Origin: an uncultured Marinoscillum sp.
GTDB taxonomy: Bacteria > Bacteroidota > Bacteroidia > Cytophagales > Cyclobacteriaceae
Length of the DNA stretch: 47,825 nucleotides
NCBI GenBank assembly: GCA_902605755.1
Contig: CACLDR010000009.1
Span: forward strand, 1 to 47,825
Direction of reading: 5' to 3'
The notes beneath the pieces are model-generated. The model was not told the origin of the DNA, ran no database searches, and was given only the letters and a program-made list of their open reading frames with translations. Positions 1-47,825 of this stretch are shown in pieces. The position numbers and the translations under genes are program-made. Numbering within the stretch: the first letter of the stretch is position 1; every line of letters starts with the position of its first letter.

Positions 1-122
1 AATTTAGAAAAATTTCTTTTTCTGATTTGATAGCTAGCCTCTTTTAAGTGGTCAGATACCTTTACGAAATCTGAGGATATTTTACCTAAAAATTTAGGAT
101 TTAGGTCAGGGTCATTGTACAT
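1..122 (-). CDS. Unidentified protein, N-terminal 40 residues only (partial)
   Basis: An open minus-strand frame starts at an ATG (plus-strand CAT at 120-122) and runs off the left edge without a stop. The peptide begins MYNDPDLNPKFLGK and continues with a mixed charged/hydrophobic sequence containing VSDHLKEASYQIRKR, which reads like real protein rather than AT-rich noise. It overlaps the 3' end of the rRNA methyltransferase gene by 11 bases, so the two are probably translationally coupled. The ORF track misses it because it has no stop in the window. I do not recognise the family and assign no function. Confidence 0.55.
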   Translation of the reverse strand, partial: MYNDPDLNPKFLGKISSDFVKVSDHLKEASYQIRKRNFSK

Positions 123-1518
123 ACTGTTTTGATTTTAATAATACTATATTTTCAATGTGTTGAGTATGCGGAAACATATCAATTGGTTGAGTTTTAATCG
201 CTTCATAGTGCTCACTCATGAGTTCCATATCTCGTGCTTGTGTAGCTGGATTACAGCTCACGTATACGATTCTTTCAGGGTTTAAATGAATAAGTGCTTT
301 GATTACATTTTGATGCATGCCCATTCGAGGGGGATCAGTGATGATTAGCTCTGGACGTCCGTGTACCTTAATAAAAGACCCACTAAGCATATCCTTTATG
401 TCTCCGGCGTAAAATGCGGTATTATTGATTTTATTAAGCTTTGAGTTAGCGCGTGCATCCTCAACTGCTTCAGGAACCGATTCTATTCCAATTACTTTTC
501 GGCAATTTTTGGCAATAAAGTTGGCAATGGTTCCGGTGCCTGAATATAGATCAAATACGAGCTCGTTACCTTTCAAACCAGCAAATGCGAGTATTTTCTT
601 GTAAAGTTCATAGGCCTGCGTCGGATTAGTTTGAAAAAATGATTTAGGGCCAATTTTAAAGCGAAGATCACCTATTTTTTCGATGATAAAGTCCTTACCC
701 CTATAAGTCGTGATGTGTTGATCGTAAATGGTTTCATTTTTTTTCAAATTTACTAAGTAAAGTAGGGAAGATAACTTTGGAAACTGCTTTGATAGAAATT
801 GCATAACTTTTTTTATTTTCTCCTGATTGGCTTCTCCAAATTGGACAATTACCATGGTCTCTTGAGTAGTGGTTGTTCGAATGATTAGGTTCCTCAACAG
901 GCCTTTTTGTTTTCTTATATCAAAAAAAGTGAGGTTTTGAGCGTTTGAGAAATTTTTTAACGCTAACCTGATTGCATTAGACGGATTTGGCTGTAAGTGA
1001 CAGTAATTGATATCCAATATTTTATCAAACATTTTTGGAATATGGAAGCCTAACGCATTTTTATTGATAATTCTTTTTGTTTGAATTTCTTCTTGCGTTA
1101 ACCATTTTTTATTGGAGAAGGTATACTCTAATTTATTTCGGTAATGATCTGTTTCAACAGATCCTAAAATAGGCTCAGCTTCGGGCAGCTTCATTTTGCT
1201 TATTTTCCTCAAGTTTTCTCTGACTTGTTGGGCCTTAAATCTTAACTGCGCAGCATAATTTAGATGCTGCCATTTACACCCACCGCAAACACCGAAATGT
1301 TCACATAATGGTGCTGTCCTATAGATCGATTTTTTATGAAAAAATATAGGATGTCCAACTAGATACTTTTTTTCTCTACCAATGATTTTGACATCTATGA
1401 AATCTCCAGGAGCACCTTGATTCACAAAAATCACATGATCATCTTTTCTACCTACTGCTTTTCCTGTGGAAGAAATACCTGTAATTTCCATTCTTTCAAT
1501 AATCTCTACTTTTCGCAT
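112..1518 (-). CDS. rlmD: 23S rRNA (uracil-5-)-methyltransferase, RlmD/RumA type
   Basis: This is a SAM-dependent RNA m5U methyltransferase of the TrmA/RlmD superfamily, acting on 23S rRNA in the cytoplasm. An N-terminal TRAM-like RNA-binding beta-barrel spans roughly residues 5-60. A cysteine cluster follows (C72, C78, C81 in CEHFGVCGGC), with a likely fourth ligand in DINYCHLQ, giving the [4Fe-4S] site typical of RlmD. The Rossmann domain carries the SAM motif DLYSGTGTIANF, then DPPRMG and the catalytic-cysteine motif YVSCNPATQARD near the C terminus. The length of 468 residues is normal for the Bacteroidota form. RlmD versus the related RlmC/TrmA cannot be fully separated by eye; the iron-sulphur cluster argues for RlmD. 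Its stop overlaps the start of the next minus-strand gene. Confidence 0.9.
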   Translation of the reverse strand: MRKVEIIERMEITGISSTGKAVGRKDDHVIFVNQGAPGDFIDVKIIGREKKYLVGHPIFFHKKSIYRTAPLCEHFGVCGGCKWQHLNYAAQLRFKAQQVRENLRKISKMKLPEAEPILGSVETDHYRNKLEYTFSNKKWLTQEEIQTKRIINKNALGFHIPKMFDKILDINYCHLQPNPSNAIRLALKNFSNAQNLTFFDIRKQKGLLRNLIIRTTTTQETMVIVQFGEANQEKIKKVMQFLSKQFPKLSSLLYLVNLKKNETIYDQHITTYRGKDFIIEKIGDLRFKIGPKSFFQTNPTQAYELYKKILAFAGLKGNELVFDLYSGTGTIANFIAKNCRKVIGIESVPEAVEDARANSKLNKINNTAFYAGDIKDMLSGSFIKVHGRPELIITDPPRMGMHQNVIKALIHLNPERIVYVSCNPATQARDMELMSEHYEAIKTQPIDMFPHTQHIENIVLLKSKQYVQ

Positions 1519-1611
1519 AGAGCGTAAAAGTAGTAATTGTGATGGATTCCTTTTATATCATTTGCTCATTCTTAAGTTCTAAGTTAGATTAGCTAGACTT
1601 ACTAATCAAGT

Positions 1612-4174
1612 ATGAAAAATATTTTTTCAGTCATCATTATTTTCATGACAATGCCTGCCATGGCTTATCACATTGTGGGGGGGTGAGATTGAATTTGAGA
1701 TGGTATCGGCGGGTGAATATCGTATTAATTTGGTTCAATATTTTGATCGATTTCAAACGGATAATCCTAATCCAGAGGATCAAGTGCGAGTTTATATTTT
1801 TAGAAATTCTGATGGAGTGGAAATGTCTAATCATATATTAAATTTGGATGCCGAATCTTTGGTGAGTTATACCAATCCAGAATGTTCTTGGGAACAATTG
1901 ACTACCTCCAGAGTAATTTGGACTGGAGTGGTTGTTTTAAACCCTGAAGACTACCCAGATATCGGGGGTTATTCCATTGTATGGGAGCGTTGTTGTAGAA
2001 ATGCAGGAATTAAAAATATCATAAATCCTGGGGGTACAGGTATGAAATATGTAACTGAAATACCTCCTTTAATGGGTACGGATAATGAATTGTTCACAAA
2101 TTCTTCACCGCAGTTGTTTGCCCCTCTAGGAGATTACGCTTGTATAAATCAACTTTATTACACAGAATTTACAGGGATAGATCCCGACGGGGATTCATTG
2201 GTTTATTCATTGGCTAGACCTTTGAATTCATCCTCTGCAGTGGCTTTGCCTATCCCTCAGCCCGCACCGCATCCCTTGGTATTTTTTTCAGAGGGCTATG
2301 ATTTAGATAACATGATTTTAGGAAACCCCAGTCTCTCCATTAGCGACCGTGGGTTGTTACGTGTTAATCCGAGTGAGTCAGGATTATTTTTGTTTTCAGT
2401 TGTCGTTGAGGAATTTAGATTAGGCCTAAAAATTGGTCAGGTACAACGTGATTTTCAATTGTTGGTTAGATCCGAGGGCTGTGATCCTCCTGATCCACCA
2501 GTGGTAGGGATTCAAATTCCTGACAATGACAATTTTATTCCAGAAATAGATGTACTGAATTATAGTTTATCGGATGATAAATGTTTTGATTTTATTGTCA
2601 GAAATATTAGTGCTGGAGAGACTATTAGTTTAATGGCGGAGGCCGTTAATTTTGAGGAAGAGGTGAATGATATTTTTGAATTTAATATTTATGAAGACGT
2701 AAAATCTGATTCACTAGTTGTTGAGGTTTGTGCACCCGGTTGCCCACCACTTACAGGTATACCTTTTATTGTCGATTTAATTGCTGGAGATGATGCCTGC
2801 CCGCTACCTCAAATGGACACCTTACGCTTGAGCATAAAAGTGGAGCCTCCATCCAATACTTTTCCGACTTATGAAGTTTTGTATGTCGATACCCTTATAT
2901 CAGAGGGTGTGCGAATAGAGTTTCCAATTCATTCCTTTGATGAGGATCTTGATGATTTAAGTATTGATTATTTTGTAAGTGGACTTGCAGATCCTAGTAT
3001 TTTTGGATTTTCGTTAGAAGAAACAGAAAATGTTCCTGGCAATTTAAGTGCTGTTTTAGTTTGGGATACTCAATGTGGGAAGTATGATTTCTCAGATAGA
3101 CAGCAGTTTGATGTTTTTGTGATTGTAGAAGATGCCGATACCTGTCAAAATTCAAATTTTAATTTTGCTCGATATGATTTATCTGTAAATCTGCCTTCAA
3201 ATACCGAACCAATTATTTCTATTCCAAATTATCCCGATTATGATGTTACCATTGAACCCAAAGAAATCCTAAATTTTACTCTTTTTAGTGAAGATGAAGA
3301 CGGAGATCGTATTAGTTTGCGCATGGATGGAGTTGGGTTTAATCCTATTGATTTAGGTGTAGATTTTCAAGAGAGGATCGGCGAAAATAATACTGAAGCT
3401 GATTTTAGCTGGACAGCTGACTGTAATTACTTATCTGCCTCTGGCGTTGATAAATTTAAATTTCTTTTTTTGGCTGAAGATGAGGATAAATGCAATATTA
3501 CTAATACAGATACGGTAATTTTTGTAGTCAACGTGGTCGCTCCGGAAAATCAAAGTCCAGTAATTGATAGATTTGAGCCTATACAATTAGAGGTTAATGA
3601 GCCTTTTAGCCTTCAAATTGAGGCATTTGATTTCGATGTGACAGATAGTATAAGTTTGGGTTTTTCCGAGGAGTATAGCAGACCTAATTCTCCATCTTTG
3701 CAGATGAAAACCCAAACAGGACGGGGAGCGGTAGATGCAACGCTCTATTGGCAACCAGAATGCTCTTTATTGAGAAATGGTGCTAATTCAACTTATGACT
3801 TAATTTTCATTGCTGAGGATGATCATTGTCCTTCGTCTGCATACGATACTACCAGAATACGCTTTGAAATAGTAGAAACTAGAACTAGATTCGAAAATTT
3901 TTTACCTCCAAATGCATTTTCTCCTAATGGAGATGGCTTCAATGAAGAATTCAGGTTATCAGGTTATGATGACTCTACCAAAAACTTACCAACAGACAAT
4001 TGCGAAGATACTTTTGAATATGTTGCCATTTACAACCGAGTGGGTATTGAAGTTTTTTACAGCGAGGACCGATCCTTTGTTTGGGAGGGGAAACAGTCAC
4101 CTCCAGGCCTTTATTATTATCTTTTAAATTTTTCAAAAACTGATTATAAAGGTCATTTATTATTACTTAAATAA
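1612..4174 (+). pseudogene. Large secreted gliding-motility-associated (T9SS type B sorting) protein, frameshifted in its signal peptide
   Basis: The body (833 residues from the TTG at 1673 in the ORF track) ends in a C-terminal domain with LPPNAFSPNGDGFNEEF and a closing GLYYYLLNF...GHLLLLK. This is the gliding-motility-associated/CHU_C domain that sends cargo through type IX secretion and to the cell surface. The middle holds several Ig/cadherin-like repeats rich in D and E (DPDGDSL, DEDLDDL, EDEDGDR). The natural N terminus is upstream: ATG at 1612 encodes MKNIFSVIIIFMTMPAMA, a good signal peptide, then YHIVGG. It is interrupted because a run of seven Gs (1677-1683) shifts into TGA at 1684; six Gs would give the family-typical HIVGGEIEFE. 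As written, a secreted product cannot be made. The cause may be sequencing error, phase variation or true decay. The 3' end overlaps the convergent gene by 8 bases. Confidence 0.8.
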
Positions 4175-4874
4175 ATAATAGCTTGTGTGTTTTGATAAAG
4201 ACCTCTTGATCGTACCAAAGAATTTTGATCCATGTGTCATGCCTACTTAATACCTCAATGAGATGACCCTTTTCTATAATCTCAATTGGTTCAGCACCTG
4301 CTGATGGCGCCGACATGAGAATCGTATTATCAGTTTTGATGATAGCCTGGTCATTCTCAAATAAGTCGTTGACCAAAATTCCTAAGATAAAAATCATACT
4401 TATTTGAGTATAAATAATGGTGCGAAAGGATCTTTTTGATCGTTTTTTGCGAAAGCTCAAAAAAGTCAAAAACATTAAAATTATAAATATGCTCATTTCA
4501 ACTTCTCTTTTGAATTGAATTAATAAATTTCTGAAGAAGTAATAATCTGAGTATTCATAACCCACTAAATCATTTTTTTCTGCAATGTCTCTTATCTTCT
4601 CTAAGGCTTGCTCATTTGATGTCAGAATATAATAACTATTCAAATGAAAAAGGGCTTGAACATAGTTTCCGAGTCCTTCATTTATGTAGGCTAATTTTAA
4701 CAAGAGAGCAGGGCTGGCTTTTCCTGTCGCAATTATCTCACTAAATATTGCCTTTGACTCAGTGTATTTCTTTGATTTAAAGAGCGAGTCTGCCTTAAAT
4801 AATTTGGGACTAGCTTCACTGTCTAAGGCATGTAAAATTAGAAATACTAAAAATAATAAAAACTTATAATTCAT
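4167..4874 (-). CDS. BatE-like TPR and SH3-domain membrane protein
   Basis: The 235-residue protein starts with a signal peptide (MNYKFLLFLVFLILHALDSEA). A short tetratricopeptide region follows (about residues 25-100, LFKADSLFKSKKYTESKAIF and LLKLAYINEGLGNYVQALFH). Two hydrophobic segments then appear (about 127-143 and 153-170), separated by a basic KKRSKRSFR loop. The C-terminal 50 residues look like a bacterial SH3 fold (VLSRHDTWIKILWYDQEVFI). This order matches Bacteroidota BatE proteins of aerotolerance operons, but here the gene stands alone with no batA-D neighbours, so the physiological role is unclear. It is convergent with, and overlaps by 8 bases, the gliding-type gene. Confidence 0.6.
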   Translation of the reverse strand: MNYKFLLFLVFLILHALDSEASPKLFKADSLFKSKKYTESKAIFSEIIATGKASPALLLKLAYINEGLGNYVQALFHLNSYYILTSNEQALEKIRDIAEKNDLVGYEYSDYYFFRNLLIQFKREVEMSIFIILMFLTFLSFRKKRSKRSFRTIIYTQISMIFILGILVNDLFENDQAIIKTDNTILMSAPSAGAEPIEIIEKGHLIEVLSRHDTWIKILWYDQEVFIKTHKLLFI

Positions 4875-4878
4875 TTAG

Positions 4879-4909
4879 TTTGATTTTGTATAATGGGTGC
4901 ATAGTTTTG
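4879..4909 (+). promoter_or_regulatory. Bacteroidota-type promoter for tRNA-Lys
   Basis: TTTG at 4879-4882 (-33 element), a 19-base spacer, and TAGTTTTG at 4902-4909 (-7 element, consensus TAnnTTTG). Transcription would begin near 4915, about 55 bases before the tRNA. Both boxes and the spacer match the consensus exactly. Confidence 0.7.
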
Positions 4910-4970
4910 TATGGCAATTTACTCAAAGGAATTATGTTTCACCCAACAATTTTTTGTTAAAAATACTTAC

Positions 4971-5046
4971 GATTCGTTAGCTCAGCTGGTAGAGCATCTC
5001 CCTTTTAAGGAGAGGGTCCTGGGTTCGAACCCCAGACGGATCACCA
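4971..5046 (+). tRNA. tRNA-Lys (anticodon TTT)
   Basis: The 76 bases fold as a full cloverleaf. The acceptor stem GATTCGT/ACGGATC has one T-G wobble. The D arm is GCTC-AGCTGGTA-GAGC, the anticodon stem TCTCC/GGAGA encloses loop CTTTTAA with anticodon TTT, and the T arm is CTGGG-TTCGAAC-CCCAG. The discriminator is A5043 and CCA is encoded at 5044-5046. It has its own promoter upstream and a hairpin terminator immediately downstream. The ORF track entry 4911..5120 is an artefact across this gene. Confidence 0.97.
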
Positions 5047-5048
5047 TA

Positions 5049-5073
5049 AAACCAGATTTAATCTGGTTTTTTT
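5049..5073 (+). terminator. Rho-independent terminator of tRNA-Lys
   Basis: AAACCAGAT, loop TTA, ATCTGGTTT, followed by a run of T residues. The 9-bp perfect stem begins two bases after the encoded CCA. Confidence 0.8.
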
Positions 5074-5075
5074 AT

Positions 5076-5462
5076 TTCTTATTTTTTTTAAAATCTTTTT
5101 TGTTTACTCATTTGCTTTAAGAGGATATTTCGTAAAATCATTTATGATGTTAACAGGTATAAATACTGTATTACAGTGTATGAACCGGCATTTCATTTGA
5201 TTAAATGAAATTTGATCTTTTACCCGCATTTTCAGTTATTGAAATCATTTATTGGTTATTCTTTCTAATAGATTTATCTTTATTACGTTTTTGAGTTGAT
5301 TATTTTGATATATTCACCTTCCGTATTCTTTAATATTTCTATCTTCCGCAAAGAAAAAGTCATATCTTTTATGTTTTAGCAGGTTTTATGAGATACTTTA
5401 AATCAATGATACTATTGATACTTGATAACTTTAAAAACTTATTATTTGCAAATTAAAAGTCC
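5076..5462. promoter_or_regulatory. Intergenic region upstream of the ROK regulator with two palindromes
   Basis: No gene is seen here. Two perfect inverted repeats stand out: ACTGT-ATT-ACAGT at 5165-5177 and ATTTCATTT-GATT-AAATGAAAT at 5190-5211, only 12 bases apart. They lie about 250-300 bases before the ROK start and could be operators, for example for autoregulation. No exact TAnnTTTG -7 box was found in the region, so the promoter of the regulator is not located. Confidence 0.4.
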
Positions 5463-6686
5463 ATGAACAGTTCAAGAAGTTTAAAAAAGGATGTCTCATA
5501 TTTAAACAAGCTCAATAAAATAGAGGTTTTGGGGTTGATTCGAAGATCAAGCGAAATTTCAAGAGCTGATATTGTAAAAAAAACTAAACTTAGTGCACCC
5601 ACGGTAACCAGAATAGTGGACAGTTTGATTGAAAGTAACTTGGTGCGTATTGTCGGAAATGGAGATTCGACTGGAGGCAGACCTCCAAAGCTAATTAGAT
5701 TTGATGGTTCAAATAATTTCGTGATTGGCGTTGATTTGGGTTCAACTAGTATCAGGGCAGTAATCTCGGACTTAGATGGAAAGTTTGTAACTGAAATTGA
5801 GACTCCCACTGATCTTAAAGGTGGGTTTGAAAAAATATGCTTGCAGTTAGTGGAGCTCATTAATAAACTAATAGAACGTTCTAAACTAGTTGAAGATAAA
5901 ATACTGGGTGTTGGGCTAGCGGTTGCTGGTTTAATTAACAGTGAAACCGGTATTATTGAATATTCACCAATGTTTAAATGGAAGAAAGTCAATCTTCAGG
6001 AGGAGTTAAAAAAATATCTAAAAATAGCTGTTTTCTATGATAATGTGTCTCGCGTTACGGCTTTAGGAGAATTACTGTATGGCGTAGGGAAAAAACACAA
6101 GAATTTCATTTGTGTTAACGTAGGTTTTGGTATTGGAGCTGGTATCATTATTAATGGGGAACCTTTTTTTGGTAATCGAGGCTTTTCAGGTGAATTTGGG
6201 CATATAATAGTAAATCATAATAGTCCCCATACAGATGCAGATGGCATCAGAGGATGTATTGAAGCACTTTCTTCGGGCTACGGTATTGCTGAAATTGCAA
6301 AAGATCAAATTAATTCTGGTAAGGAGAGTAGCATATTGAGCGATGTCAAAGGTAACACAGAGAAAATTACAGCAGAAATAGTAATAAATGCAGCAAAAGA
6401 GGAGGATACTCTTGCGTTGAAAATAGTGGATGAAGCCATGACTTACTTGGGAATTGGTGTAGATAGCCTAATCAAATTATTCAATCCAGAAATTATTGTT
6501 TTTAGTGGAGGGCTTGCCAAATCTGGAGAGATATTTTTTAACAAATTGGAAAAGCATATATTGGAGAATAAATTGCGTGAGATAAAATATATCGTAAAAC
6601 TAGTACCATCATCATTTGATGAAGATGCCACCTTGATTGGAGCTTTTTCACTAGTCACATCTAAAATACTCCAATTCGACAGTTAG
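5463..6686 (+). CDS. ROK-family transcriptional regulator (NagC/XylR type)
   Basis: An N-terminal winged helix-turn-helix (about residues 20-65; ISRADIVKKTKLSAPTVTRI) is followed by the linker GGRPPKL and a ROK sugar-kinase-like domain starting at VIGVDLGSTS (about residue 80). The domain ends with the FSGGLAKSG-type motif. Such proteins are usually repressors released by a sugar or sugar derivative. The ROK signature keeps GEFGH (about residue 243) and a final RGCIE, but the expected CxCGxxGC zinc cluster is replaced by HTDADGIRGC, with only the last cysteine left. Structural zinc is therefore probably absent or bound differently. As the first gene of the co-directional locus, upstream of susC, it is the best candidate for its regulator; the effector is unknown. 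Confidence 0.88.
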   Translation: MNSSRSLKKDVSYLNKLNKIEVLGLIRRSSEISRADIVKKTKLSAPTVTRIVDSLIESNLVRIVGNGDSTGGRPPKLIRFDGSNNFVIGVDLGSTSIRAVISDLDGKFVTEIETPTDLKGGFEKICLQLVELINKLIERSKLVEDKILGVGLAVAGLINSETGIIEYSPMFKWKKVNLQEELKKYLKIAVFYDNVSRVTALGELLYGVGKKHKNFICVNVGFGIGAGIIINGEPFFGNRGFSGEFGHIIVNHNSPHTDADGIRGCIEALSSGYGIAEIAKDQINSGKESSILSDVKGNTEKITAEIVINAAKEEDTLALKIVDEAMTYLGIGVDSLIKLFNPEIIVFSGGLAKSGEIFFNKLEKHILENKLREIKYIVKLVPSSFDEDATLIGAFSLVTSKILQFDS

Positions 6687-7211
6687 CCTTACTTAATTTG
6701 CATTTTAGTCACACTCAATTTTTTATATTTTTGTGACTTTATGAAGCAAGGTAATTTATGAATTATTTTAGCGTAAATAAATAAAAAAAACGTAAGGGTA
6801 AGATGTAATTTGGAGCAATAATTATTTTTCCCAAACACGAGCAATGTGCAATTTCAAAATAAAGTTTACTGTAAAATAAGTATATTCTCCTTTTTTATCA
6901 ATTTTTTAAAAAAAATCTTTTTTTTTCATTTTTTCATTTTTTTACCTGTTTTTATGCTATTTAAACTGCCAATTCAATCGAAGTATGAAATATCTAAATT
7001 TTTGATTCCTATTTAATAAATAATTCGCAAAAGACCTACTTAGCATCATGGTTCATAAGTTTTGGATTTCTTAGAATGGATCTTACTTTTGTTAGATTAG
7101 AAAGTATCTACGTCGTTTTTTACAACCAGATATACTATTCTATTGATAAATTAATTAACAATAATTAATAATATAAAGATTCAATATATATCAACTAAAT
7201 AACTAACAATT
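6687..7211. promoter_or_regulatory. ROK-susC intergenic region
   Basis: No gene is visible. Shortly after the ROK stop there is a 7-bp inverted repeat, AGTCACA (6707-6713) and TGTGACT (6732-6738), and a further TAGTCACA copy lies inside the ROK 3' end (6652-6659). A strongly T-biased tract occupies about 6890-6950. The susC promoter lies at 7061-7091, and the stretch before the susC start is AT-rich (about 7141-7211), as expected for a Bacteroidota leader. Confidence 0.5.
7061..7091 (+). promoter_or_regulatory. Promoter of susC
   Basis: TTTG at 7061-7064, a 19-base spacer, and TACTTTTG at 7084-7091 match the Bacteroidota sigma-A consensus TTTG-N19-TAnnTTTG. A start near 7098 would give a leader of roughly 115 bases. 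The architecture equals that of the tRNA-Lys promoter in this window. Confidence 0.7.
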
Positions 7212-10200
7212 ATGAAGAAGAAAATTTTGCTTTTAAGCATTTCCTTATTACTCATGATTGGGTCTACTATAGCCCAAAGAGCAGTAACGGGAAAAGTGAC
7301 TTCCAGTGATGATGGAACAGGAATTCCTGGGGTAAATGTCATTCTAAAAGGGACTACATCGGGTACAATTACTGATTTTGATGGAAACTATCGTTTGGAA
7401 GTCCCAGAAGAAGGAGGAACGCTTGTTTACTCTTTTATAGGTCTTAACTCTCAAGAAAGTGTAATAGGCTCAAGATCAGTCGTGGATATTGTGATGACTG
7501 CGGATCTTGCTGAACTCGAGGAAATAGTAGTACTGGGTTATAATGTTCAAGACAGGACAGATGTTACCTCAGCGATCGCCTCAGTTGATGTTACTAACAT
7601 GTCGAAGCGATCGACAGCAGATGTAACGCAGGCCCTTCAAGGAACTGTTACAGGAGTAAAAATAAAGTATACTGATGCAAATCCAGGTTCACCTATTAAT
7701 ATGACAATTAGAGGTGTGAGTTCCCCTAGTGGAACATCGGGTTCGCCGCCACTAGTAGTGGTAGATGGTGTCATGATTTCTGGATTACAAAATGTCTCTT
7801 TTGAGAATATCGTAGGTAATGGAGATGGAAACAGAACAACTACTGGTCTTGAAAACATAAATCCCAATGATATTGAGTCTATGGAAATATTGAAAGATGC
7901 CTCTGCAGCAGCAATTTATGGTTCAAGAGCTGCAAATGGCGTAATATTAATAACCACTAAGAAAGGAAAAAAAGGGGCGCCGCAAGTAAGTTTTAACGCA
8001 GAAGTTGGAGTTCAAACACCATACAAAGGTCCTGAAACAGCGAATACTGAGCAATATATGCAAATTTTACAAAGCATGTACGGTCAAGATTTAGGTGGTG
8101 AGGCTAACGATTTTCTCATGCCGCAAGCAGCTCTAGATTACTTGGATGATCCTAGTCAATTCAGTTCATATGATTGGTATGACCTTGTCTACAGCGAAGC
8201 CTTCACGCAAACGTATGATGTAGCAGTTTCGGGAGGTGGCGATTTTGGTAACTACCGCGTTTCAGCAGGATATAAGGATCAGGATGGTGTGGCATTAGGG
8301 ACGGGTTATGAAAGGATAAATCTGAGGGCAAATTCTGATTTTAATGTTTCTAAAAAACTTAAATTTGGACAATCAATAGCTATTTCTAATTCTGAAGTCC
8401 TTCCTGAACCATATGCATTTAGTCGTTCAGTCATGTTTAAGGCTATTGCTCAGGTACCTCATTTCTCTCCTTATGGCATCAATCCAGATCCCGCAAATGA
8501 TCCCTCAGCACCGCCGAGAACGAGATCTTTTTATTGGGGTGGAGGGGATAATCCCGAGGCACTGATAAGAAACCCATTGGACTACGCTAATTTCTGGAGT
8601 AAAAGTGATAAGCAAAGTACTGTCACAGCTAATTTATATGGTGAATATCAGATAATTTCAGGATTGAAGTTTAGATTGAGCGGATCTTATAACAGAACCG
8701 AGGGATACTTCAAAGAAAGAACAAGGACTTTAAGTCAACCTGAGGAATATTTCAACGCCGAGCGGTTTTTAAATGAAACTGAGATTGAAGACTCAAATTG
8801 GAACGTCGATAATATTTTAAGTTATGACAAAACAATTGGTAAACACAGCATTAATGCTCTTGTGGGATACGTGGCACAGCAATTTACCACACGATCTCTC
8901 AGTGGAACTAAAGAACTTTTCTTGTCAGACATAACCTCTACATTCGATGGACCAGGTGCTGACCCTAATTTGACAGAGCTGAATGGTAATTTGGAAGAAT
9001 ACAGAATGACTTCGATTATTTCTTCACTTTTTTATTCTTTCGATGACAGATACACAGTAAACTTCACTTTTCGCCGCGATGGCTCCTCAAGATTTGACGA
9101 ATCCGTAAGGTATGGAGACTTTCCTGGTATTTCTGGTGGTTGGACCCTTTCAAATGAGGGTTTCTGGAGAAATAGTGGATTATCTAATGTAATCAATCGC
9201 CTTAAACTTCGTGCTTCATACGGTGTCTTAGGACGCCAAGTAACCTCTGTTTACAGGCCGCAGGCTACATTGTCATTTATACCTTATTCTTTAGGTGGTG
9301 GTGTGGTTAATGGTCTTATGACCCCTGGCCCGATTAATCCGTTTATATCGTGGGAAGAATCGAAGACAACGAATTTTGGGGTTGATTTCGGATTGTATGA
9401 AGATAAGTTAACAGCATCAGTGGATGTTTTCGAACGCCAAACTGCCCAACTTATCTCGGCTATCGTCATACCATCTTCTGCGGGTGGAGGCGAAATTCAG
9501 ACCAATGATGGTGAGATAAACAATTCGGGTGTAGAAATAGAATTAAATTTTAACCAAGATATTGGTCCAGTTAATGTTAATGTTGGATTTAATGCAACAT
9601 ATATCTGGACGAGATTAACAAGTATCCCTGAGGACCTTATTTATGGTGATGGAGCTCCGGAATGGGATGTTCCTCATGTGTCACAAACATTTGAAGGTAG
9701 ATCACCGGGTGAATTTTGGTTGATCGAGACTGATGGTATTTTTAAGTCCCAGGCAGAAATAGATTCCCATGTAAGTTCAGATGGAACAGTTATTCAGCCA
9801 GATGCTCAACCAGGTGACATTAGATTTGTAGATGCAAATGATGATGGACAGATTACTTCTGAGCCTGAGGGTGGTGATCGAGTTTTCAGTGGACTGGGGA
9901 TTGCACCATGGAACGCAGGCCTGAATATAAATGCCACATACAGTAATTTTGATCTTACCCTTAGTTTTTATGGTAATTTTGGAAGCAAAGTTTATAATGG
10001 ACCAAAATATCTCTTAGAACAACCTTTTGGTTACGATAATTTCAGTCCGGCATTACTAGGGGCGTATGATGCCGCAACAAATCCAAATTCTAACTTTCCA
10101 AGAAACAATCCAAATGATGCAGGTGAAAATTGGAATTCTAGGCCTGATTCAGATCGCTATTTAGAAAATGGTAATTTTGTAAAAGCTTCTTTAATCCAAT

Positions 10201-10409
10201 TTGGATATAGATTACCATCGGCATTTTCTGAAAAATTGGGTATGAGTTCACCAAGAGTCTACGTTAGTGGTCAAAATTTATTTACAATCTCAGGTTATGA
10301 AGGAATTGATCCTGAACAAGGGCGTGATGGATTGATTAGTGCAGGTATTGATAGAGGTACGGCACCACAGTTTAGAACAGTATTACTTGGGTTTTCAGTC
10401 AACTTTTAA
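7212..10409 (+). CDS. SusC/RagA-family TonB-linked outer-membrane transporter
   Basis: The 1065-residue protein is a TonB-dependent channel that, with its SusD partner, pulls oligosaccharides across the outer membrane. It has a signal peptide (MKKKILLLSISLLLMIGSTIAQ) and a carboxypeptidase-regulatory-like beta-sandwich (about 23-105; TGIPGVNVILKGTTSGTITD). A TonB-box-like EEIVVLGY follows, then the plug with NPNDIESMEILKDASAAAIYG and ANGVILITTKKG (about 215-250). The remainder is a 22-strand-type barrel with aromatic strand ends, terminating in LLGFSVNF. The cognate susD begins 11 bases downstream. Substrate cannot be read from the protein; the two GH32-type genes in the locus suggest fructose-containing glycans. 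Confidence 0.95.
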   Translation: MKKKILLLSISLLLMIGSTIAQRAVTGKVTSSDDGTGIPGVNVILKGTTSGTITDFDGNYRLEVPEEGGTLVYSFIGLNSQESVIGSRSVVDIVMTADLAELEEIVVLGYNVQDRTDVTSAIASVDVTNMSKRSTADVTQALQGTVTGVKIKYTDANPGSPINMTIRGVSSPSGTSGSPPLVVVDGVMISGLQNVSFENIVGNGDGNRTTTGLENINPNDIESMEILKDASAAAIYGSRAANGVILITTKKGKKGAPQVSFNAEVGVQTPYKGPETANTEQYMQILQSMYGQDLGGEANDFLMPQAALDYLDDPSQFSSYDWYDLVYSEAFTQTYDVAVSGGGDFGNYRVSAGYKDQDGVALGTGYERINLRANSDFNVSKKLKFGQSIAISNSEVLPEPYAFSRSVMFKAIAQVPHFSPYGINPDPANDPSAPPRTRSFYWGGGDNPEALIRNPLDYANFWSKSDKQSTVTANLYGEYQIISGLKFRLSGSYNRTEGYFKERTRTLSQPEEYFNAERFLNETEIEDSNWNVDNILSYDKTIGKHSINALVGYVAQQFTTRSLSGTKELFLSDITSTFDGPGADPNLTELNGNLEEYRMTSIISSLFYSFDDRYTVNFTFRRDGSSRFDESVRYGDFPGISGGWTLSNEGFWRNSGLSNVINRLKLRASYGVLGRQVTSVYRPQATLSFIPYSLGGGVVNGLMTPGPINPFISWEESKTTNFGVDFGLYEDKLTASVDVFERQTAQLISAIVIPSSAGGGEIQTNDGEINNSGVEIELNFNQDIGPVNVNVGFNATYIWTRLTSIPEDLIYGDGAPEWDVPHVSQTFEGRSPGEFWLIETDGIFKSQAEIDSHVSSDGTVIQPDAQPGDIRFVDANDDGQITSEPEGGDRVFSGLGIAPWNAGLNINATYSNFDLTLSFYGNFGSKVYNGPKYLLEQPFGYDNFSPALLGAYDAATNPNSNFPRNNPNDAGENWNSRPDSDRYLENGNFVKASLIQFGYRLPSAFSEKLGMSSPRVYVSGQNLFTISGYEGIDPEQGRDGLISAGIDRGTAPQFRTVLLGFSVNF

Positions 10410-10420
10410 AAATCAAAAAA

Positions 10421-12220
10421 ATGAAAAAAATAAAATTTATTCATAAAATAATTATATCAATTTTCCTATTTACGGTTTCATCCTGTAGTAATGATTGGCT
10501 CGAAATTGAAAATCCTAACTCAATCACCTCTGGATCTTTTTTTTCGACGGATGATGATTTTGTAATGGCTGTAAATACATTGTTTGGAGATACTGAGGGT
10601 GGATTTAATGAACTTTGGTATGGTGGCTCCGAGGCTTCCAATCTTAGGAGTGATGCCATAGCCTTAGCTGCTGTTGATTTTGCTCAGTTTGCTCAATATT
10701 ATAGTTTTAATAATGATGCATCAAATGGTATTTCCGATGATATTTGGTCTGATGCTTACAGCACCATTTTCAAGGCCAATACAATTTTAAAGCAAATGAA
10801 TAGTTATCAATTTACGGATCCCGATTTAGCGGTATCATTAAATGCACAAATTCATTTTTTTAGGGGAGCTTCATTTTTTAGGATTGCCCATGCTTATGGT
10901 ACTGGTCCTATTCCACTAGATCCAGCTGAAACTGAAGATCAGTTCAATGTAGCTGCTGAAACTGCTGAAAATCTTTACGCACAGGCGATTCAAGATCTTA
11001 CGATTGCAAAAGCTGATTTACCCTCAGAGCAGGAAGAAGTAGGTAGGCCTACAAAAGGTGCTGCTACTGCATTTTTAGGTAAACTTTACCTATATCGCGC
11101 AGGTTATTTAAACGATGACAGTTCATATGGACTTGCTGCCAGTGAGTTTGAAGAGGTCATAACGACTGGAGGATATTCATTAACTGAGAATTGGTTGGAT
11201 AATTTTGTAGCCAGTACTGAGAATAATTCGGAGTCTATATACGAGGCGCAATATGACGTTTATTCTGGTTCATATAATGCTACGCAGCAAAGACCAGGGA
11301 CAGCAAGTGTCCCCGGCATCTCAGGAGAGATAGTTTTCAAACCCTCTGAGTGGATTTTTGAGGAAATGTCAAAAGAGCTCGATAATGACAGCCTTCATGA
11401 TGTTCGATTGTTGCGCACGCTTTATTTTGAAGGTGGATTACCATTATTTGGGGTAAATTTTGCAGATTTGGGAGATGGTTTAGTTTGCGCCTCTGGTGGG
11501 GGTGGTGAAGAAGATTCAGGAGGAGGACTTGAGTGCTGGGAAGAAGACTTTACTGGTGAAGATAGTTATTGGACGTCGGCAGTGGCAGATTTATATCCGG
11601 ATGCCAGAATTACAGAGGTAATGCTAAATGGTTGCTGGGACCCTGTTGCAGAAAGCGAATATGAAAATGTAACTGTTACATTAGATCGTGGCTGCAGCGT
11701 GGTTTTCAACCATTGGGAAGAGTCGATAATAGGTAATGGCTGCGAAGCATCTAATGATGGAGGCAGTTTTTCCGGTTGGTTAAGAAAATATCTCAGTGAA
11801 GATTTGGCATGCTACCCCGTCAATAATGTTAATAATGAAAGAATCATTCGTTATGCAGACATTTTATTGATGTACGCTGAAGCAAACTTTAAGGCTGGAG
11901 GAAATATTACTGCTTCAATAGATGCGGTTAACTTAATTCGAGAACGTGCCAATTTACCGGCTAGCGTCGATTCCAATGGAAATGCTCTAGATGCTACCAA
12001 TATTATGGAAGAAATAGAGCATCAGCGAATAATGGAATTTGTAATGGAGGGAACTAGATACTATGATATGATCCGATGGGGTGTTTTAAAAGAAAGACTA
12101 CAGGCCCACGGTTTTCCAGATGGTGCTGCAACACTTGATGAGGAAAAGCATAAATATTTTCCCATTCCTGTGGGAGAAGTGCTTTATAATGAGCTTATTG
12201 ATCAGAACCCATTATGGTAG
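10421..12220 (+). CDS. SusD/RagB-family surface glycan-binding lipoprotein
   Basis: A lipoprotein signal (IFLFTVSSC, acylated Cys22) is followed by the SusD fold: DWLEIENPNSIT near the N terminus, helical TPR-like repeats including AQIHFFRGASFFRIAHAYG, GRPTKGAATAFLGKLYLYRA, and the C-terminal RYADILLMYAEANFKAG and HQRIMEFVMEGTRYYDMIRWG motifs. It caps the SusC channel and selects the glycan. Between about residues 350 and 470 there is an unusual insert rich in Gly, acidic residues and cysteine (VCASGGGGEEDSGGGLEC, then further C residues), which is probably the ligand-facing loop. It is translated directly behind susC. A structured 3' region follows the stop. Confidence 0.94.
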   Translation: MKKIKFIHKIIISIFLFTVSSCSNDWLEIENPNSITSGSFFSTDDDFVMAVNTLFGDTEGGFNELWYGGSEASNLRSDAIALAAVDFAQFAQYYSFNNDASNGISDDIWSDAYSTIFKANTILKQMNSYQFTDPDLAVSLNAQIHFFRGASFFRIAHAYGTGPIPLDPAETEDQFNVAAETAENLYAQAIQDLTIAKADLPSEQEEVGRPTKGAATAFLGKLYLYRAGYLNDDSSYGLAASEFEEVITTGGYSLTENWLDNFVASTENNSESIYEAQYDVYSGSYNATQQRPGTASVPGISGEIVFKPSEWIFEEMSKELDNDSLHDVRLLRTLYFEGGLPLFGVNFADLGDGLVCASGGGGEEDSGGGLECWEEDFTGEDSYWTSAVADLYPDARITEVMLNGCWDPVAESEYENVTVTLDRGCSVVFNHWEESIIGNGCEASNDGGSFSGWLRKYLSEDLACYPVNNVNNERIIRYADILLMYAEANFKAGGNITASIDAVNLIRERANLPASVDSNGNALDATNIMEEIEHQRIMEFVMEGTRYYDMIRWGVLKERLQAHGFPDGAATLDEEKHKYFPIPVGEVLYNELIDQNPLW

Positions 12221-12785
12221 GAGATAAATAATTTTTATTATTAACAATGCACAGTTTTTTATTAATACACTAACCATTAGGCGAAAATGCTTCTTCTTCA
12301 AATTTTACGCAAATTTCAACTATTGAAATTGTCTTTTGGGAAGTGTATTAATGAAAGACAGATTTTAACTATCTTCCATTACTAATGTAATAAGTTGAAT
12401 TTTTTTTAGGATAAAATTGTTAATTTTACAGTCTAATGTAAATCGAAATTTTTCATTAGAGCAACAGGTCAAAAAAGGGTAGATTTAAAATGTCAAAATA
12501 ATTATGATATAATTTTTCAATTTTTAGGTCTTTGGTGTGCTTAACTAAAAAAATGTCAATTAACTCGGAAAAATTTTAATCAGTAAATTTATATCTCCTA
12601 GAGTCTGCAACTGATCCATATCCTAGTAAATTGGAATTTAACTAACAATAACTTAGATAAAAGCTAATTCTTTGTAAAACATTTTTGATGAATTTTATAA
12701 CCTTCACCGTTTCCTAAAATTTTAATTCGCTCTAAATAACTGTTTGAGAATTTAACTTTTTATTAACACTTTTAATGTCACAATC
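12221..12785. other. Intergenic region downstream of susD
   Basis: No gene is seen in these 565 bases. The first third contains a long nested inverted-repeat structure (12257-12357, listed separately). The remainder is AT-rich. I found no exact -33/-7 promoter pair before the next gene, only the imperfect CATTTTTG at 12680-12687. Confidence 0.45.
12257..12357 (+). other. Predicted three-way-junction RNA structure in the susD 3' region
   Basis: ATTAATACACT (12261-12271) pairs perfectly with AGTGTATTAAT (12342-12352), and flanking T/A and T-G pairs lengthen the stem to about 15 bp. CCA/TGG (12274-12276 with 12337-12339) continues it after a small internal loop. Inside sit two hairpins: GCGAAAAT with ATTTTaCGC (12281-12288/12302-12310, one bulged A) and the perfect AATTTCAA-CTA-TTGAAATT (12312-12330). 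There is no strong T run after it, so it is not a classic terminator. It could protect the susCD mRNA end, be a processing site or attenuator, or be a small RNA. Conservation has not been tested. Confidence 0.4.
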
Positions 12786-15700
12786 ATGATAACAATGAAG
12801 AGAGTAGTGAGTATCTTTAATTCGGGCTATTTTTTTAAATTATTCAGATTTGTGAAATGCTCGATTTTAGCCTCTGGTATGGTTTTTCTCCATGCTTGTA
12901 GTTCAAATCAAGGAATCGAGGGGGCTTGGGATTTTGAAATATTTTTTGATGAAGAACCTATTTTGGGTACTCTCAAATTAGAAAAAGAAAATGATTCTAT
13001 AGTTGGAGTTATACATTCTTTTTTATTGGGTAAGATTGAGTTCGAAGATTTGAAAATTGCCAATGATGAGTTGAATGCAAACTTCAAAAAATTTGGGATG
13101 CAATTTTACTTAAATGGTACATTTGATAATAGTGAATTTAACGGGACTTTAGTTGTAGATGATGATGAACTAATATTTACTGCAACAAGGCAATCATTCG
13201 AGCCAATCATTATTGATAGGTCGAACATCAAATACATGTTATCTGATAATGATTTGCAAGAGACAGAGCTTAATATAGATCATGCGGGAATAATTGAGGA
13301 ATTGAACGAAGAAGCTCTCGAGCGAGGAAGCCGAATATACAATGCAAATTGTATCAATTGTCACGGAAATCCTGATATGGAAGGATCCCTTCCTAATGCG
13401 GCTAAGTTTTGGAAACACACGTTTAAGGCAGGAAATGATCCTTTTTCGATGTACCAAACCATTACAAGGGGATACGGGGCCATGGCGCCACAGTTGAGAC
13501 TTACTCCTCAAGAAAAATATGATGTTATCACTTATATTAGAGAAGAATACATTAGAGATGAAAATAGAGACCAATATTTTAAAACTACACCTGGGTATTT
13601 GGAATATCTACCAAAAGGCACTTCTAGGGGTCCGGCTTCAAAGCCTTACAATCCATGGTCAGACCAGGATTATGGTAATTTTTTCATCAATACCTACGAG
13701 TTGTCAGATGAAGAGACGGGACCTGAGCGTCATCATTCCCCCGGACCTACGCCTTTTCCTGATGAGGACTATTTAAAAAATAATTTCGCCTATAAGGGCA
13801 TAGCTGTAAGGTTGGATAAAGGTGATGGTGGTGTTTCAGCTGGAAAAGCTTGGATGATATTTGATCATGATGTGATGCGGGTTGCTGGAGGTTGGACGGG
13901 AACGGGATTTATAGACTGGGAGGGTATTTTGCTTAATGATAGACATGAAACTTATCCTCGGACAGTAGGAAAACTTCATTTTGAAACTCCAGTTGGTCCT
14001 GGTTGGGCAAATCCCAGTACTGGCTCATTTGATGACTCTAGGTATACAGCAAGGGATGGACGTAAATTTGGGCCACTGCCGAAAAAATGGGCAAATTATA
14101 AAGGTCTATACCATCATGGAGATAAAATTATTTTTTCATACACTGTAGGTAGTGCTGAAATTCTGGAACATTTGGGAATGGAGGAAAAAGATGATCATAT
14201 TGTGTTTACCAGAACACTTAATATTACGCCTTCATCCTCACATTTAAAACTAAAAATAGCATCAGTCGCTAATAATGTTACCATCACTGGAAGTGGGGCC
14301 AGCCTCTCGAAGGAAGATGGTCACATAATTATGAGTGTTGAGAAATTCAAGGAAGCGCGAGTAAAATTATTCATTGCGGATTCAGAAGTCAAAAATTTTG
14401 ATCTAATAGTTAAGGAATCTCCAAAACCCGAATCTTTGTTAAAATTTACAAAGGGAGGCCCTGCGCATTACCCTCAAGTTTTAGAGAGTATTATAGTTAG
14501 AGGTAATAATGATGACCTATTAGCTGTAGATCAGTTGTCTCCACCATTTGAAAATCCTTGGAATGCACGAATGAAATTGAGTGGGATTGATTTTATGAAA
14601 GATGGAAATAGGGCTGTGGCTTGTACTACTGATGGTGACATTTTCTTGATAACTGGTTTAACGAAAGATGGTAATACATTAAAATGGAAGAGAATAGGTT
14701 CAGGGCTTTTCCAACCATTAGGAATCAAAGTATTTGACGAGAAGATTTATGTGACTTGTAGAGACCAACTTGTTCTTTTACGAGACCTAAATGGAGATGA
14801 GGAAACGGACTTTTATGAAAGTTTTAACAATGACCATCAGGTTACTGATCATTTCCACGAATTTGCCATGGGATTACAGGTAGATAAAGAAGGAAATTTT
14901 TATTATGCCAAAAGCGGTAGGCACGCTCGTGAGGCCCTAGTTCCTCAACATGGTACTTTAATAAAAGTCAGTAAAGATGGTAAAAAGTCAGAAATTATTG
15001 CTTCAGGTTTTAGAGCTGCAAATGGTGTTTGTTTAAACCCGGATGGAAGTTTTTTAGTAACGGATCAGCAAGGATATTGGAACCCAATGAATCGTATTAA
15101 TTGGATAGATGTTGGAAAAGAAAATAATTTTTTTGGGAATATGTGGGGATATAACCCTCCCGCTGATTCTAGTGATTTGGCCATGGAACCCCCTATGGTT
15201 TGGGTGGATATGGAATTTGATCGATCACCATCTGAGCTTTTGTGGATTGATAGCGAAAAATGGGGTCCCTTGAATGGAGGGCTTTTGAGTTTTTCTTATG
15301 GTTATGGAAAGATGCAACTGGTATTGCATGAGGAGGTAAATGGACAGAGACAAGGAGGTATTGTTGACATGCCTCAATTGCAATTTTACACTGGTGTTAT
15401 GAGAGGTAGATTCCATCCGGAAGATGGTAATTTGTATTTGTGTGGAATGTCGGCATGGAGTACGTCAAAAAATATGAGAACCGGTGATCTTTATAGGATA
15501 AGATATACTGGTAATCCAGTTAGCGTTCCTATCAAGCTTAATGCAGCAGAGGATGGTATTCAATTATCTTTTGCATCCGAATTAGATGCAGAAAAAGTAG
15601 CCAATCCTGAAAATTTTGAAGTCCAAACCTGGGATATTATTAGAAGTAGTGATTATGGATCAGAAAGATACAATACAAAAATACTTAAGATTGTTAAGGT

Positions 15701-15884
15701 AGAAGTTAGTGATGATAAAAAGAGTGTAAAACTGGTTTTGCCCGATATTAAGCCTATTGATGTGATGACTATTGCGTATAAAGTTATGGATTTAAATGGG
15801 AATTTATTCCAAGGGAAAGTTCAAAACACTATCCATAACTTGGCTGGATCGAGTTCAAAAGAATTGGCAGTTGTGACGAAATAA
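12786..15884 (+). CDS. Lipoprotein with cytochrome c, DUF6797-like and propeller-dehydrogenase-like domains
   Basis: The 1032-residue protein has a lipoprotein signal (GMVFLHACSS); a second in-frame ATG at 12795 is an equally good start. Residues about 45-135 look like a small lipocalin-like beta domain. A class I cytochrome c domain follows, with CINCH at 189-193 and a probable Met ligand in GAMAPQL, so one haem c is bound covalently. Residues about 255-545 resemble DUF6797 (AWMIFDHDVMRVAGGWTGTG). A six-bladed propeller resembling sugar/sorbosone dehydrogenases and PVC-type proteins spans about 560-920 (GFRAANGVCLNPDGSFLVTD, NRINWIDVGKENNFFGN). An Ig-like tail closes it. It would sit in the periplasm, oxidising a substrate and passing electrons through its own haem. 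The substrate and any PQQ-like cofactor are unproven. Confidence 0.75.
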   Translation: MITMKRVVSIFNSGYFFKLFRFVKCSILASGMVFLHACSSNQGIEGAWDFEIFFDEEPILGTLKLEKENDSIVGVIHSFLLGKIEFEDLKIANDELNANFKKFGMQFYLNGTFDNSEFNGTLVVDDDELIFTATRQSFEPIIIDRSNIKYMLSDNDLQETELNIDHAGIIEELNEEALERGSRIYNANCINCHGNPDMEGSLPNAAKFWKHTFKAGNDPFSMYQTITRGYGAMAPQLRLTPQEKYDVITYIREEYIRDENRDQYFKTTPGYLEYLPKGTSRGPASKPYNPWSDQDYGNFFINTYELSDEETGPERHHSPGPTPFPDEDYLKNNFAYKGIAVRLDKGDGGVSAGKAWMIFDHDVMRVAGGWTGTGFIDWEGILLNDRHETYPRTVGKLHFETPVGPGWANPSTGSFDDSRYTARDGRKFGPLPKKWANYKGLYHHGDKIIFSYTVGSAEILEHLGMEEKDDHIVFTRTLNITPSSSHLKLKIASVANNVTITGSGASLSKEDGHIIMSVEKFKEARVKLFIADSEVKNFDLIVKESPKPESLLKFTKGGPAHYPQVLESIIVRGNNDDLLAVDQLSPPFENPWNARMKLSGIDFMKDGNRAVACTTDGDIFLITGLTKDGNTLKWKRIGSGLFQPLGIKVFDEKIYVTCRDQLVLLRDLNGDEETDFYESFNNDHQVTDHFHEFAMGLQVDKEGNFYYAKSGRHAREALVPQHGTLIKVSKDGKKSEIIASGFRAANGVCLNPDGSFLVTDQQGYWNPMNRINWIDVGKENNFFGNMWGYNPPADSSDLAMEPPMVWVDMEFDRSPSELLWIDSEKWGPLNGGLLSFSYGYGKMQLVLHEEVNGQRQGGIVDMPQLQFYTGVMRGRFHPEDGNLYLCGMSAWSTSKNMRTGDLYRIRYTGNPVSVPIKLNAAEDGIQLSFASELDAEKVANPENFEVQTWDIIRSSDYGSERYNTKILKIVKVEVSDDKKSVKLVLPDIKPIDVMTIAYKVMDLNGNLFQGKVQNTIHNLAGSSSKELAVVTK

Positions 15885-15894
15885 AATATATTTG
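15864..15894 (+). promoter_or_regulatory. Likely internal promoter before the MFS gene
   Basis: TTG at 15864-15866, 20 bases, then TATATTTG at 15887-15894 fit the Bacteroidota promoter consensus. The -33 box lies inside the last codons of the preceding gene. A start near 15901 would leave a leader of about 95 bases before the MFS gene. Confidence 0.45.
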
Positions 15895-15995
15895 GTTGAA
15901 AATAGTATTCAGTACTTGCACCAATTGTTATCTAAAAAAAAGTTGTAATTGCATGAATTTATTATGGTGAGTTAAGAATGTTGTAAATAGTAGAT

Positions 15996-17192
15996 ATGAA
16001 TGAGAATAACCACATAAGATTGTTTTATGGCAGTTGTCTTGCCCTAATTACTACTGCACTTTCATTCAGTATAAGAGCCGGTATCCTTCCACAACTAGGA
16101 GAAGAGCTAGACTTATCGGCAGAACAGCTGGGCTACATCAATTCTATGTGGTTTTTAGGTTTTCCGATCTCCATGGTATTTGGAGGTTTAATTTATCATA
16201 AGGTAGGAGGTCAAAAAATTATGCAATTTGCATTTCTTGCTCATGCGATTGGGATCATTATGACCATTTACAGCGGAAATTATGCTGGATTACTTATTTC
16301 GACATTACTAATAGGTCTTGGAAATGGCTGTACTGAGGCGGCCTGTAATCCGATGATTGCAGATGCCTACGAAGGAAATGCAATGAGCAAAATGATGAAT
16401 CGCTTTCACATGTGGTTTCCTGGAGGAATTGTTATCGGTAGTCTTCTTTCGAAATTCATGACTGATTTCGGATTTGGTTGGGAGACCCAGATTTGGATTA
16501 TTCTTCTACCAACACTGTCATATGCTTATCTATTTTATAAGCAGGGATGGCCAGAAGCAAAAATTGAAGAAAAGGCCTCATTGTCGGTAAATTTTAGGGC
16601 CATGCTTTCTCCATTGTTTATTTTTATGATGGCATGTATGTCATTAACAGCTATTTCAGAGTTTGGACCGCAACAGTGGGTGGGCTTAATATTGGCAAAA
16701 AGTGGCGCTCAACCTATGTTGATTTTGGCATTAGTTACTGGCTTGATGGCGGTAGCTAGGTATTTTGGTGGGGATGTTGTGCAAAGGTTTGATCAAACAG
16801 GAGTTCTATTGGGATCAGCCATATTGGCCACGATAGGAATTTTTCTTTTTAGCACACAGACGGGCATAATGGCATACGTTGCAGCAATATTTTTTGCGCT
16901 TGGAATCACTTATTTTTGGCCAAATATGATTGGTTTTATTGCAGATAAAATACCAAAAAGCGGAGCTTTGGGAATGTCTGTAGTTGGAGCGGTAGGTATG
17001 TTCTCCACTTCTATATTTCAACCAATTATAGGAGGCTGGATTGACTCAGATAAAGTAGCGGCAGCAGCTGCAGGTTACAAAGGTGATGAATTAGAACTAA
17101 TCGCCGGCCAAGCTACGCTTGGGAGTATGTTATCTTTTCCAGGAATATTGATTCTGCTTTTTGGTATTCTGTTTTTTTGGATGAAGAAATAA
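15996..17192 (+). CDS. MFS sugar permease (FucP-like)
   Basis: A 398-residue integral inner-membrane protein with about 12 hydrophobic helices, the usual MFS length. The sequence GLIYHKVGGQKIM is the cytoplasmic loop 2-3 motif A region, and GLGNGCTEAACNPMIADAY is a typical helix 4 of the fucose/glucose-galactose permease branch. It probably imports the monosaccharide or modified sugar released in the periplasm by the surrounding hydrolases. The sugar cannot be read from sequence. A probable promoter lies just upstream, and the TIM-barrel epimerase follows after 27 bases. Confidence 0.85.
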   Translation: MNENNHIRLFYGSCLALITTALSFSIRAGILPQLGEELDLSAEQLGYINSMWFLGFPISMVFGGLIYHKVGGQKIMQFAFLAHAIGIIMTIYSGNYAGLLISTLLIGLGNGCTEAACNPMIADAYEGNAMSKMMNRFHMWFPGGIVIGSLLSKFMTDFGFGWETQIWIILLPTLSYAYLFYKQGWPEAKIEEKASLSVNFRAMLSPLFIFMMACMSLTAISEFGPQQWVGLILAKSGAQPMLILALVTGLMAVARYFGGDVVQRFDQTGVLLGSAILATIGIFLFSTQTGIMAYVAAIFFALGITYFWPNMIGFIADKIPKSGALGMSVVGAVGMFSTSIFQPIIGGWIDSDKVAAAAAGYKGDELELIAGQATLGSMLSFPGILILLFGILFFWMKK

Positions 17193-17219
17193 CGTAAATA
17201 ATAAAAATAACTTGATTGA

Positions 17220-18062
17220 ATGAAAATTGGTATGAATATGTTGCTTTGGACAAATTATGTCACTGAGCAACATTTTAGCATTTTTGAAGAATTAAAGAAA
17301 ACCGGCTTTGATGGTGTTGAACTCCCACTAGGAGAAGGAGATGTAGCACATTATTCGATGATAGGTAAGCAAATCTCCAGTCTAGATATGGGAGTTTCTT
17401 GTGTTACTTCTCTATCAGAGAGCACTAATATTGCTAGCCCTAATCGAATGATTAGAGAAGCTGGCCTTGAACGTTTAAAATGGGCCATCGATGTGTCTCA
17501 TGGTGCCGGATCTGAGGTAATTTGTGGACCTTTTCATTCTGCGTTCGCTTATTTCACAAGAGCATTGCCTACTGCGGATGAGAAAAAATGGAGCGCTGAA
17601 ATGCTTCATAAGGCCGGTGATTATGCTCAGCAAGCCGGAATAATGTTAGCGCCAGAAGCATTAAATAGGTTTGAATGTTATTTGGTTAACACTATGTTTG
17701 ACTTGAAAGAATTAGTGAAGTCCGCAAATCATCCAAATGTGGGTGCTATTTATGATACTCACCACGCCAATATGGAAGAGAAAAGTCAGCGCGAAGCCAT
17801 TCATAAAATAGCTCCCTATTTAAAACACGTCCATATAAGTGAGAATGATCGAGGTACTCCGGGCAAGGGCCAAATTAGTTGGGATGAAGTTTTTGATTCA
17901 CTTAGGTCGATTAATTACGATGGATGGCTAACTATTGAAGCTTTCTCGACTATTATACCGGAATTTGCGAATTCAATTAACGTTTGGCGTGATTTTTCGC
18001 CCTCTGACGAGATCTATCAGAAAGGATTTGAGTTCATCAAAAAGGGATGGGGTAAAGCTTAA
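17220..18062 (+). CDS. Sugar epimerase/isomerase, D-tagatose 3-epimerase-like TIM barrel
   Basis: The 280-residue protein belongs to the AP-endonuclease-2/xylose-isomerase-like TIM-barrel superfamily. The four metal and catalytic positions of ketose 3-epimerases are visible: Glu in LAPEALNRFEC, Asp in AIYDTHHAN, His in HVHISENDRGTPGKG, and Glu in LTIEAFS near the C terminus. The HISENDRGTPGKG string is close to that of D-tagatose/D-psicose (allulose) 3-epimerases. That would fit inversion of fructose at C3 in a locus with fructosidase-type genes, but 3-keto-sugar isomerases share the same residues. No signal peptide, so it is cytoplasmic. It lies between the permease and an alpha/beta hydrolase in one run of genes. 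Confidence 0.8.
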   Translation: MKIGMNMLLWTNYVTEQHFSIFEELKKTGFDGVELPLGEGDVAHYSMIGKQISSLDMGVSCVTSLSESTNIASPNRMIREAGLERLKWAIDVSHGAGSEVICGPFHSAFAYFTRALPTADEKKWSAEMLHKAGDYAQQAGIMLAPEALNRFECYLVNTMFDLKELVKSANHPNVGAIYDTHHANMEEKSQREAIHKIAPYLKHVHISENDRGTPGKGQISWDEVFDSLRSINYDGWLTIEAFSTIIPEFANSINVWRDFSPSDEIYQKGFEFIKKGWGKA

Positions 18063-18076
18063 AGTTATTAATTATT

Positions 18077-18877
18077 ATGGGTAATTATGCCGAATCAAGT
18101 GGGGCAAAAATTTATTTTCAATTGCGGGGTCAAGGGGACCCGTTGGTTCTTATTATGGGCTTTGGAGCTGAGGGGAAGGTTTGGGAAAAGCATGTGGCCA
18201 AATATGAAATGCATTTTAATTGTATTTTAATTGATAACAGGGGAGTTGGCCTTTCTGATCAGCCGATAGGTCCCTATACCACTGAAATGATGGCCGATGA
18301 TACAATTGCTGTTATGGATCATTTAGGTATTGAAAAAGCAAGAGTGGCAGGCATTTCAATGGGAGGCGCAATTACACAGCAGTTGGCTCTAAATTATGCT
18401 AATCGAGTGCGCAGCATGGCACTGATTAGTACATGGCCAAGATTTAATAATTATGCGAAAACTGTTTATGAAAACCTGAAAAAATTGAGGGTAACAAGTA
18501 GGGCTAATGATTTTATGGAATTATTGCAACTGTGGATTTTTGCACCGCCTTTTTATGAAAATGGTATGAACGAGCTCAGACTAGGACAGGAGGGAGCAGC
18601 ATCCAATTTAAACCCTCAAACTCAGGAAGGTTTTGAGGGACAACTAGATGCTTGTATCCATCATGATACTGTTTCAAGGCTACCAGAAATCAATATTCCA
18701 ACACTTATTACAGTTGGTAACATGGATATTTTTACTCCTCCTGAATTTTCAAAAATGTTACATAAAGGAATAAAGAATTCAAGCTATATATCATTTCCAG
18801 GCGGGGGACATGTTCATCATTGGGAGGATTTAGAAAAGTTCAATAAGGTCACTAAAGAATTTTTTATGCAGAATTAA
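18077..18877 (+). CDS. Alpha/beta hydrolase (lactonase/esterase-like)
   Basis: A 266-residue cytoplasmic alpha/beta-hydrolase. The oxyanion region is MGFGAEGKVW, and the nucleophile elbow GISMGG carries the catalytic Ser. The acid is probably the Asp in TVGNMDIFTPPEF and the base the first His of GGHVHHWE. DNRGVGLSDQP is the conserved strand-4 turn of 3-oxoadipate enol-lactonase-like and haloperoxidase-like members. It follows the epimerase by 14 bases. A sugar-lactone or ester substrate is possible, but this family is too broad to call one. Confidence 0.75.
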   Translation: MGNYAESSGAKIYFQLRGQGDPLVLIMGFGAEGKVWEKHVAKYEMHFNCILIDNRGVGLSDQPIGPYTTEMMADDTIAVMDHLGIEKARVAGISMGGAITQQLALNYANRVRSMALISTWPRFNNYAKTVYENLKKLRVTSRANDFMELLQLWIFAPPFYENGMNELRLGQEGAASNLNPQTQEGFEGQLDACIHHDTVSRLPEINIPTLITVGNMDIFTPPEFSKMLHKGIKNSSYISFPGGGHVHHWEDLEKFNKVTKEFFMQN

Positions 18878-18904
18878 CATTCATGATTTTAAAAATAAAA
18901 ATAT

Positions 18905-20032
18905 ATGAGAACAAATATAATAATAGCTACATTTCTGGTGGCGATGAGGATTAATTGTGGTAATGTATATTGTATCGACAAAGAAGAAAATAATCAGGTG
19001 AAAGAGTGGCTCGTTTACGAAGGAAGAGATGACATGCCTAATATTATTCTCATATCAGGTGATGAGGAGTATAGGTCTGAAGAGGCGTTACCTCAACTGG
19101 CAAAAATATTGTCTTTAAAACATGGATTCAATTGTACCGTATTGTTTGCTCAGGATAAAGGTGAGCCAGGAATTGTAAATCCTAATAATTTGAATAATAT
19201 TCCTGGTTTGGAAATGCTTCAAAATGCTGATATGATGATAATATTTACCAGATTTAGAGCCTTGCCTGACGAACAAATGCAATACATTGATGACTACCTA
19301 AAACTTGGAAAACCGGTTTTGGGTATAAGAACATCGACTCATGCTTTTAACTTTTCTGAAATAGATTTTGATTCGAAATTCGTACACTATGGAAACTTTT
19401 ATGATGAGGATGATGAGTGGAAAGGTGGATTTGGTCGTGCTATACTTGGGGAGAAATGGATTTCTCATCATGGAGAGCATCGTCACCAAAGCACACTAGG
19501 GATTAAAGCATCTGGTGCAGAATCACATCCAATTTGGAATGGGATAAACGAAGGTGATATCTGGGGGCCAACTGATGTGTATGGTGTCAGATTACCTTTG
19601 CCAGGAGATTCTCAACCTATAGTATTGGGACAGGTCATGAATAGAACTGGGGAATATGATAAAAAAGATAGGCTTTATGGCATGAAGATTACAGATTCTG
19701 AGTTAGCAGGTTTGGAAGAGGAAGAAGAGGAGGGTGAAAAAATTGAAATCAACAAGAATGATCCAATGATGCCAATCGCGTGGACCAAAAGTTATCAATT
19801 ACAAAGTGGTAAAAAAGGGAAAGTATTTTGCTCCACGATCGGTGCTTCAACGGATTTATTGTTCACGGGTACTAGGAGACTATTGGTTAATGGTGTTTTT
19901 TGGTGTCTCGAAATGAAAGTACCCCAAAAGGCTAATGTGGATATTATTGATAATTATGATCCCAGTCCTTACGCTTTTCATAAGGAGAAATATTGGCTAA
20001 AGAAAAAACTTACCATAGCTTCATTGGAGTAG
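18905..20032 (+). CDS. ThuA-domain protein (trehalose-utilisation-like)
   Basis: The 375-residue protein carries one ThuA domain, a flavodoxin/glutamine-amidotransferase-like fold. It begins NIILISGDEEYRSEEALPQL (about residue 46), continues with DADMMIIFTRFRALPDEQM-like helices and the conserved PVLGIRTSTHAF, and ends near NGVFWCLEM. ThuA is known from trehalose and sucrose oxidation through 3-keto intermediates, but its exact chemistry is unsettled. The N terminus is hydrophobic (TNIIIATFLVAM) with a charged Arg soon after, so export is uncertain. An acidic loop LEEEEEEGEK near residue 275 is not seen in its two paralogues in this window, both fused to DUF1080. Confidence 0.82.
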   Translation: MRTNIIIATFLVAMRINCGNVYCIDKEENNQVKEWLVYEGRDDMPNIILISGDEEYRSEEALPQLAKILSLKHGFNCTVLFAQDKGEPGIVNPNNLNNIPGLEMLQNADMMIIFTRFRALPDEQMQYIDDYLKLGKPVLGIRTSTHAFNFSEIDFDSKFVHYGNFYDEDDEWKGGFGRAILGEKWISHHGEHRHQSTLGIKASGAESHPIWNGINEGDIWGPTDVYGVRLPLPGDSQPIVLGQVMNRTGEYDKKDRLYGMKITDSELAGLEEEEEEGEKIEINKNDPMMPIAWTKSYQLQSGKKGKVFCSTIGASTDLLFTGTRRLLVNGVFWCLEMKVPQKANVDIIDNYDPSPYAFHKEKYWLKKKLTIASLE

Positions 20033-20355
20033 GTTTTTTTTAAGACAAATCTTTTAGCACTAAACTTTCTTAAAAAGCTGGTAATGCTGAATATTAATTG
20101 TGCAGCGATTATATTTCATTTGATAGAATTATTTTTGTTAGGCAATAAATTTTTTGGTATAGTGCAAAAAAAGGAAATTAAGATTTATAAAGTCATAATT
20201 TGATAACAAAACGCGGAATTTATGTGTTGGCCTTCTTAGATTATTGCCCAAAAAAACTCATTATTGTTACCGGATAAAAATTAATAATTTCCAAAAATAT
20301 ATTTGAAAAAATTATAACAAGTGAAAAATACCTTTTTTAAATTGTTTTTTATTGA
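20033..20355. other. Intergenic region before the tandem CRTAC genes
   Basis: No gene is seen. Two exact TAnnTTTG strings occur (TATTTTTG at 20130-20137 and TATATTTG at 20298-20305), but neither has a TTTG or TTG at 17-23 bases upstream. The second would give a start near 20312 and a leader of about 44 bases, so it is a weak candidate promoter. Confidence 0.3.
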
Positions 20356-22155
20356 ATGAAAACTGTTTCATTAAAGACTGTTTTAGTTATCATGATTTTC
20401 ACTCGGTCATTGGCATTTGGTTATTGCCAAAGTTTTGAAATAGTTCAAGATTTTGAAATTCAAAATGATTTGCGCAGTGTAAACGGTGTATCAGTCGCAG
20501 ATTATGATCTTGATGGAGACCTTGATTTATTTTTAGTCGCTGCAACAATTTTTGATGAAAGTGATCCTTTGACCTGGAGTAGATTAATGCGAAATGATGG
20601 AGAGCAGGGCTATTCTGATGTAACCTTAGCAGCTGAACTTATTAATTATAAAGCCTTGCACCATAAAGGAATGGTGATGGGCTCAAAAATGGGAGCCAGT
20701 TGGGGAGATTATAATAATGATGGCTATCCAGATATTTTTTTAACTAATTTCGGTCTGGATGAATTGTGGCGTAATGATGGGAATGGTAAGTTCATTAATG
20801 TTACGCAGTCCTCAGGAGTACAAGGTTGCCAATTTTGTTATAGTACTACCGGTCTGTGGTGGGATTATGATTTGGATGGAGATCTAGATCTATATGTGTG
20901 CGATTGGATTAGAGAAAATCGATTTTATCGAAATGATGGAGAGGATACTTTCGTTGATATTACCATGCAATTGGGTTTAGGAGATGATAGAAATTCCTTT
21001 TCAGCTCTGCCTTTAGATATTAATTATGATGGCCTTGTCGATTTATATGTTGCAAATGACGCCCAGGAGAATGGATTATATTTAAATAATGGTGATGGAA
21101 CTTTTTCAGATTGGGCACGGCCTTATGGCCTGGATAATGATGGGAATGGAATGGGAATGGATGTGTGTGATTATAATAATGATGGACGTTTTGATATATA
21201 CGTGACGAATATTTTTAGTTTTGAACCGAATGCTTTTTTTGTTAATAATGGAGATGGCGTATTTTCAAATGAGTCGATTTCTTTGGGAATAGATGATACT
21301 GGTTGGGGCTGGGGAGTAAGATTTTTTGATGCCGATCACGATCTCGATGAAGACTTATACGCGGTAAACGGTTATACCTCTGAGATGGCAAAAGATGATC
21401 GTAATACTTTTTTCTTGAATGATGGGGATGGGTTTAAAAATATCTCAGCGGAGCTTGGTGTGGATAACATTAACTACGGTATGGGTCTTGAAGTTTTTGA
21501 TCATGATGGAGATGGAGATTTTGATATGATTGTTGGAAATCGTGATGCACCATCAAGTCTATATAAAAACACCAATATTGAATCTTCAAACATCGCAAAT
21601 AATTGGCTCCAAATAACTCTTGAAGGAACGATCAGTAATCGAAATGCCTTTGGATCAAAAATTAGAATTACCTGTGACGGGGAGGATTACTATCGATATT
21701 ACACAGGAATGAACTTATTTGGACAAAGTATCAAATCCAATCATTTTGGACTTTCCAATCATACTTCTGTCGATCAAGTTGAGGTGACCTGGCCTGATGG
21801 TAGCATTGAAATTTTCACCAATGTTGAAGCTAATCAAGTACTTCACATAAAAGAAAATATCAATAATAAAATCATTAATGAGATTACTGAAAAGACTATT
21901 TCATCGGTAGATATATTTCCAAATCCCTTTACCGATAAGTTGATTGTGGAGTTTAACAAAGTTGACTTCAGTTTTTTTGAATTAAAAATTTTTGATACTT
22001 CGGGTAGAGAGGTATTTAATAAGCCGATTAAAAAGGGTGGAAAAACGAATTTTGAGCTTCATTTTAATGATGATGCTAATTTAAGTCCAGGGGTTTATTT
22101 CTACACATTAATCACCGATAATACCTTTTACTCCGGAAAAATAATCCAAAGATGA
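20356..22155 (+). CDS. Secreted CRTAC1/FG-GAP (VCBS) repeat protein with ASPIC/UnbV and T9SS type A sorting domains
   Basis: The 599-residue protein has a signal peptide (MKTVSLKTVLVIMIFTRSLAFG). FG-GAP/VCBS repeats with Ca-binding DxDxDGDxD loops follow (DYDLDGDLDLFLV, DYNNDGYPDIFLTN, DHDGDGDFDMIVGN), forming a beta-propeller over about residues 30-400. Residues about 420-500 match the ASPIC/UnbV domain (NAFGSKIRITCDG, VTWPDGSIEIF). The last ~80 residues are a Por-type sorting domain (DIFPNPFTDKLIVEF ... SPGVYFYTLI), so it is a type IX secretion cargo. It may serve as a surface binding or adhesion protein; no catalytic site is evident. A tandem paralogue lies 92 bases downstream. Confidence 0.88.
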   Translation: MKTVSLKTVLVIMIFTRSLAFGYCQSFEIVQDFEIQNDLRSVNGVSVADYDLDGDLDLFLVAATIFDESDPLTWSRLMRNDGEQGYSDVTLAAELINYKALHHKGMVMGSKMGASWGDYNNDGYPDIFLTNFGLDELWRNDGNGKFINVTQSSGVQGCQFCYSTTGLWWDYDLDGDLDLYVCDWIRENRFYRNDGEDTFVDITMQLGLGDDRNSFSALPLDINYDGLVDLYVANDAQENGLYLNNGDGTFSDWARPYGLDNDGNGMGMDVCDYNNDGRFDIYVTNIFSFEPNAFFVNNGDGVFSNESISLGIDDTGWGWGVRFFDADHDLDEDLYAVNGYTSEMAKDDRNTFFLNDGDGFKNISAELGVDNINYGMGLEVFDHDGDGDFDMIVGNRDAPSSLYKNTNIESSNIANNWLQITLEGTISNRNAFGSKIRITCDGEDYYRYYTGMNLFGQSIKSNHFGLSNHTSVDQVEVTWPDGSIEIFTNVEANQVLHIKENINNKIINEITEKTISSVDIFPNPFTDKLIVEFNKVDFSFFELKIFDTSGREVFNKPIKKGGKTNFELHFNDDANLSPGVYFYTLITDNTFYSGKIIQR

Positions 22156-22247
22156 TTGATACACAGATTTGGTATTTATGATTATAATCTAACATTTAGA
22201 GAGTATTTTTTTGATCAATTTTAATTAAAGATTTGATTTCGGAATAT

Positions 22248-24041
22248 ATGTATGGACGTTTAAAATTTTTGGTAATTGTTGCCTTTGTATTTTCTTCTAG
22301 GTCTTGGCTTAAATCTCAAAGCTTTGAGCCACATATTGGGTTTGGAGCTGTTAGTGAACTTAGAGATTCAAACGGCGTTTCTGTCGCAGACTACGATCTG
22401 GATGGAGATATGGATATATTCCTTGTTAGTATACATAAATTTCAGCAAGGCAATAGTCAGACCTGGAGTAGATTAATTCGAAACAATGGACAAGGTAAAT
22501 TTGAAGATGTCACAGAAGAATCTAACCTTTTTTTTCAAAATGGAACTTTAAGGAAAGGTTGGATGGGCGACAGAATGGGAGCCAGTTGGGGGGACTATGA
22601 TAATGATGGATATCCCGATTTATTCCTATCAAATGATGGACTAGATGAACTTTGGCACAACGAAGGCAATGGTCAGTTCAAAAATGTTACTTATGGCTCT
22701 GGTACTAATGGTTGTTTGGATTGTTACAGTTCAAATGGTCTTTGGTGGGACTATGATCTTGACGGAGATCTAGATTTATATGTTAGTGATTGGCTTAAAA
22801 AAAATCGTCTGCATAGAAACGAAGGTAATGGTACTTTTGTTGATATGAGTGAGTTTGCCGGGCTTGACGATGAAGGAAATACTTGGGCAGCAATTCCTAT
22901 TGACATCAACAGGGATACTTTTCCTGATCTATACGTTGTGAATGATTTCGGCGAAAGTCGTCTTTTTATTAACAGTGGGAATGGTAAGTTTAGCGATTCA
23001 ACAAGGTACTATAGATTGGATAATTTAGGTGATGGAATGGGTATAGATGTTTGTGATTATAATGGTGATGGCAACTTTGATATTTACGTTACCAATATTT
23101 ATGATCGTTTACCAAATCCTTTTTTTGTTGGCTCAGAGGAGGGCATATTCACAAATAGAGCATCTGAACTGGGAATTGAAAATACTGGTTGGGGCTGGGG
23201 AGCACGGTTCTTTGATGCTGATAATGACCTTGACGAAGATTTGTATGTTGTCAATGGAATGAAAGTTATCAATGGAAGAGGTGACCAAAATGTATTTTTT
23301 GAAAATGAAGATGGAGTATTTAATAATATTTCTCAAAGCTTAGGTGTTAATAGTATCTCAATTGGAAGGGGTCTAGAGGTTTTTGACTATGACAATGATG
23401 GTGATATGGATATGCTGGTAGGCAATAGAGGCACAAATCTTGTGTTATATAAAAATAAGATAATTCAGACAGATGATCGAAATAAGAATTGGATTCAAAT
23501 TGAACTAGAAGGTACAGAAAGTAATAAGAATGCCTTTGGATCAACAGTTGAAATTAATCTTCGTGGTAAACGTTATTATAGGCATTATTCTGGAGCTAAC
23601 TTGTTTGGCCAGAGTATAAAGCCTATTCATTATGGATTGGCTCATCATGATTTTATCGATGAAATATCCGTTACTTGGCCATCAGGTAAAAAGGAATATT
23701 TCCCTTCAGTGTCTGCCAATCAGCTGGTGAAATTAATAGAGGGAGATTCAAAATTATACAGTACCAATTTGCTTTTGGGAATTGATGATTCTAATAAACT
23801 GATTAATATCTATCCTAATCCATTCGAAAATCAAATCACTTGCAACTTCAGTGAAAAGATCTCTGAAACACTAAATTTTAGTATATTGAATACATTGGGG
23901 CAAATTGTTTATGACCAAATTTTACAAAAAACCCATTCTGCTACTTTAGATTTATCAAATATCAACCTCAGGTCAGGTCTTTATTATTATCAATTTAAAA
24001 GTGGAAAAAATACGATTACAGGTAAGCTATTAAAAAGATGA
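22248..24041 (+). CDS. Second CRTAC1/FG-GAP repeat protein with ASPIC/UnbV and T9SS type A sorting domains
   Basis: This is a clear paralogue of the preceding gene with the same order: signal peptide, FG-GAP propeller (DYDLDGDMDIFLV, DYDNDGYPDLFLSN, DYDNDGDMDMLVGN), ASPIC/UnbV (NAFGSTVEINLRG, VTWPSGKKEYF) and sorting domain (INIYPNPFENQITCNF ... SGLYYYQF). The track begins at TTG 22233, but ATG 22248 gives a cleaner signal peptide (MYGRLKFLVIVAFVFSS). Large blocks such as NNFGLDELWxNxGNG and TGWGWGxRFFDAD-type strings are shared with the upstream copy, which points to duplication. Its stop overlaps the next start (ATGA), so the LamG gene is translationally coupled. Confidence 0.87.
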   Translation: MYGRLKFLVIVAFVFSSRSWLKSQSFEPHIGFGAVSELRDSNGVSVADYDLDGDMDIFLVSIHKFQQGNSQTWSRLIRNNGQGKFEDVTEESNLFFQNGTLRKGWMGDRMGASWGDYDNDGYPDLFLSNDGLDELWHNEGNGQFKNVTYGSGTNGCLDCYSSNGLWWDYDLDGDLDLYVSDWLKKNRLHRNEGNGTFVDMSEFAGLDDEGNTWAAIPIDINRDTFPDLYVVNDFGESRLFINSGNGKFSDSTRYYRLDNLGDGMGIDVCDYNGDGNFDIYVTNIYDRLPNPFFVGSEEGIFTNRASELGIENTGWGWGARFFDADNDLDEDLYVVNGMKVINGRGDQNVFFENEDGVFNNISQSLGVNSISIGRGLEVFDYDNDGDMDMLVGNRGTNLVLYKNKIIQTDDRNKNWIQIELEGTESNKNAFGSTVEINLRGKRYYRHYSGANLFGQSIKPIHYGLAHHDFIDEISVTWPSGKKEYFPSVSANQLVKLIEGDSKLYSTNLLLGIDDSNKLINIYPNPFENQITCNFSEKISETLNFSILNTLGQIVYDQILQKTHSATLDLSNINLRSGLYYYQFKSGKNTITGKLLKR

Positions 24042-26779
24042 GAAGAATTTCATCTGTCATTATTATTTTGTTTATTTTTCAACATTGTCTGGCTGAAAAA
24101 ACATATGATTCTGGTTTTTATGCCTATTATACTAAGGTCAATTACGGTGAACCTTGGGAAAGACATTCCTTAACGTCAAAATATGCAGATTTAATTATTA
24201 AATTGCCTGAGGGGCATATTATATTTCATAGATCATCAAGTTATCTTCCAAAATGGGTAACAAAAGCTGGAAAATGGGATTTCGATGAGATAGTTGAGCG
24301 TAATGGTGATGGATCAGATATTCGGCCAGATAAAAATAATATTTATTCTTACGTGCGATTAATTGAAAATAATTCCGACTCCATCGTCGTTCATTGGCGC
24401 TACTTTCCTCAATTTACACTTGGTAGTCATTCTTTGCCAACTGGTGGTAATGTTGATTTTGACGGAGTAGTTCATGAATATTTCATCTTTTTTCCTGATG
24501 GAAAGGTGAGGCGAATTATACGCGAAGGCACAAAAAAACTAAAGGATTGGCAAGATCCTGCCAATAGAACAGTTCAGCATATCAACCTAAGGAAAAATGG
24601 TATTAATGTAATTCAATCCTCATCGGCACGTTTGAGTAAAATGGCAGAAGAAAAAATAAAAGGTACTTTAATCAACCGAATTGAAAGGGACATTAAGCCA
24701 ACTTATTCCTGGCATTTTGATGAGGGCTTGGAGCAGCGCGTATATGAAGAAGTTGATATTACTTATGAAGAAGTATCAAAATATCTTAGTCGAATAAGTG
24801 GGCCAAAAACTATTTGGAAAGCGGGGGTTTCGGGATCAGCTTTGGCTTTTGATGGATATAATTCAAAGGTACAAGGGCCTAATATCAAATTACCTAAGTT
24901 TGGAGATGATGGTGGATTTTCTGTCGAGGCATGGGTCGCTCCTGGTGCTTATTCTATTTGTAAATGGACAGCTATCGCCCATCAGTCTCAGTGGGAAGCA
25001 GATGTTCGTGAGAATATTTTTCAACAGAGAAACTGGGGTAAAATGCAACTAGGAGAGAGGTTGAAAAAGGGCTATTTTCTGGGTATTGATGAATTTGGAC
25101 GTCCAACTGTTATCATTGCGATCAATAATAGTCCAATAATTGTAACATCGCCTGAAGCAATTCCACTTAATAAGTGGTCTCATGTAGCTTTTACATATGT
25201 GAATGAGGGAATGCTCTACTTATATGTGAATGGTAAACTTATAGATTTTGTGAATTTTTCTGGTCAGATAACGCCTGCTGATGATAATAATTTTGTAATT
25301 GGGAAAAATGATGAATCAATCGGTTATGTATCACAACATGTGGTCAGGACTTACTCTACATTTCCTTCACACTTAGGGTTTGAGGGACTAATAGATGAAG
25401 TAAATTTATATTTAGAACCGCTATGGCATAAGAGTATGCAGTTATTATACAATGCATCTAAACCAGAAGAACTTGATGCAGATGTACAATCTAGAATTCT
25501 TCCAGGTGCAGTGGGAAAGGCATTAAAGTTTGGAGCCAGTTATACTTATTTAAAGTATCACGAGCTATGGGATAATATGTGGCGAGAACCTGAGCATCCA
25601 GATATAGTTGTAAAATTTGATCTTATGCCAACTAGTGTAGTGTTTTGGCGAGGTTCGAGAAGTCCGGGATGGGTTACCGAGAATAATAAATGGATATCTG
25701 ATCAGAGTACAGAATTGACTGATTGGCATTGGGACGATAAAAGTGAGGGTGCCGAAAGTTGCAGTGAGCACATGTCCGATTACCAAGGTCGCCACTCACA
25801 TGTAAGAATTATTGAGAATACAGATGCTCGGGTGGTTATACACTGGAGATATGCATCAGTAGATGTACTGTATAAGCATCCAAATACTTGTCGGAATCCA
25901 GAAGATTGGGGTGTTTGGACAGATGAGTATCTCACTATTTATCCTGATGGGGTAGGAGTCCGACTTGTTGATATGCATGATGGTCAAGACTTTTATCATA
26001 CAGCTGAGGGTAGTGAAATTGGTTTCCACGACACGCAATTTTTCTCAGAGGCTGGCACAAAACCTGAAGACAATATTAATCTACAGTCTTTGACTATTGT
26101 TTCATCTAAAAATAAGATAACTGAGCTTGATTGGAGCCAATCTCATCCAGAAGGTACATTTGACGCTCAGGCTATATGGATAAATCTTAAATCTGATTAT
26201 AAGATCTTTGAAATATTTCCTCTTAATTCGAATATCTCCGTTTGGGCTGGTGAGGAAAAAACTTCTTATTCAAAATATTCTGCATGGAATCATTATCCAG
26301 TAACACAGGCGCCATGCGACGGTAGATTTAGTATGGTTTCTGATCGCGTGACTCATTCTGCATTGGGTGCGGTCGACAATCTCAAAGGGAAAAAGTTACT
26401 TTATGGCTTTACTAATAAGGACGCTAAATCATTAATACCTTTGGCCAGATCTTGGAATGTTGCTCCTAATATTGTCAAGTTAAAAGGAGGGGAATCCTCT
26501 GGATATGACAAAGGTCAAAGGGCTTATCAAATAGCTGCAAAATACGACAAATTATCATTTATTTTGGATGCCTCAAAAAATTCCCCAATTGTAAATCCGT
26601 CTTTTGTACTTGCTGGCTGGGATAGTAAAGCGAAAGTGAAAGTAGATGGTGCATATATAGGCTCTGATAAAAAAATAAGACAAGGACTTGTACGCGATAC
26701 CAATGGAGAACTACAATTGGTGGTTTGGATGGAGTTGACCTCTGAACAACCTGTGGAAATCAGTTTCGATAAAAAGTAA
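24038..26779 (+). CDS. Exported LamG-domain protein with a duplicated flanking domain
   Basis: The 913-residue protein starts with a hydrophobic signal (SSVIIILFIFQHCLAE). A LamG/concanavalin-A-like jelly roll occupies about residues 265-465 (GSALAFDGYNSKVQG, GFSVEAWVAPGAY, KWSHVAFTYVNEGMLYLYVNG, GFEGLIDEVNLYLEP). It is flanked by two copies of an unknown beta-rich domain: residues about 48-175 and about 520-680 share KWVT/GWVT, VRLIENN/VRIIENT, VVHWRY/VIHWRY and EYFIFFPDGK/EYLTIYPDGV. A Trp-rich C-terminal part follows. I recognise no catalytic signature, though such architectures occur in secreted glycan-degrading enzymes. The start overlaps the upstream stop and the next gene follows directly. 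Confidence 0.7.
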   Translation: MRRISSVIIILFIFQHCLAEKTYDSGFYAYYTKVNYGEPWERHSLTSKYADLIIKLPEGHIIFHRSSSYLPKWVTKAGKWDFDEIVERNGDGSDIRPDKNNIYSYVRLIENNSDSIVVHWRYFPQFTLGSHSLPTGGNVDFDGVVHEYFIFFPDGKVRRIIREGTKKLKDWQDPANRTVQHINLRKNGINVIQSSSARLSKMAEEKIKGTLINRIERDIKPTYSWHFDEGLEQRVYEEVDITYEEVSKYLSRISGPKTIWKAGVSGSALAFDGYNSKVQGPNIKLPKFGDDGGFSVEAWVAPGAYSICKWTAIAHQSQWEADVRENIFQQRNWGKMQLGERLKKGYFLGIDEFGRPTVIIAINNSPIIVTSPEAIPLNKWSHVAFTYVNEGMLYLYVNGKLIDFVNFSGQITPADDNNFVIGKNDESIGYVSQHVVRTYSTFPSHLGFEGLIDEVNLYLEPLWHKSMQLLYNASKPEELDADVQSRILPGAVGKALKFGASYTYLKYHELWDNMWREPEHPDIVVKFDLMPTSVVFWRGSRSPGWVTENNKWISDQSTELTDWHWDDKSEGAESCSEHMSDYQGRHSHVRIIENTDARVVIHWRYASVDVLYKHPNTCRNPEDWGVWTDEYLTIYPDGVGVRLVDMHDGQDFYHTAEGSEIGFHDTQFFSEAGTKPEDNINLQSLTIVSSKNKITELDWSQSHPEGTFDAQAIWINLKSDYKIFEIFPLNSNISVWAGEEKTSYSKYSAWNHYPVTQAPCDGRFSMVSDRVTHSALGAVDNLKGKKLLYGFTNKDAKSLIPLARSWNVAPNIVKLKGGESSGYDKGQRAYQIAAKYDKLSFILDASKNSPIVNPSFVLAGWDSKAKVKVDGAYIGSDKKIRQGLVRDTNGELQLVVWMELTSEQPVEISFDKK

Positions 26780-26818
26780 TATATGAGCAGTGACCAAATA
26801 ACAAATCAATTAAAGATT

Positions 26819-27874
26819 ATGAAAATAGCTGTGACATTTGCTCTCATCATTGTCTTTTCGCTGGCGTTTGTGCTGGAGTTAAAAGGGCAAGAGGACAGAA
26901 AGGAATCGGTTTCGTCTTCCCTGGTGGGCCATACTCTGACTATAGAAGATGATGGAGAAGAATTTACATTGATTTTTAAAAAAAATAATGAGGTGTTTAT
27001 TTCTGGTTCTGAATTTGGTAATGGGGTAGAAGCAATCTACGAACAAGAAGATGATGAAGTGATTCTTCAAATTGGGGATGAGGAGATTTTACTCATATAT
27101 GATGGCGAGCGCCTTGAATTTGATGAAGAAGAGTACTACCCGGAAGGATATGGCATTTCTTCGGTGGGTATCGATGCTTACCAGGCGCGCTTATTCATAA
27201 GCTCACGGGGTGATACAATACGGTATAGATTATTTATTCCAAATGATTATGATGAAGATGGGCTATATCCCCTTGTACTCTTTCATCACGGAGCTGGAGG
27301 TATTGGTAATGACAATATTCGGAATTTAGAAGGGCCAGTTCCGCGTGAATGGGCCGGTCCGGAGAGGCAGGCTGACAACCCATGCATCATTGTTGCACCA
27401 CAAATACCACCCAACCAGAAAAGAGCTTTAAGCGGACGCCCCAGGACAGATATTATGAGAGATAATATTCAGACTATCCACGAAATACTTGATGCACTGG
27501 AAGAAGAATACGCTATCGATAAAAACCGTGAATATGTAACGGGGTTATCCATGGGCGGCGAATGCACCTGGATGTCTATGATAGAGCGGCCTGATCGCTT
27601 TGCTGCTGCTGCACCTATTTGTGGTGGTGACTGGATAATTGGCATGAGCGCTGAAGAGCGAGGTAAAAAATTTGCGCAGCTTCCAATGTGGATTTTCCAC
27701 GGTGAAGCTGACGACGTAGTCTCTGTAGATGTTTCAAGGGAGGCTGTCAAAGCGCTGAAATCCGCAGGTGGCAATCCAAGATATACTGAATACCCTGGTG
27801 TAGGACATGATAGCTGGACAAGGGCTTATAGAGAAACAGAATTTATTGAATGGCTGTTTGCACAATCCCGCTAG
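26819..27874 (+). CDS. Exported alpha/beta hydrolase (carboxylesterase/dienelactone-hydrolase-like)
   Basis: The track starts at ATG 26783, but ATG 26819 gives a proper signal peptide (MKIAVTFALIIVFSLAFVLELKG), so it is preferred. After a short acidic beta domain (about 25-115), a serine esterase follows: oxyanion LFHHGAGGIG, nucleophile elbow GLSMGGECTW, acid in GEADDVVSVD and base in GVGHDSW. This is the prolyl-oligopeptidase/PHB-depolymerase-like secreted esterase type, probably removing acyl groups from glycans. The catalytic part is visibly richer in G+C than most of the locus (three 60-base lines counted at 52-57 percent, against 38 percent in a sampled LamG-gene line), suggesting separate origin. 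Confidence 0.75.
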   Translation: MKIAVTFALIIVFSLAFVLELKGQEDRKESVSSSLVGHTLTIEDDGEEFTLIFKKNNEVFISGSEFGNGVEAIYEQEDDEVILQIGDEEILLIYDGERLEFDEEEYYPEGYGISSVGIDAYQARLFISSRGDTIRYRLFIPNDYDEDGLYPLVLFHHGAGGIGNDNIRNLEGPVPREWAGPERQADNPCIIVAPQIPPNQKRALSGRPRTDIMRDNIQTIHEILDALEEEYAIDKNREYVTGLSMGGECTWMSMIERPDRFAAAAPICGGDWIIGMSAEERGKKFAQLPMWIFHGEADDVVSVDVSREAVKALKSAGGNPRYTEYPGVGHDSWTRAYRETEFIEWLFAQSR

Positions 27875-27950
27875 AATAGACTGCGAAATGGGTGTTTGGC
27901 AAAAAAATGCTGATTAAATGAAATATTAATTTTTTGAACAGAGGGATAGC

Positions 27951-29990
27951 ATGACAAACATGGCAATTGGAAGCTTACTAATTTATTTATTAGTGACAGG
28001 TTGTAATACGAATACAGATAAGACGATGGTCAGTTGGGTTGAAATAAAAGATTTGGGTGTCCAGGGTGGTTCAATTTTTACTATTCAGTCAGGTGAAAAG
28101 TTTGATGGTATAGTTTTAGGTGCAATAGAGTCAGGAAAATGGGTTGCAGGAAGCGAAGACAAAAAACGAAGTACTTTTGAATTAAATAATATCAAAGCTG
28201 AGACAGAAGCAAGTATTGGAAAGCTGATTCAGATGGCTATTGTTTATAAAGGCAATGAGATAATAATTTACAGAAATGGGGAACTATATGCCACAAATAA
28301 ATCTGAGAACATCGATTTATTGAGAGTGGAAGATAATATTGTTGTATTTGGGGCTCGACATAATGATGAGGATGACTATATCAATGTGGAAATTGAAGAC
28401 GCAAGAATTTATAGTTTAGCGCTTACATCTGCACAACTCAAGTTACTTAAACCAAATGAACCATCAAAGATTGAGCCTTATGCATGGTGGGATTTTGAAG
28501 GAGAAAAAATCAAAGAAAATACCGGTCGTTATAATTTAAATTTATTCAGGGAGGGTGCAGAAATTCGTGATGGAAGATTATTTATTGGTAAATGGGGAGT
28601 CATGACTGCCTTAAAGGAATTTGTTGAAGAAAAACCAAAATGGCCTGATAATCCTCCCGATAATTGGCTGACTTTCCACCTTGCACACCCTGGACCGGGA
28701 GACGGTTTTCCCGGCGATCCGAATCCAATGTACTATTACAAAGGACGCTACCACCTCCATTATATTTATGACAATAACTATGGACCTGCTTATGCACATG
28801 TTTCAAGCACCGACATGGTTCTCTGGAAGTGGCACCAAACTGTTCTTACGCCACCCCTTACTGGGCATGGAATGTATAGCGGAACAGGATTTTTCACTAA
28901 AGATGGTAAACCAGCAATGATTTACCATGGTGAAGGTTCAGGTAGTAATATGATCTCATATGCGCTGGATGATAATCTTGATGAATGGTCGAAACCGGAA
29001 CCAATTGTTTCAATGGATGAAAATGGAGAAGTACATGAAGATTATTGGGATCCTGACATATGGGAAATTGACGATACCTATTATGCATTATCCGGAGGAA
29101 AGGAGCCAAGTCTGATGAAATCAGCTGATCTTAAAAATTGGAAACATCTTGGAAAACTGCTGCACAATGATTTTCCAGAGGATATTGGCATTCCTAGGGA
29201 GGAAGATATTTCATGTGCGAATATTTTTCAGATCGGAGATAAATGGATGCTCCTTTGTATAAGTCACCGCATAGGCTGCCGATATTATCTTGGTGATTTC
29301 GTAGATGAAAAATTTCTTCCAGATGAACATCACTTGATGAATTGGACAGATACCAATTGGGAGGATTTTAGCAATCTGTCTTACTTCGCACCCGAATCAA
29401 TGATCTCTGAAGACGGCAGGCGTGTTATGTATACGTGGCTCATTACTGATGTTAAACCAACCGGTGTACAGGGACTGCCTCGTGAACTTGAACTCCCAGA
29501 AGACGGAGTTCTTCGCATTAAACCTCTAAAAGAACTAGAGTCTCTTAGATACGATGAGATTAGCTATGAAGATAAAACTATCCGTAAAGGATTGAGCTTT
29601 TTACTTGATAAAGTAGAGGGCGATGCTGTTGAACTTGAAATTGTATTCGAAGTGCCGTTACCAAAAGAATTTGGTATAAATATGCTGGGGAACGAGAAGG
29701 GAAATGAAGAACTGAATATTACATATGGCAAGGGACAAAAAGAACTGCGTGTCGGTAAAATCAATCCGCCGTTTGGACTATATGATGGTGAAGATCTCAC
29801 GCTTAGAATTTTTATTGATAAGAACTTAATAGAAGTTTTTGCCAACGATCGCCAAGCTGCAGTTGTTTCCCATCCAAGTATCCGAAAGAATCCAAATATC
29901 AAAATATTCACTAAAGATAAAGATCTTGTTGTTAAAGAGATACATGCATGGAAGATGAAATCAATTTATGAATTGAGCTCAGGTTATTAG
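27951..29990 (+). CDS. GH32-like lipoprotein with N-terminal LamG domain and altered acid/base site
   Basis: A lipoprotein signal (YLLVTGC) precedes a LamG-like domain (about 30-160) and a five-bladed propeller plus beta-sandwich of the GH32 type (about 225-660). The nucleophile motif is present as GDPNP (Asp256) and the stabilising Asp as WDPDIW (Asp367). The usual WEC acid/base motif is instead EDISCANIF: Cys422 is kept, but the position normally holding Glu is Ser421, with Glu418 three residues earlier. From memory, a GH32-related subgroup with ED-x-SC occurs in Planctomycetota and Bacteroidota, so this may be a functional variant rather than a dead enzyme. Substrate could be a modified fructoside. 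It lies in the GC-richer block. Confidence 0.75.
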   Translation: MTNMAIGSLLIYLLVTGCNTNTDKTMVSWVEIKDLGVQGGSIFTIQSGEKFDGIVLGAIESGKWVAGSEDKKRSTFELNNIKAETEASIGKLIQMAIVYKGNEIIIYRNGELYATNKSENIDLLRVEDNIVVFGARHNDEDDYINVEIEDARIYSLALTSAQLKLLKPNEPSKIEPYAWWDFEGEKIKENTGRYNLNLFREGAEIRDGRLFIGKWGVMTALKEFVEEKPKWPDNPPDNWLTFHLAHPGPGDGFPGDPNPMYYYKGRYHLHYIYDNNYGPAYAHVSSTDMVLWKWHQTVLTPPLTGHGMYSGTGFFTKDGKPAMIYHGEGSGSNMISYALDDNLDEWSKPEPIVSMDENGEVHEDYWDPDIWEIDDTYYALSGGKEPSLMKSADLKNWKHLGKLLHNDFPEDIGIPREEDISCANIFQIGDKWMLLCISHRIGCRYYLGDFVDEKFLPDEHHLMNWTDTNWEDFSNLSYFAPESMISEDGRRVMYTWLITDVKPTGVQGLPRELELPEDGVLRIKPLKELESLRYDEISYEDKTIRKGLSFLLDKVEGDAVELEIVFEVPLPKEFGINMLGNEKGNEELNITYGKGQKELRVGKINPPFGLYDGEDLTLRIFIDKNLIEVFANDRQAAVVSHPSIRKNPNIKIFTKDKDLVVKEIHAWKMKSIYELSSGY

Positions 29991-30071
29991 CTACTCGTTA
30001 CCACAGAATTAGGAAAACGATCTTGAATGCTAAATAAGGATTTGAGACTTTCTAAAAAAGTAATACTTGAA

Positions 30072-31283
30072 ATGAAATTGAAAACCTTAATAATTTATCA
30101 GAAGACAACTGTTTTTGCCTTACTTGTCATTTTAATGGCCTGCTCAAAACGAAAGCCCATGGAAGTTGATGCCAAAACAGTAGAAGGGCAAATTTTACTT
30201 ACCATGGATCAGTGGGCGGAAGCTCTCACATCGGGTGATATTGAGAAGACAATGACATTTTACTCCGAAAACTTCGCCGGTACTGAAGCAAAAGATAAAG
30301 AGGGAGTGAGTGAATTGCTTAATGAAGCCAAGTCCTATGGCATGTTACTGTTATTGGAAATCAATTTGAGGACTACGGATTTAAAGGTTGAAGGAGATAC
30401 GGCGGAAATCGTCATTTATAATGAAGAAGGAGAGCTGGAAATGGACTTTGCACTCGCGAAGGAGGGAAATGACTGGCGAATTATTGGTATACCCTCTGAG
30501 ACCTGTAGCTATGATGACTATAGTGAACCTTTTGGTAATGAATGTATTAATATGGGAGGGTATTACCGTTGTTGGGATATTTTTATTCCGAAGAATTTAG
30601 CAAACAAAGCGCCGTTGGTTCTTGATTTTCATGGTTGGACCGAAAACGCGTCACATCAGCGTTCAATATCTGGATTTGAAGCTCTTGCGCAATCGGAGGG
30701 TTTTATAGTAGTATGGCCTCATGGGTTATGTAGTTCTTGGAATGCGGGGCCCCTATGTTGCGCTCCGGCTTCAAATAATGAAATTGATGACATAGGCTTT
30801 GTTAGAAAAATGATTGAGGAATTAGTAGATATACATAATATAGATGAAAGTCGTATTTATTTAACTGGGCTTTCTAATGGCTGTGCCATGGCACAGCGAA
30901 TAGCCAATGAAGCAAGCAATTTAGTAACCGCTGCAGCATGTATGTCACTTCATCTTTTGACTGAAATAGATGCTGATTATGCCGCAGTACCGGTAATGAC
31001 AATTATGGGGACAAACGACGATTTATATCTTGCAAATGAAGAAATGCCTGGAGCAGTTGAGAATTTTGAGCGCTGGAGGCAAATGAATAATTGTCAGGGA
31101 GCTTACGAAGTGACTTGGAGTTCAGGTGTTAGCGTCACCTGGACATATAAAGATTGTGATAACCAAACGGAAGTAGCGTTGGTGATCATTGATGATGGTG
31201 GTCATATGCTGTATCAAGGTGAGCAAACCAATATTAACACGACCCAATTGGCCTGGGATTTTATGAAAAAATTTAAAAAATGA
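30072..31283 (+). CDS. Lipoprotein esterase: SnoaL-like domain plus PHB-depolymerase/LpqC-like hydrolase
   Basis: ATG 30072 is chosen over 30027 because it gives a standard lipoprotein signal (FALLVILMACSK). Residues about 35-145 resemble a SnoaL/DUF4440-type alpha+beta barrel (LTMDQWAEALTSGDIEKTM). The second half is a polyhydroxybutyrate-depolymerase/feruloyl-esterase-like domain: LVLDFHGWTENASHQ, GLSNGCAMAQ with the catalytic Ser, a probable acid in MGTNDDLYL, and GGHMLYQG with the catalytic His. Paired cysteines (GLCSSWNAGPLCCAP) could form disulphides in the periplasm. Likely role: release of acyl or aromatic esters from the imported glycan. Its stop overlaps the next start (ATGA). Confidence 0.75.
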   Translation: MKLKTLIIYQKTTVFALLVILMACSKRKPMEVDAKTVEGQILLTMDQWAEALTSGDIEKTMTFYSENFAGTEAKDKEGVSELLNEAKSYGMLLLLEINLRTTDLKVEGDTAEIVIYNEEGELEMDFALAKEGNDWRIIGIPSETCSYDDYSEPFGNECINMGGYYRCWDIFIPKNLANKAPLVLDFHGWTENASHQRSISGFEALAQSEGFIVVWPHGLCSSWNAGPLCCAPASNNEIDDIGFVRKMIEELVDIHNIDESRIYLTGLSNGCAMAQRIANEASNLVTAAACMSLHLLTEIDADYAAVPVMTIMGTNDDLYLANEEMPGAVENFERWRQMNNCQGAYEVTWSSGVSVTWTYKDCDNQTEVALVIIDDGGHMLYQGEQTNINTTQLAWDFMKKFKK

Positions 31284-32466
31284 GAGATCTAATACAAATA
31301 CTTATGTTGGTGGTAATTTTTTTTAGTTGCAACTCGTCGGATAAAAAAGCAAAGAACATTGATTCTGAATGGCCAAACAGTCAGCAAAAAAGCGATGAAT
31401 CTAATTATGAGGAGTTCATGGAAAGGTTAAAGGAAAATGAGCCCTATATTGGGTTTTTTGCTGCCGAAAAAAAATATATAGGGACAAAAACCCCTAAATA
31501 TTTAGAAGCAAGAAAGATATGTTTTCAAGGTATAAATGGATCAAAAGATGAGCCATTAAAATTTGTAGATTCTTTCATTGAGATATGTCTTGATGAAGGG
31601 TTGGTGAAACTAGAAGAGCTGGAAACTTGGGAAAATATTTTGACAACACTTAGCTACGAAATGTATCCAAATATGCCAATTTTTAATTTTACGACAGATC
31701 AGATAATTGAGTACCGAGACCTCACTTATACCGAATATCCAAATAAAAAACTGAAACTTGATCTTTTTATTCCCAAAAAACCAATTAAAATACCTATTCC
31801 TGTAATTGTGTGCATTCATGGAGGAGGCTTTGTGGTCAATAAACGAATCTGGTTCGAGCCCTTTGCTATGTATTTGGCAGCTAATGGACTTGCTGCTTTA
31901 ACTATTGATTACCGAAAGATTACTGCGGTAAAATTAAAGGATATTGTTAGCGATTCCAAGGCAGCCGTCCGATGGGTGCGAGCGAACGCGGAAAACTATA
32001 ATATTGATCCCGATAAAATTGGAGCACTTGGAGCATCTGTCGGAGCGCATCTGGTGGCACTCTAGGCACAACAGGGGAAATTCCAGAATTAGAAGGGACT
32101 GGAGGAAATCCTAATTTCTCAAGTAAAGTACAAGCCGTTTTCAGTATTGCGACTCCCGCTTTTGGTCCAATTACAAGTTCTGAGTGGATTTCAATGTTTG
32201 GTTTAGTTGAACAAGAGTTTCATCTACTTTCTCCTTATCACAATATAGATCAATCTTCAGCACCTATATTTCTTCTTCATGGCACTGAGGATGAAATTGT
32301 ACCTCCTGAGAATGCCCAAGAGATGTATGATAAGTATAAGAAATTGGGTTTGAATGTTAAATTAGAATGGGTTCCTGGTCGTGGTCATGATTTCTATGAA
32401 GGAAGCGATTTTGCTATATCAAGAGCTGCAGAGTTCTTTATTTCTCAATTAATTCGTGAAAATTAA
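31280..32466 (+). pseudogene. Alpha/beta hydrolase lipoprotein (acetyl-esterase/BD-FAE-like), split by a one-base deletion
   Basis: Two ORF-track pieces (31280-32065 and 32194-32466) are one gene. The first has a lipoprotein signal (LVVIFFSCNSS), the oxyanion HGGGF and the nucleophile elbow GASVGAHLVAL, then hits TAG at 32063. In the -1 frame, coding continues at once with LGTTGEIPELEG and runs to HGTEDEIVPPEN (acid) and GRGHDFYEG (base). In intact relatives the text is ALLGT-G; one missing base in CTCTAGGC explains the break. All triad residues survive, which favours a very recent mutation or a sequencing error. It overlaps the preceding gene by 4 bases. Confidence 0.75.
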
Positions 32467-32588
32467 TGCAAATCATATATATTTATAAATAATTTTTTAT
32501 TCTGATTTAGTAAGTATTTTTTTATTGCTATTAGTTTTTAGAATTAAATTTTACAGTCTTTAATTCATTCATAATTACCTTTAATTTA

Positions 32589-34199
32589 ATGAATTTGATA
32601 ATCACTACTTTTTTTAAGCACCTAATCCTTTTAATGATAATGGTTTCATTTCATTTCCTGGCCTTTTCGCAGAGTTCAAAAAAACTGAAGGTAGTGTTTA
32701 TCACAGGAGGTGATGAGTATCAGTCTAGGGAGAGAATGAAACCATTCGCTAAAACGCTCGAAAAGGATTATGGTTTCGACGTAATTTATATTGAGGATGA
32801 AGCACCAGGTGCAGATATGGATCCAGATAATGATCCTAAACCCACAGTTTTAAAAGATGCTGAAAAAATAAGGGACGCTGATTTGATGGTTGTATTTATG
32901 CGCTTCAGAAATTGGGAGTCCAAATCATTGGCGCACTTTATGAGTCATTTTGAGGAGGGTAAGCCAGCCGTCGCCATTAGAACAACCACGCATGCATTTT
33001 GGAAAGACCGAACTTTTGCACCTAAATACTTTGGAGGTCACTACAAAACACATTACACTGATCGTATTGTATGTCAAGTAAATCCTGTGCATGCGGAGCA
33101 TCCCATGGTAAGAGGAGTAGAGCGTAAATGGGGTGATGGTGAGGGGCCTTATGTTTCTACACCGTTAACTGAAGGCGCCACTCCGGTAGTTTTTTCATAT
33201 GGTCACTGGAGAGATCACGACAGAAGTCCAGGGATTGGAAATGATAGTTACGATTCTCCCAATTATCCTGTCGCTTGGGCATTTAATGATGAAGGTGCTA
33301 GAAGAGCTATGATCACTTTAGGGAGTTATCGTTCAGGAGATTTAAAAGCTGATTATTTTAAAAATTTATTCTATAATTCTGTTTTTTGGTCCTTAGGTTA
33401 TGAAATACCAAAAAATGGAGTATTATCGGAGGGTAAAACATTTAAAATGGTTGAAGAGATGGTAGCCTATCAACCGAAAAAAATTGATATACCTAAAATT
33501 TCAGAATATACGCTTGAAGAGGGTTGGGAGTTTCTTTTCGATGGAAAAGATTTATCAAAGTGGAAGCATTATGATGTTACAATTGCCCCATCCTCTGTCT
33601 ATTTAGATTATAGAGCAAAATCTGAAGGACCTATCGATTATGCATTGTCACCAGCCAGATGGGAGGTGAAGGAAGGTACCACCGTTGCGCGTCCTGGTTT
33701 TGGAGATATTATTACAAAAGAATACTATAGTAACTATAGACTTCGTTTTGATTACCTAATTCCGAAATATCCCGAATGGGTAACCGGTGAATGGAGAGGC
33801 AATAGTGGAGTTTTCATAAATGGGTCATGGGAAATATCTATTTTGGATACTTATGGTCAGGAAGCCTCAGACCGTTCAAACGGAGCTATTTACAGGGATA
33901 AAGCGCCAGATTTTGAAGCATCAAAGCCTGCAGGCCAATGGCAAACTATGGAAATTGAGTTTATGAATGGATTGGTGACCGTCTTGTTAAATGATGTTAA
34001 AATTCATGATAAGGTAAAAGTTGGCAGACCAACCTTTTTGGGATTTCCAGCGGCTCAATCCTTTGCTGAAATCAGCTTTGACAGCTTCATGGGAATAGTA
34101 TCTAAAGGTCCTATTCGATTGCAGGGGGAGAATTCGGAAGTTCGATTCGCTAATATTGCTATAATGCGACTTTATAATGACGATGAGGAGGATGACTAG
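32589..34199 (+). CDS. Exported ThuA-DUF1080 fusion (3-keto-disaccharide hydrolase-like)
   Basis: The 536-residue protein has a signal peptide (HLILLMIMVSFHFLAFS). A ThuA domain (about 33-275) shows VVFITGGDEYQSRE, DADLMVVFMRFR and the AIRTTTHAFW motif. A DUF1080 domain (about 310-530) shows EGWEFLFDGKDLSKWKHYD, WEVKEGTTVARPGFGDI, GNSGVFINGSWEISILDTYG and the last strand GPIRLQGENSEVRFANI. DUF1080 proteins are jelly-roll enzymes linked to cleavage of 3-keto-glycosides, so this two-step fusion is predicted to act on oxidised disaccharides in the periplasm. A related, larger fusion follows 73 bases downstream. About 120 AT-rich bases upstream hold no recognisable promoter. Confidence 0.85.
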   Translation: MNLIITTFFKHLILLMIMVSFHFLAFSQSSKKLKVVFITGGDEYQSRERMKPFAKTLEKDYGFDVIYIEDEAPGADMDPDNDPKPTVLKDAEKIRDADLMVVFMRFRNWESKSLAHFMSHFEEGKPAVAIRTTTHAFWKDRTFAPKYFGGHYKTHYTDRIVCQVNPVHAEHPMVRGVERKWGDGEGPYVSTPLTEGATPVVFSYGHWRDHDRSPGIGNDSYDSPNYPVAWAFNDEGARRAMITLGSYRSGDLKADYFKNLFYNSVFWSLGYEIPKNGVLSEGKTFKMVEEMVAYQPKKIDIPKISEYTLEEGWEFLFDGKDLSKWKHYDVTIAPSSVYLDYRAKSEGPIDYALSPARWEVKEGTTVARPGFGDIITKEYYSNYRLRFDYLIPKYPEWVTGEWRGNSGVFINGSWEISILDTYGQEASDRSNGAIYRDKAPDFEASKPAGQWQTMEIEFMNGLVTVLLNDVKIHDKVKVGRPTFLGFPAAQSFAEISFDSFMGIVSKGPIRLQGENSEVRFANIAIMRLYNDDEEDD

Positions 34200-34272
34200 T
34201 TCGAGCGTACCTACAAAATAAAATTCCATAATTTAAAATTTATATCAATCTAAATCTGCTTACGGTTTATGC

Positions 34273-36450
34273 GTGAAAAAAATGAATTCAATTAATTTTA
34301 TTTTATTGATTTTTTTTGGTCTGTTTAGTTCCCCTATTTTTGCTCAAGATTCAAGACCAAATGTAGTTTTTATCGCTGGAGAGGAGGAATATGGTGCTCA
34401 TTGGACTTTGCCTAAAATAGCTGATGATCTAGAAAGGAGATTTAATATTCACTCTACAGTAATACACTCTTGGCGCTCTGGAGCGCATGATTATGATATG
34501 CCAGGAGAAATTGAGATTCCAGAATACGAAGAAATTAAAAATCTGGAAATTATTAAAGATGCAGATTTAGTTGTTATGCATATTCGTTTTAGACTTCTGC
34601 CTCCGGAGCAACTACAGGTTTTTCAAGATTATTTTGATTCTGGTAAACCCGCTATCGCATTTAGGACTACCAGTCATGGTATGTGGGCGAAAGATCAAAA
34701 AGGTTGGTTTGTTCCCTTTTTCGGGGGTCACTACAAAGGACATATGCCCAATACAGCAGGAACTACCACAATAGTACCTGCTGAGCAAATCGATCATCCA
34801 ATTTTAAGAGGGGTACCCAAGAAAAATGCTATGAATGACGTCATGGGGATTTATATCACTGCTCCACTTAATGATTCTGCCATCCCATTAATGCTTGGAA
34901 AAACAGGATTAATTGGACCTGCACAACCTGTGACTTGGACAAATGAATATCAAAAAGGGCAGAAAATATTTTACACCTCGCTAGGTGGTTTGGAGAGTTT
35001 TGTGGATCCCGGGTTTCTGAATATGGTGTACAATGCCGTGTATTGGGCCCTTGATAGAGAAGTACCCGACAATGGAGTATTGGGGATAGACAACCTTTCT
35101 TATTGGGAGGAAGAAGCTCCATTTGAAAAATATGGATTTGGAGCTTTAAATGAAAATCCATTTGAACTTTTAGAGGAGGATTTAAGGTTGGAAAATCGTA
35201 TCGTTCTTGATTGGGAATTTAAACCATCAAGTCCCCCCAATCCTCCAAAAATGAACATACCCAAAGATGCTATAGTCCTTTTTGATGGTCAAGATCTGTC
35301 TAAGTGGAAACATTGGGATTTAAGTGCTGATCCAATTGCGATGCTACCTGACGCTCGAGCCGTATCGCCCTCTAAAACATTTCCAAATGCGAGGTGGAAT
35401 ATTATCGATGGAGCTGTTGAAGCAAGGCCGGGCTTTGGAAGCATTTTAACTAGAGAAGTTTTTGGTAATTATAAATTACATTTGGATTTTTTGATTCCAA
35501 AAGAACCGGAATATATCCCATCGGGATACAAAGGTTCGGGCAGCATATACCTTGACGGTCGGTATGAAATAAAAATTATGGATTCTTATGCAAAGGAGTT
35601 TTCGAAAGTTAGCAACGGATCGATATTTAATCAAAAAGCACCAATTTCAAATCCCTCAAAACCTGTGAATACATGGCAGTCAATGGATATAATTTATCGT
35701 CAATTTATTGGTCAAAGACCGAAGATATCTGTGATACTTAACGGGCATAAAATTCATAACAATGTTTCAATACTAAGTAGGTCTCCCTTTGCCATCCGGG
35801 AGGATGAACCCTTATATGAATCTAATTATAAGGAGGGTTCGGATATTTTCAATATGAATGTAGATTATTGGGGTGCCGATGTAAAATTCAAAACACGAAC
35901 TGGAGGTTTCCTGCTTACAAATTCCCCCGATAGCAGGCCATGGAATGATGATTCAAAAGGGATAGCCATTTATGATGGTCAGCTTTGGTATAGAGATGGT
36001 TTTGAATATCGTCACGTTCAAAGAAAAAATGAAGCCCCTTTAAATGATGGTGAATGGCATGAAATTTTGATGTTTGCTGATAGCGGAAAAATCAATTTTT
36101 ACATTGATGGTAAATACATGGATCAAATTAAAAATAGGGGATCTTCTATACTTAAAGGTCATATATTACGAATCGGTCAGGCAACAAAGCGTTTTAAATT
36201 GGGAGCTTCTGAGCTACCTGACCCCATAAGGGATGAAACTTTTGATGGTGAGATAGAAAGAGTGCGTTTTTTTAAAAAGGGCTTGAATGAAACAGATGAA
36301 ACGTGGGCAATTTCTAAAAAATTTCTAGTACTCGATTGGAGCCCGGATAGATTGAAAAATAAGTTGCCAAAAATGGGTCCAATCAGAATACAGTCTGATC
36401 TAAGCAAGATAAGATATGCTAATATATGGCTACAGCCATTGAAAGACTGA
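34273..36450 (+). CDS. Exported ThuA-DUF1080 protein with a LamG domain inserted in DUF1080
   Basis: The 725-residue protein starts at GTG 34273 (keeps the basic KK before the signal) or ATG 34282; the signal ends near SSPIFAQ. ThuA covers about 25-265 (VVFIAGEEEYGAHWTLPKI, AIAFRTTSHGMW). DUF1080 begins at VLFDGQDLSKWKHWD (about 335) and reaches LNGHKIHNN (about 495). A LamG-like domain then intervenes (about 510-685; NDGEWHEILMFADSGKINFY, FDGEIERVRFFKKGL). The missing last DUF1080 strand reappears at the C terminus (GPIRIQSDLSKIRYANI), matching the paralogue's GPIRLQGENSEVRFANI. So LamG sits inside the DUF1080 fold. Predicted role: binding and processing a 3-keto-glycoside on a longer glycan. 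The next gene starts 4 bases on. Confidence 0.82.
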   Translation: MKKMNSINFILLIFFGLFSSPIFAQDSRPNVVFIAGEEEYGAHWTLPKIADDLERRFNIHSTVIHSWRSGAHDYDMPGEIEIPEYEEIKNLEIIKDADLVVMHIRFRLLPPEQLQVFQDYFDSGKPAIAFRTTSHGMWAKDQKGWFVPFFGGHYKGHMPNTAGTTTIVPAEQIDHPILRGVPKKNAMNDVMGIYITAPLNDSAIPLMLGKTGLIGPAQPVTWTNEYQKGQKIFYTSLGGLESFVDPGFLNMVYNAVYWALDREVPDNGVLGIDNLSYWEEEAPFEKYGFGALNENPFELLEEDLRLENRIVLDWEFKPSSPPNPPKMNIPKDAIVLFDGQDLSKWKHWDLSADPIAMLPDARAVSPSKTFPNARWNIIDGAVEARPGFGSILTREVFGNYKLHLDFLIPKEPEYIPSGYKGSGSIYLDGRYEIKIMDSYAKEFSKVSNGSIFNQKAPISNPSKPVNTWQSMDIIYRQFIGQRPKISVILNGHKIHNNVSILSRSPFAIREDEPLYESNYKEGSDIFNMNVDYWGADVKFKTRTGGFLLTNSPDSRPWNDDSKGIAIYDGQLWYRDGFEYRHVQRKNEAPLNDGEWHEILMFADSGKINFYIDGKYMDQIKNRGSSILKGHILRIGQATKRFKLGASELPDPIRDETFDGEIERVRFFKKGLNETDETWAISKKFLVLDWSPDRLKNKLPKMGPIRIQSDLSKIRYANIWLQPLKD

Positions 36451-36453
36451 TTA

Positions 36454-37959
36454 ATGAGAAAGAATTTTAAAAATTGTTCTATAATATTTTTATCCATATG
36501 GTTTTGCTTTCAATGTGAATACAAAGCTCCTTTTGAAACTGTTTCAGAAAAATTTAATGGAAGTTTTGAGTTAAATCAATCATCTTTAAATCAATGGGAA
36601 AATGTTGTAGGATGGAATGGTAATGAAGGAGGCGTTTCTGATGATGGTTATTTCGCACCTGTTGATGGTAAATATTATGCTGTACAGAGTGGTGGTGGAA
36701 ATTGGATAACTCAAAAAGAAAACTTGATATTAGAAAAAGGTAAGTCTTATCATCTCTCAGCATGGGTGCGAAGTATCAATGGTAAGAAAAATGATGCCAG
36801 AACAACTGCTGAAATCGCATTCATCGTAGACAAAAAACCTATTCTTAAAATGGTACGCGATATAAATATTCCTTTACTAAAAGGTGTCGCTGCGATAACT
36901 CAAAATGATGATGGCGGGAATGTTTGGATAGATGGTAAATATCGCCATCAATTTTCTGATACGCATATGTACCAGCCTATTGAATCTGATCCAATAAGAG
37001 ATCCTTGGCTACTTGTAAGTGAAAGTAATTACAATGATATTGATGGTTTGGGTTGGGCTGTTGGTAATGTAATAGCTGGCAAACAAAAATATATTTATGG
37101 AACGGTTTATCAAGATCAGGCATCTAATTTCTATTCTTCAATTACATTGATCAAAACTAATGGAATAGGTAGTCCTGATTATAATTGGACCGACCCAGTG
37201 ATTGTTCTTGATCATAAAAAAACAGAATTTCCATGGGTATTGGACGCACACGGATATTTTGATGAGCTATCAGGAAGACTCTGGATGACTTGGGGGGGAG
37301 GTGTATGTTATATAGCTGAAATGGATCCAAATACAGGATTATTTTTGAGCTCACCTGATGAAACAGAATATGATACTCACCCTAAGGGCATACACATTCC
37401 CGTGGCCACCTGGCCTGAAACAAAAGAAGGATGGTGCGGTGATGATTGGTCAAGCTGTTGGATGGAGGGTGCCTCTATTTATAAGTTTAATGATAAATGG
37501 TATTTCCTTGCTTCCTATGGAAATCTGAGCACTAATTATACAATTAGAATGGGCAGAGGTGAAAGTCCGACCGGACCCTTTTATGATAAAAATGGCTTGG
37601 ATATGATGAAATTTGACTCTGTCAGAAATGAGTTTGGAAATAGTATGCTTTTGGGTAATGAGGGAAAGCAACTGGTACCTGGTCATCCTCATATATGGGA
37701 AGAAGATAATAAATATTATTTGGGATATGATTTTCGTAAGGTTATTGGGGAGGGAGAGGTTGGAGATTACCTAGGAATTAGAAGAATATTTTGGTATGAC
37801 GAATGGCCTACTGTTTGGACACCATTGAAGGTGTCATTACATGCTGATGATTTTCCAGAATTAATTGGAAAACCTTTTTTAGTAGGTTTTAGAAATAATG
37901 GAGCTAAGAATTCTATTATGGGAATAGATGCCGTTGATTTGGTAATTAAACGAAAGTAA
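36454..37959 (+). CDS. GH43-like five-bladed propeller lipoprotein
   Basis: A lipoprotein signal (FLSIWFCFQC) is followed by a carbohydrate-binding-like beta-sandwich (about 30-120; NGSFELNQSS, SYHLSAWVRS). A propeller of about 370 residues comes next, with WDPLL-like turns (RDPWLLVSESNYNDIDG, DAHGYFDELSGRLWMTWGG, WMEGASIYKFNDKWYFLASY, GHPHIWEEDNKYYLGYD). The WMEGASIYKFNDKWYFLAS string with its Glu fits the acid position of GH43/GH117-type arabinosidase-like hydrolases, and RDPW could hold an Asp. I cannot identify the complete catalytic triad, so a GH43-like call is safer than an activity. Spaced 3 bases from each neighbour, so clearly co-transcribed. Confidence 0.7.
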   Translation: MRKNFKNCSIIFLSIWFCFQCEYKAPFETVSEKFNGSFELNQSSLNQWENVVGWNGNEGGVSDDGYFAPVDGKYYAVQSGGGNWITQKENLILEKGKSYHLSAWVRSINGKKNDARTTAEIAFIVDKKPILKMVRDINIPLLKGVAAITQNDDGGNVWIDGKYRHQFSDTHMYQPIESDPIRDPWLLVSESNYNDIDGLGWAVGNVIAGKQKYIYGTVYQDQASNFYSSITLIKTNGIGSPDYNWTDPVIVLDHKKTEFPWVLDAHGYFDELSGRLWMTWGGGVCYIAEMDPNTGLFLSSPDETEYDTHPKGIHIPVATWPETKEGWCGDDWSSCWMEGASIYKFNDKWYFLASYGNLSTNYTIRMGRGESPTGPFYDKNGLDMMKFDSVRNEFGNSMLLGNEGKQLVPGHPHIWEEDNKYYLGYDFRKVIGEGEVGDYLGIRRIFWYDEWPTVWTPLKVSLHADDFPELIGKPFLVGFRNNGAKNSIMGIDAVDLVIKRK

Positions 37960-37962
37960 AGT

Positions 37963-39666
37963 ATGAAAAAAATTATTTTTTATATGATGATTTTTAATTC
38001 TACTAGCATGTTTGCTCAGCAGTTTATAGAATTGAAAGTAGAGAATAAATATATCCATCTACCAGTTACTCATGACTATAAGGATGAAACGCGTCTCGAA
38101 TTAGTTTTAAATAATAACACAGAACAGGTATTTGATATTTGGCTTGCTGATTCAGAACCTGATTTTTGGGTCTTTTTAGATGTGTCTATTTATAATCAAA
38201 AAAAAGTTATAATTCGAACACAGTATGGTGATGAACGAAAAGGGCTTAACCTTATTTACCAGTCAGATAATCGAGATTACTTGAAAAATGTCTATAAAGA
38301 AAAATATCGACCCCAGTTACATTTTTCTAGCATGAGAGGTTGGAATAATGATCCCAATGGGCTTATTTATTACGATGGAGAATATCACCTTTTTTATCAG
38401 CATAATCCATATGGATCGGCATGGGGGAATATGCATTGGGGACATGCTAAAAGCAAGAATTTACTTAACTGGGTTCAATTATCTGAGGCATTGTACCCTG
38501 ATGAGATAGGTGTTGCTTATTCCGGATCAGCAGTTATCGATTACGAAAATACTTCAGGATTCAAAACTGGAAATGATGATTTAATGGTAGCTATATACAC
38601 GACTACTTGGTTTCCTGATAGGTATGAGGAGTCTAATCCTGGACAAAAGCAACTCGAGACTCAAAGTTTAGCATATTCAAATGATAAGGGCCTTACATGG
38701 ACTAAGTACAAAGGGAATCCTGTTATCGGAGATAGAAGAGAGCTTCTGGGCAGTACAAATAATCGTGATCCTAATGTGTTCTGGCATGAAACAACAGATA
38801 AATGGGTAATGATACTTTTTGAAAGAATAGGTATGTCTATTTTCACTTCGGATAATTTAAAAGATTGGAAATATGAAAGTCATTTTGAGACATTTTGGGA
38901 GTGTCCTGAGCTATTTGAATTGCCTATAGATGAAGATTCAAATAATACTAAATGGGTAGTGTACGATGCGGGGGGCGATTATGTTTTAGGAGACTTCGAT
39001 GGGAAAGAATTTAAAATCACCTCTGGTGCGCATAACTATATTGATGGAGAGTTCTATGCGGCTCAAACTTTCGAAAATATACCTTCTTCAGATGGAAGAA
39101 GAATACAAATCGGATGGGCAACTATTCCAACACCTGAAATGCCTTTCAACATGATGATGGCTTTTCCTACTCAATTGACCCTCAAGACTGGAAAAGAGGG
39201 AGTGAGAATGTTTAATAAACCTGTAAAAGAAATCTCAGAACTCCACAAAAACGGGAAAATATTAAATAATATTACACCGCAGGATGCTAATGAAGCACTT
39301 GTAAATATTAGATCTGAGAAGCTTCATGTTAAATTTCAAATTGAGAATATCAATGCCATTATGTATACCTTCAATTTTGGGAGTGATCAACTTACCTATT
39401 CGATCAACAATAATAAGTTCATTTTTAATGATGAGGAGAAAGTGTTCAAATATCTTCCAGAGTTTGCAAGTAAGAACATGACTCTAGAGATTATTCTCGA
39501 TAAAACGAGCATTGAAGTTTTTGTTGATGAGGGCCGCTTTACTATGGTTTTGCCTCGAAGTTTGGAAACAGAATATGATGGAATTTCCATTGTACCCGGT
39601 GACGAAGATCTCACTGTAAAAATTAAATCCCTTGAGGTTCACGAAATGAAATCAATATGGGACTAA
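37963..39666 (+). CDS. Glycoside hydrolase family 32 (levanase/inulinase/invertase type)
   Basis: A 567-residue exported enzyme (signal ends near MFAQ). The N-terminal beta-sandwich (about 20-115) resembles the DUF4980 module of Bacteroidota levanases. The GH32 propeller keeps all three catalytic acids: Asp130 in GWNNDPNGLIYYDG, Asp269 in NNRDPNVFWH and Glu313 in FWECPELF. The C-terminal sandwich (about 430-567) ends IEVFVDEGRFTMVLPRS, the usual GH32C motif. It releases fructose from beta-fructosides such as levan, inulin or sucrose; exo versus endo action cannot be told from sequence. It is the strongest evidence for the locus substrate and is the last gene of the tightly packed block. Confidence 0.92.
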   Translation: MKKIIFYMMIFNSTSMFAQQFIELKVENKYIHLPVTHDYKDETRLELVLNNNTEQVFDIWLADSEPDFWVFLDVSIYNQKKVIIRTQYGDERKGLNLIYQSDNRDYLKNVYKEKYRPQLHFSSMRGWNNDPNGLIYYDGEYHLFYQHNPYGSAWGNMHWGHAKSKNLLNWVQLSEALYPDEIGVAYSGSAVIDYENTSGFKTGNDDLMVAIYTTTWFPDRYEESNPGQKQLETQSLAYSNDKGLTWTKYKGNPVIGDRRELLGSTNNRDPNVFWHETTDKWVMILFERIGMSIFTSDNLKDWKYESHFETFWECPELFELPIDEDSNNTKWVVYDAGGDYVLGDFDGKEFKITSGAHNYIDGEFYAAQTFENIPSSDGRRIQIGWATIPTPEMPFNMMMAFPTQLTLKTGKEGVRMFNKPVKEISELHKNGKILNNITPQDANEALVNIRSEKLHVKFQIENINAIMYTFNFGSDQLTYSINNNKFIFNDEEKVFKYLPEFASKNMTLEIILDKTSIEVFVDEGRFTMVLPRSLETEYDGISIVPGDEDLTVKIKSLEVHEMKSIWD

Positions 39667-39685
39667 TAAATTATTATAAAATTAA

Positions 39686-39828
39686 TTTTTATCTCCGCTT
39701 TGGTGGATTTGTAAACTGAATAAATGAATTATTTTAAGAATTTGGTTTAGTTTAAACTGAAAGATGGACTACTTAGTTGATTGCTTTAATAATCATAATA
39801 GTCAATTTTGGTACAGTGGAGATAAAAA
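39686..39828. repeat. 143-bp element bounded by 14-bp inverted repeats
   Basis: TTTTTATCTCCGCT (39686-39699) is the reverse complement of AGTGGAGATAAAAA (39815-39828) with a single G-T wobble. Inside, TAAACTGAA occurs twice in direct orientation (39712-39720 and 39753-39761), and short hairpins GTTTA-GTT-TAAAC and TGATT-n8-AATCA are present. It may be a long RNA stem after the GH32 gene or a MITE-like remnant; no clear target-site duplication flanks it. Confidence 0.35.
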
Positions 39829-40127
39829 ATGAAATTCTGCCAATAACGGTGAATGAAATTAATTTGAGATTATCGGTGCTAGATTGGATAAATTAAACGA
39901 TTAATATTAATAAAATTTTAAAATGTTGAAACATGGTTTAAGTATTTTTTTATATGAAATACTTTTTTTTAAGTAATGCATTTCTTAAGTAATAAAATGA
40001 GTTTACAAGGAACCTATGAATCACTAATACAACTTATATACGAGTATTTTAAATTTTATTTGGGCAACATTTCCATTATATTTGACAGCTTGATTATTGC
40101 AACTAAATTATGTTGGCTCTGCTCCTA

Positions 40128-40702
40128 ATGAGAAAAAAAGTAGCACCCTTAATTAGAAACTTGACTATCAAGGAAAATTATTTTGTTAAAAAAGATTACG
40201 AACACTTCGTAACACGAGGTGTAGTCCCGGACATGTTGTTAGTTAATGGGAAATGAAAAATAATATGGTAATATGCGTTCGGTGCGTCAGTTTAACCATG
40301 CTTGAATACCTAGGCTTGAACAGTGATTGGGGCTATGTAATCGGGACAGATCTCGGTGATACAATTGACAATGAGGTATATTATTGTTTTGGACTTTTAA
40401 AATCGGTTGCTGAGCTATTTCGGATGATTTTATATGATTAAAGTTAAAATTTTATCAGAAAATAGTGAGGGATAATATTGCTGAGAGTTAATTGTTGGTT
40501 GAATGTAACCTTAATGATAACTATGATATTTTTTTTGCAAAAGGAATTAAATTTACTGATAGCGATAGATATGAAGTCAATGCCTGAGATAGCCATTACT
40601 AAAAAGAAATCAGATCGTGGGGTAGTTGATCATTTTATTGTCTACTGCAGGTACGTATTGTTAAACTTAATGGGTGATCTCTATTCTCATGACAAATGAA
40701 TC
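40128..40702 (+). pseudogene. Decayed gene region, possibly a ROK-type regulator remnant
   Basis: Several short fragments in different frames read like protein. ATG 40128-40256 encodes 42 residues (LIRNLTIKENYFVKKDYEHF). ORF 40253-40441 contains GLNSDWGYVIGTDLGDT, similar to the start of the ROK kinase fold (compare VIGVDLGSTS in the regulator at 5.5 kb). The frame at 40501 gives ECNLNDNYDIFFAKGIKF before a stop. ORF 40478-40699 has no recognisable family. A -7-like TATATTTG lies 44 bases upstream of 40128. This pattern suggests a gene broken by several frameshifts; the ROK link rests on one short motif and is tentative. The two ORF-track entries here should not be treated as real proteins. 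Confidence 0.3.
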
Positions 40703-40797
40703 TCGTAATTTTGTTAAATATTAGCTATGAAAAGTTATTAGCCAAACTTCAGGTGCTTCACGACAAGACAAATTACTTTAAGTAAAAATAGCATTAA

Positions 40798-41835
40798 ATG
40801 ATGAATAAGTATCCAAAATTACACAATGCCACTTGGCCAGGCGTCGTTGGAAAAGGAGATGACGAACCTTTTATAAGTCTTGATAAAATGATCGATTTTA
40901 CCGCAAAATCAGTGGTCAATGGGCGTAGATTTGATGGAGTAGATCTATTTCTATCTGATCCTCATGTTTCGATAGATTCCACAGATGATCAATTACAAAT
41001 TCTTGCGGAACAACTAAAAGGATGCAATTTAGTAGCGGGATCTTTAGTTGCGCCAGTATGGTCAGAGACCGGAGGTGGATCCGCTATGGGAAATAGCCAG
41101 GATCGTAAGAATTTTTTAAAACAGGTTAAAAAAGCATGTGTAATCGCAAATAAACTAGAAGGTTTGGGAGTTAGACCATATGGAATAATTAGAATAGATT
41201 CGGCGACTGATGTCCAATCATGGAGTAAAGATCCTAAAGAAAATACAAAGCTAATTGCTTGCACCTTCAGGGAGGCAGCTAAAATTGCTGCCGACTATGG
41301 TCAAAAATTGGCAGCAGAGGGTGAGATCTGTTGGGGGGGAATGCACAGTTGGAAATGGATGTTGCGTACGCTTGAACTAGCAGATGCTGGTGATGTACTG
41401 GGGTTTCAGGCAGATTTAGCACATTCTATGCTTTATTTATTAGGTTATAATGCCAATGAGCATCGGCTTTTAGATAATGATTTTGACTGGAATGATAAAG
41501 CGGATTTTGCTTCGGCATATAAAGAAATGACGGATGCTCTTCGGCCATGGACAATTGATTTCCATGTTGCGCAAAATGATGGAACTGTAAAAGGGCAGGG
41601 CTCACATGATAAGACAGGAAAACATTGTTTAGCAGACGATCCAAATGGAAAACTGAACATTCCTTGGGCAGCTGGATTTTGGTTAAATGAGGATGGTCAA
41701 CCCCGAAAAAAAATTCGTCATATATGTTGGGATGGTTGTATGTTTCCAAATGCAACACTAACTCAACAAAAAACATGGAATAATATTCTTGAGGTAATGT
41801 TGGAAGTTCAAGAGGCACATGGATGGTCAGCATAA
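40798..41835 (+). CDS. Sugar isomerase/epimerase-like TIM-barrel protein
   Basis: A 345-residue cytoplasmic protein without a signal peptide. It opens with [15 protein letters not shown] and contains the TIM-barrel signatures of the sugar-phosphate isomerase/epimerase superfamily: [44 protein letters not shown] (probable metal Glu), [11 protein letters not shown] (Asp, His) and [22 protein letters not shown] (His and the GxG loop), then [11 protein letters not shown]. This is the xylose-isomerase-like type often found beside ThuA and DUF1080 genes in 3-keto-sugar loci. It starts a small group with the next TIM barrel 19 bases downstream. The exact substrate is unknown. Confidence 0.75.
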
Positions 41836-41854
41836 ATATTGATTAATTTGAGTT

Positions 41855-42679
41855 ATGAGTAAAATTTCACTAGGCGCAGAGGTTTACACATGGTTTATGA
41901 GTGAGGGTGGAAAAACCTTTAAAAACCAATTGGGCCATATGATTGAAGTGGTGGCTGAAGCAGGCTTTACCGGTATCGAACCCATGCACTTTTGGATGGG
42001 TGATTGGGATGATCCAGTTAAATTATCTGAAAAACTTGATCAACACAATATAGAATTGGCTGGTATAGCATTAGCCTTAGATTGGAATAACCCATTTGAA
42101 ACAGCTTATGAGAGAAGTCAAGCAGATAGTGTAATTGATTTGATTAGGCACTTCCCAGAATGTGTATTATGCACTGTGCAGTTGCCCTCCGGTCGGCATG
42201 ATATTGTGGAGCGCAGATTAAATTTAATTTCTAATGTAAATATGGTTTCTAAAAGAGCTGCAGATATGGGAATAAAGTGTTCTTTCCATCCCAATTCACC
42301 TGAAAACTCCATAAATAGGACTGAGGAGGACTATGATGTAATTCTTAGTGGCTTGGATCATTCTGTTACTGGTTGGACACCAGATGTCGGGCACATTATA
42401 AATGGCGGGATGGATATTCTTCCTAAAATGGAAGAATATAAATCATTAATCAATCATGTGCACTACAAAGATTGGAATGGGGAACCTGAATGGGCTTTGA
42501 TGGGAAAAGGGAAAATTAACTTTGAAGAGATTACCAAATGGTTAGTAAAAGAAAATTATAAAGGCTGGATACTTTGTGAGGACGAAGCAGATGAAGCAAT
42601 TGAAGATCCAGATGGTGTAACTTTACATGACGGAAAGTATTGCAATCAAAAATTAATGCCTATTATTTTTGATAAATAA
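41855..42679 (+). CDS. Sugar phosphate isomerase/epimerase-like TIM-barrel protein (IolE-like fold)
   Basis: The 274-residue cytoplasmic protein belongs to the same TIM-barrel superfamily as its upstream neighbour but to a different branch. Visible motifs are AGFTGIEPMHFW near the N terminus, GIKCSFHPNSPENS in the centre, TPDVGHIINGGMD with the likely metal Asp and His, HVHYKDWNGEPEWALMGKGKINFEEI carrying the conserved His and the GxGxI/V loop, and WILCEDEADEA with the final acidic residue. Inosose dehydratase and related 3-keto-sugar enzymes share this set, so epimerisation, isomerisation or dehydration of a keto-sugar is plausible. The start of the next gene lies just past its stop. Confidence 0.75.
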   Translation: MSKISLGAEVYTWFMSEGGKTFKNQLGHMIEVVAEAGFTGIEPMHFWMGDWDDPVKLSEKLDQHNIELAGIALALDWNNPFETAYERSQADSVIDLIRHFPECVLCTVQLPSGRHDIVERRLNLISNVNMVSKRAADMGIKCSFHPNSPENSINRTEEDYDVILSGLDHSVTGWTPDVGHIINGGMDILPKMEEYKSLINHVHYKDWNGEPEWALMGKGKINFEEITKWLVKENYKGWILCEDEADEAIEDPDGVTLHDGKYCNQKLMPIIFDK

Positions 42680-42710
42680 AATGATTACTATTTTGAGAAA
42701 CATAATCCAA

Positions 42711-45700
42711 ATGAGGAAAAAAGAGCACTATTTCATTGCGGCGAACTTCTGTCTTCTATTATTTATTTGTTGTAATTCATCTGGTGATGAATTGGATCAG
42801 TCGCTAACTACTGTTTTAGATAAAGATGCTGCAACGATATCTGTATTTGTAAGCAATAATAATCAACCAATCCTTGTTCAAAATGCGAAACCAGATTTTC
42901 GGCCTTATTTGCATCCTATTCTAGCGCCTGATGGAAAAGGCTTTCTTACCGAAAATAGTCCAGAGCATCATTCTCACCAAACAGGGCTCTATTGGGGTTT
43001 TACAAGAGTAAACGGTCAAAAAATTGGGATTGATAGTTTGATGAAATTCTTTTATGATCCAAAGACTGAAGAGCAAAAAGTAATTAAAGGGCGTGATTAT
43101 TTCCATAATATGGGAAAAGATTACTGGAAACGAGTGAGCTTTGATATTCTTGATCCAATAGGTAAAAAGGTGAGATGGCAGACGGTATACTTAATGTTGG
43201 ATGCAAATGGAGATCCACTGATGAAAGAAAAACAGGTTTGGTCTCTTGAATTAAAAAAAGAACAATATTTACTAGAATTGGAATGGAATGGAGAGGCTAT
43301 CGAAGAAATTGTTATCGGAGAAATGCAGTACGGCGGAATGTTTCTTCGTATGCCATGGAAGGAAGGAATAAAAGGTGAAGTTGTTAATTTCGCTAGGCAG
43401 AAAAACGAAAAAGCAGAAGGCCAGCACGCGTTATGGATGGATGTAGGTATGCAGGTTGAAGGAAGAGATGATATGGCTCATATTGCTATTTTTGATCATC
43501 CCGATAATAGGGGGTTTCCGCAAACTTGGAGAGTGGATTCACAATTGGGTATCGGACCTAGTCGAGCCATTATGGGTGATTGGAGAATTTCAAAGGGGAC
43601 TACAGAAACTATTAAACATGGATTAGTAGTTTATACTGGAGAGTTAAATGATTTGGATCTAACAGAAAAATGGAAAGGTTATGTAGGAGATTATGATATG
43701 TACTCAACCGCTGGTTTGTGGGAGATCGCTCAGGAAGAAGGGTTTAAGGCGAAGTTTCTGACTTCTGATGAGCAGGTAGCAAAAATGACTATCAAAGATG
43801 GGTATGAGGTCAATGCTTGGGCGTCAGAGCCGATGATAACTCAACCAATGGCATTTTGTTGGGATGATAAAGGGCGATTGTGGATTGCTGAAAATAGAGA
43901 TTATGAGTCACGCGGAAGTGGCTTCTCAGGATCTGGAGACAGTAGAATCCTTATAATTGAAGATACCAATGGTGATGGAAGAGCAGACTCAAGAAAGGTT
44001 TTTGCCGAGGGTATTGCATTTCCATCAGCATTAGCGGTAGGTTTTGGTGGTGTATTTGTGGGAGCTCCGCCCAATCTGTTATTTATCCCCGACAGAGATG
44101 GAGATGATGTTGCCGAAATGGATGATATTGAGGTAAGATTAACTGGATGGGGCATTAGAGACAGACATGAGACTATAAACAGCTTTCATTGGGGACCTGA
44201 TGGTTGGCTTTATGGCCTAGAAGGGTTTGCCACTCCATCAAAAATACGAAGGCCCGTAGGAAAGGGTAAAATTTACAAACACAATGAGCAATTCCCTGAA
44301 GATTTATTAGAAGCAGATGGCATTGATATTAATGGGGGTGTTTGGAAATACCATCCAACTAAAGACAGATTTGAAGCTGTAGCTCATGGATTCAGTAACC
44401 CTTGGGGTATTGATTATAATTCTAAGGGTCAGCTTTTTATTAGTGCGTGTGTGATCCCTCATCTTTTTCATATTGTGCCGGGTGGTATTTATCATAGGCA
44501 AGGGGGTCAACATTTTAATTCTTACATTTATGATGATATTAAAACCATAGTGGATCATCGCCACAGGTCAGCGCACGGGGGAGCGCGAATTTATATGTCA
44601 GATGCATTTCCTCCTACGCAAAATAATCGAATATTTATGGCTAACATTCACGAGCACGCCGTTCTCTCCGATATTCTTGTTTCCAGGGGTTCCGGTTTTG
44701 TAGCCAAACATGGCGAAGATTTTATGATGGCTAACAATGCACAATGGGTAGGATTTAGTTTGGAAATTGGTCCTGACGGAGGGCTATATGTGCTTGACTG
44801 GCATGATGCAGATATTTGTGGCAACACGGTGGCCCATAAGGAGACAGGAAGGATTTTTAGAATAATGCCGAAAAAATCCCATGCTAAAGAGTGGAAAGGG
44901 AGATATGATGATTTGGCCAAGTTTTCAGACTTAGAGCTTGCTGAACTTCAGCTTAGCCCGTCCGATTGGCATGCAAGACGTGCTCGAGTAATTCTTCAAG
45001 GTCGAGCCGTCAAAGAAGCTATAGCTACGGAAGCAATAGAAAAGTTGATGAATATTTATAAGAATGAAAGTAATTCTGATTTTAGATTACGAGGACTTTG
45101 GGCACTTCATGTTACCAGTTCCTTGAGAGAGAATGATTTGCTTGCTGCTCTAGAAGATTCAGATGAATATATTAGAGCGTGGTCAATTCAACTATTGGGG
45201 GAAGAGAGGATTATATCATCAAACGCATTACAAAAGTTTTACACCATGGCTGTTAATGATACGTCTGCTGTTGTAAGATTATATCTGGCAGCGGTGTTAC
45301 AACGCATTCCTATAAATGATCGCTGGGAGATTGTATCTGCTTTAAGTCAAAGGTCTGATGATAAAAATGATCATAATATACCTAAAATGATATGGTTTGC
45401 GATGGAGCCTAATGTTGCTATTGATGTAGAAAGGGGATTAAAATTAGGATTGGAAACTAAAATGCCAATTATTGCGGAGTATATAGCAAGAAGGGTGTTA
45501 GATGCTAATGGATTGGAGCAATTGTTGACTGCAATACAAAAACCCTCTGCAAATCAGAAGTATCTATTAAATGGGCTAAGAAATGAAATTGAAAATCGCT
45601 CTGACATAAAACCAACAGACAACTGGGAACAAACCTATGCATTATTGTCTTCCAATGAATCCACAAAAGGTATAGCTATCGAGATTGCTCAGCTTTTTGG

Positions 45701-46583
45701 TAGTGCAGACGCTGCCAATCAGCTCCTTACAATTCTTGAAGATACCAATTCATCGCTTGAAGATAGGCAGAAATCACTAACAGCCTTGGCCAGCCGCGCA
45801 TGGTCCGGATTAAAGCCTAAAATATCGGAATTCATGGATGATCCAGACTTAAGAATTCAGGCAATTAGAGCAATAACTCATTATAAGGACATCGAATTAG
45901 GTTGGGATATGTTTGAAAAGTTTGAAAAGTTTAATGAAAAAGAGAAGCTTGAAATTTTATTAGCGTTGTCCTCGAGGAGAGTTTATGCGAATATTTTGAC
46001 CGAGGCTATTTCAGAAGGTTTCATAATGAAGAGTGAAATTCCTGCTCATATAGCTAGGCAGCTAAGACGAGTCATGGGCAATGGTTTCGTTGAAGTTTGG
46101 GGTCCTATAGACGACATTTCTGCTGATGTTGAGTCTAGTTATAAACGCTATAAAAAACTTTTAACAGACAAAAAATTGGAACTTGCAAGTACTATTAAGG
46201 GTAAAGCAATTTTTTCACAGACTTGTGGGGCATGTCATCAATTGTTCGGTGAGGGAGGCATTTTAGGCCCCGAATTGACGGGATCAAACCGATCAAATAT
46301 TGATTATCTCCTTTCCAATATATTGGAACCGAGTGCCGATATTCAAGATGATTATAAAATGGTAGTTATTACCACTAGAGATGGTCGTACTTATCTAGGC
46401 ACAGTGGCTAGTGATAATGATAGATATTTAGTTTTAAATATCTTGGGGCAGAGCAAGGCAAAGATCAATAAGTCAGATATACAATCAAGAGAAGATACGC
46501 CTAATTCTATGATGCCTGCTGGGCTATTAGATAATATGAATGATCAAGAAATTTTGGATTTAGTCGCTTACTTAAAATCATAA
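42711..46583 (+). CDS. Fused DUF6807 (PmoA-like) and PVC-type haem-binding CxxCH lipoprotein
   Basis: ATG 42711 is preferred over TTG 42669 and ATG 42681 because it gives a compact lipoprotein signal (FCLLLFICCNSS); the product is then 1290 residues. Residues about 50-330 are a DUF6807/PmoA-type domain (HPILAPDGKGFLTENSPEHH, HHSHQTGLYWGF). Next comes a six-bladed dehydrogenase-like propeller of the Planctomycetota-type N-terminal kind (about 360-720; DDKGRLWIAENRDYE, NSFHWGPDGWLYG, GPDGGLYVLDWHDADICG). HEAT-like helices cover about 740-1120, and the C-terminal cytochrome c has CGACH at 1172-1176, the downstream Met in NSMMPAG and GRTYLGTVASDNDRY. Predicted: periplasmic sugar oxidation coupled to haem c. 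Substrate and cofactor are unproven. Confidence 0.8.
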   Translation: MRKKEHYFIAANFCLLLFICCNSSGDELDQSLTTVLDKDAATISVFVSNNNQPILVQNAKPDFRPYLHPILAPDGKGFLTENSPEHHSHQTGLYWGFTRVNGQKIGIDSLMKFFYDPKTEEQKVIKGRDYFHNMGKDYWKRVSFDILDPIGKKVRWQTVYLMLDANGDPLMKEKQVWSLELKKEQYLLELEWNGEAIEEIVIGEMQYGGMFLRMPWKEGIKGEVVNFARQKNEKAEGQHALWMDVGMQVEGRDDMAHIAIFDHPDNRGFPQTWRVDSQLGIGPSRAIMGDWRISKGTTETIKHGLVVYTGELNDLDLTEKWKGYVGDYDMYSTAGLWEIAQEEGFKAKFLTSDEQVAKMTIKDGYEVNAWASEPMITQPMAFCWDDKGRLWIAENRDYESRGSGFSGSGDSRILIIEDTNGDGRADSRKVFAEGIAFPSALAVGFGGVFVGAPPNLLFIPDRDGDDVAEMDDIEVRLTGWGIRDRHETINSFHWGPDGWLYGLEGFATPSKIRRPVGKGKIYKHNEQFPEDLLEADGIDINGGVWKYHPTKDRFEAVAHGFSNPWGIDYNSKGQLFISACVIPHLFHIVPGGIYHRQGGQHFNSYIYDDIKTIVDHRHRSAHGGARIYMSDAFPPTQNNRIFMANIHEHAVLSDILVSRGSGFVAKHGEDFMMANNAQWVGFSLEIGPDGGLYVLDWHDADICGNTVAHKETGRIFRIMPKKSHAKEWKGRYDDLAKFSDLELAELQLSPSDWHARRARVILQGRAVKEAIATEAIEKLMNIYKNESNSDFRLRGLWALHVTSSLRENDLLAALEDSDEYIRAWSIQLLGEERIISSNALQKFYTMAVNDTSAVVRLYLAAVLQRIPINDRWEIVSALSQRSDDKNDHNIPKMIWFAMEPNVAIDVERGLKLGLETKMPIIAEYIARRVLDANGLEQLLTAIQKPSANQKYLLNGLRNEIENRSDIKPTDNWEQTYALLSSNESTKGIAIEIAQLFGSADAANQLLTILEDTNSSLEDRQKSLTALASRAWSGLKPKISEFMDDPDLRIQAIRAITHYKDIELGWDMFEKFEKFNEKEKLEILLALSSRRVYANILTEAISEGFIMKSEIPAHIARQLRRVMGNGFVEVWGPIDDISADVESSYKRYKKLLTDKKLELASTIKGKAIFSQTCGACHQLFGEGGILGPELTGSNRSNIDYLLSNILEPSADIQDDYKMVVITTRDGRTYLGTVASDNDRYLVLNILGQSKAKINKSDIQSREDTPNSMMPAGLLDNMNDQEILDLVAYLKS

Positions 46584-46785
46584 AAAATCACATATATTAA
46601 CGGTTAAAAAAAAACTCAAAATCAAATCAGTTGGACACTAATAAATGAAATAAAAATTATTTGCGACAGTTTATGGTTATTTTAACATTAGCTAAATTTA
46701 TTTAAAAATATGTCTCTCAACTCATGACTCATATGAACATTTTTTATTTGAATAGTATACTTAATATACGCGATTAAATATTAAA

Positions 46786-47825
46786 ATGCGGATAACACAA
46801 CCTTCTAAAAGTGCCGCTGGCTTAAAAGCTGTTTTCCATTCTATGCGTATGGCATTGAAATCAATGAGTCCTGTAAAAACTTGGAAGGTTCTCGCTCCCT
46901 TAAATCAAAAAGGCGGTACAGACTGTCCGGGATGTGCTTGGCCCGATCCTGATCATCGATCCAATTTGGGTGAATTTTGTGAGAATGGGGTCAAGGCGAT
47001 CGCTGAAGAGGCTATCGAACGTAGTGTAGGGGTTTCTTTTTTTTCCAAATATTCAATTAAAAGCCTCAGAAATCAATCTGATTATTGGTTGGGTCAGCAA
47101 GGGCGGCTGGTAACGCCGATGATGGTAAGAAAAGGGGAGACGAATTATACCTCTATTTCATGGGATGAAGCTTTTGATCTCATTGCATCTCATTTAAACC
47201 AGCGAATAAGCCCTGATGACGCCATATTCTACACCTCGGGTAGGACTAGTAATGAGGCGGCTTTTTTGTATCAATTATTTATTCGAATTTTTGGTACCAA
47301 TAATTTACCAGATTGCTCAAACATGTGCCATGAGTCCAGTGGCGTCGCCTTAAATCACACTTTAGGCATAGGCAAAGGAACAGTCAAGCTCGAAGATTTT
47401 TACCATGCCGAATTGATTTTGATTTTTGGACAAAATCCAGGTACCAATCACCCTAGGATGTTATCCGCATTGGAAAAGGCCAAGAAGCATGGGGCTAAGG
47501 TCGTCGTAATCAATCCACTGAAGGAGGCAGGATTATTGAAATTCAATAATCCACAGGCGGTTTCTGGGATATTGGGACAAGGAACTGATCTCGCGGATTT
47601 GTATTTGCAGATCAAAATCAATGAAGATGTGGCCCTGCTCAAAATTTTGCTAATTAGGTTACTAGAAAAGGCAGAAAAATCTCCTAAAATCATAGATCAG
47701 GATTTCATTGCTCAAAAGACCGAAGGATTTGAGGCATTTATTAACAAAATTAAATCTCAAGATTATGATTCCCTATTGGCGCGCACCGGTCTAGAAGTCT
47801 CTCAAATTGAGGTTTTGATAGATTG
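46786..47825 (+). CDS. FdhF/YdeP-family molybdopterin oxidoreductase, N-terminal part (runs off the window)
   Basis: An open frame from ATG 46786 reaches the right edge without a stop (346 complete codons). It contains GGTDCPGCAWPDPDH, SFFSKYSIKSL, YTSGRTSNEAAFLYQLF, FGTNNLPDCSNMCHESSG and GQNPGTNHPRMLSALEKA, which closely match the start of E. coli YdeP and other FdhF/YdeP proteins. These carry a bis-MGD molybdenum cofactor; the family is often annotated formate-dehydrogenase-like, but its physiological substrate is not settled. The ORF track omits it because the stop is outside. It is separated by 202 bases from the locus and probably does not belong to it. Confidence 0.88.
   Translation, partial: MRITQPSKSAAGLKAVFHSMRMALKSMSPVKTWKVLAPLNQKGGTDCPGCAWPDPDHRSNLGEFCENGVKAIAEEAIERSVGVSFFSKYSIKSLRNQSDYWLGQQGRLVTPMMVRKGETNYTSISWDEAFDLIASHLNQRISPDDAIFYTSGRTSNEAAFLYQLFIRIFGTNNLPDCSNMCHESSGVALNHTLGIGKGTVKLEDFYHAELILIFGQNPGTNHPRMLSALEKAKKHGAKVVVINPLKEAGLLKFNNPQAVSGILGQGTDLADLYLQIKINEDVALLKILLIRLLEKAEKSPKIIDQDFIAQKTEGFEAFINKIKSQDYDSLLARTGLEVSQIEVLID

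Follow-up and report, generated by a model that had tools for sequence, protein, structure and literature searches.

A PUL island with a 3-keto-type gene set and a putative cytochrome-linked propeller oxidase in an uncultured marine Cyclobacteriaceae genus

Results

A genomic island beside tRNA-Lys

The 47,825-nucleotide stretch of DNA analysed here (the window; contig CACLDR010000009.1 of an uncultured Marinoscillum sp.) carries what appears to be a PUL gained by horizontal transfer and equipped with a 3-keto-type module, and we see an even chance, resting partly on a predicted fold, that a cytochrome-linked periplasmic propeller is the putative source of oxidation. The island (5094..42647, +; ~37.5 kb, about 5.09-42.65 kb) runs from a ROK regulator to a third TIM barrel, starts ~45 bp 3' of a tRNA-Lys gene and is absent from some congeners. 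Its genes and their flanks are as follows.

4971..5046, +: tRNA-Lys(TTT), which also marks the empty site of G110 and G145
5463..6686, +: ROK family regulator, winged-helix N-terminus
7212..10409, +: SusC-like TonB-dependent receptor
10421..12220, +: SusD-like lipoprotein
12786..15884, +: DUF6797cyt, lipoprotein with cytochrome c domain, DUF6797 and six-bladed-type propeller; putative periplasmic sugar oxidase
15996..17192, +: MFS transporter
17220..18062, +: TIM1, ketose 3-epimerase-like (D-psicose/D-tagatose 3-epimerase, IolO)
18077..18877, +: alpha/beta hydrolase, PcaD/RutD-like
18905..20032, +: ThuA-domain protein, probably secreted
20356..22155, +: FG-GAP/UnbV_ASPIC protein, T9SS tail (CRTAC1-like)
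22233..24041, +: second FG-GAP/UnbV_ASPIC protein, T9SS tail
24038..26779, +: LamG-domain protein
26783..27874, +: esterase 1
27951..29990, +: GH32a, LamG and GH32-family, non-canonical catalytic motifs
30027..31283, +: esterase 2 (PHB-esterase-like)
31280..32466, +: esterase 3 (BD-FAE), frameshifted in the window
32589..34199, +: ThuA and DUF1080 (3-keto-disaccharide hydrolase domain)
34273..36450, +: ThuA, DUF1080 and LamG
36454..37959, +: GH43-family protein
37963..39666, +: GH32b, canonical GH32 and DUF4980
40798..41835, +: TIM2, AP_endonuc_2-like
41855..42679, +: TIM3, IolE-like (inosose dehydratase family)
42669..46583, +: DUF6807cyt, DUF6807, DUF7133/TIGR02604 propeller, HEAT and cytochrome c; outside the island, in a flank common to G110, G145 and G149
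46786..47825, +: FdhF/YdeP-type molybdopterin oxidoreductase, cut by the contig end; outside the island, ancestral flank

An earlier note on this DNA had described one 41-kb locus with a cytochrome propeller near each end. All main ORFs between and including the ROK-HTH gene (5463) and the DUF6807/DUF7133/HEAT/cytochrome c gene (ending at 46583) do indeed lie on the + strand, and two predicted lipoproteins (12786 and 42669) combine a propeller with CxxCH. The single 41-kb locus, however, was not borne out. In the congeners G110 and G145 positions 1-5093 and 42648-47825 of the window are contiguous, only 558-576 bp apart, and in G149 the same flanks border an empty site at tRNA-Lys, so that close relatives display the empty site beside a tRNA gene that is characteristic of tRNA-associated islands, and the locus ends at TIM3. 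As the flanks are joined in island-free congeners, the DUF6807-cytochrome and FdhF/YdeP genes represent ancestral flank; the locus thus contains only one cytochrome propeller, the right-hand one being old chromosomal sequence, and an island role for the FdhF/YdeP gene is not supported. The island occupies the tRNA-Lys site in G153 and G154, while G149 has a compact version elsewhere, in the order ROK-SusCD-DUF6797cyt-MFS-TIM1-alpha/beta hydrolase-ThuA-CRTAC1-GH32a-esterase 2-esterase 3-first ThuA-DUF1080-TIM2-TIM3. Pfam scans of the window ORFs detected no integrase, and no exact flanking repeat of the tRNA 3' end of at least 13 bp was found. These boundaries, like the gene content, were observed directly, and the sequence comparisons are best read as horizontal acquisition of an island that sits beside tRNA-Lys in an uncultured marine genus of the Cyclobacteriaceae ('Flammeovirgaceae').

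The island encodes a PUL and a 3-keto-type gene set

The SusC (7212) and SusD (10421) homologues, two GH32 genes, the GH43 gene and the ROK regulator together constitute a Bacteroidota PUL. As the earlier note had proposed, three ThuA domains (18905, 32589, 34273), two DUF1080 domains (32589, 34273) and three AP_endonuc_2 TIM barrels (17220, 40798, 41855) are present, a content that supports a 3-keto-type gene set; the DUF1080 domains score 118 and 91 bits against a cut-off of 26.8, as expected of a 3-keto-glycoside locus. Read by eye, N-terminal signal-like segments occur in the ThuA and DUF1080 proteins and not in the TIM barrels or the alpha/beta hydrolase. No GMC-type LacABC large subunit is encoded by the window ORFs, and the sole GMC gene of the genome, on another contig, is choline-dehydrogenase-like by eye. 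The GH43-family gene, the three esterases, the two T9SS-tagged FG-GAP/ASPIC proteins and the SusC/SusD pair went unmentioned in the earlier note. Esterase 3 has a 1-bp deletion at ~32062 in the window and is intact, at 393 aa, in G153, G154 and G149.

Two GH32-family genes are indeed present (27951, 37963), but canonical motifs are confined to GH32b, which has NDPNG, RDP and ECP. GH32a carries GDPNP, WDPD and SCAN in place of NDPNG/RDP/EC, its Pfam score nevertheless remaining above the cut-off. The compact G149 unit lacks both the canonical GH32b and GH43; fructan specificity is therefore not a trait of the conserved core.

TIM2 is usually paired with a Gfo/Idh gene that is missing here

Consistent with the earlier note, Pfam finds no Gfo/Idh domain in any scanned ORF of the window. 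The gap at 39667-40797 contains no ORF longer than 76 aa; a decayed Gfo/Idh, sulfatase or PQQ-like gene was considered for this 39.7-40.8 kb interval and rejected, the start of TIM2 being the only remnant match, and G153 lacks ~700 bp of it. In the family, a conserved Gfo/Idh ortholog adjoins TIM2 in 39 of the 44 genomes that encode TIM2 and never occurs without it. Across phyla 39/52 well-flanked TIM2 loci have an adjoining Gfo/Idh, the pair being seen in Bacteroidota, Balneolota, Planctomycetota, Verrucomicrobiota, Acidobacteriota and Pseudomonadota. The arrangement that the earlier note had named in advance as contrary to its proposal, a conserved Gfo/Idh beside this gene set in relatives, is thus literally what both surveys reveal.

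The ortholog was not found in the assemblies of any of the four island-bearing congeners, and in total five of the 44 TIM2 genomes, including that of the window, have assemblies without it. The absence of the module's Gfo/Idh, like the conservation of the core, is a direct observation. All five pair TIM2 with DUF6797cyt, the two genes lying within 5 kb of each other in four and in the same island in the window, compared with 0/39 Gfo/Idh carriers within 5 kb (p=4e-5). The Gfo-less arrangement falls in two distant TIM2 clades and, judged from sequence, has arisen at least twice. Among 149 family genomes DUF6797cyt co-occurs with TIM2 (p=6e-12) and TIM3 (p=1e-14), and TIM2 with TIM3 (p=5e-15).

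It could be argued that DUF6797cyt strictly replaces Gfo/Idh. Both are encoded, however, in single clusters in Flavobacteriaceae (loci L251, L254 and L259) and in the related locus L272, and 19 family genomes also have both, which rules out strict replacement; DUF6797cyt is therefore not simply a substitute. The independent Gfo-less lineages behind the replacement idea number only two.

A cytochrome-fused propeller resembling PQQ sugar dehydrogenases

DUF6797cyt has a CxxCH near residue 190, and no paper mentioning DUF6797 was found in the open literature searched. A propeller-only model (pLDDT 79, pTM 0.85) has a predicted six-bladed fold of the sGDH type, and this fold class is read directly from the model. 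When the model was used in a fold search, PQQ sugar dehydrogenases filled the first 15 places among the PDB matches, AA12 ranked 23rd and SMP30-like structures came after the PQQ enzymes; the whole-protein AlphaFold model (pLDDT 74) retrieved generic propellers only. When PDB sequences were searched with a profile of the propeller alignment, only repeat-level matches came up. Pfam GSDH matches 19 of 23 propeller relatives, weakly, and SGL (SMP-30/gluconolactonase) matches all 23. H691, R743 and R873 are invariant in 23/23 propellers; by eye, the motif order fits the catalytic His and PQQ-binding Arg residues of PQQ enzymes, with the neighbouring Asn absent, and the position of the Asn beside the PQQ-binding Arg of CcPDH (PMC6881789) is Ala. 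A search for pqqC returned no match anywhere, the positive controls likewise remaining without a match. Paralogs adjoining DUF1080 genes carry a cupredoxin in place of haem c, a swap that fits an electron-transfer role.

Comparison with known systems

DUF1080 is a 3-keto-glycoside hydrolase domain, with BT2157 and CCNA_01705 as 3-keto-disaccharide hydrolases (PMC9007349). The island resembles the pathway that uses the lactose 3-dehydrogenase LacABC (PMC9007349) in that its DUF1080 proteins bear apparent signal sequences and that a transporter and sugar epimerases are encoded nearby, and the proposed oxidation would share the periplasmic location of that membrane-bound system. In contrast with that pathway, it joins ThuA to DUF1080 and lacks GMC-type LacABC subunits and Gfo/Idh, and its candidate oxidase is a cytochrome c propeller. 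Elimination and hydration of 3-keto sugars are carried out by proteins that bear the annotation sugar phosphate isomerase or adopt a TIM-barrel fold (PMC7676230, PMC10628242). TIM-barrel 'isomerases' are thus shared with the levoglucosan system LgdA-LgdB1-LgdB2-LgdC (PMC7676230) and the 3-keto-glycoside beta-eliminases (PMC10628242), whose operons, unlike the island, hold NAD-linked or Gfo-type oxidoreductases and do not have its SusCD, glycoside hydrolases and esterases.

With the AA12/AA8 quinohaemoprotein CcPDH (PMC6881789, PMC4332668) and bacterial sGDH/Asd, DUF6797cyt shares the predicted PQQ-type six-bladed propeller fold, and with CcPDH also the combination of propeller and cytochrome domain in a single protein. 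It differs from CcPDH in having haem c rather than haem b, in being a lipoprotein with an extra DUF6797 domain and in the non-conserved Asn beside the PQQ-binding Arg. The PVC-type haem-binding CxxCH proteins (TIGR02604/DUF7133), of which DUF6807cyt is a member, likewise join a propeller to cytochrome c, but the score of DUF6797cyt falls well short of the TIGR02604 cut-off (31.2 against 122.2 bits).

Discussion

The oxidation chemistry, cofactor, substrate and order of steps in the island pathway are what we infer from this gene set. The CAZymes, esterases and SusCD would bring into the periplasm a glycoside that is decorated and possibly contains fructose; there the DUF6797cyt lipoprotein, the one oxidoreductase still recognisable in the island, may oxidise a sugar hydroxyl (C3 most likely) through its quinoprotein-type propeller and pass the electrons to its own haem c. 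The oxidised glycoside would then be cleaved by the ThuA and ThuA-DUF1080 proteins, and the keto-sugar imported by the MFS transporter and converted in the cytoplasm by TIM1, TIM2, TIM3 and the PcaD-like hydrolase. In most relatives the TIM2 module would instead use the NAD-type Gfo/Idh encoded beside TIM2, a gene apparently gone from the lineage of the window.

It should be emphasized, however, that the same genome (68% complete) has eight Gfo/Idh matches, of which one neighbours DUF1080 and two neighbour a different cytochrome c propeller, so that oxidation in trans is possible. The keto-sugar may thus come from a Gfo/Idh encoded elsewhere, such as the signal-peptide protein that has a DUF1080 partner on contig C16, or the pair on C22, with DUF6797cyt acting otherwise, for example on a released aldose or reducing end. 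This we consider credible, if on the unlikely side: DUF6797cyt and Gfo/Idh coexist in many relatives, but none of these Gfo/Idh genes is an ortholog of that of the module (~31% identity or less, mostly partial matches), and two lineages without the latter keep DUF6797cyt with TIM2. It is quite improbable that the propeller is an SMP30-type lactonase or binding protein with an unrelated or regulatory cytochrome domain; while the SGL matches in 23/23 propellers and the rank of SMP30-like structures after the PQQ enzymes are in its favour, the 15 leading structural matches are PQQ dehydrogenases, and the fusion of homologous propellers to cytochrome c or cupredoxin indicates electron transfer. 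The earlier note's version, in which a propeller at either end of a 41-kb locus oxidises fructosides, accords with how the genes of the window are ordered and oriented, but the presence of the right propeller and its FDH-like neighbour at the empty site of island-free congeners and the loss of canonical GH32b and GH43 from the compact G149 unit make it very improbable.

Extending the preferred reading, in which DUF6797cyt is the putative oxidase, one might propose that the DUF6797-cytochrome c proteins form a new family of sugar (3-)dehydrogenases that work in the periplasm and are linked to cytochrome, and that they can stand in for the NAD-dependent Gfo/Idh in a keto-sugar pathway that spans several phyla and releases formate. 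We regard this broader proposal as doubtful. In three relatives formate dehydrogenase genes with FdhD directly adjoin the core, those of G005 being NAD-type and those of G025 and G012 YdeP-type.

The empty-site comparison illustrates how gene order on a single contig can misguide on what belongs together. The conserved cross-phylum TIM2-Gfo/Idh pair lends itself well to the assignment of a keto-sugar pathway that is as yet uncharacterised. The island would be a variation on a known pathway, with putative oxidation by a haem-bearing propeller outside the cell membrane as opposed to the NAD-type dehydrogenase of most relatives. Synteny makes DUF6797 a specific hypothesis, that of a respiratory-chain-linked sugar oxidase where most relatives place an NAD-dependent dehydrogenase. 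If this is true, the oxidative step would shift to the periplasm and its electrons would enter respiration directly.

Organization and limits of the island

The window, contig C9, derives from a MAG of 1.76 Mb that is 68% complete. ORF calling and Pfam searches bore out the gene inventory of the earlier note, including the absence of any Gfo/Idh domain from the window, and added SusC/SusD, a GH43-family protein, three esterases and a PcaD-like alpha/beta hydrolase; two FG-GAP/ASPIC (CRTAC1-like) proteins bear type IX secretion tails. A BD-FAE esterase (31280-32466), intact as 393-aa forms in congeners G153, G154 and G149, is split into two frames by a 1-bp deletion at 32062 relative to G153, which may reflect either a real lesion or an error in sequencing. 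Between GH32b and TIM2, ~700 bp (40015-40728) are window-specific, being missing in G153, and contain no ORF longer than 76 aa and no similarity to neighbouring genes.

In congeners G110 and G145 the sequences matching window positions 1-5093 and 42648-47825 are separated by 558-576 bp. G149 has the same empty site, while in G041 and G150 the DUF6807 gene is also absent from it. The island is present at the tRNA-Lys site in G153 and G154 (~80-95% identity over aligned parts), and G149 carries a compact yet complete version on a different contig. The empty sites, together with the island at tRNA-Lys in G153 and G154, thus place the island at ~5.09-42.65 kb. The earlier note, which described a 41-kb locus, was largely right in gene content; its right boundary was wrong. 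The DUF6807-cytochrome 'giant' (42669-46583) is 83-91% conserved in G110 and G145, both of which lack TIM2 and TIM3, and, with the FdhF/YdeP gene, is old flank lying outside the island. The supposed layout, with a propeller close to either end, therefore came about by chance through the insertion.

Neither an integrase nor a flanking repeat of 13 bp or longer was seen at the island. At the G110 empty site (L205:17222-17832) the 558 bp between tRNA-Lys and the DUF6807 gene contain what looks by eye like the remnant of a transposase (IS3-type), perhaps a trace of turnover at the site. Contig C10 of the island-free G041 (L041) holds a copy of DUF6797cyt, the island's cytochrome c-DUF6797-propeller lipoprotein (12786-15884), broken by several stops, which suggests earlier presence followed by loss. 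The G154 island (L237, reverse-complement coordinates 2433-4523) has extra genes between both CRTAC1-like genes, one weakly similar to DUF1080.

Conserved core and accessory genes

The recurring neighbours of DUF6797cyt in loci of other genera are TIM1, TIM2, TIM3, an alpha/beta hydrolase and ThuA. At the genome level, co-occurrence is strong among the 149 family genomes (p 6e-12 to 5e-15, values that ignore shared ancestry). The compact G149 unit lacks GH32b, GH43, ThuADUF1080b, LamG, est1 and the second CRTAC1-like gene; it keeps GH32a, but this protein is without canonical GH32 motifs. Because GH32b, GH43 and the others are dispensed with in this unit, fructan hydrolysis is, on gene content, accessory rather than core. 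Genes for FdhD and formate dehydrogenase lie next to the core in G005 (NAD-type, with a NuoF-like subunit), G025 (YdeP-type) and G012 (YdeP-type, with an FGGY kinase and a class II aldolase), suggesting that the keto-sugar pathway may yield formate. Such genes directly adjoin the core at L045:4288-9709, from L051:1679 onward and from L151:10593 onward, the last with an FGGY kinase and a class II aldolase.

A candidate oxidase and a proposed pathway

DUF6797cyt is highly conserved, with 73% mean column identity across the propeller. The top 15 PDB matches of a propeller-only AlphaFold model (pLDDT 79, pTM 0.85) were PQQ-dependent glucose/aldose dehydrogenases (target-normalised TM up to 0.72); the AA12 pyranose dehydrogenase ranked 23, and SMP30/gluconolactonases came after the PQQ enzymes. 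Among 23 relatives, Pfam matched GSDH weakly in 19 and SGL in all 23. Residues H691, R743 and R873 are invariant, and their order and motif context, judged by eye, resemble those of the His and the arginines that serve catalysis and PQQ binding, respectively, in sGDH/CcPDH (PMC6881789), although the Asn adjoining the first of these arginines is Ala in DUF6797cyt. A cupredoxin is the fusion partner of the paralogs that adjoin DUF1080 genes on the organism's own contig C1 and in G018, and cytochrome c that of a further propeller paralog, on its contig C22. That one type of propeller is paired with either of these electron carriers speaks for a redox function. Cupredoxin-fused (plastocyanin/SoxE) paralogs were seen at L068:6440-10284, on contig C1, where the neighbour is a DUF1080+PA14 protein, and at L082:7030-9126. 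The mechanism proposed in the earlier note finds partial support: of the two cytochrome propellers to which it ascribed periplasmic oxidation, the one in the island is a good candidate for the oxidase, and the other belongs to the old flank.

With compartments assigned by eye from N-terminal sequences, glycoside hydrolases and esterases would first trim the glycan in the periplasm, where DUF6797cyt would then oxidize it and ThuA and ThuA-DUF1080 proteins would cleave the oxidized product; DUF1080 is a 3-keto-glycoside hydrolase (PMC9007349). The MFS permease would bring the product into the cytoplasm for TIM1, TIM3, TIM2 and the PcaD-like hydrolase to act upon. Elimination and hydration of 3-keto sugars are known from proteins that have a TIM-barrel fold or are annotated as sugar phosphate isomerases (PMC7676230, PMC10628242). 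TIM1 is ketose 3-epimerase-like and TIM3 IolE-like; no close solved structural relative of TIM2 was found.

TIM2 and its Gfo/Idh partner

Conserved Gfo/Idh genes adjoining this set in relatives, which the earlier note had named as grounds for refuting its reading, do exist. TIM2 occurs in 44 of the 149 family genomes, exactly 39 of which encode a Gfo/Idh ortholog next to it (76-91% identity to the G135 query); none of the 149 has the ortholog without TIM2. The usual operon encodes, in order, a PVC-type propeller, DUF1080, DUF4432, a 400-aa protein without a name, TIM2 and Gfo/Idh. This operon, of an uncharacterized pathway, is found at L064:9616-17750, with counterparts in over 20 Cyclobacteriaceae, and its 400-aa protein has no Pfam match. 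Across named genomes of several phyla, Gfo/Idh lies at most 1.5 kb downstream of TIM2, on the same strand, in 39 of 52 well-flanked loci.

Five family genomes (the window's, G005, G008, G025 and G052) have TIM2 without the Gfo/Idh ortholog. TIM2 is within 5 kb of DUF6797cyt in four of these five, and in the window both share one island, whereas none of the 39 Gfo/Idh-bearing genomes has the two genes within 5 kb (p=4e-5). Strict replacement of Gfo/Idh by DUF6797cyt is rejected, as four loci from Flavobacteriaceae and related Bacteroidota hold both genes in one cluster. Since the five genomes split over two distant clades of the maximum-likelihood TIM2 tree, they count as two or more independent events rather than five. 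In the same tree the window, G153 (as L242) and G149 cluster with G005 and two Opitutales (Verrucomicrobiota; support 100/100), apart from the remaining Cyclobacteriaceae sequences, a separation that points to horizontal transfer. The module's Gfo/Idh ortholog was not found in any of the four congeners that carry the island, whose genomes are 68, 81, 84 and 91% complete. Judged from these sequence comparisons, the Gfo/Idh-free state is a lineage-specific trait of a pathway that normally has Gfo/Idh.

Follow-up and report, generated by a model that had tools for sequence, protein, structure and literature searches.

Gene content of the locus

The window analysed here, a stretch of 47,825 nucleotides from an uncultured Marinoscillum sp., contains a locus with SusC/SusD, two GH32 genes, a GH43 gene, esterases, three ThuA-containing genes and TIM-barrel isomerase/epimerase-like genes. 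Our target is an open reading frame at 34273-36450, which lies among the following genes:

27951-29990, (+) strand: GH32 protein with an N-terminal LamG domain, appended rather than nested (Pfam)
32589-34199, (+) strand: insert-free paralogue of the target, a ThuA-DUF1080 fusion of 536 aa
36454-37959, (+) strand: GH43-family protein, directly downstream of the target after a 3-base gap (Pfam)
37963-39666, (+) strand: GH32 protein with DUF4980 (Pfam)

The paralogue is the adjacent gene, shares the two-domain order of the target and is about 35% identical to it; its ThuA domain was recognised by alignment with the target, Pfam having given PF06439 alone. The GH32-LamG protein resembles the target as a secreted sugar enzyme that carries LamG, but there the LamG is N-terminal and appended, and it is missed by a profile of the target's insert.

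The target ORF encodes 725 aa from a GTG at 34273 or 722 aa from an ATG at 34282. The ATG is the more likely start and yields a plausible signal peptide. The translation, read by eye, has an N-terminal hydrophobic stretch followed by FAQ-D, and inspection of it revealed neither a lipobox nor a type IX C-terminal tail; we infer that the protein is secreted or periplasmic. The domain order is signal peptide, ThuA and DUF1080 (PF06439), the last interrupted by LamG:

34282-34347, (+) strand: putative signal peptide MNSINFILLIFFGLFSSPIFAQ/D, read from the translation
34540-35049, (+) strand: ThuA (PF06283), residues 90-259 (Pfam, E 3.8e-15)
35269-35769, (+) strand: N-terminal part of DUF1080/3keto-disac_hyd (PF06439), residues 333-499, profile positions 2-153 of 187 (Pfam)
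35770-36348, (+) strand: inserted segment with linkers, residues 500-692
35887-36294, (+) strand: LamG core (Laminin_G_3/2), residues 539-674 (Pfam)
36349-36432, (+) strand: C-terminal part of DUF1080, last strand GPIRIQSDLSKIRYANIWL, residues 693-720 (tail-only Pfam match)

All three assignments clear their gathering scores: 57.1 bits against 33.4 for ThuA, 91.5 against 26.8 for PF06439, whose last 34 profile positions are missing from the match, and 36.1 against 27.6 for Laminin_G_3 (PF13385, E 8.9e-9; Laminin_G_2, E 2.2e-6).

The LamG domain is nested within DUF1080

A whole-protein scan reports PF06439 in the target only to position 153, which favours a trivial reading: DUF1080 is truncated, LamG merely comes after it, and the GPIRIQ strand resembles the family by chance. 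A plain global alignment of the target with its paralogue wrongly aligned the last strand within LamG, and we therefore tested the nesting by tail-only and split-profile searches. When the last 50 residues alone were compared with all 24,736 Pfam models, PF06439, at positions 159-186, was the sole family at E<=1 (E 0.14), and the tails of four orthologues likewise had PF06439 as their best family (positions 152-187, E 0.0038-0.066). Single tail matches of this kind are weak; the agreement of all five orthologues tested on the same missing end of the profile is not. A last-strand profile built from insert-free DUF1080s gave the real tail 26.8 bits, 20 more than the best of 5000 shuffles (6.8 bits at most), and a DUF1080 profile made for this analysis matched the insert-bearing proteins in two separate stretches, one N-terminal and one C-terminal. 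The trivial reading is already contradicted by these results, and we give it practically no credence.

The PF06439 domain of the target is complete, including its last strand, but discontinuous (positions 2-153, then 159-186 after LamG), with LamG sitting between its last two strands. From KIHNNV (residues 494-498) to GPIRIQ (702) the spacing is 203 residues in the target versus about 30 in the paralogue, which gives a net insertion of about 173-175 residues. The match of PF06439 to the paralogue is contiguous (33522-34163, profile positions 1-186). An earlier note on this DNA had described an ORF at 34273-36450 with a LamG nested in DUF1080, some 175 residues of it between a KIH-N-V strand and the GPIRIQ strand and absent from the paralogue, and that description is borne out by the split match, the tail match, the shuffles, the spacing and the uninterrupted paralogue. 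The sequence comparisons thus make the nesting, and its absence from the paralogue, well supported.

The same note had placed the insertion in a loop beside the active face of DUF1080, and proposed that a predicted structure in which DUF1080 was complete without the C-terminal strand would speak against nesting. AlphaFold models reached a mean pLDDT of 54 for the full mature target (11 sequences) and 64 for the DUF1080-LamG part (residues 325-725, 401 aa; 15 sequences), too weak to position LamG against the active face; the placement stands as to the loop before the last strand and not as to the face. LamG was the best-modelled part, and the last strand was predicted as a strand (block pLDDT 68-84) after a linker below 50. 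The result that would have spoken against nesting was not seen, and the partner of the last strand was not readable. Foldseek on both of these weak models returned LG structures at the top and 4qhz (TM 0.56 to target), and neither search established the packing of the C-terminal strand. The solved LG structures closest to the target's LamG were laminin, neurexin and SHBG. Sugar binding is not universal among LamG domains.

Distribution and origin of the insert-bearing form

To gauge how unusual the interrupted domain is, we examined 61 genomes of the phylum, in which 77 PF06439 matches exceeded the curated cut-off (our row count). All reach at least position 185 except the target (153) and one other (108), and the remainder of the latter is found in the next frame just downstream. 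The target was thus the sole match, one in 77, to stop at 153 inside a long frame. A search of 397 genomes of the family found the insert-bearing form in G000, G005, G009 and G014, and G197 has it split over two contig pieces; among 396 genomes across the phylum, no carrier besides the window's own genome was found at E<=1e-32. The viral contigs scanned contained no relative, and plasmids gave DUF1080 matches over the N-terminal part only, none reaching 80% query coverage. GTDB contigs, when scanned, yielded eight family loci (L031-L038), 47-93% identical over the matched part, of which L038 is cut by its contig end before LamG. Insert-bearing loci carry the labels Flammeovirgaceae/Bacteroidetes, Candidatus Neomarinimicrobiota and Dehalococcoidia, the lineages of L031-L038 being metagenome bin labels. 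The Dehalococcoidia locus (L035, DLRJ01000056.1, UBA7891) has a neighbourhood resembling the Neomarinimicrobiota loci (ThuA, ThuA, UnbV/ASPIC-like, GWxTD, MFS), and judging by this gene content its contig may be misbinned or may have been transferred between phyla. In two of the non-Bacteroidota loci a gene for a GWxTD-domain protein lies directly upstream of the insert-bearing gene (L035:3508-4956 and L036:3466-4893), at the position held by the ThuA-DUF1080 paralogue in the window's relatives.

Across the orthologues the insertion site is the same and the final strand, GPIR[IL]QSD[LIT]SKIR[YF][AS]NIW, is nearly invariant. The search for other DUF1080 proteins with this insertion, suggested by the earlier note, was productive: nine insert-bearing homologues were found, and a maximum-likelihood tree built from 83 DUF1080 rows unites them in one clade (100/98). 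Its sister group is made up of insert-free ThuA-DUF1080 proteins, the paralogue among them, with a support of 99/97 for the joint clade. Given a single clade with this sister, the simplest account is one insertion into a ThuA-DUF1080 ancestor: LamG would have entered once between the last two DUF1080 strands, and would then have been inherited and spread with its site constant. Descent of the insert from the window's other LamG proteins is not supported, as the insert profile gives no match to them. G006, a genome of the same genus, has an intact paralogue, but of the target gene it retains just 35 N-terminal residues, 66% identical (G006:C57:2015-2119, beside L005), suggesting that the insert-bearing gene was probably lost there recently. 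The target represents a rare, apparently single-origin domain insertion in the known family PF06439, and the literature examined contained no description of DUF1080-LamG nesting.

Changes at conserved DUF1080 positions

The insert is accompanied by changes in the DUF1080 domain itself. Tallied as a motif per domain, over rows that include near-copies and are hence partly non-independent, NSG is found in 74 of 77 other DUF1080 domains and in none of the nine insert-bearing ones, which have GSGS, GTGG or GASG in its place. Of the three exceptions among the former, one has GDSG, another is a divergent row, and the third, a fragment, itself carries the insert. This near-invariance is an observed feature rather than a published family definition, and the motif recurs in the alignments to the solved structures 4qhz (GNSG), 3hbk (GANSG) and 3h3l (GNSG). 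At the insertion site, the loop of insert-free rows has T in 37/41 and G in 38/41; two of these rows (L034 and L038) are actually insert-bearing, so the true conservation is slightly higher. In the insert-bearing proteins this PT..G loop is replaced by SPFAIR or similar, whereas the paralogue keeps both NSG and PT..G. Conservation of the loop before the last strand fits a functional loop, to judge from the alignment, but does not place the active site. The family-conserved E432, W375, W468, T393 and N490 are intact in the insert-bearing DUF1080, and E432 is present in all rows.

Since the NSG asparagine is lost in every insert-bearing protein and kept in the paralogue, the difference between the two goes beyond an added module, and a description as the same enzyme plus a docking module seems too simple on these alignments. 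The substrate or chemistry of the insert-bearing DUF1080 has probably shifted, and the NSG asparagine may have a structural role. The combination of NSG asparagine loss with a remodelled insertion-site loop in the insert-bearing clade is new; we found no account of NSG loss correlated with LamG insertion in the literature examined.

Arabinose genes near the insert-bearing gene

At three loci from two lineages, arabinose genes lie downstream of the insert-bearing gene. In L034 (7245-13039) the next gene is araA, and araB and araD lie only a few genes beyond it (annotated); in L036 (10741-13194) annotated araB and araD lie downstream in the same direction; and L037 (10776-13205) has the gene order of L036, its araB and araD being recognised by ORF similarity to that locus. 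In the window's genome araB is on another contig, and AraB was not found in the carrier G005. Of 28 genomes of the family, 15 have a true AraB in any case, and we rejected its co-occurrence as proof of an arabinose role. With about half of the family having araB, the synteny alone counts, and it serves as a lead towards furanoside-containing glycans, short of evidence for them. An in-frame TGA noted for the AraB of G006 lies outside its 549-codon open frame and is thus probably its terminal stop.

Possible function of the nested LamG

DUF1080 proteins act on 3-keto-sugars: BT2157 hydrolyses 3-ketotrehalose, and a Caulobacter member is a probable 3'-ketolactose hydrolase (PMC9007349). An endo-xanthanase also belongs to the family (PMC10881899). 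The target matches this family (BT2157, CCNA_01705; solved structures 4qhz, 3hbk and 3h3l) by sequence in both of its halves, and shares with the enzymes the conserved E, W and G positions, a signal peptide and a sugar-catabolic locus. It differs in the LamG before the last strand, the lost NSG asparagine and PT..G loop and the fused ThuA. Carbohydrate-binding modules inserted in a catalytic domain have been described from Bacteroidota polysaccharide loci, namely CBM58 in SusG and CBM4 in Xyn10C-type xylanases, and appear to aid action on insoluble substrates (PMC7848910). Like SusG-CBM58 and Xyn10C/Pm25-CBM4, the target has a beta-sandwich, putatively carbohydrate-binding, inserted within a putative catalytic domain encoded in a Bacteroidota polysaccharide locus; the hosts of the former are GH13 and GH10 barrels and proven active enzymes, while that of the target is a DUF1080 (PMC7848910).

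By analogy with these inserted modules, a glycan-docking or lid role of LamG is plausible, and the likeliest reading of the protein is a re-specialised DUF1080 on which LamG acts as a lid or dock for glycans. With both of its ends tied into DUF1080, the position of LamG would be fixed rather than flexible, in contrast to that of the GH32 protein at 27951-29990, which is appended. The lineage that acquired the insert also lacks the near-invariant NSG asparagine and has a reshaped PT..G loop where LamG enters, and LamG would then act as a carbohydrate-binding lid or docking module over the altered sugar site. The adjacent ThuA-DUF1080 paralogue would retain the ancestral activity, presumably 3-keto-glycoside cleavage, and the substrates, within a polysaccharide utilisation locus, would be furanoside-rich glycans containing arabinose and/or fructose. 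We hold this full account, lid or dock, ancestral paralogue and furanoside-rich glycans together, tentatively, at not quite an even chance.

Two other readings compete with it. The insert-bearing DUF1080 could be a non-enzyme resembling CBM66, making the protein a two-lectin targeting unit for ThuA or for the neighbouring GH43/GH32 enzymes. A single domain can receive both DUF1080 and CBM66 assignments (PMC5673643), and this overlap is the documented likeness to the target; the ligands of CBM66 modules are the ends of fructans or the side chains of xanthan, as in XLT-xanthan (PMC11002231), GH32 genes are present in the locus, and the NSG asparagine is lost in 9/9. The continued conservation of E432, W468, W375, T393 and N490 argues against a purely binding domain, and CBM66 modules differ from the target in being appended to other enzymes, none with a LamG nested within it in the literature examined (PMC11002231); on balance we consider such a unit rather unlikely, if worth keeping in mind. 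LamG might instead be a mere spacer or stabilising element that a surface loop tolerates and that leaves substrate binding unaffected, much as the inserted CBM of SusG and Pm25 acts largely independently (PMC7848910). Against this, all complete members of the diverged clade, whatever their lineage, have kept the insert, and it is accompanied by changes at conserved DUF1080 positions, and we regard an inert spacer as unlikely.

A bolder extension of the lid or dock reading, in which LamG in a functional loop together with the NSG loss turned a 3-keto-glycoside enzyme into a distinct activity or a receptor for arabinofuranose-containing glycans that moved between phyla as a unit, strikes us as improbable. 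If it were true, a plug-in at the loop before the last strand would set DUF1080 substrate scope. The DUF1080 family is large, few of its members have been characterised, and its borders between enzyme and binding module are blurred; the insert-bearing clade and its unmodified neighbour paralogue form a natural comparison for asking which residues confer enzyme activity on a DUF1080 and what part the loop before its last strand plays. Caution is also due in naming: such proteins should not be called '3-keto-disaccharide hydrolase' from the profile alone.

Other features of the window

Upstream of the paralogue, a BD-FAE-type esterase gene (31280-32065) encodes 261 aa, versus 394 aa in the close relatives L031 and L032, and is followed by ~520 gene-free bases; a stop or frameshift may have truncated it, or the assembly may be in error here. 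At 20356-24041 two similar FG-GAP/UnbV_ASPIC proteins, each with a type IX secretion tail, are encoded side by side, apparently as a tandem duplication within the sugar locus. The locus is flanked by two large cytochrome c fusions, at 12786-15884 (DUF6797 with cytochrome) and 42669-46583 (DUF6807-DUF7133-HEAT-cytochrome c), which could be oxidising partners for keto-sugar formation.
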